Shown here in pieces: positions 1-64,000 of a stretch of 64,000 nucleotides of DNA. This DNA is from Spongilla lacustris. Taxonomy: Eukaryota > Porifera > Demospongiae > Spongillida > Spongillidae. The position numbers were made by a program, and so were the translations under genes. The notes below the pieces were generated by a model that was not told the origin of the DNA, did not search any database, and saw only the letters and a list, made by a program, of their open reading frames with translations. The stretch's first letter is position 1. Each line of letters opens with the position of its first letter. Location of the stretch: positions 16,525,427 through 16,589,426 of the forward strand of contig OX442417.1 of assembly GCA_949361645.1 (NCBI GenBank), read 5' to 3'.

Positions 1-232
1 TGTGGCTACATCAAAGGGTCATGCATGATTAAAAAGACGCGCGACCGCCAATTCATTATGACGCGCTCTGGCACGCCCACAAGTTGCTGCGGCTCGCTGG
101 TTATATTTATCCACTTATGCAAAAAGTACAAGCTAAACTGCGCTGTTGGTGTTTTACTGTATCACGTTTTCATATCACGTGCATAGTGGGGCGTTTTTTG
201 TTTTTTTTTTGCCGACGGGTTTGTGCTCCGCC

Positions 233-2057
233 ATGTCTTACCCCACCTACTTCAACTACTCCCCTGTCTTTCCTAACCCGCTTTTGTGTCTCAAAGACTT
301 CGTCACCTATGGGGCGACGGAGTTCAACGCTCGCCTGCCCTGGAACGGGTTGGGTGTGTGGATGGCGGAGACGTGGCATTGGATACGCATTTGCGTCTAC
401 CTGGACTGGTCCATCGTTCTGCTTCCGTTTGTGTTCTTTGCGGGAATTACAGCTGCTCGAGTTATCCTGAACCATATTCTAATCCTCGTAAGTGGGAGCA
501 TAGCTAATGTGCTGCTGTTAGCTACGTGCGTTGCCAACAGAAAATTCCAATATGGTGCAAACTTGATAAGGAAGGGACCGCGAAGTTCCCTGACAGCGTG
601 TGGAAGATGCTTGTGTACTCCATTACGTGGGTCTGGGCCACGTATCTCGTCTTCTTTAGAGAGGAGCAGCTCTTCTTCCATCTTACCAGCCATTTTGACA
701 GTAAGTGTAGTCCCCACCTCCACCTCCACCCTCTCACATTGCACCCCACATCCTCCCCTTCCCTACACCTCCCTCCCCCCTTCTCTACCTCCTCCCCTAC
801 CCTACCTCCTCCCCACACCATCCCCTAGCCCCCTCTAATTACACATGTAATTCAGCTTCTTCTACACACAGAATGGCAGCCAGGTGCTTCCGTGGCAGCA
901 CCAGGGATATACTGGCTGTACATGTTTGAACTTGGGTTCTACTACCACATGGTCTTCTCCACCTTGTTCATGGACGCCTTCAGGAAGGACAACGCCCTGA
1001 TATTGGTCCACCATTTTATTACCATAGCTCTGCTCTTCTTCTCCTTTGTGATTAGGTATGCACTCCTTCCTGTACCCTCACCCCTCCACCTCCCCTCTCC
1101 TGTTAGCTAGCTGTCATATCTTCCTGTGCACACAACACCCAACTCTTACAACCACATACATCATGTACACATACTCCCTCACTCCCACCCACACACCATA
1201 CTCTCACTCCCACCCACACACCATACTCCCTCACTCCCACCCACGCACCATCCTCACTCCCACCCACCCACCATCCTCCCTCACTCCCCCACACACACTT
1301 CACGCATGACTACAGCTTGCACATTTCATCTTTCATGTAAAAAAGCTTTCATCTGGGCAATGTAGGCATTGTATGGTTTCCATGGTGACAGCAGGTCACA
1401 TGTCTTGCAATGCATCACTTCCTTTGTGCCCTCCACCTATTGAGCCTCTTCCCCATCCCCAGGTTTCATAACATAGGTCTGTTCATACTGTTCATTCAGG
1501 ACATAGGAGATGTGCTCATCGAACTGTCCAAGACAGTGGTATACTTCAAGAAGAGGGGCGGAGTCCACTGCAGAACGACTGAGATAGTAGCCAACGTGTG
1601 CTTTGGACTGTTCACCCTGCAGCAGTGAGGGAACCCACTCTCTTCTTCCCTCCTCCCCTCCCTCCCTCCACCCCCTCTTCCCTATGTACACTGGCCCCTC
1701 CCCTCACCTCTTCCCCCCCCTGACAGTATCCTGTTCCGCCTCTACTGGTTCCCCACCAAGGCAATCTACTCCACCATGGCTGTAGGGATCGTCATTCACC
1801 CCGGGGGTCCCTTCTACCTTCCCTTCAACATTGGGCTGTGGATACTATATGGGATGCAGGTGTACTGGTTCAAGTTCATCTTGCGCCTGCTGTTCAGACT
1901 AGTGGTGCTGAGGCAGGAGATCCAGGACGCCAGGGAGCTTGATGAGGACGAGGAGTTTGAAAGGGAGGAGGAGCCAGAGGCGGCTGTGGAGGTTGTTCCA
2001 CCCACTGAATCCAAAGCCGCGACGAAGCCTCGCTTGAGGCACATCACAAAGGAGTGA
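233..2057 (+). CDS. Ceramide synthase (Lag1/TLC domain), five exons
   Basis: Seen: exons 233-487, 541-700, 872-1055, 1463-1624 and 1727-2057, all with GT..AG borders and compatible phases, total 1092 nt or 363 aa. The N-terminus has a hydrophobic segment near residues 58-80. A TLC/Lag1 domain follows: KFPDSVWKM, FYYHMVFSTLFMDAFRKD, His-His at 185-186, then QD at 212-213 with Asp216, Glu220 and Lys223. The C-terminal tail is acidic (LDEDEEFEREEE). Family knowledge: ceramide synthases are multi-pass ER proteins that N-acylate sphingoid bases with fatty acyl-CoA, and the HH and HD..D motifs are needed for catalysis. Odd: the His of the second motif is Gln here. Length fits the family (about 350-400 aa), and there is no homeobox-like domain. 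Introns are short (53-407 bp) and hold pyrimidine-rich simple sequence. Identity as a TLC protein is firm; substrate is unknown. Confidence 0.85.
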
Positions 2058-2160
2058 TCTGTTAGGAGAGACTGTCTGAAGGGGTCCGGACTTGTGACTT
2101 CGGGGGGATACATTATTTTAGCAAATTTTAGCTTCATGGCTTTTCTATGTAAAATTTGAT

Positions 2161-2166
2161 ATTAAA
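2161..2166 (+). terminator. Candidate poly(A) signal of the ceramide synthase gene
   Basis: ATTAAA lies 104 nt after the stop codon in AT-rich sequence. A canonical AATAAA follows at 2519-2524. Either could end the transcript; choice is inference. Confidence 0.4.
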
Positions 2167-2582
2167 AACCATCTGAAAATATAGCAATAATCATAATAAG
2201 AATAACATTCAAAAAAGAATGCTAACTAAAATTATGGTAAAGATTTGATAAAGCAAAGGGACATACCAGATAGCCCAATAGGATTTTTTAAAACACACAT
2301 CCTTGCTGACGTCATAAGGGAAAATCAACCTCAGGCCACCGAGAGACACCATACATATACCTTGACCATGAATATGCTCACAGGTCTCCTGCATTTCGAC
2401 TATATTTATCCACTCAATGAAATGATTGTGCGTTTTCGATTCACATGCCGCTACGGACGGAAACTGCCAACGATTGATTGAAGGCTCCGAGGAAGGCTCA
2501 GATGACGGTGGGGGGGAAAATAAAGTTTCTTCCTGATTCGCTTCTATATATTATCCCTGACTGAACTAATGTTAACTTCTAG

Positions 2583-3485
2583 CTATGGCACCACCACATC
2601 TCTCCACTGTAGAGACCTTGGACTATGGCACCATCACATCTCTCCACTGTAGAGACCTAGGACTATGGCACCATCACATCTCTCCACTGTAGAGACCTTG
2701 GACTATGGCCCCATCACATCTCTCCACTGTAGAGGGACTATGGCACCACCACATCTCTCCACTGTAGAGACCTAGGACTATGGCACCATCACATCTCTCT
2801 ACTGTAGAGACCTAGGACTATGGCACCACCACATCTCTCCACTGTAGAGACCTTGGACTATGGCACCACCACATCTCTCCACTGTAGAGACCTTGTACTA
2901 TGGCACCATCACATCTCTCCACTGTAGAGACCTAGGACTATGGCACCATCACATCTCTCTACTGTAGAGACCTAGGACTATGGCACCACCACATCTCTCC
3001 ACTGTAGAGACCTTGGACTATGGCACCACCACATCTCTCCACTGTAGAGACCTTGTACTATGGCACCATCACATCTCTCCACTGTAGAGACCTAGGACTA
3101 TGGCACCATCACATCTCTCCACTGTAGAGACCTAGGACTATGGCACCACCACATCTCTCCACTGTAGAGACCTAGGACTATGGCACCACCACATCTCTCC
3201 ACTGTAGAGACCTAGGACTATGGCACCATCACATCTCTCCACTGTAGAGACCTAGGACTATGGCACCATCACATCTCTCCACTGTAGAGACCTAGGACTA
3301 TGGCACCACCACATCTCTCCACTGTAGAGACCTAGGACTATGGCACCATCACATCTCTCCACTGTAGAGACCTTGGACTATGGCACCATCACATCTCTCC
3401 ACTGTAGAGACCTTGGACTATGGCACCATCACATCTCTCCACTGTAGAGACCTTGGACTATGGCACCATCACATCTCTCCACTGC
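2583..3485. repeat. 40-bp minisatellite, about 22 copies
   Basis: The unit is CTATGGCACCAYCACATCTC followed by TCCACTGTAGAGACCTWGGA. Copies differ mainly at ACC/ATC and TTGG/TAGG/TTGT. One copy near 2730 has lost several bases. Every unit contains TCTCT and AGAGA seven bases apart, so each copy can form a short hairpin. A block of four units (160 bp) around 2781-2940 is repeated at 2941-3100. No coding potential is apparent. Confidence 0.95.
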
Positions 3486-6146
3486 TGAAGGAAGGCCAGG
3501 TTTGGTAGCAGCAGGGGCTGAGTCCTAAAAAGAGGAAGAACCTCTCTTGGAGCTAAGTATACTTCTTTGTCCCTGTAGCATGTAGCATGTGAGTCTCTTG
3601 GTGTGTTTGTGTTTAGTGCTGAAACTTTCTTTTTAAAGGACTCTGCACCAAACCACTGGAGGCGCACAACCATAGCAGTTTCTAATCCAGCGCCTTAATT
3701 TCTGTGAAATCCTACATACGTCTTCATCTTGGGAACTTTTCATGGTTTCAGATGACTTTTAATTCTGCATGTGACTGATGTGAGTAAGTGAGTTAGTATG
3801 ACCATATGTGTTAGTAAGTTAATGCATTGTACTTTAAAATAAATAAATTGTGAATAATGTACATATAAGATACACATAAAAATCAAGCAAAGTAGAAATC
3901 AGACATGCTCAATGTCTACTCTCACCTTGGAACATGCCAGCGCGATTTTATCTCCCAATGAAAAGTCAGCTGTATTTAGTGCCATAGACATGGTCCCCCA
4001 GAATGAATGAAGTAAGGAGAAGTTCTGATGGCATCTAAGCCAGTGAATATAGTACATTAATAATATTGCAAGAACCTAACTACTATATTACTAATATGGG
4101 ACATATACGTAAGCACAATCGTGTATGACCTTGCTGAGAAATAAGCCCTATTGTCGGACCACAGGGTCTTTTCGAAAGAATGCAACACTTTTGAATGAAC
4201 ATAATTTTTAAATAGGATTATCAATCTAAATCAATTTACGAATACACAATAACCATGGTTAGGCATATACCAAACGCACAACTGATTAAAATTCAATTAT
4301 CTTTTACAGTTCAAAAGATAAAATCAAATACCTTGCAATTAATTAATTTGACACAGAAATGTACGACAACTTTTAAATAATTAGAATAGCTGTGAAAAAA
4401 GTTTCAAAAAGTATGAAATTTAATTGGTGTTTTATTAGTTTAATATTCAAAACAACAAATCAAACTTGAAAATGCTAAAGGCCACTACAATTGTGAGTTA
4501 TAGTAACTCAACATTGCATTATCTAATACACAATCAAATTGTGTTTTTTATCATGGAGTAATTAGTGATGGTTATTAAAATTAGTTACCCCATAAAAGCT
4601 TTAATCTTAATAACTTTAAAGCAAATTACGGTTTTAAATGTTAATAACTCACTATTGAACTCAGTAACTTGAAATCAGTGCTGTTCCACTGCATACTAAG
4701 ATCTTGCATTACTTATTAGTAGTTATTAACATCAGTTATCTCTAACCGTAATCTTTAATAATGTTGATAATAGAGGGCTTTGAATATTTTGAGGGCTTTG
4801 ATACAATTACTTAACAATTTTATTGGATTCTTAGTATTTGCCTAACTGCAACATAGGTTAAAGAAATCAAGCAGTTAATTAACTAATTTCAATATTAAGT
4901 TATAGTGACTTAAAAGCATTGCGTTCTTTCGTAAAACAGTTCATTAAACTCTAATAAGCATGCACTATTTATATAAGTCTACTGGTCATGTTATGCTCGT
5001 GCAAGCCAGTTGAAGATTCAAGCGGCCATTGCTGTCCTGGAGCACAGCAGACTTTGGCCTGCATGTAGAGGTGGCAAGAGAGGCCTCTTTCCCCCAAGCT
5101 CCATACGTTTCTATCATGCACTGTAGGGACGCACGCCCACACATACATTTGGGGTCATTTGCTATGCGCTTCTTTTCCTTACCTAATGGCTGACACTCCC
5201 GGCTGCTTCCAATAAAGTCAGTGGGTTTGTTATAATTTTATTTTAAAAAGCACAGCAATATAATAATGCACACAAGAACAATGATAGGCCTGCTGGATGC
5301 CATCCTATAGTTAGGCTGGGATGTCAGAGCTGCTCAGGATAGCAGAACTCAAAATGGTGTGCAAGAGTTGTGAGAAACCACATCAAAGCCATTTTAGCAT
5401 GTCAAGGCATGGTGACCAAAGTGGTGCAATGAATGGGACATGATTGGGGACATAGCTGACCTTCACTGATGGGAGGCCATAACCACCACTTATAATGGCT
5501 ACTTGAAGCTCAGAGGGATCAAGATGGAGGCTAAGCCTTGGGGAAGGTAGCCAAGCTGATGAGTGAGGTGAGGAAATTGAAAGCTAACTGGCGTGTAGTT
5601 AAGCATTAATGTGATCAGATATGTGCCCACAGTGCAATGCACCTAGGTACGTACTCATCAAATAACTCGAGTTAATAATTATTACTGTCCATCCGGCTGG
5701 TTTTTGATGAGGATGTACTAAGTGCTTTGCACAATGTACTGCTGTGGACACTTCTGATCATGCCTGGCACCAGGCTAGGATGGGCCTGAGTAGAGGTGGT
5801 GGTGGTCCTGTGGATACTTTTGCAACAATGCAGTTATCAACAATGTTGCAGTTTTCAATGCACTGTCTGATTCTTTGTCACCATGGATACTATTATGCAC
5901 AACACAGCATGTAAGTATTCTTGATAATGCATTTCCCATAGCACCTTAAAACATGCCTCATTATATCATGAACAAATATAGGATGTAAGTGTCAATGATA
6001 CATAGCACTTTAACATAGCTACTTATTTCTTATCAGTTCAATATACCATATCTACACCGGCTCCACTATAAAGGTTTGATGATGTTGGGCCCACTTGACT
6101 GAAGGAGTCAAGTTCTCTAAATATGATAATCTTGCACCCTCAGCCT
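3486..6146. other. Intergenic stretch, no gene recognised
   Basis: AT-rich from about 3700 to 5000, with scattered AGTAACT/AGTTATTAA-like short repeats in both orientations between 4490 and 4930. No open frame with recognisable protein similarity, and no clear TIRs or LTRs. Confidence 0.6.
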
Positions 6147-9100
6147 TCACCTCACACCTGCCATAGAAGCTTTCATTCTTTTCACCAAGTTTTTATATTT
6201 AGGAATTGCATCCAATACTTCCAGAAAGATGTGGAAGTTGTCAATCTTCCCATGTATGGCCCTCTGCACAGCAGTGAGGAGTTTGTCCATCCTGACATGG
6301 ACAGTGTACGTCTGAAGGTCCACCTCGGCTTTCTCATTCTCTGTAATCACACCTTTGGATAACAGCTCTGCAGCTATGTCATCAGGGTGGACAGCCATCT
6401 TTAGCTTTGCATAATATTGTTGAAAGACTTGCCCTGGAAGAAAGACAAATCATATTGGTCTGAAGGGTCTGCATGTTACCCAGTGGTGGTATATGTATCC
6501 ACTCCTACTTAATACATAGGTAACTACTCTTCAGAAGATTGCAAACATGATTGTAGTTAATATTTTGTATATAAAACATCAATTTCCAATCTTCTGATAT
6601 ATACAAAACATTCACTACAAACATGTTTGCAATCTTCTGATAGTTACCATTTAAATCCATTAATACCAAGTGGAAAAAAAATAATGCACATTGTGTTAAG
6701 CAACACGCACACACCACTCACCTGTTATACTGGGACATTGTTCTGTAACACCACCCAGCCACATCAACTGGTCCTCACTCACTTCTCCCCTTTGGGCACC
6801 TCTACAGGTACACTTCCACTTGTACACTGGTCCACTGGGATGCCTTGAACACACCACTACAGCTACATGAGGAGGGTCTGAGGTACAACGGGCTCCTGCA
6901 CACATGAAGGCATCTTCTAACTGGACATTATGGTACTTGAGCACACTACAGGCACTCTTGACACCACTGTGGACAAGACCTCTTATCTCCCTACACACCT
7001 CACTTGAAGCCTCATCAACATGCACTTCTATATAGGAGAACATGTCAACAAGGGTCACAATTTCAGCACTAGCCCTTTGCTCAAATGAGATGCAGTTGCG
7101 ATACAGACACAATGGCTTGTCTCCTTCCATGCACACCTTCCAAGGAGATGGGTTGGTTGGGGATAAAAGATGGGCCACAAGACAGCAAAATAGACCACTA
7201 GGAATATAGCCATGGGGGAACTTAATCATCAAGGAGGCACCTCTTTCAAGGTAGTTGGACACTTGGGTGGAGTCCAGGTGGGGCAGCAGAGCAGGCATCA
7301 AGTACTCACCATCTCTGATCATAGCTATGGCACCACGACTCACCAGCAACTTCACTAGATCTTGTGGAGTGAACAGACCCTCTTTGTAGAGACCTGTAAA
7401 CTCGCTCAGTAGCTCCATTGACAACAGGCCACGGTCCCTGAACATGATCTGGTTACTTCTAACTGCCACACCCCCATCCCTCAGCTTGTGGTGGTACTGC
7501 ACTAGTTCAGTTACCTTGGTGAGGACTACCTGGGGGTCACAAAACACTGTCTGGGGAAGAACCTCTGGGTAATATAAGAACGCATTGTGTTTGACAAGAT
7601 GGTGCAAGGCAGCAGAGAATGCATCTCCTTCAATGTGAAACCTTTTAGCAGACGCCTGACATTCTACAAGACTCAAGACACCATCATGGGAAGACCTTCG
7701 GAGAACAACCTCCAGCCCAAACCATGCTAAAGGCATTTTTATTAACCGCTGGGGTGACTTGGATATGATTTGCTTCCTAAGTACCTGGGCAACATGTCTG
7801 TCCACATCTTCAGGGGATAGGACATTCACATCAAATATCAACCCTTCTCCAGAGTAAAGCACATTAAACTTGTCAGGATCCAGTAATGCCTTGAGTTGTT
7901 GGTTTTTCCCTTGGATGGTTTCTGCACAGCTATCTTTGGTATCTCGATGTGTTCCCACAACGATGATCAGAGGATGAGCATCCTGGGAGTGAATTGCCCC
8001 AAGACAGTGTTGAAGAATCTGTTTATGAGAGAGAGATGATCGATATGCTTTACCAACAGGCTTGCCATCTGCTCCATAGTACTCAATGGTGGGGTGATGT
8101 GATAGCTCTTCTGATAGCTTCAGTACAAATATTGTTACCATGGGATCTTGAATGAACAATGGAAGGATGTCATGGTATTGCAGCTGACCACCACTGTCAA
8201 TGAACTGGATCCACTTCACACCAAACAACTTCCTGTTGTCTACAAAGGGAGATTTAGGGTTAATACAAGCAAGTAACAAGGCCTGCTGTTCTTACCTGAT
8301 GACTGGTTGATGTGATGAAACAGCTCATCCTCTATATCTGCAGTCCTGCTCTGTTCAGGCTGGGTGGTGTCCTTGGTGATGTTCACACCAGCAGGGGTGG
8401 GATCAACAGCTCCATCACTGGCTACATTGGAAGGGTCTATGGCCATCTTTGGGAGAGTGCTCACCACATCAGCCAATGATGGTGCCATGGATACACCACC
8501 TTTGATGGTTCCTCCAATAACACTCATCAGTACCTGGTCATCTTCAACCTCAAACCAGTCATCCTCCTCTTGTCCACCCACACCAGCCAGTGTGAAGGAG
8601 ATGGCTCTAACAGGGTTGTCAGCCAGTCCTGTACTGACACGTTGCTTTGGATGGTCCTTCTTGAGAAGGAGGTGTTTGAGGTGAGTCTTGCCAACACCAG
8701 CAGCTCCAAGGATGAGACACTTGGTCACTGAAGTTTCCACATATCCCTTGGTCATGGCCTCCTCATAGAGCCTCCTAAATGAAGGTATCAAATCTGATAT
8801 GGCTAGCCATAGCCCCCATCCCCACAGTATACTGAATTAAGGATGCTCCACTCTACTTGGATGCTTGAATTATCTCATATGTACACAACAAGGTGGACAA
8901 TTTTGTGTATAGCTCATGGCAGTACTACAGCAAGATAGATATCCCTTGGTCCTATATTATTCCTACTAATAACCTTGTACACAAGCAAACAATACATGAG
9001 TTGTAACACATCACATGTCCACAGTATGACAGGATGTGTGGGTGTGTTGGGTTACTATTAGTAGGTACAGCTACCATTACCACCTCACTAGAATGCTTCC

Positions 9101-10817
9101 CCAAGACAACTCCCGCAAAGATACTTGGAACTACTGAGGTCTAGAATTAGCACACATCCATGCATCACTATGGTCAGGTACCTCTACATAATGGTGTGTT
9201 ACCCTCACCCTGGTGTGACCTCTCTGAGGGGAATGAGGTGGGAACTCTCACCCTAGTGATGCATTGGATGTGTACTAAGGACACCTCCCTACCTAAGGGA
9301 GATTTGGGGAGGTGATCCTAATGACATAACTCCACCTCTTAGGGAAGTGAGAAAGTGTTGCTACATATATGTGCACTTTTGTATTTCCAAACATACCATG
9401 TGTACTCTAGTGCACATGACCACCATCAACACCCCCACAGGTACACTCCAAACATTCACACACCTGTCATCTGTCTTCACTGTGTTCAAAGGACTAGGGA
9501 AGACCATAGCCAGACCTGAAAATAGTCTGGTTAGTAGTACTGACCATAACAGTTGCATGGCTTACCTTTCACAGTGACCCTCAAGACCCTCTGACTTATC
9601 CCATCAACCACCAACAGCCTTCCCCCTGACAGCAGTAGAATGTCTACATAGGAACACTCAAATGGCATGTCTCCAACATGCTGCCACTTCTGATCAACAG
9701 GGTGAAGGGCATAGATGGCAGAGGTCTCCTTTGATTCATTACTGTCCTCCTCTTGTCCTCCAATGGCAAGGAGCACACCATCAACCACACATACAGTTGA
9801 ACCTCTGTATGGTACATATGGTAGCTCTCTCCAGGTAGATTGCAGTGTGTCTTCTTGTGACTGTACAGCAATCTGTGTGTGTGTGTGTGTGCGTGTGAGG
9901 ATGCACATTAAAGATGAGTGATGTACAAGCAGTCCTGTGGATGTGTGCACCACTGGGTACACATAGTGTGCATGTGTGGACATCATTGGTGTGTGTGCCC
10001 ATGTGAGAAGCATACACCACACATCAACTACACAGCTCTAACGTTAGCGTGCACGGTGTGCTACTACAGCGAGCGTCCACACTATGTGTGTGGTGTGGAC
10101 GCGCGCACACGTGTGCGTGTGTGTAGGACCACGCTGAGCGTGCATGTGTTGCAGGAAGCGTCCACGCGCTAGGTGCGTGGTGTGTGTGTCCCACGGGTCA
10201 GCTACACACACGCTAAACAAAGGGACAGAGATGCTACACAATGCTCAGTGGCTCACCAGGTCATTGATGTTGGCACACCACACAGCTGTGCCCATGTCCC
10301 CACCTCCCATCACGAAGACCTGGTCTCCATGGACCACTGCTGAAATGCTCCTACTTGGCTCAGGTAGTGATGGTCCAAAGTGCCAGGTCTGTGTCTTCCC
10401 ATCAAAGACTTGGACATCAGCCAAGGCCTTGCGCCCAACAAGGCCTTGGCTGACCCCATCACCTAGCCCTCCCATCACCACCAGACCACCTCCACCAACA
10501 CTAACTACACAGGACAGCACACACCCTACCAACATGTCTGACATGAGGGACCACCTCCCTCCTCTAAACTCTTTCACCTCCTTACTACGCACACCATCCT
10601 TATTACCCCCCACCTGCACTAACCATCCACCACACACTCCTAGTGTGGCCCCTGCCTCATCACCAGTCCATCTCTTCCACTTACCCTTATCATATAACCT
10701 GTACACTCCTCTTCCTCGTCCCCACACAACCCTACCCTCCACCTCCACCAGACCACCACCACTCCACACTCGACCACCTCGCTCTGGTGTATTTCCACAA
10801 CTTTCAAAATGAAACAT
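6147..10817 (-). CDS. Gene A: Kelch-Roc-COR-CARD protein
   Basis: Six exons on the minus strand: 10817-10257, 9872-9566, 9515-9464, 8774-8296, 8239-6722, 6433-6147. All borders are GT..AG and phases agree, giving 3204 nt or 1067 aa. Residues 1-307 hold about five Kelch-like blades (GGGLVEVEG, VGGGGLVVMGG, VVDGVLLAIGG). A Ras-like Roc follows: P-loop GAAGVGKT at 330-337, G3-like DSGGQ at 481-485, G4-like THRD at 563-566. The COR region is about 640-800. Exon 6 (residues 973-1067) is a six-helix CARD-like domain (PDDIAAELLSKGVITENEKA, then MDKLLTAVQ and FHIFLEVLD). Inference: a cytosolic immune or cell-death sensor, with the propeller binding ligand, the GTPase switching, and the CARD recruiting partners. 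The 144-residue gap between P-loop and DSGGQ is far longer than in Ras. ATG 10817 follows an acceptor-like TTTAG, so a 5' UTR exon is possible. The same layout is found in gene B at 31360-35546. Confidence 0.8.
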
Positions 10818-11437
10818 TTTTATGTTCTAAAGAAAAGAAATTATTAATAGTTAATTCACAGACAGCACCACCTTCGTTTGGGGACCTAGCTAGCTCGTAC
10901 GCACAACAGGTCCACACCACACACACTTCACGCTTCTCTTTACTACATCGCACACTACCAACGGCTACCTGCTTCATGGCCACAGGTAAGAGGCCTCTTA
11001 TGGCCCAATGGGGACATCCCAAAGAGAGCATTTTGAGCACTACACTAGGCCATATTGGCTACCTCGCACCACGAGACTCTCAAGCTATGCCTAATGGCGA
11101 GGTTATCAATGGCCTTGGCTATGTGGTATAACGTCGGCGTTTGATTGCAGCTCGTGTGTGCTCCACACACACCTGGATTCGTTACTTACTACTTCACTAC
11201 GTGAAAAAGGCGTAGACCTGTTGGCTTCTCTAGATAAGCATGTACAAATATAACGTTGACACGCGCACACCACTACTGCCCTCCCACACACCTTGGGTAG
11301 CTGCGGGGACCTCCAACACCACAATACAACTAGGAAAAACACCTAAACTGCTCTTCTATCACTACCCGCAACAAAATAATCGTTTTCCTCGCTCCTTTTG
11401 CAGTACACAACCAAAAGGCTTGGTAATAGTACCAAAG
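10818..11437 (-). promoter_or_regulatory. 5' flank of gene A, duplicated upstream of gene B and copy C
   Basis: Nearly the same sequence lies at 35547-36207 upstream of gene B, and part of it lies at 30225-30452 next to the deleted copy C. Conservation extends to the point where the fold-back transposon begins. It probably holds 5' UTR and promoter, but no TATA box or initiator can be named with confidence. No protein was recognised. Confidence 0.45.
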
Positions 11438-11907
11438 GGTCCGTGTATAAAAGTGCCAAATCATTTTTTTCACTGTCAATATTATTAATTGTTCATTTTA
11501 CGGTATCAAATTCTTATTTTTCTAGAAATGAAATTTAAGATTACGCTTTTTGTTATCGCCGTTTTCAAAAATTGAAAAATGAAAATTGGAATGGAACCGG
11601 AATGGATAAAGTGGAACCGGAACTCGTGTCTATTTCCGTCTGAGGCTCAGTCTGCTCTGAAACCGGGACCGACCGTTGTTCGGACCAGGAAACCCTAGTT
11701 TCTAAACCGAGATGGGTACGAGAAACCGAAATGGGTACGAGAAATGGGCGTTCTAAGTGCCTTAGCTATGGTCCGTGGCCGTATAAGTTGTATAACTATT
11801 GGGACCTTCCTTTGGCTGCGCTATATACACACACACACGCTCACACACGCGCGCCCACACACACTGACACACACATACACACACGCGCGCGCGCTCACAC
11901 ACACACG

Positions 11908-11949
<42 letters not shown>

Positions 11950-14900
11950 CACACACAACACTCCCTTTAATTCCCTTAGCCTTCATTAGCCTGCACAAGT
12001 ATTTTAATTAATAATTAATTTATTCAGTTAAAATAAAAACATTAGCATGCTGTAGGTTAAATAAGTTTTCTGTAAATGTACATTTGGAACACCATACAAT
12101 TAAAAACCAGAGGGGGTTGGAAGCAAAGTTCAATAAACTGATGCAGTACAAATGAAAGGGAGCCACAACGCCAATCAAGGCAAGGCCTCATAGTGTTCAA
12201 TGAGCCAGTAATGCAGAAGGCTAACACCAATAATGACACTCCTGTGGTTGCAGACATGGTTTGTGTTGTGGACATTAAAATGCAACTTACTGATACATCA
12301 TATCACAAAAGACAACTGAAGCATGTGGCCTCGTCTCCAATAGTGAAGAGTTTCCATTTTAGACTTTTTTTTCTTTCATGTTTGCTGTGACAAAAGCAGT
12401 ACAGGAAATGCACTACAAGCAATACTACAGACAGGCAAAGTCTATAAACCTACAGTTCAATTTATTATTGTTAATAATAGTAATTATAAATGATGGCATG
12501 CACTCCATGGTCAGGATGGCTGTTGTGGTTCCATCCTGTGGATTATTATTAACACAAATAAGCATTACTTAGTGTGCATATCAACACCTCCCCCCCCCTC
12601 TCTTGAGAGTTTGAATCACGGTGTGGCTGTAGGGTGATGTCTCACCCATGTATCCACATAGTGATGTTCATATAAGGGGCACATCACTGCCTCTCAGGAG
12701 GTTTGGGGAGGGGAGGGGGGGGGAGGGCAGTAATCTTTGCTCTGAGCAGATAATCATGATTCTGTTCACCCAACCTGACTTGGGTTTAAATATCCATGCA
12801 TGCACTGATTCCATCTCATTCTGGACATGGAAATTACCTTAGTGAAAGTCATACCAGCTTTGTTGAGTGTGGAAACATGCGTATATGTAGCACAGCAACA
12901 TGCAGAAAACAGCTTAATTTGTAGCCTGTAATTACGTGTTTAGTTTGGGTGAGGTAGATAGGATGCCTCCCATGTAGTGAAGATTCAGCCAATTAATGTT
13001 GTTTTTCAATTATTGTTATTCATCATCTGAAGTCCTATGCTCTATATATGGTGTAACTGGTGACAGTGCATGGTTATGAACAGGTTGAATATGATGCAAA
13101 AATGCTAAGTTATATAAGCCCCGCCCAGCTGACATCTTGCTACCTAACTGGTTCTTGGGCTAAACAGCATTGTCTTGATGTTGGTGACCAGCATTCAGAA
13201 TCCTATATGGGTTTACATTAGCTCCAATCCAATTATAATTATTCTATTATTTTGTTTCCACTGATGGAAATTTCTTACTACAAGGCATATATAAAGCATA
13301 CATAAGCATTAAATAGGACAAACCAAACCACATGATGGCTACTTTCTTTTGCAATACTTCGAGCCACAAATCTTTGCATGCATGGTTCTCGCACCAAGTG
13401 GAGAAGCTGAGTTGAATGATTAACACTTTTATTTTGTGTCATTTTGTTGTTGTGTTTCTGTGTGTATATGCGTTATTATTTTTATTATTGGTATTGCTGA
13501 GCACAGTACAAAAAACTGTTTGACCACCTTATCAAATTAAAAGGACCTCAAAGCGTCTGATGACAGGCTCCTTGCATTTTTTTTTCTCCTGAAGAAGCTG
13601 CCACACATGCGCAGCAGGGTACCTCTACCTGATGACCAACTGCAGCCACAAGAGAGTAGGTACCTGGACTTGGCAATAAACTTGGAGCAGTATATAGGTA
13701 ATCCCCGTGTAGTATATTTTGTACTATTGTAATGGGTGAACCTTTCTTTTGTTGAGCAGTGCCAGCTTAACTTATGTGCAGTAGTAAAAGAATATAGTGT
13801 CATGTATGTCATGTGTCAGCTGGACTGAGCTCTGTTTATCCACAGTGTTGTTCTATCTCAGATCTCAGCTGTAGTGATGCATTAATTTACAACTGATTGT
13901 GTGACAGCATTATCTGTACAATGCATTGAGATATTGGTTCCATCACAGTTGCCTTTGATGCCAAGACTACCATGCTGAAGTGCCTTCGTGAGAGACTCCA
14001 TTACTTATCCAGTCATGATGCCTATCTCCTATTGCGTCACTCTTTGGCCATCCCTAAACTGCTGTACCTTCTCAGAACATCACCTTGCTTTCTCTCATCC
14101 AGTTTAAAGATATATGATGATGAACTCAGAGCAACGGTCTGTAGCTCATTTAATATCCAACTGGCTGAAAGTGACCCTTCTTGGATACAATCCACTTTGC
14201 CTGTGTGTCATGGTGGGCTTGGCATTCGGAGCGCTGTGCAGCTTGCACCTTCTGCCTTCTTGGCTTCAGCTGCTGCCTCCTCCGGACTTGCTCACCTAAT
14301 TCTACCAGCAAATATGCAACCACCTCAGCTCAGCTATGTGGATGAGGCTCTTGCTGCATGGTCCCAAGGGTGCCAAGAACAACCCCCCACTGATGCTGCT
14401 GCCCATCATCAGAAAACATGGGACTCACTCAGAGTATCTTCTATTGCAGATACACTATTTACAGACTCATCTGATCCAATGCGCCGCGGGCTCGTTTCCT
14501 AGCAGCATCCTGTAAGGAGTCTGGTGCATGGTTAAATGCCCTGCCGGTTACATCACTGGGACTACGTATGGATGATGCTACTATGAGAATATCTATGGGT
14601 CTCCATCTGGGACTATCTCTATGTCAAAGTCATACCTGCCAACACTGTGGGGCAGAGGTGTCTCAGTTTGCCACAATCAGATTGCGAGATTTCATTATGC
14701 TATAGTCTAATACAAAGTGCACATATTTTTACCCATAATGCATGTGGGCTATGTAACAGGTCATGGACAACTCAGGGTAAAGACAACACTGACATCCCGA
14801 TGAGAAATGCTCTCCTGCCTATCCTTCAATGGTGCAAGAATTAAGGGGTTTTTGAGCCTTCTCGTCAACGAGCAGGTCAAAAGAAATTCATATAACTTTT

Positions 14901-16488
14901 AAAAACAAGAAAACCACACATGCGCAATAGAATTTAATTACATTACGATATATTGTAATGTGTGTCTGAGTAAAAATTACACACCCCTCCCATCTCCATA
15001 CAGAGAGACAGGCTGTGCTTTTTCTGGCACATCATATGCTCAATAATACCTCTTCAAGAAATGGTGCATGTCATATACAGTGTACTGAAGGCAACTCCCT
15101 CCTTATCCGATCATGCATAGCACACAACCATAAATAGATTTAATGTGCCTATCAATCCACATGTACAATCACTAGCTTGCAGTTAAATGTCTCCAAATAT
15201 ATAACATTTTATAATAATAATAATAATAATAAATATTTCTCAATGCAATGTACAGATAATGCTGTCACACAATCAATTGTAAATTAATGCATCACTACAG
15301 CTGAGATCTGAGATAGAACAACACTGTGGATAATAAACAGAGCTGAGTCCTGCTGACACACGACATACATGACACTATATTCTTTTACTACTGCACATAA
15401 GTTAAGCTGGCACTGCTCAACAAAAGAAAGGTTCACTCATTACAATAGTACAAAATATAATTTATTCAAAGCTGACACACCTATGTGTGATGGATGGCCT
15501 TGGTTTTAGAGCTACATGTGCAGCCAATCAAATTGACATGCATGACCTGTGGTCCCCAGTATGCATTACGTATGAGTAGCTCATTGCCTACACTAAACAG
15601 ACCTATTGGTTTTAGTAGACCCTCCATAAATTGCTTAGTGCATAACAGATGGGAGCTAGTGGCAAGTCAGGTTGGGTGAAAACATTCATGATTGTCTGCA
15701 CAAAGCAAAGATTACTGCCCCCCCCTCCCCAAACCTCCTGAGAGGTGTGCCCCTTATATGAACATCACTATGTTTAAGGATACATGGGTGAGACATCACC
15801 CTACAGCCACACCGTGATTCAAACTCTCAAGAGAAGGGGGGGGGAGGTGTTGATATGCACACTAAGTAATGGTTATTTGTGTTAATAATAATCCACAGGA
15901 TGGAACCACAACAGCCATCCTGACCATGGAGTGCATGCCATCATTTATGATTACTATTATTAACAATAATAAATTGAACTGTAGGTTTATAGACTTTGCC
16001 TGTCTGTAGTATTGCTTGTAGTGCATTTTCTGTACTGCTTTTGTCATACTAATTACAACAAACATGAAAGGAATAAAAAAATTATAACTCAGAGTGTGCT
16101 TGTTCTTCTTCACGATTGGGGACGAGGCCACATGCTTCAGTTGTCTTTTGTGATATGATGTATCAGTAAGTTGCATTTTAATGTCCACAACACAAACCAC
16201 GTCTGCAACCACAGGAGTGTCATTATTGGTGTTAGCCTTCTGCATTACTGGCTCATTGAACACTATGAGGCCTTGCCTTGATTGGCGTTGTGGCTCCCTT
16301 TCATTTGTACTGCAGTGAACTTTGCTTCCAACCCCCTCTGGTTTTTAATTGTATGGTGTTCCAAATGTACATTACAGAAAACTTATTTAACCTACAGCAT
16401 GCTAATGTTTTTATTTTAACTGAATAAATTAATTATTAATTAAAATACTTGTGCAGGCTAATGAAGGCTAAGGGAATTAAAGGGAGTG

Positions 16489-16557
<69 letters not shown>

Positions 16558-16990
16558 CGTGTGTGTGTGAGCGCGCACGCGTGTGTGTCAGTGTGTGTGT
16601 GTATATAACGCAGCCAAAGGAAGGTCCCAATAGTTATACAACTTATACGGCCACGGACCATAGCTAAGGCACTTAGAACGCCCATTTCTCGTACCCATTT
16701 CGGTTTCTCGTACCCATCTCGTTTTAGAAACTAGGGTTTCCTGGTCCGAACAACGGTCGGTCCCGGTTTCAGAGCAGACTGAGCCTCAGACGGAAATAGA
16801 CACGAGTTCCGGTTCCATTTTATCCATTCCGGTTCCATTCCAATTTTCATTTTTCAATTTTTGAAAACGGCGATAACAACAAGCGTAATCTTAAATTTCA
16901 TTTCTAGAAAAATAAGAATTTGATACCGTAATTGAACAATTAATAATATTGACAGTGAAAAAAATGATTTGGCACTTTTATACACGGACC
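11438..16990. mobile_element. 5.55-kb fold-back (long-TIR) transposon
   Basis: Both ends read GGTCCGTGTATAAAAGTGCC inward. Direct repeats of CCAAAG at 11432-11437 and 16991-16996 flank the element as a 6-bp target duplication. The paralogous segment at 36196-36230 carries one CCAAAG and no insert, which is an empty site. The left arm (11438 to about 12785, resuming 13712-13945) is the reverse complement of the right arm (15236-15465, then about 15660-16990). The left arm has about 0.9 kb extra at 12790-13710. Both arms contain a (CA)n tract (11825-11960; 16487-16600) and a C- or G-rich run. The central loop holds a retroelement fragment. No transposase was seen, so it is non-autonomous or of unknown class. 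Confidence 0.85.
13972..14700 (+). pseudogene. Retroelement protein fragment in the loop of the fold-back element
   Basis: The frame 13972-14502 reads MLKCLRERLHYLSSHDAYLL and, further on, LPVCHGGLGIRSAVQLAPSA. In another frame near 14590, MGLHLGLSLCQSHTC follows. These match a region that commonly follows the reverse transcriptase domain in retroelement proteins of invertebrates. The frame breaks after 14502, and no RT catalytic motif is present. A second fragment of the same kind lies at 26113-26705. Element class is uncertain. Confidence 0.55.
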
Positions 16991-17060
16991 CCAAAGGCTT
17001 AGCTAAAGGCAAAAACTTGCTACCACGTCATGAGACAGAAACACTCACCTTACAATTTCC
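16991..17060 (-). other. Conserved splice donor upstream of gene A, beyond the transposon
   Basis: The minus strand reads TTGTAAG|gtgagtgtttc at 17047-17058, and the same donor is kept upstream of gene B at about 36256. Homology between the two loci stops just beyond it. This suggests a 5' non-coding exon shared by both genes that in locus A is now separated from the Kelch exon by the 5.55-kb element. Inference from splice consensus only. Confidence 0.35.
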
Positions 17061-17699
17061 TCTGACAAAAACAAACACACGGGACGAAATGACCACATTT
17101 CAGTTATGTATACGTTCAAGTAAACCACAAGTAAATACCTTTATTAGATACATTTCCTGGAATTAGAAATTATCGGATTTACGATATTTCCTTTCACTGA
17201 ACAGCCGGAATTACGTACGTTTTCTGCGAAGGAAATATGATATATGCGTATGGAAATATAGTGTTTTCATAAACCGTAAGGAAGGGTTAAACCTACGCGC
17301 CCAAAGCCTGCATACTATTTAAAAAATTTATTGATCTTTTTGTATAATTGTGATTAAAAAATCAGCAATAGCACTTCATACATGTAACTACAACGTTTAA
17401 TATAGGAAGCAGTCCGCTAGAAGAGCAAAATACTTCAGTTCAATATTCTGAGGGAAACAAAATGACATTAAAATTAAGATGATACGAATTTTTTTACCTC
17501 AGGATGCAGTTTCTGCAATGGCGAGTCTTCCAGATCAGAACAAACCTAGCGGTCATTTTGGTAAAACGCTAGCGGTCATGTAAAACACATGCACGTACCT
17601 TTCTTCTTCAGATCTGACACAAACAGATTTGTCTTTAACCTGCCTTACACGTGATATAAGCACACGCGCACAGACACCCATGTACCAGTAACCACTTAC

Positions 17700-17810
17700 C
17701 ACGACCATAGCTATGCCACGACACGCATCGCTGCTGAGTATTCCACCGTAGCATTCATTCGCGCTCCGTATTAGTTTCGAGGCAAAACGTGGAGAAACAC
17801 GCATGGTCAT
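17700..17810 (-). CDS. Candidate first coding exon, minus strand
   Basis: An ATG at 17810 opens a short frame (MTMRVSPRFASKLIRS...) ending at a strong donor, GTCGTG|gtaagtgg, at 17699. Two more minus-strand donors of the form AAG|gtaagtg lie near 17838 and 17974, so this looks like a cluster of alternative first exons. No downstream partner exon was recognised, and the peptide has no family match known to me. Confidence 0.25.
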
Positions 17811-18019
17811 CACATGCCTATACGATATTGATCACTTACCTTGTGTTGCGTTCCCCAATCGGTAGGCTAGCCGGCCCTTTTGGCCTTGCCAATTATGTAA
17901 AAAATTTCAAGATGGCAACCCCCTTGCGGCCTTGCCTACGTAGAGGATGTGAAGATACACTTTCACTTACCTTCTTGCCACATTGCGCGCCCAATTCCAA
18001 ACCGCCCAGGGCCACGTGA

Positions 18020-19621
18020 CGCGACCCACAATACGATTTAAAAAATTCCCGCAACAATCAATGACGTCACCTATGCTACGTTCCTCGTTACATGTACATG
18101 TAATACCATAGATATTTAAGTAATATTTAATATCTATGGTAATACTAACAAGACGAACATGATTGACACTATGTTATCTGAACTCACTGCCACATATACT
18201 CAGACATGTTTGGGGGGGGGGGGGGGGGGGGGGTGAGCGGCAGCTGGGGCTATGTGATATCCACTCTCACGTACGTACCTTTGGTATTGTGCCACGCCCA
18301 CCATTATTTTAAATGATTACAGCAGTGCAGTGCAGCTAATATGCAAGGGAAAGTGATTGACTTTTACTCAAGGAATTTTACCCAGGCTAACATATGCATT
18401 GATTATACTAAGTTCTTACGGTTGTTTAATGCTATGTTCGGTTTTTATACTTTATGCACCCTTACATGTACACATATATGAATGTGTTCCAACAGCATGT
18501 AACGTTACTAGCTATATATATCTTGGGTACTGATTTACGTGCAGCTTTTGGACGTACTAGCTCAGCTATACTAGTCTGTGCAATATATTTGTTATTTCAT
18601 TGGCAATGGTGGGTGATGTCTATAAATATATTTCTGTGTACATTGCGCTTACTGTACATGTATAACATACAAGTTCGATTAAAGTGATGCAGGGTATATT
18701 TATGTATAGTTAGCATTTTGTGTACGTTTACATGTATGTGATGGATCTTTTCAAGATTTATACATCAGTCCTGCTGTAACTTGACTGTATTTGTAATATT
18801 GCTAATAATATTATTACATGTATGTTGTATCTGTTCAAGATTTATACATCAGACTGTATTTGTATTGTGGCTAATAGTATCATTTTAGTAGATGAATAGG
18901 ACTTTATAATTATTAATGTTCTAAAATACCGGATAATGTCTTGTAGCTAGTACTGCAAGTGTAACATAGACTAAATCTACATAAATCGATTAATAATTGT
19001 TATACATGTATCATATGCATGGGATCATACATATTACTTTGACTCACATATACTTTCGACTTTGAAAATAATAATAAATGTATGATATCATAATTCTCTT
19101 TTAGAACACTGGCATAGAAAAATATAAATTGATTGTCGGGATCCTTTCAAATGCAACAAGTGGTACACACCCGGTATAATCAACTCAGTTTACAATGTAA
19201 AAGCCTTTTCAGCCTGGCTTATGTATACTATGTTTTACTTTCGTGACGAACACTAGTTCTGTGTATACACACATACATGGTCAGCTATAAAGATTGAGGG
19301 TCAGAGTAGAAAGAGGGGTGGGGGAGGGGGGGTGTAGGGGCACACACAGTTTTTGTTCATAATATTATAAAGTGGTAAGAAGATACACATTTGCTTCTAT
19401 GCATTTTATTCTCCGAGCTTCCATTTTGCAACTGTGTCATAAAAAAGTCAAAGGTTTTGAGTTAAAGTCTCATTCCAGATCAGACAGAATAGAAACCATT
19501 CCTGATGAATGTGCTTATATGCATTCAGATATTTTCCATTTATGGCTTGTTTATATAACTAGACAGCTGCTTGCATTGTCAGTAAGGTCTGACCTCAAGG
19601 TTACCAAAAGCATGAAATGAT

Positions 19622-19657
<36 letters not shown>

Positions 19658-20436
19658 TGACATAGGATTCAGTTTGAAACAGAATTACACCAATGGACAA
19701 TAAATAGTGTACATATAATTCTAATTCGTTGTCAAGTCTGCCACTACACTAGAGGTCCCTTCATCTCTTCAAGAGCCATTCTTCAAGCTGCTCAGTATCC
19801 CCACGGTCTGCATAAAACATTCTGATACGCCCTACGACTGAAATAACATAAAAACACCTCCTCCAAATAAATTAGTGTCCATACATGTGTGAGTCAGTTT
19901 CTGGGTTCAATCCATATATCCCTACCTCTCCCCTCACACGTTCCACAAAGAGGATCACAATAGATACCAAAAGTTCTGACCTGAAAAGCCCTGACAAGGA
20001 ATTGCAGCTAACAGCAATCTTCATACACCCTGTCTGGGTTAGTTGTGCTCACCCATAACCTTTTCCACTCCACCATGCCCATGCCCCCTTGTCGTAGCCA
20101 GAACTCACATGTGCTACCTTTGAATATGCCCAGCCAGCCATGGAGAGGATATCCCATCCAAAATTTTTGGAGAGGTGGCATCTTCATGGCAACTACATGT
20201 AGAATGGAGTTTTAAACGTTAATGTACATGTATTTATCAGTAAGAACACACTCATATACAGAACCCCACCGCCTGATCTGAAGTACACATTGTGTGTATT
20301 ATGCCATCTTCGATGTGCAGTCATCATCTAATGAGGCCACCCTATTGGGGGTGCATGGCCATCCATATGTGGTTCATTTCTATAGGGTTGCCGCAGATCA
20401 TAGGACACACCCACACCGTACTCACCCCACCCACAG
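18020..20436. other. Intergenic stretch, no gene recognised
   Basis: AT-rich sequence with a 22-base G run (18212-18233), a hairpin with ACCATAGATAT arms at about 18107-18142, a diverged direct repeat of about 90 bp at 18740-18890, and a short (GT)n at 19625-19654. No open frame is convincing. Confidence 0.55.
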
Positions 20437-21900
20437 TAACCTCTTACCCACACACAGTAAACTCTTTCCCCCCCACACACAGTAACCTCTTTCCCCCCAC
20501 ACACAGTAACCTCATTCCCCCCCACACACAGTAACCTCTTTCCCCACACACAGTAAATTTTCCCCCCACACACAGTAACCTCTTTCCCCCCACACACAGT
20601 AACCTCTTTCCCCCCACACACAGTAACCTCTTTCCCCCCACACACAGTAACCTCTTTCCCCCCACACACAGTAACCTCTTTCCCCCCACACACAGTAACC
20701 TCTTTCCCCCCACACACAGTAACCTCTTTCCCCCCACACACAGTAACCTCTTTCCCCCCACACACAGTAACCTCTTTCCCCCCACACACAGTAACCTCTT
20801 TCCCCCCACACACAGTAACCTCTTTCCCCCCACACACAGTAACCTCTTTCCCCCCTCACACAGTAACCTCTTTCCCCCCCACACACAGTAACCTCTTTCC
20901 CCCCACACACAGTAACCTCTTTCCCCCCACACACAGTAACCTTTTTCCCCCCACACACAGTAAACTCTTTCCCCCCACACACAGTAAACTCTTTGCCCCC
21001 ACACACACAGTAACCTCTTTCCCCCCCACATACAGTAACCTCTTTCCCCCCACACACAGTAAACTCTTTCCCCCCACACACAGTAACCTCTTTCCCCCCA
21101 CACAGTAACCTCTTTCCCCCCTCACACAGTAACCTCTTTCCCCCCCACACACAGTAACCTCTTTCCCCCCACACACACTAACCTCTTTCCCCCCTCACAC
21201 AGTAACCTCTTTCCCCCCCACACACAGTAACCTCTTTCCCCCCACACACAGTAACCTCTTTCCCCCCACACACAGTAACCTCTTTCCCCCCACACACAGT
21301 AACCTCTTTCCCCCCTCACACAGTAACCTCTTTCCCCCCCACACACAGTAACCTCTTTCCCCCCACACACAGTAACCTCTTTCCCCCCACACACAGTAAC
21401 CTCTTTCCCCCCACACACAGTAACCTTTTTCCCCCCACACACAGTAAACTCTTTCCCCCCACACACAGTAAACTCTTTGCCCCCACACACACAGTAACCT
21501 CTTTCCCCCCCACATACAGTAACCTCTTTCCCCCCACACACAGTAAACTCTTTCCCCCCACACACAGTAACCTCTTTCCCCCCACACACAGTAACCTCTT
21601 TCCCCCCTCACACAGTAACCTCTTTCCCCCCCACACACAGTAACCTCTTTCCCCCCACACACAGTAACCTCTTTCCCCCCTCACACAGTAACCTCTTTCC
21701 CCCCACACACAGTAACCTCTTTCCCCCCACACACAGTAACCTTTTCCCCCCCACACACAGTAAACTCTTTCCCCCCACACACAGTAAACTCTTTGCCCCC
21801 CCACACACAGTAACCTCTTTCCCCCCCACATACAGTAACCTCTTTCCCCCCACACACAGTAAACTCTTTCCCCCCCACACACAGTATCCTCATCCCCCCA
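20437..21900. repeat. 24-bp minisatellite, about 60 copies, with higher-order structure
   Basis: The unit is CAGTAACCTCTTTCCCCCCA plus CACA. Variants with AAACTC, TTTGCC, CATACAG and CCTCACACAG recur in the same order. The block beginning TAACCTTTTTCC at 20938 recurs at about 21422 and, shorter, at about 21740. Unit length is a multiple of three and the sequence lacks stops on the minus strand, so long frames of up to 220 aa appear; these are not taken as genes. Confidence 0.95.
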
Positions 21901-21910
21901 CACAACACAG

Positions 21911-22230
21911 CAGGCATGTATTCATAGAAGTTTCAGCGTTGCCCGGAAACTTCCCCCCCCTTCCAAAATTAATTTTAATATCTAAGTGCACATATTTGGT
22001 GAGACACAACCCTCACCCCCTTGCCGGTCAGCCCCGGCTTGGGGGCAGGGGCGGCTGCTGCCGCCCCTCCCATGGCATATGAAATGCCGCCACCCTTGCA
22101 ACCCCCCCCCCCCCCCCCCCCTAGTTTTCATATAGACTGAAACCCCCCGCCCCCCTGCCTCCCAGCTCATATATCGATTAATGTACAAAGTTGGAACCCC
22201 TCCCCCTCTGAAATCCTGGATACGCCCCTG
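21911..22230. mobile_element. Possible small insertion interrupting the 24-bp array
   Basis: Array-like sequence ends at 21910 and resumes at 22231. The bases CACAG occur on both sides. The right end reads CTGGATACGCCCCTG and the left end CAGGCATGTATTCATAG, a loose inverted match. A 22-base C run (22102-22123) lies inside. The flanking CACAG could simply be array sequence, so the call is weak. Confidence 0.3.
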
Positions 22231-22235
22231 CACAG

Positions 22236-24017
22236 TAATCTCATCCCCACACACCCTCAGAGAAAACTCTTTCCCACACAGTAACCTCTCTTCCCCACAC
22301 ACACCTAACCTCACCCCAAACACCCACACAGCAGCAGCTACCCCATATGTACATGTACATGTATGTATACATGCATCGCGTGATGCACTAGCAGTTACAC
22401 ATGTGCATATAATAACACATAAGTACATAGAATGAATGTAACTTAACTTTTCAGTTTGTGCAACCTCTACCCAAACCAATCGATCCACAGGACCACACAG
22501 TATTAGTAGCGTAACCTCTAGTAGCTCTACCATTTATTATCATACCTCTAGTTGTATCGGCTAATCCTTGTGGCGTGTCCTCCGGCTGTTTAAATCATGT
22601 TGGGCGTGGGCCGCGTGGCCCGACCTTCGTTTTTGGTCGCGAAGGTCACAGACTCAGCAACTACTGATCAGTAGTTCAAATCCAGTTCGCATCCTTAGGC
22701 GGTACTATTACTCACGTGCACGTGATAGCGATGTCTATGAATTGTAAATTAAGTGTAACATGTAATCCAGCTTTCTGGCTACATGCATTATAGCAATTTG
22801 AGGAGTAACGTTGCGCGACTCCATTACATGTATTTATGACTGTCTTTTCGCATACAAATCGAATATATATAAGAAACAAGGTCAGTTGTAAATTTGTAAT
22901 GATAGATTTGCATGGTTGGCGCGAACACGAAACGCTTCACATGTGATATGTCATGTGTGACAGTGAATTGCAGTAGTGAATTGAAGTAACCAGTCAACTG
23001 AATTTACTGCATGTTTTGGTATCTTTCCGTGATAAGGAAATACAAAGGAAATTTCCCAAGACAATCAACACCGTATTTCCTTACGTTTCCAATCTAACTG
23101 AAACATATAAATTTGGTGTAGTGGTACAGTTTCTACATAATAACAACTATTTATTATTGCTCGCCTTCCTTTTTAGGAAAGAACTGCGCATGCGCTTTGT
23201 CATGTCACCCATATGAACTAGGCAGTTTATATTCAAGCTTGAGCACCTTCTTCTACCACTAGAAGAATCTATCTGCCTTGACTTCTTGCCTGCTCTAACA
23301 AATCTATCTGTTTTCAGTAACCATCATTGCCAGTGGTTTAGGCATTGCGAGCGTGTCTTACCTGCTGATCGAGCCTGGAAAGAGTTAACGAATAATTGGA
23401 GGGGTGCAGGCCTGGGGAGGAGATGGGGCAAGTCCTCTGGTGCTCGTCACAGAAGGAGGTTATGATGTTGGAGATGCTCCTGAGGTCAAACAGCACGATC
23501 TAGTACACTTAAATACATTTATAGCATTGCAATTTATTACGCAAGGCCTAATGTTGGAGTACAGTATGAACTAAATCATGGGAACTCCTGCAAGTACAGC
23601 TGTCATGGTTGTGGGCTGAAGGGTAGCCATTAAGGATGTGGGGAGAGTGTTAGGAGCAGCATGTTCACTTTCCAATCTTGAGGTTGAGGGGGTAGGTAGA
23701 GTACCTGAGGTGGCTTGAAGATTGAAGGAAAATAGGAAGCCACCACACTATGCTAAGCACTTTCCAAAGTACACACACCACCAGAGTTGTTCTAATTTAT
23801 ATACTAGACTAGTTACTACCCACTACAATAAATGTTTGCATGATATATAACCGTATCTCCTAAAAGTGTGTATTGTGTGTGTGTGTGTGTGGTGTGTGTG
23901 TGGTGTGTGTGTGGTGTGTGTGTGTGTGTGGTGTGTATGTGTGTGGTGTGTGTGGTGTGTGTGTGTGGTGTGTGTGATTGAAAGGGAGAGGGATGTATTT
24001 AAACAAGATATAAAAAT
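22236..24017. other. Intergenic stretch, no gene recognised
   Basis: Remnants of the 24-bp array continue to about 22330. An interrupted (GT)n lies at 23868-23978. An AACTGCGCATGCGC motif occurs near 23182. No convincing coding or RNA gene was seen. Confidence 0.5.
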
Positions 24018-24021
24018 TTTA

Positions 24022-24276
24022 ATTTGTGATGTAGGATTTGTAGAAAGCAATTGAGTAATAAGTAAGGAAACAAGGAATTACGGATATTATGCATTCATTA
24101 AATTATAAATATTAATACCTACATTTAGCACAGAATTTCAGGCAGGTAATTTGCTAAATAATGTAGGTATGTAATATTTATAATTTAATGAATGCATAAT
24201 ATCCGTAATTCCTTGTTTCCTTACTTTTTACTTTGCTGTCTACAAATCCTACATCACCGAATCCTACATCACCAAT
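24022..24276. mobile_element. MITE copy 1
   Basis: The ends are inverted: ATTTGTGATGTAGGATTTGT at left, and the reverse complement at right ending CATCACCAAT. TTTA lies on both sides (24018-24021, 24277-24280). The interior is a long perfect or near-perfect palindrome from about 24061 to 24228 (AAGGAAACAAGGAATTACGG and its complement). A second copy of the family lies at 40268-40438. No coding capacity. Confidence 0.8.
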
Positions 24277-24628
24277 TTTATTTTAATTAAATTTTTAAAT
24301 CTTGTGTGAATTTCATTCTTATTACCAATGTGATGTTTCCATGAAGATTAAAGCAGGCACTTGCACACTTAAAAGCAAAGTAACAGTGCAATGCAGCTTG
24401 CGTTGCAGCAATGCTTGCTGGTGCCATTGGAGTTGGAAAGTAAAAAGTTCGTGCTGGATCATGCTATCTTTTAGATATGTCATCTCTTTTGTTTGGTCGT
24501 GAACCTGAAAGTACATTCACAGACACCCCACCTCTGACATGACCTCCCTCCATTAACCCTAGTGTGGCCCCATACTCAACATCATCCTCCACTTACTCAC
24601 TTACTTACCCCTCACTTTATGTCCCTCA

Positions 24629-25594
24629 TGATGGTCCGTAGCATGGCGTCATTGACCACACCCTCTCCATAGGTGTGTGCTGTGTGCTGAACATGGTCAC
24701 TCTCCTCCATCATCCACACCTGGAACACCTCCTCTCCCTTCTGCTCCTTGGGCACGTTCCTCAGCCCCAGACCCATCTTTAAGGACAAAGAGTGCAGGAG
24801 GTACTTCTCCCTCCCATGCAGTAGGGCATTCTGCACGGCCTGGGAGGTGGGGGTCCCCGGTGGTCCCCAACACCACGGGGGCGCAGGGCTAGGGGGAGCT
24901 TGGACAAGGCCGCAAACCTCTTCACCTCCGCGGGCTTGACCGTGGTCATAAGTTCCTTGCTCACCTTCTGCATGAGGACGCGGTTGTCCCCCTCGGCTGT
25001 GAGCCCCGCGTGGGACCAGGTGATGCACTCCCCTAGGCGGTTAGCGGACAGGTAGCCCCCCCCCCCTCCCACACCTCTCCCTCCCGACGGTGGCCACCTG
25101 CTCGTTGTTCCAGGTGACCATGGTCTTGAAGATGCAGCAGAGAAGCAACACCTCCAGCTTCTCCTCGGCAGACATGTTGGGGAGCTGGGCTGCATACCTG
25201 TCCTTGGCGTGGTTCAGGCCCATGTTGAGGGCATAGATGTTGGCCAGGAGGGGGACCAGGGCCCTCTGCTGGAGCTGGTACCGCAGTATGGGGGTGTCCC
25301 ACTTGCCCGTCTTGCCCACGCACAGCCTGGTGCTGGAGTACCTTATGGCGTTGGTCATGGCTACCTTCTGGGAGCCCATGCACATGGAGGCGATGCACAG
25401 TCTGCCGCTCAGGAGCTGGTCGGCCAGGACCAGGAAGCACTCCCTACGCTTGGAGACCGTGCTGGTGAAGGTGCCGTCCTCGCCCACCTGGGACACCTGG
25501 TCCAGGAGGGCCTCCCTGGGCACCCGCACGTGATCCAACCACAGGGCACCATTGTCCACACCGTTGGCTGCCATCTTGTGTCCCATGTCCCAGA
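24629..25594 (-). pseudogene. Peroxisomal acyl-CoA oxidase, decayed copy 1
   Basis: The minus strand reads [20 protein letters not shown], then [26 protein letters not shown] and [14 protein letters not shown], matching the middle and C-terminal domains of acyl-CoA oxidases (FAD enzymes that start peroxisomal beta-oxidation). The N-terminal FAD/substrate part is missing, truncated at CCCAGATCTT (25594). The frame breaks in a G run at about 25058-25075 and again near 24870. The left end stops near 24630, before the last part of the protein. A longer copy lies at 48100-49366. Confidence 0.8.
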
Positions 25595-25656
25595 TCTTAG
25601 CTCAGTGGCCACTGCTGCTGACACCAAGTGGTTTAGCACTAGTTATTACCCCAGGC

Positions 25657-25658
<2 letters not shown>

Positions 25659-25738
<80 letters not shown>
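25659..25738. repeat. (GT)n microsatellite
   Basis: About 40 uninterrupted GT units directly beyond the truncated end of acyl-CoA oxidase copy 1. Confidence 0.95.
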
Positions 25739-25740
<2 letters not shown>

Positions 25741-26112
25741 AGTCAGGTGTATATAAATAATACACAAGTACACACTGTTGAGGGGAAGTCCCTTCTGTAA
25801 TCATGTGAACTCCAGGAGGTGGCTTGGCCCATAAACCATGAACTTGAATTAAATTAAAGAGTGAAAATAAAATGTACAGTAGTGACATGTGCATATACAT
25901 TTACTAAAAACACCAAAACGTAGGAGGAGGGCCTGGGCACTGGTTGGCACAAGAGTCATATTGGGAGGGGTACCAATAGTTCCACAAATATGGGAACATC
26001 AGTATGATAAGTGGTACCATGTACATAATGGTAGTAACACATCTGGTACCCAAAGAGTTATACCAAAATGTACATTAATGATGTCATATACAAAACACAT
26101 CAGCTAAAAAGT

Positions 26113-26705
26113 TCAAAAGTTCCAAAGTTCCAAAGGGCATGGGGAGGAGGAGCTATCCCCTCCTGGAGTGAGCAGCCAAAACGTAGGAGGGCCTGGGGAC
26201 TGGCTGGCACAACAGTCATATTGAGGTGGCCATACAAGCTGGAGACCACCTTGGACTTGGGGGTGTTGGTCCTTGTGGCAAGGTGTGATGCAAGCCATGA
26301 AAAGGCTTCAACAGCTTCTTTGCCCCAAGCTCCATATGACTCCCCCACAAGGGGAATGTATGTCCACCCAGCTCAGAACACTTCACATGGTTGGCAGAGT
26401 GCTTTCTTAGCTCAGTGGCCACTGCTGCTGCCCCTGCTGCTGACACCCACTTCAGAGGGAAGGGAGGGGTTAAGTGGAGATGTCACTGTAAGGTCAAAGG
26501 CAGCAGGCTTGCCACAGAGCCAATTAGAAGCTAGGATGTCAGCAGGAGGTGTGTGCTGGAGCTCATGTCCAAGTCCACTGCCAGCTTCTGCCTTGGCACT
26601 GATGCAGGCATGATGGCAGGTTTGGAGCACTACATCCCTGAGCTTGTGGTGCCTGGATACAGCATCCCCACCACATGTTAAGGCATGGTGTCCTAGGGGA
26701 TCCAA
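26113..26705 (-). pseudogene. Retroelement protein C-terminal fragment
   Basis: The minus strand reads DPLGHHALTCGGDAVSRHHK, then CGKPAAFDLTVTSPLNPS, and in other frames ELRKHSANHVKCSELGG and ESYGAWGKEAVEAFSWLASH. I recognise this order from retroelement-encoded proteins in many animals, where it lies downstream of a reverse transcriptase. The reading frame shifts at least twice, so it is dead. A short piece of the same sequence also sits at 25595-25625, at the acyl-CoA oxidase breakpoint. Confidence 0.6.
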
Positions 26706-26787
26706 AGGTGTCCTAGGGGATCCAAAGGTGTCCTAGAGGATTCAAAAGTGTCCTAGAAGATCCAAAGGTGTCCTAGGGGATACAAAT
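26688..26787. repeat. 20-bp tandem repeat, five copies
   Basis: The unit is GTGTCCTAGGGGATCCAAAG with one to three changes per copy. It starts inside the end of the retroelement fragment. Confidence 0.85.
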
Positions 26788-27165
26788 GGTGATGGCAGGT
26801 TTGGAGCACTACAAGTGTATATGTCACTGTGATGTAGGTGTGTGTGTGCTGTGAATGGCCTCCATTATTCATCGCTGGAATGTGCCTGTTGACCTTGACC
26901 ATATATGGATATCCCCTTCATCTGAATGTTGGCACAAGAGGACTGTTGTGCCCAAATAAATAAATGATTGAAGAGGTGTGTTGACATAACTGGTGTATAA
27001 TCTTATCAGTGTGTTTACACTACCCCAGGCCAAAAATTGCCAATTTCTTACCACTACTAAATGTCCCACTGCTGATGTTCTTATCATCCCAACACTGCCC
27101 CTCCCCCTCCCTCCCATCCCCCACACCTCTCCACCGCCTCCCCCTGCACCATATCACCCAGTACA

Positions 27166-28600
27166 TGGCACCAGCTGTCATGGAGCTAGAACAGTTGCTG
27201 AAAGAAGTAGACACTGTCAGCATAGAAGAAATCAATCCTCATCAGGAAAGACCTCACCTCAAAAGTAGGAAGGAAATCTGAGGTCATGAGGAAGGCACTG
27301 TATGGGATGGGGAAGAGGCAATCGCCCAATAGCCAAGCTAAGGAGGTCATTTGCCACACAGCTGGAGGAAAAGGACACCCCAGCAATCAGTGCTATCCAA
27401 GGTGGCTAGCAGAGGTTACTGGACTGAAGGCAGTGGACTATGTGTACTTGGAGCACACCACCAACAAAACTAAACTCATCATGGATGTCAGAATTGAAGT
27501 TGAATAACTAGAATAGTTAACTTCTAGCTACACACCAGAGCAGAGGTGATAGCAATCTCCCAATAAACACACAGGTTATTGGGGGAATCCCCAGCTGTCT
27601 AGACCTACAGAGACCTTAGGGCCCCCTCCCCCCTCCTCCCCCCAACCACTGGAGGTGTGGGGACAGCTCTGGGGAGAGCTTAGTAGCTGTAGATGGGCAG
27701 CCCCTCCCACCATCTGGGTCATCTGCGGCTTGAAGGCCAGCCATCTTGGTCCCCCAGCTATGGAGGGGTTAAGCCTACTGTGCACAGCCATACTTTCCAT
27801 CGGTGTTTTCAGGCCTGGGGACTAGGGGTCCTTACCCCATCTTTACTCTACGTGGAGTGTTTTAATTGTGGTAATCAAGGCCGTACATATCCCGTGTTAG
27901 CCAAGCACCTCAGCGGCCAGCAATCTCCACCTAAGACAAAACCATGTCCATCAAAAGAAGGATGAGAGGCAGAAGAAGAAGGTAGGACTGTTGTGGTGGT
28001 CCAGACAAGGGCTCCTTCACAGCCTATCAGGGTTCTAGTGCACACATACGGAAGACCCATCACAATGGAGGTCCACCAATTCCCCTGCCACCTCTGTGTG
28101 TGAGAGAAGAGCTGAACAAGATGAAGGGCAAGGGAATCATAACCAAAGCAGGAGAGCCAACCCCCCCAAGGTGTGTAGGAATGGTGGTCATGACAAAGAC
28201 ATCAGGAGAGATATGAGTGTGTGGTGAAGGAAGGTGTGTTGTAAGAAGTATGTCCTCTGCCAAGGGAGGACACCATTTTGGTACAGCTAGGAGGCACCAC
28301 ATGCTTCAGCTAGCTGGACACCAACAGTAGGTTATGGCAGATACTGCTCTCTGAAAAGTCCAGACTTCTCACTGCATTTCTGACACCATTTGGATGGTGT
28401 ACTGTTTCACCAAGCTGCCATATGGGATATCGAGCAGGCCACACATGGGAACCATTGCTTCCTACAAAGCTCCCAGCATACCCATGGCAAGGAGTGGCCT
28501 GGGGACCTCTACACACCCTTAGGGGCATTTTCTGAGGTCAAGACATTCACCACCAAATTGGGGGAGAATCATTCTATCTCTGTTTTCAAATCCTCAAACC
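27166..28600 (+). pseudogene. Decayed LTR-type retroelement (gag knuckles and RT start)
   Basis: Pieces in several frames: MELEQLLKEVDTVSIEEI at 27178, a zinc-knuckle relic CHTAGGKGHPSNQC at about 27351 (second Cys replaced by Ala), CFNCGNQG at about 27858, then CVREELNKMKGKGIITKAGE at about 28090, and SRLWQILLSEKSRLLTAFLT at about 28325. The last two resemble the start of a Gypsy-type reverse transcriptase (E-L-x-x-M..GII and F-W-Q-I-P-L..T-x-F-x-T-P-F-G). No LTRs were found. A shorter copy lies at 51018-51242. Confidence 0.55.
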
Positions 28601-28789
28601 AAGGTCACTGATAATGGTCCACACCCAGCTCTGCCCCACCCCCTTACCCTGATGTGGGCTTAGCCCTGCAGAGCTACCAATGGGCAGAAGGATACACCCT
28701 ATCCACTGCAGGGGGAGAATTTACTTGTTCCAAAGTGAAAGATTTCCACTACTAAAACTAGCTTTTTAAGAACCAACAAAAGAATATTT

Positions 28790-29233
28790 ACCAACACAGG
28801 GTGAGGGCATTGACCCCACTGCTAGAGGGGAGGGGGGTGTGGACCACACAGGGTGAGGGCATTGACCCCACTGCCAGAGGGGAGGGGTGTGTGGACCACA
28901 CAGGGTGAGGGCATTGACCCCACTGCCAGAGGGGAGGGGGATGTGGACCACACAGGGTGAGGGCATTGACTCCACTGCCAGAGGGGAGGGGTGTGTGGAC
29001 CACACAGGGTGAGGGCATTGACCCCACTGCCAGAGGGGAGGGGGGGTGGACCACACAGGGTGAGGGCATTGACCCCACTGCCAGAGGGGAGGGGGGTGTG
29101 GACCACACAGGGTGAGGGCATTGACCCCACAGCCAGAGGGGAGGGGGGGTGGACCACACAGGGTGAGGGCATTGACCCCACTGCCAGAGGGGAGGGGGTG
29201 TGGACCACACAGGGTGAGGGCATTGACCTCCAT
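28790..29233. repeat. About 52-bp minisatellite, nine copies
   Basis: The unit contains CACACAGGGTGAGGGCATTG followed by ACCCCACTGCCAGAGGGGAG and a G-rich spacer of variable length (50-53 bp). Long minus-strand frames of up to 155 aa are products of the repeat. Confidence 0.95.
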
Positions 29234-29375
29234 TAAATGCTCCCTCTAAACAAGATGCTTGTAACTACTGAGAGGGCTAGAATATCTTAAATGGATGCCC
29301 AGCCCCCCCCCCTCCTCCCCACCCAGGTGTGTGGGTTAGTGAGGTGTCCTTATAGCACACATTGATGCATCACTT

Positions 29376-30452
29376 AGAGCCTCCTGAATGAAGGTATCAA
29401 ATCAGATATGTAAAAGGTGGCTAGCCATAGCCCCCATCCCCACAGTATACTGAATTAAGGATGCTCCACTCTACTTGGATGCTTGAAAAATCTCATATGT
29501 ACACAACAAGGTGGACAATTTTGTGTATAGCTCATGGCAGTACTACAGCAAGATAGATATCCCTTGGTCCTATATTATTCCTACTAATAACCTTGTACAC
29601 ACTTAAACAATGTCACACATCACATGTCCACAGTATGACAGGATGTGTGGGTGTATTGGGTTACTAATAGTAGGTACAGCAACCATTACTGCCTCCATAG
29701 AATGCCCCCTCCCCCCGGCTGTCCTTAGCACACATTGATACATCACTATGGTCAGGTACCTTTACATAAGGGTGTGTTACCCTCACCCTGGAGGGGAATG
29801 AGGTGGGAACCCTCACCCTAGTGATGCATTGGATGTGTACTAAGGACACCTCTCTACCTAAGGGAGATTTGGGGAGGTGATCCTAATGACATAACTCCAC
29901 CTCTTAGGGAAGTGAGGAAGTGATCCTACATATATGTGCACTTTTGTAAAATTAGTATTTCCAAACACACCATGTGTACTCTAGTGCACATCACCACCAT
30001 CAACACCCCCACAGGCATACTCCAAAAATTCACACACCTGTCATCTGTCTTCACTGTGTTCAAAGGACTAGGGAAGACCCTAGCCAGACCTGAAAATAGT
30101 CTGGTTAGTGGTACTGACCATAACACTTGCATGGCTTACCTTCCACAGTGACCCTCAAGACCCTCTGACTGACCCCATCAACCACCAACAGCCTTCCTCC
30201 TGACAGCAGTAGAGTGTCTACATTGGTGAGGCTGGCTACCTCAGGCTAATGGGAAGTGATCTTTATACCAATGGCGAGGCTATCAATGGCCTTGGCTATG
30301 TGGTATAACGTCGGCGTTTGATTGCAGCTCGTGTGTGGTCCACACACACCTAGATACGTTACTTACTACTTTACTACGGGAAAAAGAAGGCGTAGACCTG
30401 TTGGCTTCTCTAGATAAGCATGTACAACTATAATATTGACATGCGCACACAT
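29376..30452 (-). pseudogene. Copy C: deleted third copy of the Kelch-Roc locus
   Basis: Sequence homologous to 8770-9650 of gene A runs from the start of Roc exon 4 (GCCTCCTGAATGAAGG) through intron 3, intact exon 3 (30089-30038) and the 3' part of Kelch exon 2 (to about 30223). It then jumps directly to the 5'-flank sequence (GGTGAGGCTGGCTACCTCAG, matching 35817 on). Kelch exon 1 and most of exon 2 are missing, and the Roc, COR and death-fold exons are absent downstream. It cannot encode the protein. Confidence 0.75.
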
Positions 30453-30459
30453 ATTGTGT

Positions 30460-31359
30460 CACTGAAGTACTTTGCTGGGTGGGCCTATACCCATACCACA
30501 TTAATCACCTCTGGCCCTATACCTATACAGATTTTAACCCCAAAAGGACATACTTTTGGGACAGTTATGAACAACCTTTGTGAGGATGTGATGTAACAGA
30601 GATGCCCCAAAGCATGTTTGTGTTCTCTTTGCCTTGAGGCAACTGAGTAATCAGCAACAGGACTTTGCAGCTGTATGGAGGAACTGTTGCTATGGCAATT
30701 CAAGGCCAGCAGGAAGTTTCAGAAGCATCTCTTTGTGTGGGACATGTTGGAGTGCCTGCAGCAGGGTCGAGGTACAAGGTGAAAACACAGCAGATCCCTT
30801 GTTGACGTCATTATGTACATCAACTCTTCACATTTGCTATTGGAAAGTCTGATAAAGTATATGTGTGTGTGTGTACATGTAGTCTGAAGATGCCATCATT
30901 CATGCACCACATTGCAGTGAATATTCCTAGCATCAGGCAATCGAGAAGAACTGGGTTTCCATTCTGTAATTAATATGGTTGGTGGTGATCTCTGCACCTT
31001 CTGCATGGTCACAATGTACCGGATGCACGGAGAGAAGACATCCACTGTCCATAAGCATTACCATAGTAGTTGCCTATTATGCGATATGGCCTGGTATGGA
31101 ACGGTGACTGTAACATAATGACGCACAAAAAACGTGTATCTTGAATTATGGCAGTGTTCACCCCCCTCCCCCCCCCCGTACACGTGGGCCAGAACACAAC
31201 GATTAATACATGTATGCAAAATCGTTTCCAAAAATCCGTTATAAGCACCAACAAAAAGTGAGCAACCCTTTCATCTAAAAGCTAAATCTTACCAAAAAAA
31301 GTCCATTAAAATATCCGGATTTAGGCAGGGAGGCCAAATGCTCAATGAACACACAATGA
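30460..31359. other. Intergenic stretch, no gene recognised
   Basis: Unique sequence of mixed composition with a short (GT)n near 30862-30874 and a C-rich run at 31160-31178. No convincing frame. Confidence 0.5.
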
Positions 31360-34300
31360 TCACTTAGAAGGGTTCAGCATACACACATGTTCAATATCAT
31401 CTGCTAAACTGGTCAGCTCAATGTCTCTAAGCACACCAACCAATGTCTGCCATGTTACTGGTCTCCTTCCAGTACCAGAGATCCACATCTTGTAGACAGC
31501 TGTAACAATCTTCACAGGGTCATGGTGGTACTTCTCCTCAAGACCTTCAACTATATCACAGTTGTCATCATCCAGGAGGTACATCCCCAGCTTGGTATAG
31601 CTAGTACTGGTCCTCTGTATGATGTTAAGGTTCTTCCTCACACCACCAACAAGGCTTGGTAAGCTAGTCAACAGTTTGATAGTAGGCACACCTGTGTGTG
31701 TGCATGGATGGAATGCTATTTACTGCAATCATTTACAGTTAACCATTTCCCCTTCTTTTCACACATCAATTGATGACAATGGCAAGTGATACTGTATGCT
31801 TGTATGACATGCTACAATACATTATGCAACATGCCCCAGGCCTACTCCTACTTCTCCCTAGGTGATCAGGTCCCTTCCTTAGCCCCTCCCCAGATGACAC
31901 TATAAAGAATGACAGGAGAGGACACTCACCAATTGAACCTTCTTGTTCTGGGATAACACTCCCACCCAAAGGACAATCTGGTAACCACATCAGCTGGTCC
32001 TTGCTCAGGTCTCCATTCTGGTCTTCTAAAATGGTACACTTCCACTTGTATGCTGACCTTGAACACACCACTACAGCTACATGAGGAGGGTCTGAGGTAC
32101 AACGGGCTCCTGCACACATGAAGGCATCTTCGAACTGGACATTATGGTACTTGAGCACACTACAGGCACTCTTGATACCACTGTGGACAAGACCTCTTAT
32201 CTCCCTACACACTTCACTTGAAGCCTCATCAACATGCACTTCTATATAGGAGAACATGTCAACAAGGGTCACAATTTCTGACGAATTACTATGTACTAAT
32301 TTGATGCAGTTGCGATACAGACACAATGGCTTGCTCCTAGCCATGCACACCTTCCAAGAAGATGAAAGTAGAAAGGCCACAAGACAGCAAAACAGACCAC
32401 TAGGAATATAGCCATGGGGGAACCTAATCATCAGGGAGGCACCTCTTTCAAGGTACTTGGACACTTGGGTGGAGTCCAGGTGGGGCAGCAGAGCAGGCAT
32501 CAAGTACTCACCATCTCTGATCATAGCTATGGCACCACGACTCACCAGCAACTTCACTAGATCTTGTGGAGTGAACAGGCCATCTTTGTAGTGCTTTGGA
32601 AACTTCCTCAGTAGCTCCACTGACAAGAGGCCATGGTCCCTGAACTTAACTAGGTCACCACCTCTAGCTGCCACACCCTCCTCTGGATTATCCCTCAACT
32701 TGTGATGGTACTGCACTAGTTCAGTCACCTTGGTGAGGACTACCTGGGGGTCACAGAACACTGTCTGGGGAAGAACCTCTGGGTAATATAAGAACACATT
32801 GTGTTTGACAAGATGGTGCAAGGCAGCAGAGAATGCAACTCCTTCAATGTAAAACCTTTTAGCAGACACCCAACATTCTACAAGACTCAAGACACCATCA
32901 TGGGAAGACCTTTGGAGAACAATTTCCAACCCAAGCCATGCTATCGGCCTCTTTACTAAATGTTGGGGGAACTCGGATACTATTTCCTTTCTAAGTACCT
33001 GGGCAACATGTCTGTCCACATTTTCAGGAGAAAGGCCATTCACAGCAAATATCAGCTCATTCAATCTTTCTCCGCAAAAGAGCACTTTAGATTTAAAGGG
33101 AGTGGTAAAGGGAGTGGAATCCAGTAATGCCTTGAGTTGTTGGTTTTTCTCTTGGATGGTTTCTTTTTTATCTTTAGTATCTCGATGTGTTCCCACGATG
33201 ATGATCAGAGGATGAGCATCTTGGGAGTGAATTGCCCCAAGACAGTTTTGAAGGATCTGTTTATGAGAGAGAGATGATCGATATGGTTTACCAACAGGCT
33301 TGCCATCTGCTCCATAGTACTCAATGGTGGGGTGATGTGATAGCTCTTCTGACAGCTTCAGTACAAGTATTGTTACCATGGGATCTTGAATGAACAATGG
33401 AAGGATGTCATGGTATTGCAGCTGACCACCACTGTCAATGAACTGGATCCACTTCACACCAAACAACTTCCTGTTGTCTAAAGCCGGAGGGAGATTTAGG
33501 GTTAATATTACAAGCAAATAACAAGGCCTGCTGCTCTTACCTGAGGATTGGTTGATGTGATGAACCAGCTCATCCTCTATATCCACAGACCTGCTCTGTT
33601 CAGGCTGGGTGGTGTCCTTGGTGATGTTCACACCAGCAGGGGTGGGACCAACAGCTCCATCACTGGCTACAGCTACATTGGAAGGGTCTATGGCCATCTT
33701 TGGGAGAGTGCTCACCACATCAGCCAATGATGGTGCCATGAATACACCACCTTTGATGGTTCCTCCAATAACATTCATCAGTGCCTGGTCATCTTCAACC
33801 ACAAACCAGTCATCCTCCTCTTGTCCACCCACACCAGCCAGTGTGAAGGAGATGGCTCTAACAGGGTTGTCAGCCAGTCCTGTACTGACACGTTGCTTTG
33901 GATGGTCCTTCTTGAGAAGGAGGTGTTTGAGGTGAGTCTTGCCAACACCAGCAGCTCCAAGGATGAGACACTTGGTCACTGAAGTTTCTACATATCCTTT
34001 TGTCATGGCCTCCTCGTAGAGCCTCCTGAATGAAGGTAACAAACATAAAAGGTGGCTAGCCACATAGCCCCCATCCCCAAGGAATGAATTAGACGCTCCT
34101 ACACATTGATTGTGCACAGGGTTCAATCAGAGATGCAGAGTATATAGAGGTATTGGAAACCATAGACACAGGGAAATCTCCACAGTGTGAATCATACCTC
34201 TAAGGTATTAAAGTATAAGATATTTGCAACTACAGAAAGGTCTGGAATATTTAAATGCCCAGGCACCCCCCCCCCCCCTCCCCCTCAGGTGACACAACTT

Positions 34301-34727
34301 CACCACATATACATGTAATGTAAAATTAGCCATTCACACACCTGACATCTGTCTTCACTGTGTTCAAAGGACTAGGGAAGACCATAGCCAGACCTGAAAA
34401 TAGTCTGGTTAGTAGTACTGACCATAACACTTGCATGGCTTACCTTCCACAGTGACCCTCTGACTTATCCCATCAACCACCAACAGCCTTCCTCCTGACA
34501 ATAGTAGAGTGTCTATTAAGTAACACTTAAATGGCATGTCTCCAACATGCTGCCACTTCTGATCAACAGGGTGGAGGGCATAGATGGCAGAGGTCATCTT
34601 TGATCCATCATGGCCTCCAATGGCAAGGAGCACACCATCAACCACACATACAGCTGAACGACTGTATGGTACATCTGGTAGCTTTCTCCAGGTAGATTGC
34701 AGTGTGTCTTCTTGTGACTGTACAGCA

Positions 34728-34802
<75 letters not shown>

Positions 34803-35546
34803 GTGTGTGTGTGAGTGTGTGTGTGTGAGGATGCACATTAAAGATGAGTGATGTACAAGCAGTCATGTGGATGTGTGCACCACTGGGTACATATAGTGTG
34901 CATGTGTGGACATCATTGGTGTGTGTGCCCATGACTGACACACGCTAAACAAAGGGACAGAGATGCTACACAATGCTCAGTGGCTCACCAGGTCATTGAT
35001 GTTGGCACACCACACAGCTGTGGCCATGCCATCACCTCCCATCAAGAAGACCAGGTCTTCATGGACCACTGCTGACATGCGGTCGCATGGCTTAGGTAGT
35101 GATGGTCCAAAGTGCCAGGTCTGTGTCTTCCCATCAAACACTTGAACTGAAGCCAAGACCATGACCCCATTGTACCCATCACCTTTCCCTCCCATCACCA
35201 CCAGACCACCTCCACCAACACTAATTATACTGGACCCATAGCACCCTACCAACATGTCTGACATGAGGGACCACCTCCCTCCTCTCCACACCATCACCTT
35301 CTTACTATCCACACCACCATCCTTCCAACCTCCCACTGCCACAAAACTTCCACCACACACCCCTAGTGTGGCCCCTGCCTCAACATCACCAGTCCATCTC
35401 TTCCACTTATCCTTATCCTCCAACATGTACACTCCTCCTGCTACTCCTCCCCAGACAACCCTACCCTCCACCTCCACCAGACCACCACCACCATAAGCTC
35501 GACCACCTTCCTCTGGTGTATTTTCGCAACTTTCAAAATGAAACAT
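31360..35546 (-). CDS. Gene B: Kelch-Roc-COR-Death protein
   Basis: Six exons: 35546-34989, 34729-34444, 34393-34342, 34025-33541, 33477-31930, 31691-31360. Borders are GT..AG and phases equal those of gene A; total 3261 nt or 1086 aa. Kelch blades occupy residues 1-298, P-loop GAAGVGKT 322-329, DSGGQ 475-479, THRD 557-560, then COR. Exon 6 (977-1086) is unrelated to the CARD of gene A and resembles a Death domain (YTKLGMYLLDDDNCDIVEGL, YKMWISGTGRRPVTWQTLVG, LADDIEHV). Inference: same sensor-switch design, wired to a different adaptor. Intron 4 is only 63 nt, a multiple of three, and lacks an in-frame stop, so its retention would add 21 mostly hydrophobic residues. Function is inferred from architecture alone. 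Confidence 0.8.
34733..34828. repeat. (GT)n microsatellite in intron 1 of gene B
   Basis: About 48 units, next to the exon 2 acceptor. On the minus strand it reads (CA)n and supplies the tract before TAG. Gene A has a shorter (GT)n at the same place (9875-9897). Confidence 0.95.
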
Positions 35547-36265
35547 TTTGATGTTCTAAAGAAAAGAAATTATTAATAGTTAATTCACAGACAGCACCAC
35601 CTTCGTTTAGCTCGTGCGCACAACAGGTCCACACCACACACACTTCACGCTTCTCTTTACTACATCGCACACTACCAACGGCTACCTGCTTCATGGCCAC
35701 AGGTAAGGAGGCCTCTTATGGCCCAACGGGGACATCCCAAACAGAGCATTTCGAGCACTACACTAGGCCATATTGGCTACCTCGCACCACGAGGCTCTCA
35801 AGCTATGCCTAATGGCGAGGCTGGCTACCTCAGGCTAATGGGAAGTGATTTTTATGCCAATGGCGAGGCTATCAATGGCCTTGGCTATGTGGTATAACGT
35901 CGGCGTATGATTGCAGCTCGTGTGTGCTCCACACACACCTAGATTCGTTACTTACTACTTCACTACGTGAAAACGAAGGTGTAGACCTGTTGGCTTCTCT
36001 AGATAAGCATGTACAACTATAACGTTGACACGCGCACACCACTACTGCCCTTCTACACACCTTGGGTAGCTGCGGGGACCTCCAACACCACAATACAACT
36101 AGGAAAAACACCAAAAACTGCTCTTCTATCACTACCCGCAACAAAATAGTCGTTTTTCTCGCTCCTTTTGCAGTACACAACCAAAAGGGATGGTAATAGT
36201 ACCAAAGGCTTAGCTACACGCACAAACTTGCTACCACGTCACGAGACAGAAACACTCACCTTACA
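35547..36265 (-). promoter_or_regulatory. 5' flank of gene B with the transposon empty site
   Basis: Homologous to 10818-11437 plus 16991-17060 of locus A without the 5.55-kb insert. The single CCAAAG at 36202-36207 is the pre-insertion target. A minus-strand donor AAG|gtgagtg near 36256 is shared with locus A. Confidence 0.5.
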
Positions 36266-36839
36266 ATTTCTACTCAAAACAAAAACAAATAAAAAGTCTA
36301 CAAAAAGAGTTTCTACGTAACAACTATCGAACAACTGCTCAGAATGAACAAGACGTAATAAGCGCCCCTTCGTTTTAAAGATCGAGTGCGCGTATAAAAA
36401 GCGCTTGCCTGGAAAACGGTCAGCCGGCCATGCGGCCAAATTAATGGGCTAAAAATGGCGTCTGTCTAGCGTTGTGAAACATGGGGTGTCTATAAACCTC
36501 TCAAACTCCTTCATATTACCCTTACTACGTAACGTACTGCTGTAAATTCTTACATCCTGGCAGCAATAACTAATTTTCACGACTATTAAAATCGAATAAC
36601 ACGTGTTTATGATTGAGAATGGCGACGGTCAGGCAGACTGTCAGAGACTGACTCTTGAAGCCACTTTTGCCTCAGAGCAAAGGAAAGGGAAGCTTGATAC
36701 CGATACCAAAAAGAGGCTACTCTTGCCACACGGTCCGCTCCATCTTCTTGAATGCCATACTTGATCGCGCAACTTACTGTGACGCACCTGGTACCAGCAT
36801 TACACCACTGAACTTCGTTACTGGACAACTGTGGTACGT

Positions 36840-37285
36840 ATGTATATGGTCAAAGCAGTATCTCCTCCCCTTACAACCACTACTCCTACTTCTCCCCTTA
36901 CCCCTACTCCTACTTCTCCCCTTACCCCTACTCCTCCCCTTACCTACCACTACCCCTATTCTTCACCTAGCCTACTATTACCCCTACTCCTCCCCTAGTG
37001 GTAGGTAGGGGAACAGTAGGGGGAGTAAGGGGAGGAGTTGGTGTAATAGTCCTACTCTTCCCTACACCTACTCCTCCCCTTACCTATCACTACCCCTACT
37101 GTTCCCCTTATCTACTACTAAGGGCAATAGTAGGTAAGGGGAGGAGTAGGGGTAGAGAAGAGTAGGGGTTACCTATCACCACCCCTACTCTTCCCCTTAC
37201 TCCCTTTATCTACTATTACACCAACTCCTTACTACCCCTACTGTTCCCCTTACCTACCACTAGGGGAGGAGTAGGGGTAATAGTA
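36840..37285. repeat. Imprecise TACCCCTACTCCTCCCCT repeats in both orientations
   Basis: Pyrimidine-rich units (ACCCCTACTCCTCCCCTTAC) alternate with their reverse complements (GTAAGGGGAGGAGTAGGGGT), so several segments are mutually inverted and could pair. Confidence 0.75.
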
Positions 37286-37374
37286 GTGGTATGGTAACAG
37301 CCATCAAGTGTAATGATTATCTGAACCATGTAGATATAGGAGACCTTGTACACAATAGGGATCTTATGGTCCAC

Positions 37375-38150
37375 ACCTCTGTGTACTATGGTCCACACCC
37401 CTGTGTACTATGGTCCACACCCCTGAGTACTATGGTCCACACCCCTGTGTACTATGGTCCACACCCCTGTGTACTACGGTCCACACCCCTGTGTACTATG
37501 GTCCACACCCCTGAGTACTACGATCCACACCCCTGAGTACTACGATCCACACCCCTGTGTACTATGGTCCACACCCCTGTGTACTATGGAGGAGGAGAGG
37601 GTGAGGGGAGAGGAGAAGTCCACCCAGGCCTTGGAGAGGGCATATGGGGGTCGACCAATCCCCCTCCCCCACCCCACCCCTGTGTACTATGGTCCACACC
37701 CCTGTGTACTATGGTCCACACCCCTGTGTACTATGGTCCACACCCCTGTGTACTATGGTCCACACCCCTGTGTACTATGGTCCACACCCTGTGTACTATG
37801 GTCCACACCCCTGTGTACTATGGTCCACACCTCTGTGTACTATGGTCCACACCCCTGTGTACTATGGTCCACACCCCTGTGTACTATGGTCCACACCCCT
37901 GTGTACTATGGTCCACACCCCTGTGTACTATACACCCCTGTGTACTATGGTCCACACCCCTGTGTACTATGGTCCACACCCTGTGTACTATGGTCCACAC
38001 CCTGTGTACTATGGTCCACACCTCTGTGTACTACGGTCCACACCCCTGTGTACTATGGTCCACACCCTGTGTACTACGGTCCACACCCCTGTGTACTATG
38101 GTCCACACCCTGTGTACTATGGTCCACACCCCTGTGGACCATAGTACTCA
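37375..38150. repeat. 22-bp minisatellite, about 31 copies
   Basis: The unit is GTGTACTATGGTCCACACCC plus CT, often one base shorter. Unique purine-rich sequence interrupts it at 37590-37677. The array ends in an inversion (TACTATGGTCCACA ... TGTGGACCATAGTA, about 38118-38147). Frames of up to 297 aa come from the repeat. Confidence 0.95.
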
Positions 38151-38233
38151 GTAATAAAAAACAGTTCTTTTCAGAACTGCTACATTACAAAAGACTGACT
38201 ACATATATGCCAATCTTGCTAATACATGTATAT

Positions 38234-38261
38234 GGTGTGTGTTTGTGTGTGTATGTGTGTG

Positions 38262-38326
<65 letters not shown>
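38234..38326. repeat. (GT)n microsatellite
   Basis: Mostly pure GT repeat with a few TT and TA breaks near its start. Confidence 0.95.
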
Positions 38327-38329
<3 letters not shown>

Positions 38330-39211
38330 GAAATCAGGTGGCTATGACACTATGCATGGTCCACATAAACAAGGTGCACGTTGAGGATCACCATTCATTT
38401 TCTCCTCTGATCTGTTGCCACATCTACTAATAAGCATTTATGGTAGCCTAGTTGCACTACTAGAGTACTGGTATGTGCTATCATATCATTACCTGGCATG
38501 AGTAATGTCAGTCTCTACATGTATGTCCTTGAAATGTAATATGGCACTTCATCTTAGTGGCAAACAACAACCTTTGAACAGCATTTTGACGTACTAGTAT
38601 GATATAAACATTATTGCCGTGGCTTTGTCAATGGTCGCGTGACTTATTATTTTTATTTTTTACTAGCGGTACGTACGCTTAAACTTACCATAAAGACAGC
38701 TCATAGCCCTGGGCTGCTACGAGATCATTCATCATTGCTACGGAGCGTACGTGTACCGGTAGTAACATAGTTCCAACGCGAAGCCAAGCCTTCGAAGGTA
38801 TACGGTAATCCGACGGTCCTCCATATCCTTTGAGGACATATACATGTAACCCTACCCCTTACAATGTTATGTGTCCCTAATGCAATGTTATGTGTTTATC
38901 GAAGACCCCCCTGAGGCTCTCTCGTCGCACACCCAAAGGGAACTAGCTGTGTATCACGTGACACGGGGAAAAACCTTTTTCCAGGCAAGCTCCTTTTATA
39001 CCCTCAACAAAAGAATCCTCCGGCGCTGCGCGTGCGTCAACGAATGACGCATTGCGCTGTATTTACACGCGCACTCGATCTTTAAGGTAAGAACTGCGCA
39101 TGCGCAGTCTCAGCCTTCATCATGAGGCAGTTATTTTAGTAGATGCTACAAATGCTTTCTATTCTCTCAATCGGAAAATGGCCATTCATAATCAACACCT
39201 CCCATATTTTT
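38330..39211. other. Intergenic stretch with one promoter-like palindrome
   Basis: No gene recognised. The stretch around 38630-39110 is CpG-containing, unlike the AT-rich surroundings. Confidence 0.5.
39093..39108. promoter_or_regulatory. NRF1-like palindrome
   Basis: ACTGCGCATGCGCAGT is a perfect 16-bp palindrome containing the TGCGCATGCGCA consensus bound by NRF1 in animals. A similar GCATGCGCATGCGCG occurs in both LTRs of the Gypsy element. Promoter role is inference. Confidence 0.4.
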
Positions 39212-39344
39212 AGCTTGGAAGGCACCACACAGGGCGATTGCGTAATCCTTTGAGGGGACGTTCATCTTGTGGATTTGCTTGCTGCGGATGTACGTATGTA
39301 CGGGAGGGGGCGTGCCCCTCACATTATATCACGAGGGACGCCCC
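39212..39344. repeat. Direct repeat, first copy, ending at the assembly gap
   Basis: AGCTTGGAAGGCACCACACA through CACGAGGGACGCCCC matches 40067-40218 with two short deletions. The N gap cuts the copy off. Confidence 0.8.
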
Positions 39345-39544
39345 NNNNNNNNNNNNNNNNNNNNNNNNNNNNNNNNNNNNNNNNNNNNNNNNNNNNNNNN
39401 NNNNNNNNNNNNNNNNNNNNNNNNNNNNNNNNNNNNNNNNNNNNNNNNNNNNNNNNNNNNNNNNNNNNNNNNNNNNNNNNNNNNNNNNNNNNNNNNNNNN
39501 NNNNNNNNNNNNNNNNNNNNNNNNNNNNNNNNNNNNNNNNNNNN
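39345..39544. other. Assembly gap of 200 N
   Basis: Two hundred undetermined bases. Frames crossing it are meaningless. Confidence 1.
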
Positions 39545-40066
39545 TGCTATAATGTTCGCTTAAAACATAACAAAATTGTACTTTCACAATGTGTGGTTTT
39601 TTCACAACGTTTGGGAATTTCACTACAATGTACATCAAGGCACAACGTAAGGAAAGAAAGAATACGACAAAAGACAACGTTATACGCAGAAAACTCCATT
39701 CGGATATCAGTTGGATACTAACGAGATGCAATCTCGCAAATTAAGCACCAAATTCAATTGCCGTGAGGGGAATGGATATAGTGTCATTGTTGCATGTATG
39801 CGTAGTTCTGATAGTTAATATTATATTTGAGAGGGGAAAAGGGTATGCACCAATGTCTACATTTCATACAAGACCAGGGGCGTTATTCAAACCACTAAAT
39901 CAAGCAATGCAATGCATATTTATTTTGATTTAATGGTCTTAATTTAAATAAGGGTTTCTTCCTGGAGATTAAACCTTTTTTTTTTTAAAGGTATATTTTA
40001 GTGATCATATTCGTTTCTTGCCAAATTCTAGAAACGTAAAATCTCCCATAGTAGTTATATTAATTA

Positions 40067-40225
40067 AGCTTGGAAGGCACCACACAGGGCGATCCTATTG
40101 GCAGTATTGCGTAATCCTTTGTTTGTATTTGAGGGGCGGTTCATCTTGTGGATTTGCTTGCTTCGGGAGGTACGTATGTACAGAAGGGGGCGCGCCTCTC
40201 ACATTATATCACGAGGGACGCCCCA
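40067..40225. repeat. Direct repeat, second copy
   Basis: Longer version of the block at 39212-39344, with GGACGCCCC followed by AGGGCCCAGCC. Immediately beyond it is MITE copy 2. Confidence 0.8.
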
Positions 40226-40267
40226 GGGCCCAGCCACTTTTTAAAGGACCACACATATACAAGATAT

Positions 40268-40438
40268 ATTGGTGATGTAGGATTTGTAGACAGCAATTTA
40301 GTAAACAGCAAGAAAACTATGGAAATTATGCATTCATTATTACAGACCTACGTTTGTAGGTATGTAATATCAATGAAGCATTATTTCCATAATTCCTTGT
40401 TTCCTTACTTTGCTGTCTACAAATCCTACATCATCAAT
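40268..40438. mobile_element. MITE copy 2
   Basis: The ends ATTGGTGATGTAGGATTTGT and the reverse complement of ATTGATGATGTAGGATTTGT enclose 171 bp. The interior shares ATTATGCATTCATTA, TAGGTATGTAATAT and AATTCCTTGTTTCCTTA with copy 1 at 24022-24276. The target duplication is not clear here. Confidence 0.8.
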
Positions 40439-40509
40439 TTTATTTGTTTCACTCGATTTTTCCCCCCAGCAAATTCAAGAAGGAAGGACAACCTTGGAAT
40501 ACTGCCCAT

Positions 40510-40628
40510 CTGGTGCCCCCACATCCAGTGCCCCTCCCCACATCCTGTGCCCCTCCCCTCACATCCAGTGCCCCTCCCTCACATCCGGTGCCCCTCCCCA
40601 CATCCGGTGCTCCTCCCCCGCATTCAGA
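40510..40628. repeat. 18-21 bp tandem repeat, six copies
   Basis: Variants of CACATCCRGTGCCCCTCCCC in tandem. Confidence 0.8.
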
Positions 40629-41252
40629 TCCCCTCCCACTAAAAAGATGTGGATTCTTCAGGTACCACAATACCATGTGATACTGCCTCAGCTGGTGCTA
40701 AAGGTCGCTATGGGAAACTAGCAAGTGTTAGTAACCTCGGGATCTCTGTCCCTGAGTACATCTAGTTGGCTCAAAAAAGATGTCTACCAGGTATAGAGGT
40801 GTGGTCATAGTGACAGAGGGTGTGGTCTTATTATGGAGGGGTGTGGTCTTAGTCTTTAAAATGGGGCAGGTGCCATACAATCCTTTACATGAAGGTTAAT
40901 GAGTTAACCTAGGTTAATGTGGGAGGTACCTAACACATGTGCAGTCAGAAGAAATACCTCGTGGTGTGTGAGGACACATTTGGTTGGTGATTCAGTTTGG
41001 ATCTTTTGTCATCATAGGATTTGGGGACATGCCATCAACCTCAGCACTGGTGGATGCAGAGGTCCCGACAACCCAGCCAGCTGAGGTGCTCACTCACGAG
41101 ACGAGGCTATGTTGATAGATGGCTTACCACCTGTGGGACAGGGGAACCCCCCAGATGCACTAACGCACACAGCTGAGCAAGGCATCTATGTAGGGCAAGG
41201 GATGGCCCCAGTCCCTAAGAAGCTGCCAGAGAGGATATGATGGTGGTAGTTT

Positions 41253-42140
41253 GTGGACATGGGGGAGATGCTGTGGACATGGAGGAGATGCTGTGGACAT
41301 GGAGGAGATGCTGTGGACATGGGGGAGATGCTGTGGACATGGGGGAGATGCTGTGGACATGGGGGAGATGCTGTGGACATGGGGGAGATGCTGTGGACAT
41401 GGAGGAGATGCTGTGGACATGGGGGAGATGCTGTGGACATGGAGGAGATGCTGTGGACATGGGGGAGATGCTGTGGACATGGAGGAGATGCTGTGGACAT
41501 GGGGGAGATGCTGTGGACATGGAGGAGATGCTGTGGACATGGGGGAGATGCTGTAGACATGGAGGAGATGCTGTAGACATGGGGGAGATGCTGTGGACAT
41601 GGAGGAGATGCTGTGGACATGGGAGAGATGCTGTGGACATGGGGGAGATGCTGTGGACATGGGGGAGATGCTGTGAGATGCTGTGGACATGGGGGAGATG
41701 CTGTGGACATGGGGGAGATGCTGTGGACATGGGGGAGATGCTGTGGGCATGGGGGAGATGCTGTGGACATGGGGGAGATGTTGTGGACATGGAGGAGATG
41801 CTGTGGACATGGGGGGGGATGTTGTGGACATGGGGGAGATGCTGTGGACATGGGGGATGTTGTGGACATGGGGGAGATGCTGTGGACATGGGGGAGATGC
41901 TGTGGACATGGGGGAGATGCTGTGGACATGGGGGAGATGCTGTGGACATGGGGGAGATGCTGTGGACATGGGGGAGATGCTGTGGACATGGGGAGATGCT
42001 GTGGACATGGGGGAGATGCTGTGGACATGGGGGAGATGCTGTGGACATGGGGGAGATGCTGTGGACATGGGGGAGATGCTGTGGACATGGGGGAGATGCT
42101 GTGGACATGGGGGAGATGCTGTGGACATGGGTGAGATGCT
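41253..42140. repeat. 20-bp minisatellite, about 44 copies
   Basis: The unit is GCTGTGGACATGGGGGAGAT with GGA/GGG variants and a few short copies (41670, 41815, 41855, 41990). Minus-strand frames of about 300-360 aa (SISPMSTASPPCPQHLPHVH type) arise from the repeat and are not taken as genes. A 26-base G run follows at 42217-42242. Confidence 0.95.
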
Positions 42141-42339
42141 GTCAGACAATTGGTTGCAGAAGGGAGATGACCCAACGGTCAACCCCTTGGGCCAGCCTAG
42201 CGTGGGATATCTGATTGGGGGGGGGGGGGGGGGGGGGGGGGGTTGCACATGTGTATATCCCCTGTCAAGCTAACCCTAATGTGTCCTTATCATCTTTATG
42301 CAGGAGGGGTGTGGTTCCAAGCCTGTGCATCATCAAAAT

Positions 42340-42454
42340 TGTGGTAACTCGACTATAGTACCAATTTTAATCTGTCTAAATCCAATGTGGCAACACTTAA
42401 ATACTAGCATGCATGCGCATGCGCGTTGCATAATATAATAGATCAGTTATCACA
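42340..42454 (-). repeat. 3' LTR of the Gypsy element (115 bp)
   Basis: Almost identical to 46497-46611. It contains a CATGCGCATGCGCG motif and the end of the gag-pol frame lies just inside it (stop at 42468-42470). Confidence 0.95.
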
Positions 42455-42467
42455 TCTTTCTTCCTCC

Positions 42468-45400
42468 TCAAGAAAACCCTGCTTGATAGCGTTCAGGCTG
42501 CCGTCTGTTCCTGCTGGGATATCTTTGGTCTGGTGCTTGCACTATGACTGGTGGGCGGGCTTCACGATCTATTTCGTCGTCAATCTCAGGCTCATCGCCC
42601 ACCACTGAATTATTCGCATCTTCCTCTTGCTCATCTTGTGCTCCATTATTGAGCTCTGGATCTTTTTCAGCCACATCAGTCGATAACCTGTCCCCAATCC
42701 ACGTATCAACAGCCTCGCTTGCTCGCTTCCGTAGCTGATCTTGGTGTCTTCTGCACATAATTCCATTTTCTAACAACACATCAAACGATAATGGTCCCTT
42801 GCATTTTGTGATTTTCCCAGGCACCCATTTCCATCTGCCCCCCCGCGCATAATATTTCACATATACGCTTTCCTGTTCTTGAGAACTCCTTTCAACTGCC
42901 TTGGTATCATGAGCTGCCTTTTGTCCCTGCTGCCTCCTTTCCACTCTTTCAGCTAAATTTGGATGCAATGCATCTAAACGGGATCGGAGCCTTCTGCCAT
43001 ACAGCAGTTCAGCCGGAGAGACACCAGTGGTCGTCTGGGGAGTAATTCTGTACTGAAATAAGAATCTTGCCAACTTATCTCTGAGTGTTCCAGTTGTCAT
43101 CTTCTTTACTCCCTGCTTCACAGTTTGCACAGCCCTTTCTGCCATTCCATTAGAAGACGGATGATGTGGTGCTGACCTAATGTGTGTCACACAATTATTT
43201 TTAAGAAAGTCGTGAAACTCCCTGCTTGAAAAACATGGCCCATTATCTGTTATCACCGTTTCTGGTATTCCAAACCTCGAAAACATTGTTCGCAGTCGCT
43301 GGATAGTTGCCTCTGCAGTAGCATCTTTCCCGACCTCCACTTCGATCCACTTTGAATGAGCATCAATTACCACCAGCAACATCTGCCCTTCCACAGGGCC
43401 TGCATAATCAATGTGTAATCTTGCCCACGGTCTGGTAGGCCAACTCCATGGTTGTAGGGGAGCCAATGGTGGTGATGGTCTTGTAGCCTGACACTGAGGA
43501 CATTTGGAAACCAGCATTTCAATATCTTTATCTATTCCAGGCCACCATACAAATGTTCTAGACAAGCTTTTCATTCTAGATATTCCTGGGTGTCCCCCAT
43601 GCAACTCCTGCAATACATAATTCCTTCCTTTTTCTGGGACAACCACCCGATTACCCCAAAGGATACAACCATCATGAGTTGATAACTCCATTCGGCGTTG
43701 CCAGAAAGATAACAGGGTCTGTGATGCACCTGAGGGCGGATGTTGTGGCCACCCTGCCAATATATACTGCAACACTTGTGATAAGATTGGATCTTTCTTA
43801 GTCCAATGCTTCACTTGTGAACAGTCTACTGGTGAGTCCTTTAGACTCTCAAAAAGTAGGACCAATTCTGTGGGTGTTTCTTCTTCCTCTTCTATTTGCT
43901 TCCCATCCATTGGTAACCGGCTCAATGCATCTGCATTACCATGCTCTTCAGTTTTTTTGAAAACCAACTTGTACTTGTACACTGCTAGAGTCATTATCCA
44001 CCTTTGTATTCTCCCTGACACCTGCATAGGGATTCCCCTTTGGGGGTCAAATAGCTGCAACAATGGTTTGTGATCTGTCACAATTGTAAAATTTCTTCCA
44101 TATAAATACAAATGAAACCGCTTTACACCAAATATGCAAGCAAGCCCCTCCTTTTCAAGTTGTGAATAGTTTTTTTCTGCACTAGACAGTGTACGAGAAG
44201 CAAATGCAATGGGTCGCTCTGTACCATCTGACATTTTATGGGACAGTACGGCACCCACACCATAAGATGAAGCATCACATGCTAAAATCAATTCCTTATT
44301 GGGGTCAAAATGTACAAGTACCTTGGCAGACAGTAGCAAATTCTTTGAGTTCTCAAAGGCCATTTTCTCCTTCTGTGTCCAATTCCATGGAATCTTAGCC
44401 TGCAGCAGCCTGTACAATTGTGCCAGCGTGGTTGCCATGCTTGAAAGAAACCGAGAGTAGTATGTCAGAAGACCCAAATATGATTTTAACTCTGTTATAT
44501 TCTTAGGCTCTGGTGCATTCTTCACTGCTTCTACCTTTTCTGCCAAGGGATGAATACCATTTTTATCAATTTTGTATCCCAAATACACAACTGACTCCTG
44601 CAAAAAGAAACACTTATCCCTTTTTAGGTGAATACCAGCTTCTTTTAACTTATACAGGACTTTTTCAAGTGTCTCCAAATGTTCTTTGTCAGTACTGCCT
44701 GTAATTAAAATGTCATCAATATACACAATCACCTTTGGGATCCCCTGAAGTACACTGTCCATTATCCTCTGAAATATACTAGGAGCTGATGACACCCCAA
44801 AAGGCATCCTAGTATATTGGAATAATCCTTTATGTGTATTAATTACCATAAATTTTCTGGAAGCCTCATCCAGTTGGACCTGCAGATATGCTTTACTCAA
44901 ATCTAACTTGGTAAAAGAGGCCAATATATCTTCAATTTTTGGCAGTGGATACCTTTCAGTTTCCAAGGCCTGGTTTACAGTTAGCCGGAAGTCACCACAT
45001 ATTCTAATAGATTGATCAGGCTTAACCACAGGAACGATTGGTGCTGCCCACTCCGCCAGTTCAACTGGTTGTAATATACCCTCTTGAACTAGTTTATCCA
45101 GTTCTTTCTCAATCTTTTCTTTAATGGCATATGGCACTGGTCGAGATTTGCAAAATCGAGGTGCTGCATTTTCTTTCATAACTAGTTTTGCTTCATAGCC
45201 TAGCACTGTACCTAGCCCTTCATTAAACACCATTTCATACTTTGTCAATACATTTTCTAATGAAGCACCATTCTGTATAACAAACAAAGACTTCCAGTCA
45301 ATCCTAAAACGGTGTAGCCAGTCTCTACCCAAAAGTGATGGTCCTGCTCCCTCCAACACAATTACTGACAATTTATCTGTTTGGTTATTGTACTTCACTT

Positions 45401-46475
45401 CTGCTTCCCATTTACCTATCACTTTTAATGACTCACCAAAATATGTACACAACCGAATTCCTGACCTCTCTAAGACCTTCCCTGACCATAGGCGCCGAAA
45501 TGTTGATTCCGAAACAATAGATACAGCGGCTCCCGTGTCTAGCTCCATTGTGACCAATACTCCATCAATAGACACCTGCAATTGAATGGGTTCATTATTG
45601 ATTTTGCACAATACACCTTGTATACGCAATTGTTGGAGTGCGTTAATACTGTCTCCTTCCTCCTCTAGATATTCTGTCTCCTCTTGCAATACCTGTACTC
45701 CTCGCCGAGATGGCTGCATTCCCCCAGCCTTCGCATCTACTTGTTTACACGCCCTCCGAATATGACCTCTTTTGCCACACCCAAAACACTCAGCACTTCG
45801 ATGTGGGCACTTATCAGGAGCGTGGTCCCTCCGCAGACACCTGTAACACCTCGGAGCTCCCGTTCCAGGACCTGTTTTCCACTGAAGTCGTCCAGGAGTT
45901 ACGGCATGTACCTGTTGGTTTTGCTGCTCGGCCAAATCCTGAGAGCGCCCACTGTGTATTTCTTTTGCGCACCGTTCTGCCACTTCGCAACCTTGGGAAA
46001 TCTTAAGGGCTGAATCAAACGTCAAATTTACCTCAACTAAGAGTCTCTTTTGCACTCGCTCGTCGTTAATGCCACATACTAGTCTGTCTCGCAGCATATC
46101 GTTAAGGGCATCACCAAACTCACACTTCCGAGCTAGCTCCTTAAGCTGCGTTGCGTACACACTTACAGACTCGCCTTGTTGCCTGACCCTGCTATGGAAC
46201 CTGTACCGCTGGACTATTACCGGCGGCTTGGGACTTAAATGCTCTGCCATCAATTTTATCAGTTCATCGTACGTCTTGCCTCCCGGTGTCTCTGGCGCAA
46301 CCAGACTAGCTAGCGTCTGATACGCTTTCGGCCCTATGGTGGAAAGAAGAACTGAGCGCTTCTTACTTGCATCACTCACTCCGTTAGCCCCGAAGAAGTG
46401 CCCAAGCCTTTCGACATATTGTGACCAGTCTTCCTCCCCCTCCACATATTCTCCAACCGCTCCAAAGAGTGCCAT
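42468..46475 (-). CDS. Gag-Pol polyprotein of the Gypsy element
   Basis: Single frame of 1335 aa from ATG 46475, with no stop or shift. Order: Gag (1-205); two zinc knuckles (CYRCLRRDHAPDKC and CFGCGKRGHIRRAC, about 210-243); aspartic protease (LDTGAA, about 312); reverse transcriptase (FTKLDLSKAY about 521, VYIDDIL about 584); RNase H (CDASSYGVGA about 733, TDHKPL about 800); integrase with an HHCC zinc site (HPGISRMKS ... CPQCQ) and DDE core (IDYAGPV, TDNGPCFSS, SSNGMAERA). The gag-PR-RT-RH-IN order is that of Ty3/Gypsy. It copies element RNA to DNA and inserts it into chromosomes. Fused gag and pol in one frame is a variant of the usual frameshift layout. An in-frame GTG lies two codons before the ATG. 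Confidence 0.95.
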   Translation of the reverse strand: MALFGAVGEYVEGEEDWSQYVERLGHFFGANGVSDASKKRSVLLSTIGPKAYQTLASLVAPETPGGKTYDELIKLMAEHLSPKPPVIVQRYRFHSRVRQQGESVSVYATQLKELARKCEFGDALNDMLRDRLVCGINDERVQKRLLVEVNLTFDSALKISQGCEVAERCAKEIHSGRSQDLAEQQNQQVHAVTPGRLQWKTGPGTGAPRCYRCLRRDHAPDKCPHRSAECFGCGKRGHIRRACKQVDAKAGGMQPSRRGVQVLQEETEYLEEEGDSINALQQLRIQGVLCKINNEPIQLQVSIDGVLVTMELDTGAAVSIVSESTFRRLWSGKVLERSGIRLCTYFGESLKVIGKWEAEVKYNNQTDKLSVIVLEGAGPSLLGRDWLHRFRIDWKSLFVIQNGASLENVLTKYEMVFNEGLGTVLGYEAKLVMKENAAPRFCKSRPVPYAIKEKIEKELDKLVQEGILQPVELAEWAAPIVPVVKPDQSIRICGDFRLTVNQALETERYPLPKIEDILASFTKLDLSKAYLQVQLDEASRKFMVINTHKGLFQYTRMPFGVSSAPSIFQRIMDSVLQGIPKVIVYIDDILITGSTDKEHLETLEKVLYKLKEAGIHLKRDKCFFLQESVVYLGYKIDKNGIHPLAEKVEAVKNAPEPKNITELKSYLGLLTYYSRFLSSMATTLAQLYRLLQAKIPWNWTQKEKMAFENSKNLLLSAKVLVHFDPNKELILACDASSYGVGAVLSHKMSDGTERPIAFASRTLSSAEKNYSQLEKEGLACIFGVKRFHLYLYGRNFTIVTDHKPLLQLFDPQRGIPMQVSGRIQRWIMTLAVYKYKLVFKKTEEHGNADALSRLPMDGKQIEEEEETPTELVLLFESLKDSPVDCSQVKHWTKKDPILSQVLQYILAGWPQHPPSGASQTLLSFWQRRMELSTHDGCILWGNRVVVPEKGRNYVLQELHGGHPGISRMKSLSRTFVWWPGIDKDIEMLVSKCPQCQATRPSPPLAPLQPWSWPTRPWARLHIDYAGPVEGQMLLVVIDAHSKWIEVEVGKDATAEATIQRLRTMFSRFGIPETVITDNGPCFSSREFHDFLKNNCVTHIRSAPHHPSSNGMAERAVQTVKQGVKKMTTGTLRDKLARFLFQYRITPQTTTGVSPAELLYGRRLRSRLDALHPNLAERVERRQQGQKAAHDTKAVERSSQEQESVYVKYYARGGRWKWVPGKITKCKGPLSFDVLLENGIMCRRHQDQLRKRASEAVDTWIGDRLSTDVAEKDPELNNGAQDEQEEDANNSVVGDEPEIDDEIDREARPPVIVQAPDQRYPSRNRRQPERYQAGFS

Positions 46476-46496
46476 GAACACCCTCGTCGCCAGTTA

Positions 46497-46611
46497 TGTG
46501 GTAACTCGACTATAGTACCAATTTTAATCTGTCTAAATCCAATGTGGCAACACTTAAATACTAGCATGCATGCGCATGCGCGTTGCATAATATAATACAT
46601 CAGTTATCACA
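46497..46611 (-). repeat. 5' LTR of the Gypsy element (115 bp)
   Basis: See the element entry. It must hold promoter, transcript start and poly(A) site within only 115 bp. No TATA box is obvious; a TATTATATTATG stretch lies near its start on the minus strand. Confidence 0.95.
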
Positions 46612-46834
46612 AAAATCACCAGCCCCTCCCCCTCCTATTGAGGTACCACCACTGAGGTGAGCCCCGCCCACTGTCACCTTTGACCTTATCTAGCCCCTCC
46701 CCCTATCAGGAAGGTGGAAGCCATGTTCAACCATGTTGCAGAAGAAGCCGACGAGTTGCCCTTCCAGAAGGGAGACATCTTGATATTGAAGGGGCATATC
46801 AATCAAGAGTGGTACAATAAAGCAGGATGATAAA

Positions 46835-47628
46835 TATGGATATGATATCCTTCAAGACCAACATTCTGCCAAAGCCAAAGTACACAAATCTATACAAGAA
46901 CAACATTCAAATGTAGCTTTGGCCCAAAAGGATGTTCTTCCACCTTCACTTGCACATGCCATGGACCCCTCTCAGGGTGGGGGGGGGGGGGGGGGGGTTA
47001 AGCTATAAGGTGGGGGGGTTCATTTAAGGTGTTACCATATCCAACTGTCTACTCCTGCATCAAGGATGCTAACAGATGGGAAGGTAAGTGGATTATTAAT
47101 GAACCAGATCACAGATGGAACAATAACTAAACAGTCCACATAAAGTACCACAGAAGCCAGCTCCAATGCAGTGAAGTGAGCCTCCAGTAGAAAACATCTT
47201 TACTCCTTCAGAGAAGCAGACAGTATCCAAGAATACCAAGGCAGCCAGAGGGATGGCCACTACAATAGGATTACCTGGTATTAGTGGCCAGTGCATGGGA
47301 TAGTGTACTCAGTCCCCCCACACAGGTCCAGATGTCCCAACCATTGTGTGCACTGGTAGACCTTATGACAAGCCCTCAACAGCAGACTGGAGGTATGATG
47401 AAATTGAACCATTACATGCGCACTCCACAGTCCAATGCTGAAAGGTTCATTTTTGCAACATTTCTTGCAAAACTGCAAGCAGTTAAGCTTCACATATTCA
47501 TCCTGGTGACTTGGGATAAGGTTTTCTTTTTAAAAATACGTATTCTGCTGGTGTTAATTTATTATCAACGTTTTCTGAAAAATCATATGCATGTAACCAA
47601 CTGGTGGTGTGGTTGTGCCATAAGAGGT
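46835..47628. other. No gene recognised; possible remains of the SH3 gene
   Basis: Contains a G run (46979-46997) and short frames without recognisable similarity. Confidence 0.4.
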
Positions 47629-47920
47629 ACCTCTCAGCCCCTCCCCCACGTGCAAGACCTCTCAACCCTCCCCCACATGTAATACCTCTCAGCCCCTCCC
47701 CACATACAATACCTCTCAGCCCCTCCCCCACATACAACACCTCTCAGCCCCCCCCACATGCAATACCTCTCAGCCCCGCCCCCACATGCAATACCTCTCA
47801 GCCCCTCCCCCAAATACAATACCTCTAAGCCCCTCCCCCAAATACAATACCTCTCAGCCCCTCCCCCACATACAATACCTCTCAGCCCCTCCCCCACATG
47901 CAATACCTCTCAGCCCCCTT
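47629..47920. repeat. About 28-bp minisatellite, eleven copies
   Basis: The unit is ACCTCTCAGCCCCTCCCCCA followed by CATACAAT or CATGCAAT, with one A-rich variant (CAAATACAAT). Confidence 0.9.
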
Positions 47921-48099
47921 AGACTAACACCTTTGTGTCTTTCTGGGAAATTTGATGCAATTTATATTTTACAAAACCATAGCACTAGGTTCTATAATTC
48001 TCCATGAGTCAAACAAACTGCAGCCCTGCTGACAGGTGGACTTCACAATGCATCCTGATTGGTCAGATATTGTTGTAAGACAGCCTCTGACATAACATG

Positions 48100-49366
48100 T
48101 TACATGACATAGAAACTACACTCGTTGAAGGCCACCCAATCGCGGGCAATAGGGGACCTCAGCATGTGCTCTGGGACACCAAACCCATTCAACAGCTCTA
48201 TAGCTTGACTGCCCAGCTCGGCACACAGCTCCCTGGAGCGCCGGGTGATGGCCTGGGCCTGAGAGGGGCTCAGCAGTCCCTCCGAGAGGTACCACCCCAT
48301 TCAGGTCTCAAATCTGGACAAGCAGTACAGGGACCGAAGTGACTCCAGCACCCCCTGGATGTCAGGGTCTGCGTCCTTGATGGCCCGTAGCATGGCGTCA
48401 TTGACTACACCCTCTCCATAGGCGTGTGCTGTGTGCTGAACATGGTCGCTCTCCTCCATCATCCACACCTGGAACACCGCCTCCCCCTTCTGCTCCTTGG
48501 GCATGTTCCTCAGCCCCAGACCCATCTTTAAGGACAAGGAGTGCAGGAGGTACTTCTCCCTCCCCCACAGTAGGGCAGTCTGCACGGCCTGGGAGGTGGG
48601 GTCCCCGGTGGTCCCCAACGCCAGGGGGGTGCAGGGCTAGGGGGAGCTTGGACAAGGCCGCAAACCTCTTCACCTCCGAGGGCTTGACCGTCTTGCTCAC
48701 CTTCTGCATGAGGACGCGGTTGTCCCCCTCAGCCGTGAGCCCCGCGTGGGACCAGGTGATGCACTCCCCTAGGTGGTTAGCGGACAGGTAGCCCTGCCCC
48801 CCCCCCCCCCCACACCTCTCCCTCCCGACTGTGGCCACCTGCTCGTTGTTCCAGGTGACCATGGTCTTGAAGATGCAGCAGAGAAGCAACACCTCCAGCT
48901 TCTCCTCGGCAGACATGTTGGGGTGCTGGGCTGCATACCTGTCCTTGGCGTGGTTCAGGCCCATGTTGAGGGCATAGATGTTGGCCAGGAGGGGGACCAG
49001 GGCCCTCTGCTGGAGCTGGTACCGCAGTATGGGGGTGTCCCACTTGCCCGTCTTGCCCACGCACAGCCTGGTGCTGGAGTACCTTATGGCGTTGGTCATG
49101 GCTACCTTCTGGGAGCCCATGCACATGGAGGCCATGCACAGCCTGCCGCTCAGGAGCTGGTCAGCCAGGACCAGGAAGCACTCCCTACGCTTGGAGACCG
49201 TGCTGGTGAAGGTGCCATCCTCGCCCACCTGGGACACCTGGTCCAGGAGGGCCTCCCTGGGCACCCGCACGTGATCCAACCACAGGGCACCATTGTCCAC
49301 ACCGTTGGCTGCCATCTTGTGTCCCATGTCCCAGATCTTGACGTCCACGCACACGGAGTAAAACAA
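48100..49366 (-). pseudogene. Peroxisomal acyl-CoA oxidase, copy 2 (mostly readable)
   Basis: The minus strand encodes, from the middle domain to the C-terminus, [58 protein letters not shown], then in a second frame [16 protein letters not shown] and [31 protein letters not shown] and finally ELCAELGSQAIELLNGFGVP. Acyl-CoA oxidases are FAD enzymes of the peroxisome that turn acyl-CoA and O2 into enoyl-CoA and H2O2. The first third (FAD-binding N-terminus) is missing. Breaks: a frame change near 48610-48640 and an in-frame TGA at 48303-48301. A 15-base G run after RERC has expanded the conserved CGG-x-GY motif but stays in frame. No introns are visible over 1.27 kb. It could be a live gene with errors or an unusual short intron, but a dead copy is more likely. 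Confidence 0.7.
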
Positions 49367-49735
49367 AAAAGCTCCCCGGATTTACTTATTAATTAACTAG
49401 TGTTTGTGTTATTAGAAGCCCATATGGTGCACTTGTACTTTGCTATGTTTGGTTGCTACAAAGTCTACAGTTTTGTCTCAGCACACTCCCCCCTGCCAAA
49501 GAATGCCATTATTTGGATGACAGATCAGACATAAAATAGAAATTACATTCTAATAAATGCACATCTAGCATAAGCATTTTGTCCTTAGCTCAGCTGCCAG
49601 TGCTACTTCTCCAACACTTGGTGTCTCCAGAGCACCAATAATGGTGCTCCAGGTGTACTGATAAGGGTCAAGGGTGCTCCATTTAGCCAACATCACTTCA
49701 AATGTGTGTAAGTTAAGATGAGTGGAGGTGAATGG

Positions 49736-50095
49736 TGGGGGGAGGAGGGAGAGGGGAGGAGGAGGGAGAGGGGAGGAGGAGGGAGAGGGGAAGAGGAGGG
49801 AGAGGGGAAGAGGAGGGAGAGGGGAGGAGGAGGAGGGAGAGGGGAAGAGGAGGGAGAGGGGAAGAGGAGGAGGGAGAGGGGAAGAGGAGGAGGGAGAGGG
49901 GAAGAGGAGGGAGAGGGGAAGAGGAGGGAGAGGGGAAGAGGAGGAGGGAGAGGGGAAGAGGAGGAGGGAGAGGGGAAGAGGGAGAGGGGAAGAGGAGGAG
50001 GGAGAGGGGAAGAGGAGGGAGAGGGGAAGAGGAGGAGGGAGAGGGGAAGAGGAGGAGGGAGAGGGGAAGAGGGAGAGGGGAAGAGGAGGGAAGGA
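49736..50095. repeat. Purine-only GAGGAGGGAGAGGGGAA tandem repeat
   Basis: About 360 bp of G and A with a 14-20 bp period. Strict purine/pyrimidine strand asymmetry could favour triplex formation. Three + and two - frames stay open for over 120 codons because the repeat lacks stops. Confidence 0.95.
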
Positions 50096-50554
50096 TGAAG
50101 GAGGAAGACATTGATAACAAGTGAGGGAGGTGAAAGAGATTGAGATATGAGGAGTGGGGTGTTGGTTGTTTGCTTAAATACGAGGTCAGGCATGTGCAGA
50201 CGTTGACCAAGGTGCCTCTTCCCCAGACTATACATGGGCCAGCCTGACAGGGACAGAGCAGTCACCACATGCATAACTCTAGGCTTATATGAACACTGCA
50301 AATCAATTAGGCTGAATTTAGACCACAATGACTTCAGAAGTATTGCGCCCCCCTCCCTCCCCAAACCTGAGATACCTTACCCTGCTCTGGTCCATTCTCC
50401 ATCAAACATCTCCTAGGAGTGTTATCCTCCCATGACTGTGTGTTGATTACTGTCATGTTGATGTCAATAAGGATCAGGGCAAGGCTAGTGCTGAGCTGTG
50501 ACCTCTTACACCCTAGTGGAGGGAGGGTGGATGTATGTGCATGTGTACCTGTGC

Positions 50555-50557
<3 letters not shown>

Positions 50558-50603
<46 letters not shown>

Positions 50604-50639
50604 GTATGTATGTGTGTGTGCATATGTACCTGTGCAACC

Positions 50640-50704
<65 letters not shown>
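50558..50704. repeat. Two (GT)n tracts
   Basis: GT tracts at 50558-50600 and 50641-50704 are separated by a near-copy of the flanking GTATGTGTGTGTGCATATGTACCT sequence region; GTACCTGTGCAAC precedes each. Confidence 0.9.
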
Positions 50705-50708
<4 letters not shown>

Positions 50709-51017
50709 GAATGTGCCTTCATTATTCATGGCTGGAGTGTGCTTGTTGACCTTGACCATATATGGATATCCCCTTCATCTGAATGTTGGCACATGAGGAC
50801 TGTTGTGCCCAAATAAATAAATGATTGAAGAGGTGTGTTGACATAACTGGTGTATAATCTTGTCTCTTATCAGTGAGTTTACACAAAAGGCAATTTCTTA
50901 CTACTACTAAATGTCCCACTGCTGATGTACTTATCATCCCAACACTGCCCCTCCCCCTCCCTCCCATCCCCCACACCTCTCCACCCCCTCCCCCTGCACC
51001 ATATCACCCAGTACATG

Positions 51018-51242
51018 GCACCAGCTGTCATGGAGCTAGAACAGTTGCTGAATGAAGTAGACACTGTCAGCATAGAAGAAATCAATCCTCATCAGGCTGG
51101 ATGGAAAGACCTGCCACCTCTGTGTGTGAGAGAAGAGCTGAACAAGATGGAGGGCAAGGGAATCATAACCAAAGTAGGAGAGCCAACCCCCCCAAGGTGT
51201 GTAGGAATGGTGGACATGACAAAGACATCAGGAGAGATGTGA
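51018..51242 (+). pseudogene. Retroelement fragment, shorter copy of 27166-28215
   Basis: The frame reads MELEQLLNEVDTVSIEEI, then directly CVREELNKMEGKGIITKVGE. The two blocks are 0.8 kb apart in the 27-28 kb copy, so this copy lacks, or the other gained, the intervening knuckle-containing stretch. It resembles the N-terminal part of a Gypsy-type reverse transcriptase. Confidence 0.55.
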
Positions 51243-51319
51243 TTGTGTGGGGACCATCTGAAGGAAGGTGTGTTGTAAGAAGTATGTCCTCTGCCAAGGG
51301 AAGACACCATTTTGGTCCA

Positions 51320-52101
51320 CCCCCTCTCTGTGTACACATCAATGTTTATAGTTACCCCTATCCCATGTGTGCAGACATCTATGTCCCACCCCCTCTGCAA
51401 GCACATCATCAATACCTCTCCCTTGCTGATATGTTTATAGTTATGTCATTGCACCCCCCTCTAACGTGCACATCAGGTACCTTGTTTTCCTCCAACCCTT
51501 TACTCTGACATGTTCATACAACACACACCACCAGATATATAAGCATATAGCTAACTATACACCACCAGATATTCATACGGTGCACACATACGTGTACAAC
51601 ATTTACAGCCATCATACATGTAAGCATGGCACAGAGTACCACATGTAACATGCATCCATTTAGACACATTAGCAGCATATAGCAACATATGCGCACTTGC
51701 ATAGCAGGTGATCCAGAGCGGTCTAATGAAAAGAGTGTCATGTGTGTTATGTTCTGGTTGGAGCCATGGTAAGGGCATTTGTTCTTTCATTACTAAAATT
51801 GGCATCCTGGGGGAGTGGGGGGTAGGGGGGGGGGGGCATGGCCGCCCATCCCCCCCCCCCCCCTACCCCCCTTCAGGCCCTTGTAATAAGTTACAATGTG
51901 CACCCCCACTGGTTGAATCGGCCAAAAGCGGACAATGTATTCACGGCTGTCAAATGTGCCCCCCCCCCCTTTCTAGAAAAGCTGGGGCACTCATGACTAA
52001 ACATAGGTCCATGTATGGGCCTGTACTCTCCCTCCCCCCCCTGTTGTATGGTACCCTTTAAATTCTTATTAAAAGAAAAGCATAATGAATTTCCAATGGT
52101 T
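51320..52101. other. Intergenic stretch, no gene recognised
   Basis: Contains G and C runs (about 51819-51866, 51960-51969) and short frames only. Confidence 0.5.
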
Positions 52102-54171
52102 CTAATTAACAATACACATGTACATGTGATTTACAATTAACACACTGTTTAACATTTGAAGCACAGGCAGCACAATGTATATTATTTTTTCACCGGTTTT
52201 TTGTGTTGGAGGAGGCTGCAGCTGCTTCTGATCAAGTGGTGGTGGAGGACTGGATCCAATGTGCACACATATGTCTGCTCCTCCAGACCAAATCCAATGG
52301 AGCTCTTCTGTAGCCAAGCTGTCAAGAAAGCAAGATTTGATACAATCATGCAGGTCCCATGGTCTTTCAGATTCAACTAGGACTCTTGCCACTGGGTAAA
52401 GCTTTTGCACTACATGCATCATTAGTTGGAAATCATGGAATTTTTGGCCTCCATTGCATTTCTTTGCGTAAACTATAGCTGGCACTGACGTTGTCTGTGA
52501 AGATCTGCCACATTTCATCATCTCCTTGATTTTACTAACGTTCCATTCGATAGAATTAAGTAGTTCATTGCATTTCACCTTCTGATCCTCACTGGGTAAC
52601 AGTAATATAGGGTAAACACTGTTTTTTTTAGGAGGCTCATTAGGTTCAGAGCAAGTTGGCAATGATTGCTCGTTCACATAAAGCCAAAATACTTTCGTTT
52701 TTTCCAGACTCTTCTTCAGAAATTTCTTAATTGTTTCTTTGCCTGGACGAAATGTAGAATGAATAAAAATTTGAGCATATGATTGGTTTCCATATTGCAC
52801 TTGGAGATTGCGGAAATTGGGAGTTGATATTTGCAAATCGATACGCGCCCTACCACTTTCTACAAGAGTCCCATACTTATCCCCTTTATCTTCTGCACCA
52901 TCCATATCCCAACATTCAATCACAGCTTCACAATCTTTTTTTACCTGTCCACTCGCTTCAACCAGCACTCTTCTGGAAGGTACAGCACCAGAACTGAACA
53001 GTGCCTTATAATCTTTAACATTTGTGAGCTTGTCTTTAAATATTGCAGGTTCTTTGTACTTTTGTGTGTGAACATATTCAGGGTCCTGGCCAGCACATAA
53101 TGGAGTTTTATTTTGTATAAGTAGTGGTAACAGGGTGTTTTCGTACGCATCACATGAAGCTGCCCCCTGGATGCATATAGGGTAACTGCCATATTTTGAA
53201 TCAGGACTCTTCATGCATTTGCTCAGCCTTTCAACCCACTTATTTGAAAAACAACAATCACTGATGATTGTCAACTGCAAGTGGTCTTCAGGATCCGCTT
53301 TTTGATTCTCCATTTCAATCCATGCATCCAAAATATTCTCCATGGTTACATACAATGAGAGCACTGTTTTCTCCTCATCATTCTCAGTGTATGCACCCCA
53401 GTTCCCAGTATCTACCTCCCCGTGACCTGCAAAGTACACTATCACTTCAGACCCCATTGGTAAATTCACTAGACTTGCTCCCCTGAAGAGGCTAATGAGT
53501 TGTTGATCAGACTTCATGTTTCCTTGAGGTAAATCCACATTCTTCTGCAAGTCGAAAATCTGACTGTACCAGCCGTATGGCTGCTGGTTCATAAAATCAA
53601 TAAATGACTTGCGGTCTTCCAACAGTCCAGTGTTGATGCCTTCTCGCTCTCCCCCAACACGACCGATAAAACGTTGAGCAGCTGGCTCTGCATTGCCCAC
53701 TTCTCCTTGGGGTACACTGCTGGCTTTGGACTCCGGTAGTGGAGGAGGTACAATGGGCTCCGGTGACATTAAAGAGAAGCCTACTGCTACTCTGATGTCC
53801 AGCCTGCTACAGAGCTCTCGATACAGGTATTTATATTTAGGTTCCATTAGGAATGATTCAACGCTGCGTTCAAATGCACTAAGCTTTCGAACGTTATCCA
53901 TTTGCAATGGAGGCTGTCCTAACGATATCAACGTACACAATTCACTTTGATCCGTGCATTCCAGAATGCACCGCTTAATAATGGTCATCGGGAAGAACTG
54001 CTGGGGTTTTCTATCCGCCTCAAATGTTTCGTCAAAATGTTTTTTTACTTTTGATTTGGCGTCATCGTTGCAGTTCAGGTAATTTAAAAACGCACTTACG
54101 AAAGCAGAAAGGTCTTCTGTTTCGTTAAGTTTCACTGGGGCCGTCGGCTTGAATTTCCACGATTCAACCAT
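52102..54171 (-). CDS. Caspase-fold (peptidase C14-like) protein, intronless
   Basis: A single 689-aa frame from ATG 54171. Residues 1-130 are helical-looking with no family I can name. A proline-rich linker follows (EPIVPPPLPES, 138-148). Residues about 175-345 look like a caspase/metacaspase fold: hydrophobic strand then GHG (VIVYFAGHGE, His250) and a second strand ending in a Cys (LTIISDCCFSN, Cys306/Cys307), the His-Cys dyad spacing of clan CD peptidases. Residues 345-690 are unassigned. Family knowledge: C14 peptidases cut after Asp or Arg/Lys and act in cell death and immunity; the related CHAT domains have the same dyad. Substrate is not predictable. The lack of introns stands out against genes A and B. 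The neighbourhood (CARD and Death GTPases at 6-11 and 31-36 kb) makes an immune or death role plausible but is only context. Confidence 0.7.
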   Translation of the reverse strand: MVESWKFKPTAPVKLNETEDLSAFVSAFLNYLNCNDDAKSKVKKHFDETFEADRKPQQFFPMTIIKRCILECTDQSELCTLISLGQPPLQMDNVRKLSAFERSVESFLMEPKYKYLYRELCSRLDIRVAVGFSLMSPEPIVPPPLPESKASSVPQGEVGNAEPAAQRFIGRVGGEREGINTGLLEDRKSFIDFMNQQPYGWYSQIFDLQKNVDLPQGNMKSDQQLISLFRGASLVNLPMGSEVIVYFAGHGEVDTGNWGAYTENDEEKTVLSLYVTMENILDAWIEMENQKADPEDHLQLTIISDCCFSNKWVERLSKCMKSPDSKYGSYPICIQGAASCDAYENTLLPLLIQNKTPLCAGQDPEYVHTQKYKEPAIFKDKLTNVKDYKALFSSGAVPSRRVLVEASGQVKKDCEAVIECWDMDGAEDKGDKYGTLVESGRARIDLQISTPNFRNLQVQYGNQSYAQIFIHSTFRPGKETIKKFLKKSLEKTKVFWLYVNEQSLPTCSEPNEPPKKNSVYPILLLPSEDQKVKCNELLNSIEWNVSKIKEMMKCGRSSQTTSVPAIVYAKKCNGGQKFHDFQLMMHVVQKLYPVARVLVESERPWDLHDCIKSCFLDSLATEELHWIWSGGADICVHIGSSPPPPLDQKQLQPPPTQKTGEKIIYIVLPVLQMLNSVLIVNHMYMCIVN

Positions 54172-54490
54172 CTTGACGATTCGATCGGTCGCTTATTAGT
54201 GTAGCTACAGTCAAAACTCGCTATATAAGCACCACGTTTGTTCCCTCGACCAGCGCTAATTAATTTCATGACGCATGACGTTACGCGGAGGGTTTTTAAA
54301 TAGAAATGTTCAAATTCGAGTGTACAAACGCTTGCGGGCCTTTCTCGAACGCGACGCTTCCGATGGTGCTTATTTTTTCGACACGAGTCGAGAAGTGTTT
54401 GTTCTAAACGATTTGTGGAATTTGAACGCTATGCGTGTATTTACGCTTCTCTGACGAACTTCGAGTGAGCGGATTTGGAATGGTGAAGCG
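54172..54490. promoter_or_regulatory. Upstream region of the caspase-fold gene
   Basis: CG-containing region. On the minus strand GCTTATATAG (54221-54230) is a TATA-like box about 50 nt before the ATG. On the plus strand a short ATG frame at 54491 ends at TACG|gtaagtg (54533) and another at ATTACAG|gtaagag (54634), so transcription may also run rightward. Confidence 0.35.
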
Positions 54491-54696
54491 ATGCTCACTC
54501 TCGAAGGAGCCCTGGTATCTCCGTTATGTACGGTAAGTGTTCACACTAGCGTTCGTGTGTATTTACATGCATTCCCTTCAAACTTCCAGCTGCTAATTAG
54601 AAATGGTGACTCAATATGCATCGCTATTACAGGTAAGAGAAAGGGATGTAACGTATGTAATTCCATACCATAATGGTGCAACCATTTCATCCCTTG

Positions 54697-56235
54697 TGCT
54701 ACAACCATGTTCCTCCCTTACATCACAACCATGTTCCTTGAATGTGCCACAAGCATGTTCCACCCTTGTGTCACAAGCATGTTCCACCCTTGTGTCACAA
54801 GCATGTTCCTCCCTTACATCACAAGCATGTTCCCTTCTTGTGCCACAAGCATGTTCCTCCCTTACATCACAAGCATGTTCCCCTCTTGTGCCACAAGCAT
54901 GTTACCTCCTTACGTCACAAGCATGTTCCTCCCTTACATCACAAGCATGTTCCTCCCTTACATCACAAGCATGTTCCCCTCTTATGCCACAAGCATGTTA
55001 CCCCCTTACATCACAAGCATGTTCCTCCTTTACATCACAAGCATGTCCTATGTGCCACAAGCATGTTCCCCTCTTGTGCCACAAGCATGTTCCTTCCTTA
55101 CGTCACAAACATGTTCCTCCCTTACATCACAAGCATGTTCCTCCCTTACATCACAAGCATGTTCCCCTCTTGTGCCACAAGCATGTTACCTCCTTACGTC
55201 ACAAGCATGTTCCTCCCTTACATCACAAGCATGTGCCACAAGCATGTTCCTCCCTTACATCACAAGCATGTCCCCCCTTGTACCACAAGCATGTTCCCTC
55301 CTTACATCACAAGTATGTTCCCTCCTTACGTCACAAGCATGTTCCTCCCTTACGTCACAAGCATGTTCCTCCCTTACGTCACAAGCATATTCCTCCCTTA
55401 CGTCACAAGCATGTTCCCCTCTTGTGCCACAAGCATGTTCCCTCGTTACATCACAAGCATGTTCCTCCCTTACATCACAAGCATGTTCCTTCCTTACACC
55501 ACAAGCATGTTCCTCCCTTACACCACAAGCATGTTCCCCTCTTGTGCCACAAGCATGTTACCCCCTTATGTCACAAGCATATTCCTCCCTTACGTCACAA
55601 GCATTTCCCCCTCTTGTGCCACAAGTATGCCTCCCTTACGTCACAAGCATGTTCCCTCCTTGTGCCACAAACATGTTACCCCTTACATCACAAGCATGTT
55701 CCTCCCTTACAGCACAAGCATGTCCCCCTTGTGCCACAAGCATGTTCCTCCCTTACATCACAAGCATGTTCCCCTCTTGTGCCACAAGCATGTTCCCTCC
55801 TTACGTCACAAGCATGTTCCTCCCGTACATCACAAGCATGTTCCTCCCTTACACCACAAGCATGTTCCCCTCTTGTGCCACAAGCATGTTACCCCCTTAC
55901 ATCACAAGCATGTTCCTCCCTTACGTCACAAGCATGTTCCCCCCTTGTGCCACAAGCATGTTCCTCCCTTGCATCACAAGCATGTTCCTCACAAGCATGT
56001 TCCCCCCTTGTGCCACAAGCATGTTCCTCCCTTGCATCACAAGCATGTTCCTCACAAGCATGTCCCCTTCTTGTGCCACAAGCATGTTACCCCCTTACGT
56101 CACAAGCATATTCCTCCCTTACGTCACAAGCATGTCCCCCTCTTGTGCCACAAGTATGTTACCCCCTTACATCACAAGCATATTCCTCCCTTACGTCACA
56201 AGCATGTTCCCCTCTTGTGCCACAAGCATGTTTCT
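54697..56235. repeat. 24-bp minisatellite, about 64 copies, two unit types
   Basis: Type 1 TTCCTCCCTTACATCACAAG plus CATG and type 2 TTCCCCTCTTGTGCCACAAG plus CATG are interspersed. All three plus frames stay open for over 550 codons because the unit is 24 bp and lacks stops. The proteins (CHKHVPPLRH, TSMFLPYI, SSLTSQAC types) are repeat products and not taken as genes. Confidence 0.95.
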
Positions 56236-56289
56236 CCGTTGTGCCATACCACTGTGCGGAGTGAACTCAGGGATGCTACCACCAGCACA

Positions 56290-56348
56290 ATGCAAAGTGA
56301 CATTGGTGTGTGCAAAGGAGATATGCACACACCAATGTCACTTTGCAT
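56290..56348. repeat. Perfect 25-bp hairpin
   Basis: ATGCAAAGTGACATTGGTGT plus GTGCA (56290-56314) is exactly inverted at 56324-56348 with a 9-base loop. It lies 55 bp beyond the minisatellite. Function unknown. Confidence 0.9.
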
Positions 56349-56692
56349 TGCACACACAACCATCATTACTACATCCTGTACAGCAGCTATGTTACATCCA
56401 CCTCATTATCATATTGCTGCACCACTATTATTCATTACTCCAGGTTGCGCCTTGATGACTTCATCATCAACATAGCCATCAAATTCGTCATCGCTACAGT
56501 CACTATCTATGTCCTCCATGTATAGGAGGAGGCTGAGGAAGGGACCTGCATCTGGTGATCGCCACTACTTTACACCCAAGATAGAAGCCACACTATGCAT
56601 AGAATTCAATTTTAGTTGTGTAAACAAACTTCGCGCAGCTGCAATTGATTACACACGCCCGCGCTACGCATTTATATTATGCCATCCCACTT

Positions 56693-56751
56693 GGCCACTT
56701 AAGTGGCCTTCCGCAATGCGCAAGCGCTCGCGTACGGCCACTATAGTGGCC
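56693..56751. promoter_or_regulatory. Two matching 16-bp palindromes
   Basis: GGCCACTTAAGTGGCC (56693-56708) and GGCCACTATAGTGGCC (56736-56751) share all but the two central base pairs and lie 43 bp apart. The stretch between is CpG-rich. Possibly a dimeric binding site pair; no factor is assigned. Confidence 0.5.
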
Positions 56752-56992
56752 CGTCCACGGCTGTTTGCGGCCATACATTTTGTGGACACCAGGTTATTTA
56801 CCCGAAATATTGAAATGATTACGTAAGCCTTAGCAACGCCCATGACAACCCCAGGGTTGAACAAAAACGTAAGCCAGCACAAAACAGGTTGGTTATTGTC
56901 ACCATTTGAAAACACGAAATAAAGCCAGCATCATTTTTCTATTTACAGTGCTTACCTCATGCTACAGTTTCGTTGCCACGGCGCGTTATAGG

Positions 56993-57918
56993 CAGTGTTG
57001 CCGCGGCCAGCCGTGGCCGTCCGGCAGCCGTCAAAAATTGCCGATTTTTGTGCTGACCGTCAGTGATCGTGGACCGCCAACATGCCTGGCCGTCTGAGCC
57101 GGGAAGTATCATATATTTGGCGGCTGACCGTCAAAAATATGAGCCGGTCTTTGACGGTCACGATTAATTAATTCTTAATAAAACTGCAATTATAACAGAC
57201 AAATTATTAAGATTATACTTTGCCAGTTACATAAACCCATGTGTAAGACACTGCTATATCCCATAAAGTGTTTTGAATAGACCCCTTGTTAATAGAGGAA
57301 GCTATATCTGTTTTCGTGTGTGTGATTGGAGATTTGAAATACAGTGATTTGACCGTCGCGTATAGTATATTATGGCCGACACGACGATCGTAAAGAAAAC
57401 TGATCCATCTGCCAACTCCCCCAGTTTTTCCAGATTCCCCACATTCCCACAATTTTCACACAGTCTCTAAAATGGCACTGAAGTATCTGGCTATTCCAGC
57501 ATCAGGTACACCATCAGAGCGAGCTATACTAATACTTGAAAGCAAAACATGGAGAATGGACTCTGCCCGGCTAGAAGGAGTTTTGCTGTTACGTTGTGTT
57601 TAAACTTTAAACATATATACCCTTCCTATAATAAGCTGTTCAGCATACTTTTTCTGATGACGCGTACATGTAATATAAGCTTGTACAGGTAATTTTCCCC
57701 GCCCTTGACGGTTGACCGCCGACCGTGACCGCCAAACTCGGTTTTGGCGGTCAGAAATGGCCGTGACCGTGTCGGCAAGGCTGCAGACGGTTGGCCGTGG
57801 CCGTGACCGGGAAGGATTGATGCCGGCCATTGCTGGCCGTGACCGTGACCGTCAGGTGTCTAATCCGGTCAGCCGTCCGTCCGGGACTTGTTCCAATTAG
57901 TCAGCCGCGGCAACACTG
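56993..57918. mobile_element. hAT transposon, internally deleted
   Basis: The TIRs begin CAGTGTTGCCGCGGC at both ends. GTTATAGG flanks both sides (56985-56992, 57919-57926) as an 8-bp target duplication, the hAT signature. GCCGTGACCGTGACCG-like motifs are repeated near both ends, as is common in hAT subterminal regions. 926 bp is too short for an active element. It retains a transposase C-terminal fragment. Confidence 0.9.
57471..57602 (+). pseudogene. hAT transposase C-terminal (dimerisation) fragment
   Basis: MALKYLAIPASGTPSERAIL at 57471 followed by DSARLEGVLLLRC matches the hAT dimerisation domain (LA-x-P-x-SS/TPSER...R..L). The usual FS..G after SER is altered. The stop is at about 57602. 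The rest of the transposase is absent. Confidence 0.75.
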
Positions 57919-58085
57919 GTTATAGGTCGTGAAAGCGGGTAACTCGCGATGTACCTCTCCTATTCGAAGCAAATTATCTACGTTCCCAACCGATAGAAAG
58001 TCGAAATCAAAGCTGAATCTTGAAGGACTTAGAAGGTACTAGCTTATAATTGTATGTGCTAAAATTCAACTTTTTTTTTTGCCAG

Positions 58086-58596
<511 letters not shown>

Positions 58597-58599
58597 AGC

Positions 58600-59910
58600 A
58601 GCATGGACATTTGACCCACTACAATTGAACACCTTGAACCACTCAACCATGCAGGCAGTGCACACCAGGGCCCTACATGGGAGCTTCAGAGGCTAGTGTA
58701 AAATCCTCAGGCATATGGGACACTGCTGGATTGCTGGATTGTTGGAGCTGGCCATTAAGTGGTCAGCCAGTAAGGATTCAGTGGGAGGGGCTATTGCATG
58801 CATGCCTACAATGATCTTCTATGGGCTGTGTTTGGCTGGATGAGTGATAACGTATGGCAAATCAGAATGTACGGTGAACAAAAATGATTTTAATGTGTAT
58901 TTATTTACTACTATCTCCCACAGTCAACAGCAGGCAGCACAAGTTTGCAACGGTATAGCAGAACTGCTGCAGAAGCAAGGAGGGTGAGTGTTAACTATGT
59001 CATTGCTGGTGTTAATAGCAAAGACAGTGTACAAGTGAGCTGCAAACTCTTGGCAGATGTATGAGCTCCTTGTTTTCTTTTTCCTAGCCTCGACCAAGAA
59101 GCGACCACACAGCTCTTTGACTGTCGTTTTATGGTGCTCCATCCAATTCCACATCTATTATTCATAAAAATACTCATGTCCAGTTCGGTGTTAAAAAAAA
59201 AGTTGGCTAGTTGTGAACATTGTATATATGCTCTCCCATGTGTGTTGTTTAGTGTTCTTGCTTACCGTCCTGTTCTGTCGGTTGGTTCGGTCGTACACCA
59301 AGCTTGAAGTAGACCCGCCAAAATTACATAAGCTTAAAAACGTGCTGCGCATAACTATTAATCAAATCAAATGCTGTTGCGCGTTTATCATATTGTTGAC
59401 TAGACTGGTAGGGTGTGTGCGGGAGCTATTTGTTTCAGCGGAATTGCTTACAACACGTGTGGTATTATGGGGGGTGATCACTGCCATAATTCGACACGCG
59501 CTCGCTTTTCGTATTCGGGTCGTATGGAGAGCCGTTTGTTTCAATATTCGATACCGTATTTTTCATTCGATAACGTTAAATTTCATTCGATGGGGAACGA
59601 GGATCTCGATGGGGAACGAGGATCTATTCGATGGGGAACGACGTTCTATTCGATGGGGAACGAGGTTCTATATGGGGTGTAATTCGTGCCAAAACTACAC
59701 CACACATACCCAAAATTGCACAGTCTGGGGACCCGACCGATGCAAGTCGGGTCCCCATACCGGTCGCATGTGTCGATCGTGCCAAAACTCGCCGATGTCA
59801 TTTCAAAATTTCTCTACTTTTTTATAATAAGACGTTCCTCTTTGTTTCTCGTATACAACAACATGGCCACGCTTTGGACTTGTCTTCGAGGAAAGTTTTT
59901 TATCTTTTAG
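58600..59910. other. No gene assigned
   Basis: A possible exon at 58922-58984 (CCCACAG acceptor, AGGAGG|gtgagtg donor) is the only splice-bounded frame. A short tandem motif CGATGGGGAACGAGGATCT recurs four times at 59590-59670. The 204-aa frame at 59213-59827 has no recognisable content. Confidence 0.4.
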
Positions 59911-59924
59911 TATTGCACCCTAGT

Positions 59925-60780
59925 ATGACCAACAAGCTCAAGGAAGCTGGTGGAGGTGAGGCTAACGTTTAGAATGATGGTGTAAATTGCATTTCATTCT
60001 GAAGCTGCCTGTGTATGCTAACACGCGTGCATGCTACTCAGTAGTTATCACTAGCCAATAGTTTATGGTCACTCAATTGTTCTTTCCAGATCTCCTGAGT
60101 GATGACAACCGGTCTGTCGACTCCAACTCTCACGTATGTTTTGATCAGTCGTCTCGGTGCACTAGGTAGTGTTCGTGGGCGTTTTAATTTACCTACTTTA
60201 CGGGCAAAGGTGAGGGTGTGGCAGGGGGTGGGGCAAATCAGGAGGCCCAGAAGCCAACGCTTTTTGCGTTGTAAACCCCCCAAAAGTACGTAAAAACTGC
60301 ACCAAAAACGTTATAACTCATCTACGTAGATAAACTCTATTATCTTTGCGTGAAGTGACACCAAAGTTGGCTGGTGGTGTTATCAGCATTGTGTACAAAC
60401 GATCTATAATACTGGTATCATGCATCCAATGGCAAACCTACTTTGCTTGGTCGCTTTCGACTCCGAGGCCCTATCTGGTCAGTCCAGAGTTACTTCAACG
60501 TCAGAAGAACCGGTGAACTATAATATTAATTTTGACTGTACGAATTTGCTACATAGCCCTACCTGCTAATATTGAAAAAAATTTGTATAGGCGCCTTGCA
60601 ATTCACTCAAACACAATTCCAGCTGTCGTGGAAGTTTTAATTTAGAGCACGTGTATGCCTGCCCGACCGCACCGGCTGGCACTGCAGCCTGTGCCTGCAC
60701 GTACATTTAGTCGTTTTCGCACATACTATTAATTGTGTAAGGCACCGCCTCTTGGCTATGAATTTTTAATTTCTATTTGA

Positions 60781-60816
<36 letters not shown>

Positions 60817-63800
60817 AACCCAGTTGCCCCCCCCCCCCCCCTGGATCCGCCACTGGTAGCTTTGTGTTTTTGGTGTGTGTTGTGCCCAGACACGTGGTAC
60901 TTTTACATGTGTACCTTGCTGTTCTGTGTAGTTTTCTTTTCACAACATTGGGGGTGTGGAAAGGAAATGAGGGGTGGAGTAATTAGGTGGGGACTGGAGC
61001 TTTGATCATCATCTGTGTGCCTGATACACATCTGCCATAGTAAGCTGACATTCTTGGGGATGTCTGCGCGCGTAAATATAGGCCTACTTGCATGTGTATG
61101 CACGCACGTATGTACACATGTGCATGATTGTGTGTGTGAGTGTGTGTGAGTGTGTGTATGTATGTGTGCTTTATGGTCCTCTATGTTCTTTCCAGACCTG
61201 CTGGGTGATGAGCACCGGACCATCAATTTTCAACTTCAACTCTCGTGTATGTTAATTCTACTAGCTTGCACTAATTAGATGAAGGAATCTAATTGTGTCC
61301 ATGATTCAAAAGGTTATGCAGGGTATTAACAGGACCATAGATCTCTGATTTAGGTTGTGTGTGCTGAATAATTGTCCTGCACGAAAAAGCGGTGATCAAC
61401 ATTTAGCCTGCACACTACCTTATAGTATTTCAGCACATAATTAATTATTTTGTGTACAACCAGTTGTTCTGTTTAATTAATTCTCTCACTCTACTTACTC
61501 TATGATGTACATGTATATTACATGCTCATTATTATAATACTGGTCCAAAAAAAAAATTCTCCTGTAAGTGTACATCAAGTAATGTAGTACCTGAAAGCAC
61601 TTGGGGGGGGGGGGGGGGGCATGCACAGCTACAATTATTTATGGCCTTGATAAATCAATCATGACCCAATGTGCTTTGATCTTTGTATGAAACATTTTGG
61701 GACAACCAGAATAGGTTGGACGCTAAATTAAAATTAAACAAAACTGAGAGTGAATGCAGCATAATTAACTCATCTAGGCCAAATAGGATTTTGAAGCATA
61801 CGTGGAGAGGATGGGGGAAGGGGTGTGACCAAAACCCAAATAGATATTCTCACATAGCAATGTTACTATGTATTGCACCTTGAATAGTATATATCTATCC
61901 ATATATCAAGAATAAAATTATTTATAACGTGAAAATTTCTGAAAGCTGGATATTGGAGCTGTACTTTCATATTCACTTGTGCTTTTCGATTTTAACGTGC
62001 TAAAATTCCTTGATGTTATTAAAATTGGGTTTTTTAAAATTGATGTCCACATATTTCAATGACATTATCATGTTATAATTTTGCCCTTTATGGTAAAAAG
62101 ATACATGACCAACTTGAAGGCTTTTCCTGATCAATTTAGGCTGAAAGAGTGGATGTTTTAGGATTTCATTTCAATAATACTCGCAACACACTATATACAT
62201 ACCCCACTTACCAATTTGTGTATTTTAAAAATGTGTGAGTGTTTTTTGTAAGCCAGATATGTGTGTCTGGTCTATTTTGTGTATAAAGTGCTCATTGCAC
62301 AGCACTCTGGCAGGCTTGACCACGACAGCTGCAAATCCAGGCTCATGCATGAGCAATGTAGTTGATGACGAAAGTTTTGCTTAACCTTTAATCTATTTTC
62401 ATCCTTAATTCAGGATGGAAATCCTGAATTAAGGATGACTTTACGCCGCTCGTATCGACATAAATTCGAACGGTAATGCTGATTTTTTTTTAATATTTAG
62501 CTTCTGTAGGCTTTCTCTAAACAGCGCAATCCATTTTAGTCATTCAAATCTTTATTTCTTTTAGAAAAAACAATGTTTAGGCTTAGTTTACTTTTTCGTT
62601 CGCCGCGGTTACCATCAAAGTCGGGTATAAGGTTGAGGAAAGAGCAGGAAGCTTACTTTCAAGATAGAAACTGTTACTAAGATCTGTAAGGAGAGCCATA
62701 CAAGCAAATTAAACAATATGGGACACAGGAGGTACGAGCATCGAATTAACTCAAGGCGGACTAAGCGAAGCGAGTCAGAGCGGGTGGTACGATGGTTAGC
62801 CTCTGCAAAATAAAAATAAAAAAGCATTTCTGTCATTGAGAGCGATGCAGAAATGCCTGGCATTGGTAGAAATGCTGTCACCAGTACTGTTGGGCATAAA
62901 AAGAAGGGGCGGATGCTAGAACAGTGATAATAAATATTACCCTTTTCTATTATTTTGTGTACAAGTTTGATAAAAATACAACTTCTACCTAGAGTCTGGA
63001 GGTGCTACCACCAATAAGTAGTGAAAAGGAGTAAAATTGATATGTTCAATGCTCTTTGTAAGCATTACAAACTATAAATTGCTAATCATTTAATTTACGT
63101 ACGCGGGAGCAACGAACGTGCTTATGCATCCTTGAAGTTTGGGCAGCTTTCTAGATGATAAAAATTATTCCATGCTATAGAATGTGTGCACCATTGTTGA
63201 AACAAACAGCTTTTATGTTTTAATGATTTTAATTTTCACTGCAATGGTTGTTATAAACGGCAGAACTCACCATCCTGAATTCAGGATTTTACCAATCCTG
63301 AATTCAGGATCGTTTCACGCAGATTAAAGGTTAATGTTAGTATTAACCTGTGCCTGCAAAAAATTATTGTATTTTGATTAAATTGTTTCACAACATGCCA
63401 ATATGACCTGGATTTTTGCAATATCTTCCCTACACTGCTGCATTGTTCTGTTTAGTCGTTAATTTGGTTTGTTAATTAATATCTTATTGTATCTTGTATC
63501 CATGCATTTATTAATTTCTAGATGGATAGCCCAGCAATTTGGCTGAAAGTAAAGTTACCCACAGAGCAGTATACATTTGATTATAACAATGTCCTACATG
63601 TACATATAGGTCTAGAACTTTTGTCCCACACGTAGATCTAGGATCTAGGATATTTGAAGTATAAAGAAGTAAAATTTTGAGGTGTCCCTTTGATGATGGG
63701 GCGGAGTCCCAGAGGTGTGCTCTCTTTTTTGGACTGGTTGTGTGTTTCTGTGTGTGTGTTTGCACGAGTGTATGTGCATAGTGTGTGCATGAATCATTAC

Positions 63801-63974
63801 ACTCAATTTTTTCTCTCTCCCTCTCTTAAATCTTCCCCCCCCCCCTCCCCAACAGTACATGCTGGTCGCACCAGTATATTTGATGACTCCAAAGACACAA
63901 CTGTTACACCAACTTCATTGGAAAACTTCCTGCTGAGTCTTCAGTATTCTGTACAAGAGCTCTTTGCAAACTGA
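59925..63974 (+). CDS. Candidate small gene, exons 59925-59955, 61196-61246, 63856-63974
   Basis: The first exon (possibly internal, as TTTTAG precedes 59911) encodes MTNKLKEAGG and ends G|gtgagg. Exon 61196-61246 encodes DLLGDEHRTINFQLQLS and ends CGT|gtatgt. The last exon encodes HAGRTSIFDDSKDTT, PTSLENFLLSLQYSVQ and ELFAN then TGA. All phases agree, giving 66 aa from this ATG. A related exon at 60090-60133 (LLSDDNRSVDSNSH) also follows the first in phase, but shifts the frame of the last exon to an early stop. No family recognised. A 32-base G run lies in the first intron and the TTAA element in the last. Confidence 0.35.
60782..60841. repeat. 32-base G run followed by a 16-base C run
   Basis: G at 60782-60813 and C at about 60826-60841 could pair in a hairpin or form a G-quadruplex. 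CTGGATCCGCCACTG next to it resembles a common transposon terminus, but no partner end was found. Confidence 0.8.
62385..63331. mobile_element. TTAA-flanked transposon, non-autonomous
   Basis: The termini CCTTTAATCT / AGATTAAAGG are exact inverted repeats, each bounded by TTAA (62381-62384, 63332-63335). Inside each end lie palindromes built on ATCCTGAATT (62400-62438; 63272-63312). TTAA duplications are typical of piggyBac and Kolobok elements. The 947-bp interior has no recognisable transposase. Confidence 0.7.
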
Positions 63975-64000
63975 CTAGTTTTTATAATCCAATACATGGA

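Follow-up and report, generated by a model that had tools for sequence, protein, structure and literature searches.

A Kelch-Roc-COR gene family with varied, predicted death-fold last exons in the sponge Spongilla lacustris

Two paralogous genes and their domains

The window, by which we mean the whole 64,000-nucleotide stretch analyzed here, is part of chromosome 3 of the freshwater sponge Spongilla lacustris. It contains two related genes of six exons each, A (6147..10817) and B (31360..35546), both on the minus strand. All introns are GT-AG with phases that are the same in both genes, and the predicted spliced products (1067 amino acids for A and 1086 for B) contain no stop. Predicted Kelch blades 1-4 are encoded by exon 1 (10257..10817 in A and 34989..35546 in B) and blades 5-6 by exon 2 (9566..9872 and 34444..34729), followed by a linker in exon 3 (9464..9515 and 34342..34393). 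Exon 4 (8296..8774 and 33541..34025) carries the Roc P-loop, GAAGVGKT in both genes, together with the linker after it. The remaining Roc domain and the COR domain lie in exon 5 (6722..8239 and 31930..33477), which includes the shared motifs DSGGQ (8184-8198 and 33422-33436) and THRD (7941-7952 and 33179-33190). Exon 6 encodes a CARD tail in A (6147..6433) and a Death tail of type D2 in B (31360..31691); the two last exons do not align with each other. The likeness of the genes extends to introns and the 5' flank, with a 2,056-bp block (90% identity), a 910-bp block that includes the 5' flank (88%), and a 357-bp block farther upstream (95%). These comparisons agree with an earlier note on this DNA, which had described a common six-exon structure, common splice phases and motifs, similar introns and 5' flanks, and unrelated last exons that begin in the same phase after the same intron.

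Two further pieces of the family lie on the minus strand. One is a gene fragment (29375..30450) with a duplicated 5' flank, the end of exon 2, exon 3, and intron 3. The other is an isolated part of a Death tail exon of type D1b (49568..49714; 90% over residues 51-99), and no Roc-COR exon was found near it within the window. An Rfam scan of the window at gathering scores gave no match.

Whole protein A matched Pfam Kelch_1 (E 1.5e-14), and six GG/DG motifs are present in the Kelch part. For B, the best PDB relatives of this part by sequence were designed Kelch propellers, KLHL2, KLHL3, KLHL20, and KEAP1. The N-terminal part is made of repeated Kelch motifs and is predicted to form a propeller. 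A Roc-COR profile matched LRRK2 in the PDB (E 3.9e-8), as did the predicted fold of the homologue P0006, which also supports the assignment of exons 4 and 5 of A. The COR domain directly follows Roc; in single sequences, Roc and COR were below the Pfam cut-offs. THxD is a Roc-type signature. A and B are Roco (Roc-COR) proteins and predicted GTPases. The 12 Pfam families listed for A (E up to 1) include no NACHT, LRR, or BTB domain. Protein A is thus not an NLR by membership; its switch is Roc-COR, and any likeness would be in how it works.

The predicted fold of the A tail matches the APAF-1 CARD. On its own this tail was under the Pfam cut-off, and a profile of the CARD tail family found nothing in the PDB by sequence at E 1. 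By its modeled fold, the tail is a CARD-type death-fold helical bundle. Pfam Death was matched by all six members of the B tail family (A3; best E 4.1e-5), and a PDB profile search, likewise at family level, matched FADD (E 0.0034). Exon 6 of B itself scored 12.7 bits against Pfam Death, below the cut-off when taken alone, and the tail of P0006 was poorly modeled (10-residue means of about 53-71). The tail of B is, as judged at the level of its family profile, a Death domain. The Kelch and Roc-COR calls of the earlier note were upheld by Pfam, PDB profiles, and predicted fold; the death-fold likeness that it had proposed for exon 6 was recovered by fold for A and by family profile for B.

The gene family in S. 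lacustris and Ephydatia muelleri

Exon 5 recurs at no fewer than 83 loci of the genome (349 candidates, of which 83 were scored), with identities of 73-100%. The tail of A has 58 genome matches and that of B at least 150 (150 scored of 197). With such recurrence the arrangement of A and B is not due to chance. All but one of the 83 exon-5 matches, partial matches included, are free of internal stops. At 77 of the 83 loci a same-strand tail exon follows no more than 2.1 kb downstream, and at the other six none was found within reach. A Kelch exon upstream combined with a tail downstream was present at 65 loci, and no upstream Kelch exon was found at 14. Tails were placed using the best matches (82 of 150 for D2, 62 of 148 for D1, 21 of 58 for CARD, 18 of 58 for D3, and 3 of 22 for ZU5), the stronger or nearer being kept and the others inspected by eye for the six tail-less loci; the upstream Kelch count used 122 of 150 Kelch matches. 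The earlier note had seen the same switch with a swapped output in A and B, which was an understatement, since this holds for at least 83 loci.

Seven kinds of tail were distinguished: CARD, five Death subtypes, and ZU5. The divisions between D1 and D1b (50% identity) and between D2 and D2b (60%) are conventions. In hhalign comparisons D1 matched D3 (E 5.2e-5), D2 matched D3 weakly (E 0.028), and D2 against CARD gave a meaningless score. Most tail types have phase-1 splice sites, the acceptor of the D3 tail being ambiguous. Twelve of the 83 loci have two or three tail matches within 6 kb after exon 5, and a 102-nucleotide in-frame D1 remnant is associated with exon 5. Broken copies also occur: in L041, L049, and L050, exon 5 falls into two reading frames. 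Such copies are over-represented among the 12 larger loci, which are the lowest-ranked exon-5 matches. More weakly matching relatives of the CARD and D3 tails occur 5' of NACHT exons, no more than 12 kb away, as counted over all 58 CARD, 58 D3, and 80 NACHT matches.

From the 120 homologues listed we chose 22 full-length Ephydatia muelleri models, one of which is without Kelch. Read by eye, at least 12 of the 22 begin with Kelch, continue with Roc-COR, and end in a Death tail. Several others have unrelated C termini, perhaps through annotation fusions, and P0053 appears to have an N-terminal Ras-like domain. Among 281 candidate database proteins no full-length protein with the CARD tail of A was found, so the Kelch-Roc-COR-CARD combination comes from the S. 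lacustris genome alone. P0074 (source 'lgn', a contig of 2,584 nucleotides) encodes Roc-COR-Death without introns; it may be a cDNA and is not counted as proof.

The 77 loci and at least 12 of the E. muelleri models have the same order, and exon 6 therefore very probably belongs to A and B and not to their neighbors. An assembly or gene-model artefact, in which the last exons came from other genes or from misjoined paralogues, is extremely improbable: many paralogues are nearly identical, but the same order recurs across the loci, Kelch-Roc-COR-Death is also found in an independent species, and most tail types have phase-1 splice sites. With a contig N50 of 0.3 Mb, the assembly may still contain local misjoins between paralogues.

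Tail reassortment and Kelch variation

Trees were built for 43 loci (42 fetched plus A), with two-tail loci labeled by their first tail and with position groups defined by us. On the Roc-COR exon tree, tail type required 26 changes (27.7 when shuffled) and genome position 18 (30.5 when shuffled; as low in none of 200 shuffles). The same test resolved poorly on exon 4. Tail type there required 23 changes (25.8 shuffled, with 16 of 200 shuffles as low), and position 25 (30.5 shuffled, with 1 of 200 as low). Seventeen same-position pairs had the same tail, against 15.0 when shuffled (p 0.29). Roc-COR exons thus cluster by genome position, and tail type is independent both of Roc-COR phylogeny and of position. 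Where similar bodies have different tails, divergence begins just beyond exon 5 or the D1 remnant. Across paralogues, output modules have been reassorted relative to the Roc-COR core. The earlier note had held that a single exon exchange rewires the output; the swapped output stands, but a single exchange is one reading among several. We do not accept exon exchange as the sole mechanism, because bodies cluster by position and tails do not, and body conversion, or a local duplication followed by a change of tail, would explain the data equally well.

Variation peaks at three positions in each of the six Kelch blades. The pattern was found first in Ephydatia and confirmed in Spongilla, where the test was run with and without the divergent loci L044, L045, and L048, and the variable sites recur at the blade period in both species. 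Conservation is higher in the Roc-COR part than in Kelch, and the dN/dS of the switch is 0.40-0.49. pS was raised at the variable Kelch sites (0.314 versus 0.138), so import of segments by recombination may contribute; L044, L045, and L048 were excluded from the dN/dS and pS values. Ten loci had complete sequences of Kelch, exon 4, and exon 5. Pairwise dS of Kelch correlated with that of exon 4 (rho 0.88 over 21 non-independent pairs), and the corresponding value for exon 5 was rho 0.39 (p 0.08). Between A and L040 the body is 96% identical and Kelch 86%. Reassortment of Kelch with the Roc-COR core is suggested only, and in view of the correlation with exon 4 we do not accept independence of Kelch from the switch.

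Proposed function and comparison with known systems

We consider it probable that the family combines a variable Kelch sensor, a conserved Roc-COR switch, and a reassorted death-fold or ZU5 output, working like an NLR in reverse. The three variable positions, which Kelch topology presumably places on one side of the propeller, would form one putative ligand face that binds variable microbial, symbiont, or non-self ligands. Binding would shift the Roc-COR GTPase between states, by analogy with other Roco proteins, and so expose or cluster the tail at the C terminus (CARD, Death, or ZU5-Death), which might then nucleate homotypic assembly with adaptors or caspases. Depending on its tail, one and the same switch would be coupled to different partners, some of them probably shared with sponge NLRs given the weaker CARD and D3 relatives close to NACHT exons. 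The sensor would come first and the output last, with a GTPase where NLRs have the NACHT ATPase. By analogy, we infer an immune function as a receptor system parallel to NLRs. More tentatively, the genes may be combinatorial non-NLR receptors with a hypervariable Kelch part, a switch homogenized by gene conversion, and a pool of CARD, Death, and ZU5-Death output exons common to sponge NLRs; this is given lower weight because Kelch and exon 4 distances correlate. On this reading, alternative splicing of terminal exons at the 12 multi-tail loci could give one sensor a choice of outputs, and the 102-nucleotide remnant may be a spliced adaptor piece.

Concentration of variation at the putative ligand face would also suit receptors for allorecognition or symbiont tolerance rather than for pathogens, with the hypervariable Kelch positions matched to self or algal-symbiont ligands. 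Sponges are named among allo-incompatible animals in the available part of PMC8195603, and Choricystis algae were present in the S. lacustris sample, but we regard this reading as unlikely. Mostly neutral birth-and-death, in which recombination within clusters mixes the tails and varies Kelch as a side effect and few genes are functional, would account for clustered duplicates and gene fragments, loci without Kelch or tail, and frameshifted copies, and tandem and segmental duplication is reported in E. muelleri (PMC7385117, as far as available). It is quite unlikely in view of the near lack of internal stops in exon 5, the dN/dS of the switch, the blade-periodic variable sites in two species, and the reading phase kept by most tail types. 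The closest PDB relatives of the Kelch part, KLHL proteins and KEAP1 beside designed propellers, would fit a substrate or cytoskeletal adaptor acting in development or stress, with the tails as scaffold and no sensing of foreign ligands. However, BTB was absent from the 12 Pfam families listed for A, and housekeeping adaptors do not usually show such a copy number, hypervariable positions, or exchangeable tails, which makes this very unlikely.

As a sensor-switch-output receptor, the family would provide a testable innate receptor-like system in one of the earliest animal lineages, in which the output end is exchanged and the switch kept. Roco GTPases are best known from LRRK2 and Parkinson's disease; they may also act as NLR-like receptors in animals. 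Near-identical switches with different death-fold outputs offer a natural series with which the wiring of output choice could be probed, and the family may be useful for learning how receptor genes recombine without loss of function.

Roco proteins that carry a CARD or Death domain have been described before, and what looks new is only the Kelch-Roc-COR-CARD/Death combination and its mosaic evolution; the claim of the earlier note that the combination was undescribed holds to that extent. The early-branching animal Trichoplax adhaerens has at least 17 Roco proteins in which Roc-COR is joined to CARD, Death, and other domains, at least three with an N-terminal Ras-like domain as apparently in P0053; the available part of that account mentions neither a Kelch sensor nor an exchangeable last exon, nor hypervariable positions or a family of 80 or more copies (PMC4104024). 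Brown algae have an expanded ROCO family of proposed immune receptors with modular exons shuffled on a Roc-COR core. There the LRR sensor exons shuffle, whereas in the sponge it is the output exon that differs between genes, and the sensor part is made of Kelch repeats. For two small groups of the algal proteins, the available part of PMC11378527 describes C-terminal additions, either a peptidase or DUF900. DAPK1 also has Roc-COR followed by a C-terminal Death domain but differs in its kinase and ankyrin parts. The review PMC6320773 lists the Kelch motif among Roco flanking domains, and its available part describes no tail-swapping family for DAPK1 or other Roco proteins. The TRADD-N expansions of Amphimedon are likewise sponge-specific, with Death-like domains and varied partner domains, but have TRADD-N at their center, and no Roc-COR switch is named in the part of PMC8195603 available.

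Animal NLRs (CARD or Death with NACHT and LRR) share with the family a sensor, a nucleotide switch, a CARD or Death output, and expansion in sponges, with 126 NLRs in Dysidea avara (PMC12909245, as far as available). The sponge family has Roc-COR and not NACHT, Kelch and not LRR, and the reverse domain order. By analogy, the Kelch-Roc-COR-tail family may be a sponge counterpart of the animal NLR immune receptors.

Size and tail repertoire of the family

Genes A (6147-10817) and B (31360-35546), both on the minus strand, had been read in the earlier note as paralogues that carry swapped outputs on the same switch. The paralogy was confirmed, and the domain reading, Kelch in exons 1-2, Roc-COR in exons 4-5 and an output domain (tail) in exon 6, CARD in A and Death type D2 in B, was supported. 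The scale and tail reassortment far exceed what had been proposed, with at least 83 loci and several kinds of tail. The 83 loci matching exon 5 of B in the genome (248.56 Mb, 51 contigs; the window sits on contig C3) are a lower bound, because only 83 of 349 candidates were scored. Internal stops were absent from 82 of the 83 exon-5 matches, partial matches included. At loci L041, L049 and L050 exon 5 was broken across two frames, and some family copies are therefore broken. At 69 loci a same-strand Kelch exon 1 lay no more than 9 kb upstream, and Kelch and tail were both present at 65. The named homologues from the protein search were from Ephydatia muelleri, also a freshwater sponge.

Among the matches listed, the nearest same-strand tail after exon 5 was D2b (20 loci), D1 (15), D1b (12), CARD (11), D2 (9), D3 (9) or ZU5 (1), with none at 6, and the first tail was at most 2,085 nt away. 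The D3 tail, a Death domain (31.1 bits), and the ZU5 exon (45 bits) exceeded the Pfam cut-offs. More than one tail match was found within 6 kb after exon 5 at 12 of the 83 loci (for example D1b then D1, or D2b, ZU5 and D2); part of the extra matches may come from neighbouring fragments. The ZU5 exons at L032, L013 and G000:C1:30489657, the last with no exon 5 found nearby, have a Death tail farther downstream, a possible ZU5-Death end that we take to resemble UNC5 or PIDD. By eye, D1 tails predominate in the E. muelleri models and some are D2-like. The E. muelleri relative P0053 has Pfam Ras and Roc matches plus a Ras-like stretch at its N terminus, and a second, P0100, has several Death-like repeats (by eye) ahead of Roc.

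Reassortment of tails on the Roc-COR body

Tail type, in 8 groups with the two unknowns taken as one of them, was mapped onto the tree built from 43 exon-5 sequences. It required 26 changes as against 27.7 with shuffled labels, a value as low being reached in 43 of 200 shuffles. Genome position required 18 changes as against 30.5 shuffled (as low in 0 of 200), and tail type showed no tie to genome position (p 0.29). Gene A (CARD) and L040 (D1b) are 96.3% identical from intron 3 to 14 nt beyond exon 5; their Kelch parts are 86-90% alike and their tails unrelated. Twelve locus pairs were compared for the end of similarity beyond the exon-5 match. In three of the seven pairs with different tails it fell at 47-62 nt, the donor lying at 34-49 nt (L010, L021 and other loci), and in the other four at 177-390 nt, within or past a D1 remnant, the 390-nt figure being overstated since the L041 exon-5 match stops early. 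In all five same-tail pairs similarity extended at least 431 nt. Several pairs had a block of similarity starting just 5′ of exon 4.

The D1 remnant is the start of a D1 exon left between exon 5 and another tail. The exon start and acceptor were retained in 9 of the 15 D2/D2b loci examined; in all nine the retained piece measures exactly 102 nt, has phase 1-1 and runs into a donor-like GTAAG. The remnant was detected by tblastn only at L015, L016 and L037, and among the 15 it was not found at B, L013 and L042. It looks like a D1 exon truncated upon the arrival of another tail. Phase-1 acceptors were called for D1 (4/4 loci), D1b (2/3), D2 (4/4), D2b (4/6), CARD (2/2) and ZU5 (1/1); at the remaining D1b and D2b loci the search motif was not found, and for D3 no acceptor stood out clearly.

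Proximity to NACHT was assessed with 58 CARD, 58 D3 and 80 NACHT match rows. Of the 58 CARD rows 5, and of the 58 D3 rows 13, lay within 12 kb 5′ of a NACHT row on the same strand, these being weaker relatives of the CARD of A and of the D3 tail, respectively; none lay 3′ within the same limits, and one pair was on opposite strands. The tails therefore have kin among the apparent N-terminal outputs of S. lacustris NLR-like genes.

Variation in the Kelch sensor

Across 285 positions in 22 Kelch rows (20 from E. muelleri, plus A and B), variability peaked at -16, -15 and +1, numbered in every blade from the second glycine of its GG motif, which in blade 6 is DG. These 18 positions held 13 of the 20 most variable residues (p 6e-14, the offsets having been picked from these very rows). 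When the pattern was displaced by as many as 40 positions, no placement captured more than 7 of the 20. The same offsets ranked top in E. muelleri alone, and the S. lacustris loci confirmed -16 and +1 (1.91 versus 0.45 bits; p 3.7e-9 for 7 loci, 3.5e-8 for all 10). In Kelch structures the offsets presumably map to loops DA and BC, both on one face, and we take their KEAP1 equivalents to be Nrf2-contacting residues such as Y334, S363, R380, N414/R415, S508, Y525, S555, Y572 and S602.

Over 21 pairs from 7 loci, dN/dS was 0.95 for Kelch, 0.49 for exon 4 and 0.40 for exon 5; for the Kelch parts of A versus B it was 1.19. At the 18 variable sites pN/pS was 1.64 versus 0.84 in the remaining Kelch, with pS likewise elevated at those sites. 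Pairwise dS of Kelch was correlated with that of exon 4 (rho 0.88) and hardly with that of exon 5 (0.39, p 0.08); the correlation with exon 4 speaks against a fully independent sensor. Exon 4, which carries the P-loop, is nearly uniform over 43 loci (99% identical between A and L013, on a different chromosome), and its dS is lower than that of exon 5 (0.095 versus 0.318). Gene conversion still under way is a possible reading of this uniformity and low dS.

Neighbouring features and known Roco systems

Downstream of B, at 29375-30450, the A/B 5′ flank and exons 2-3 recur in part. On the minus strand, a low-complexity stretch is followed by an orphaned piece of a D1b Death exon (49568-49714), a stray tail cassette. 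Two minus-strand acyl-CoA oxidase fragments (25041-25601 and 48398-49381; Pfam ACOX_C_alpha1) are a duplicated gene piece. Also on the minus strand are the long ORF of a gypsy-like retroelement (42468-46493), with gag-pol-like motifs by eye, and an intact 696-aa frame (52102-54192) that has GHG and DCC motifs by eye, like caspase-type peptidases, and gave no Pfam match up to E 0.01. Long minisatellite-like repeats at 37427-38347, 41160-42273 and 54597-56475 are open in several frames and by eye are not genes.

We infer receptor function, GTP switching and signalling for the Kelch-Roc-COR-tail proteins. No description of a Kelch-Roc-COR-CARD/Death family was found in the open-licence papers searched. 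Kelch is listed among Roco flanking domains in a Roco review (PMC6320773), Trichoplax carries no fewer than 17 Roco genes, whose further domains include CARD and Death (PMC4104024), and in brown algae LRR exons are shuffled on Roco cores (PMC11378527).
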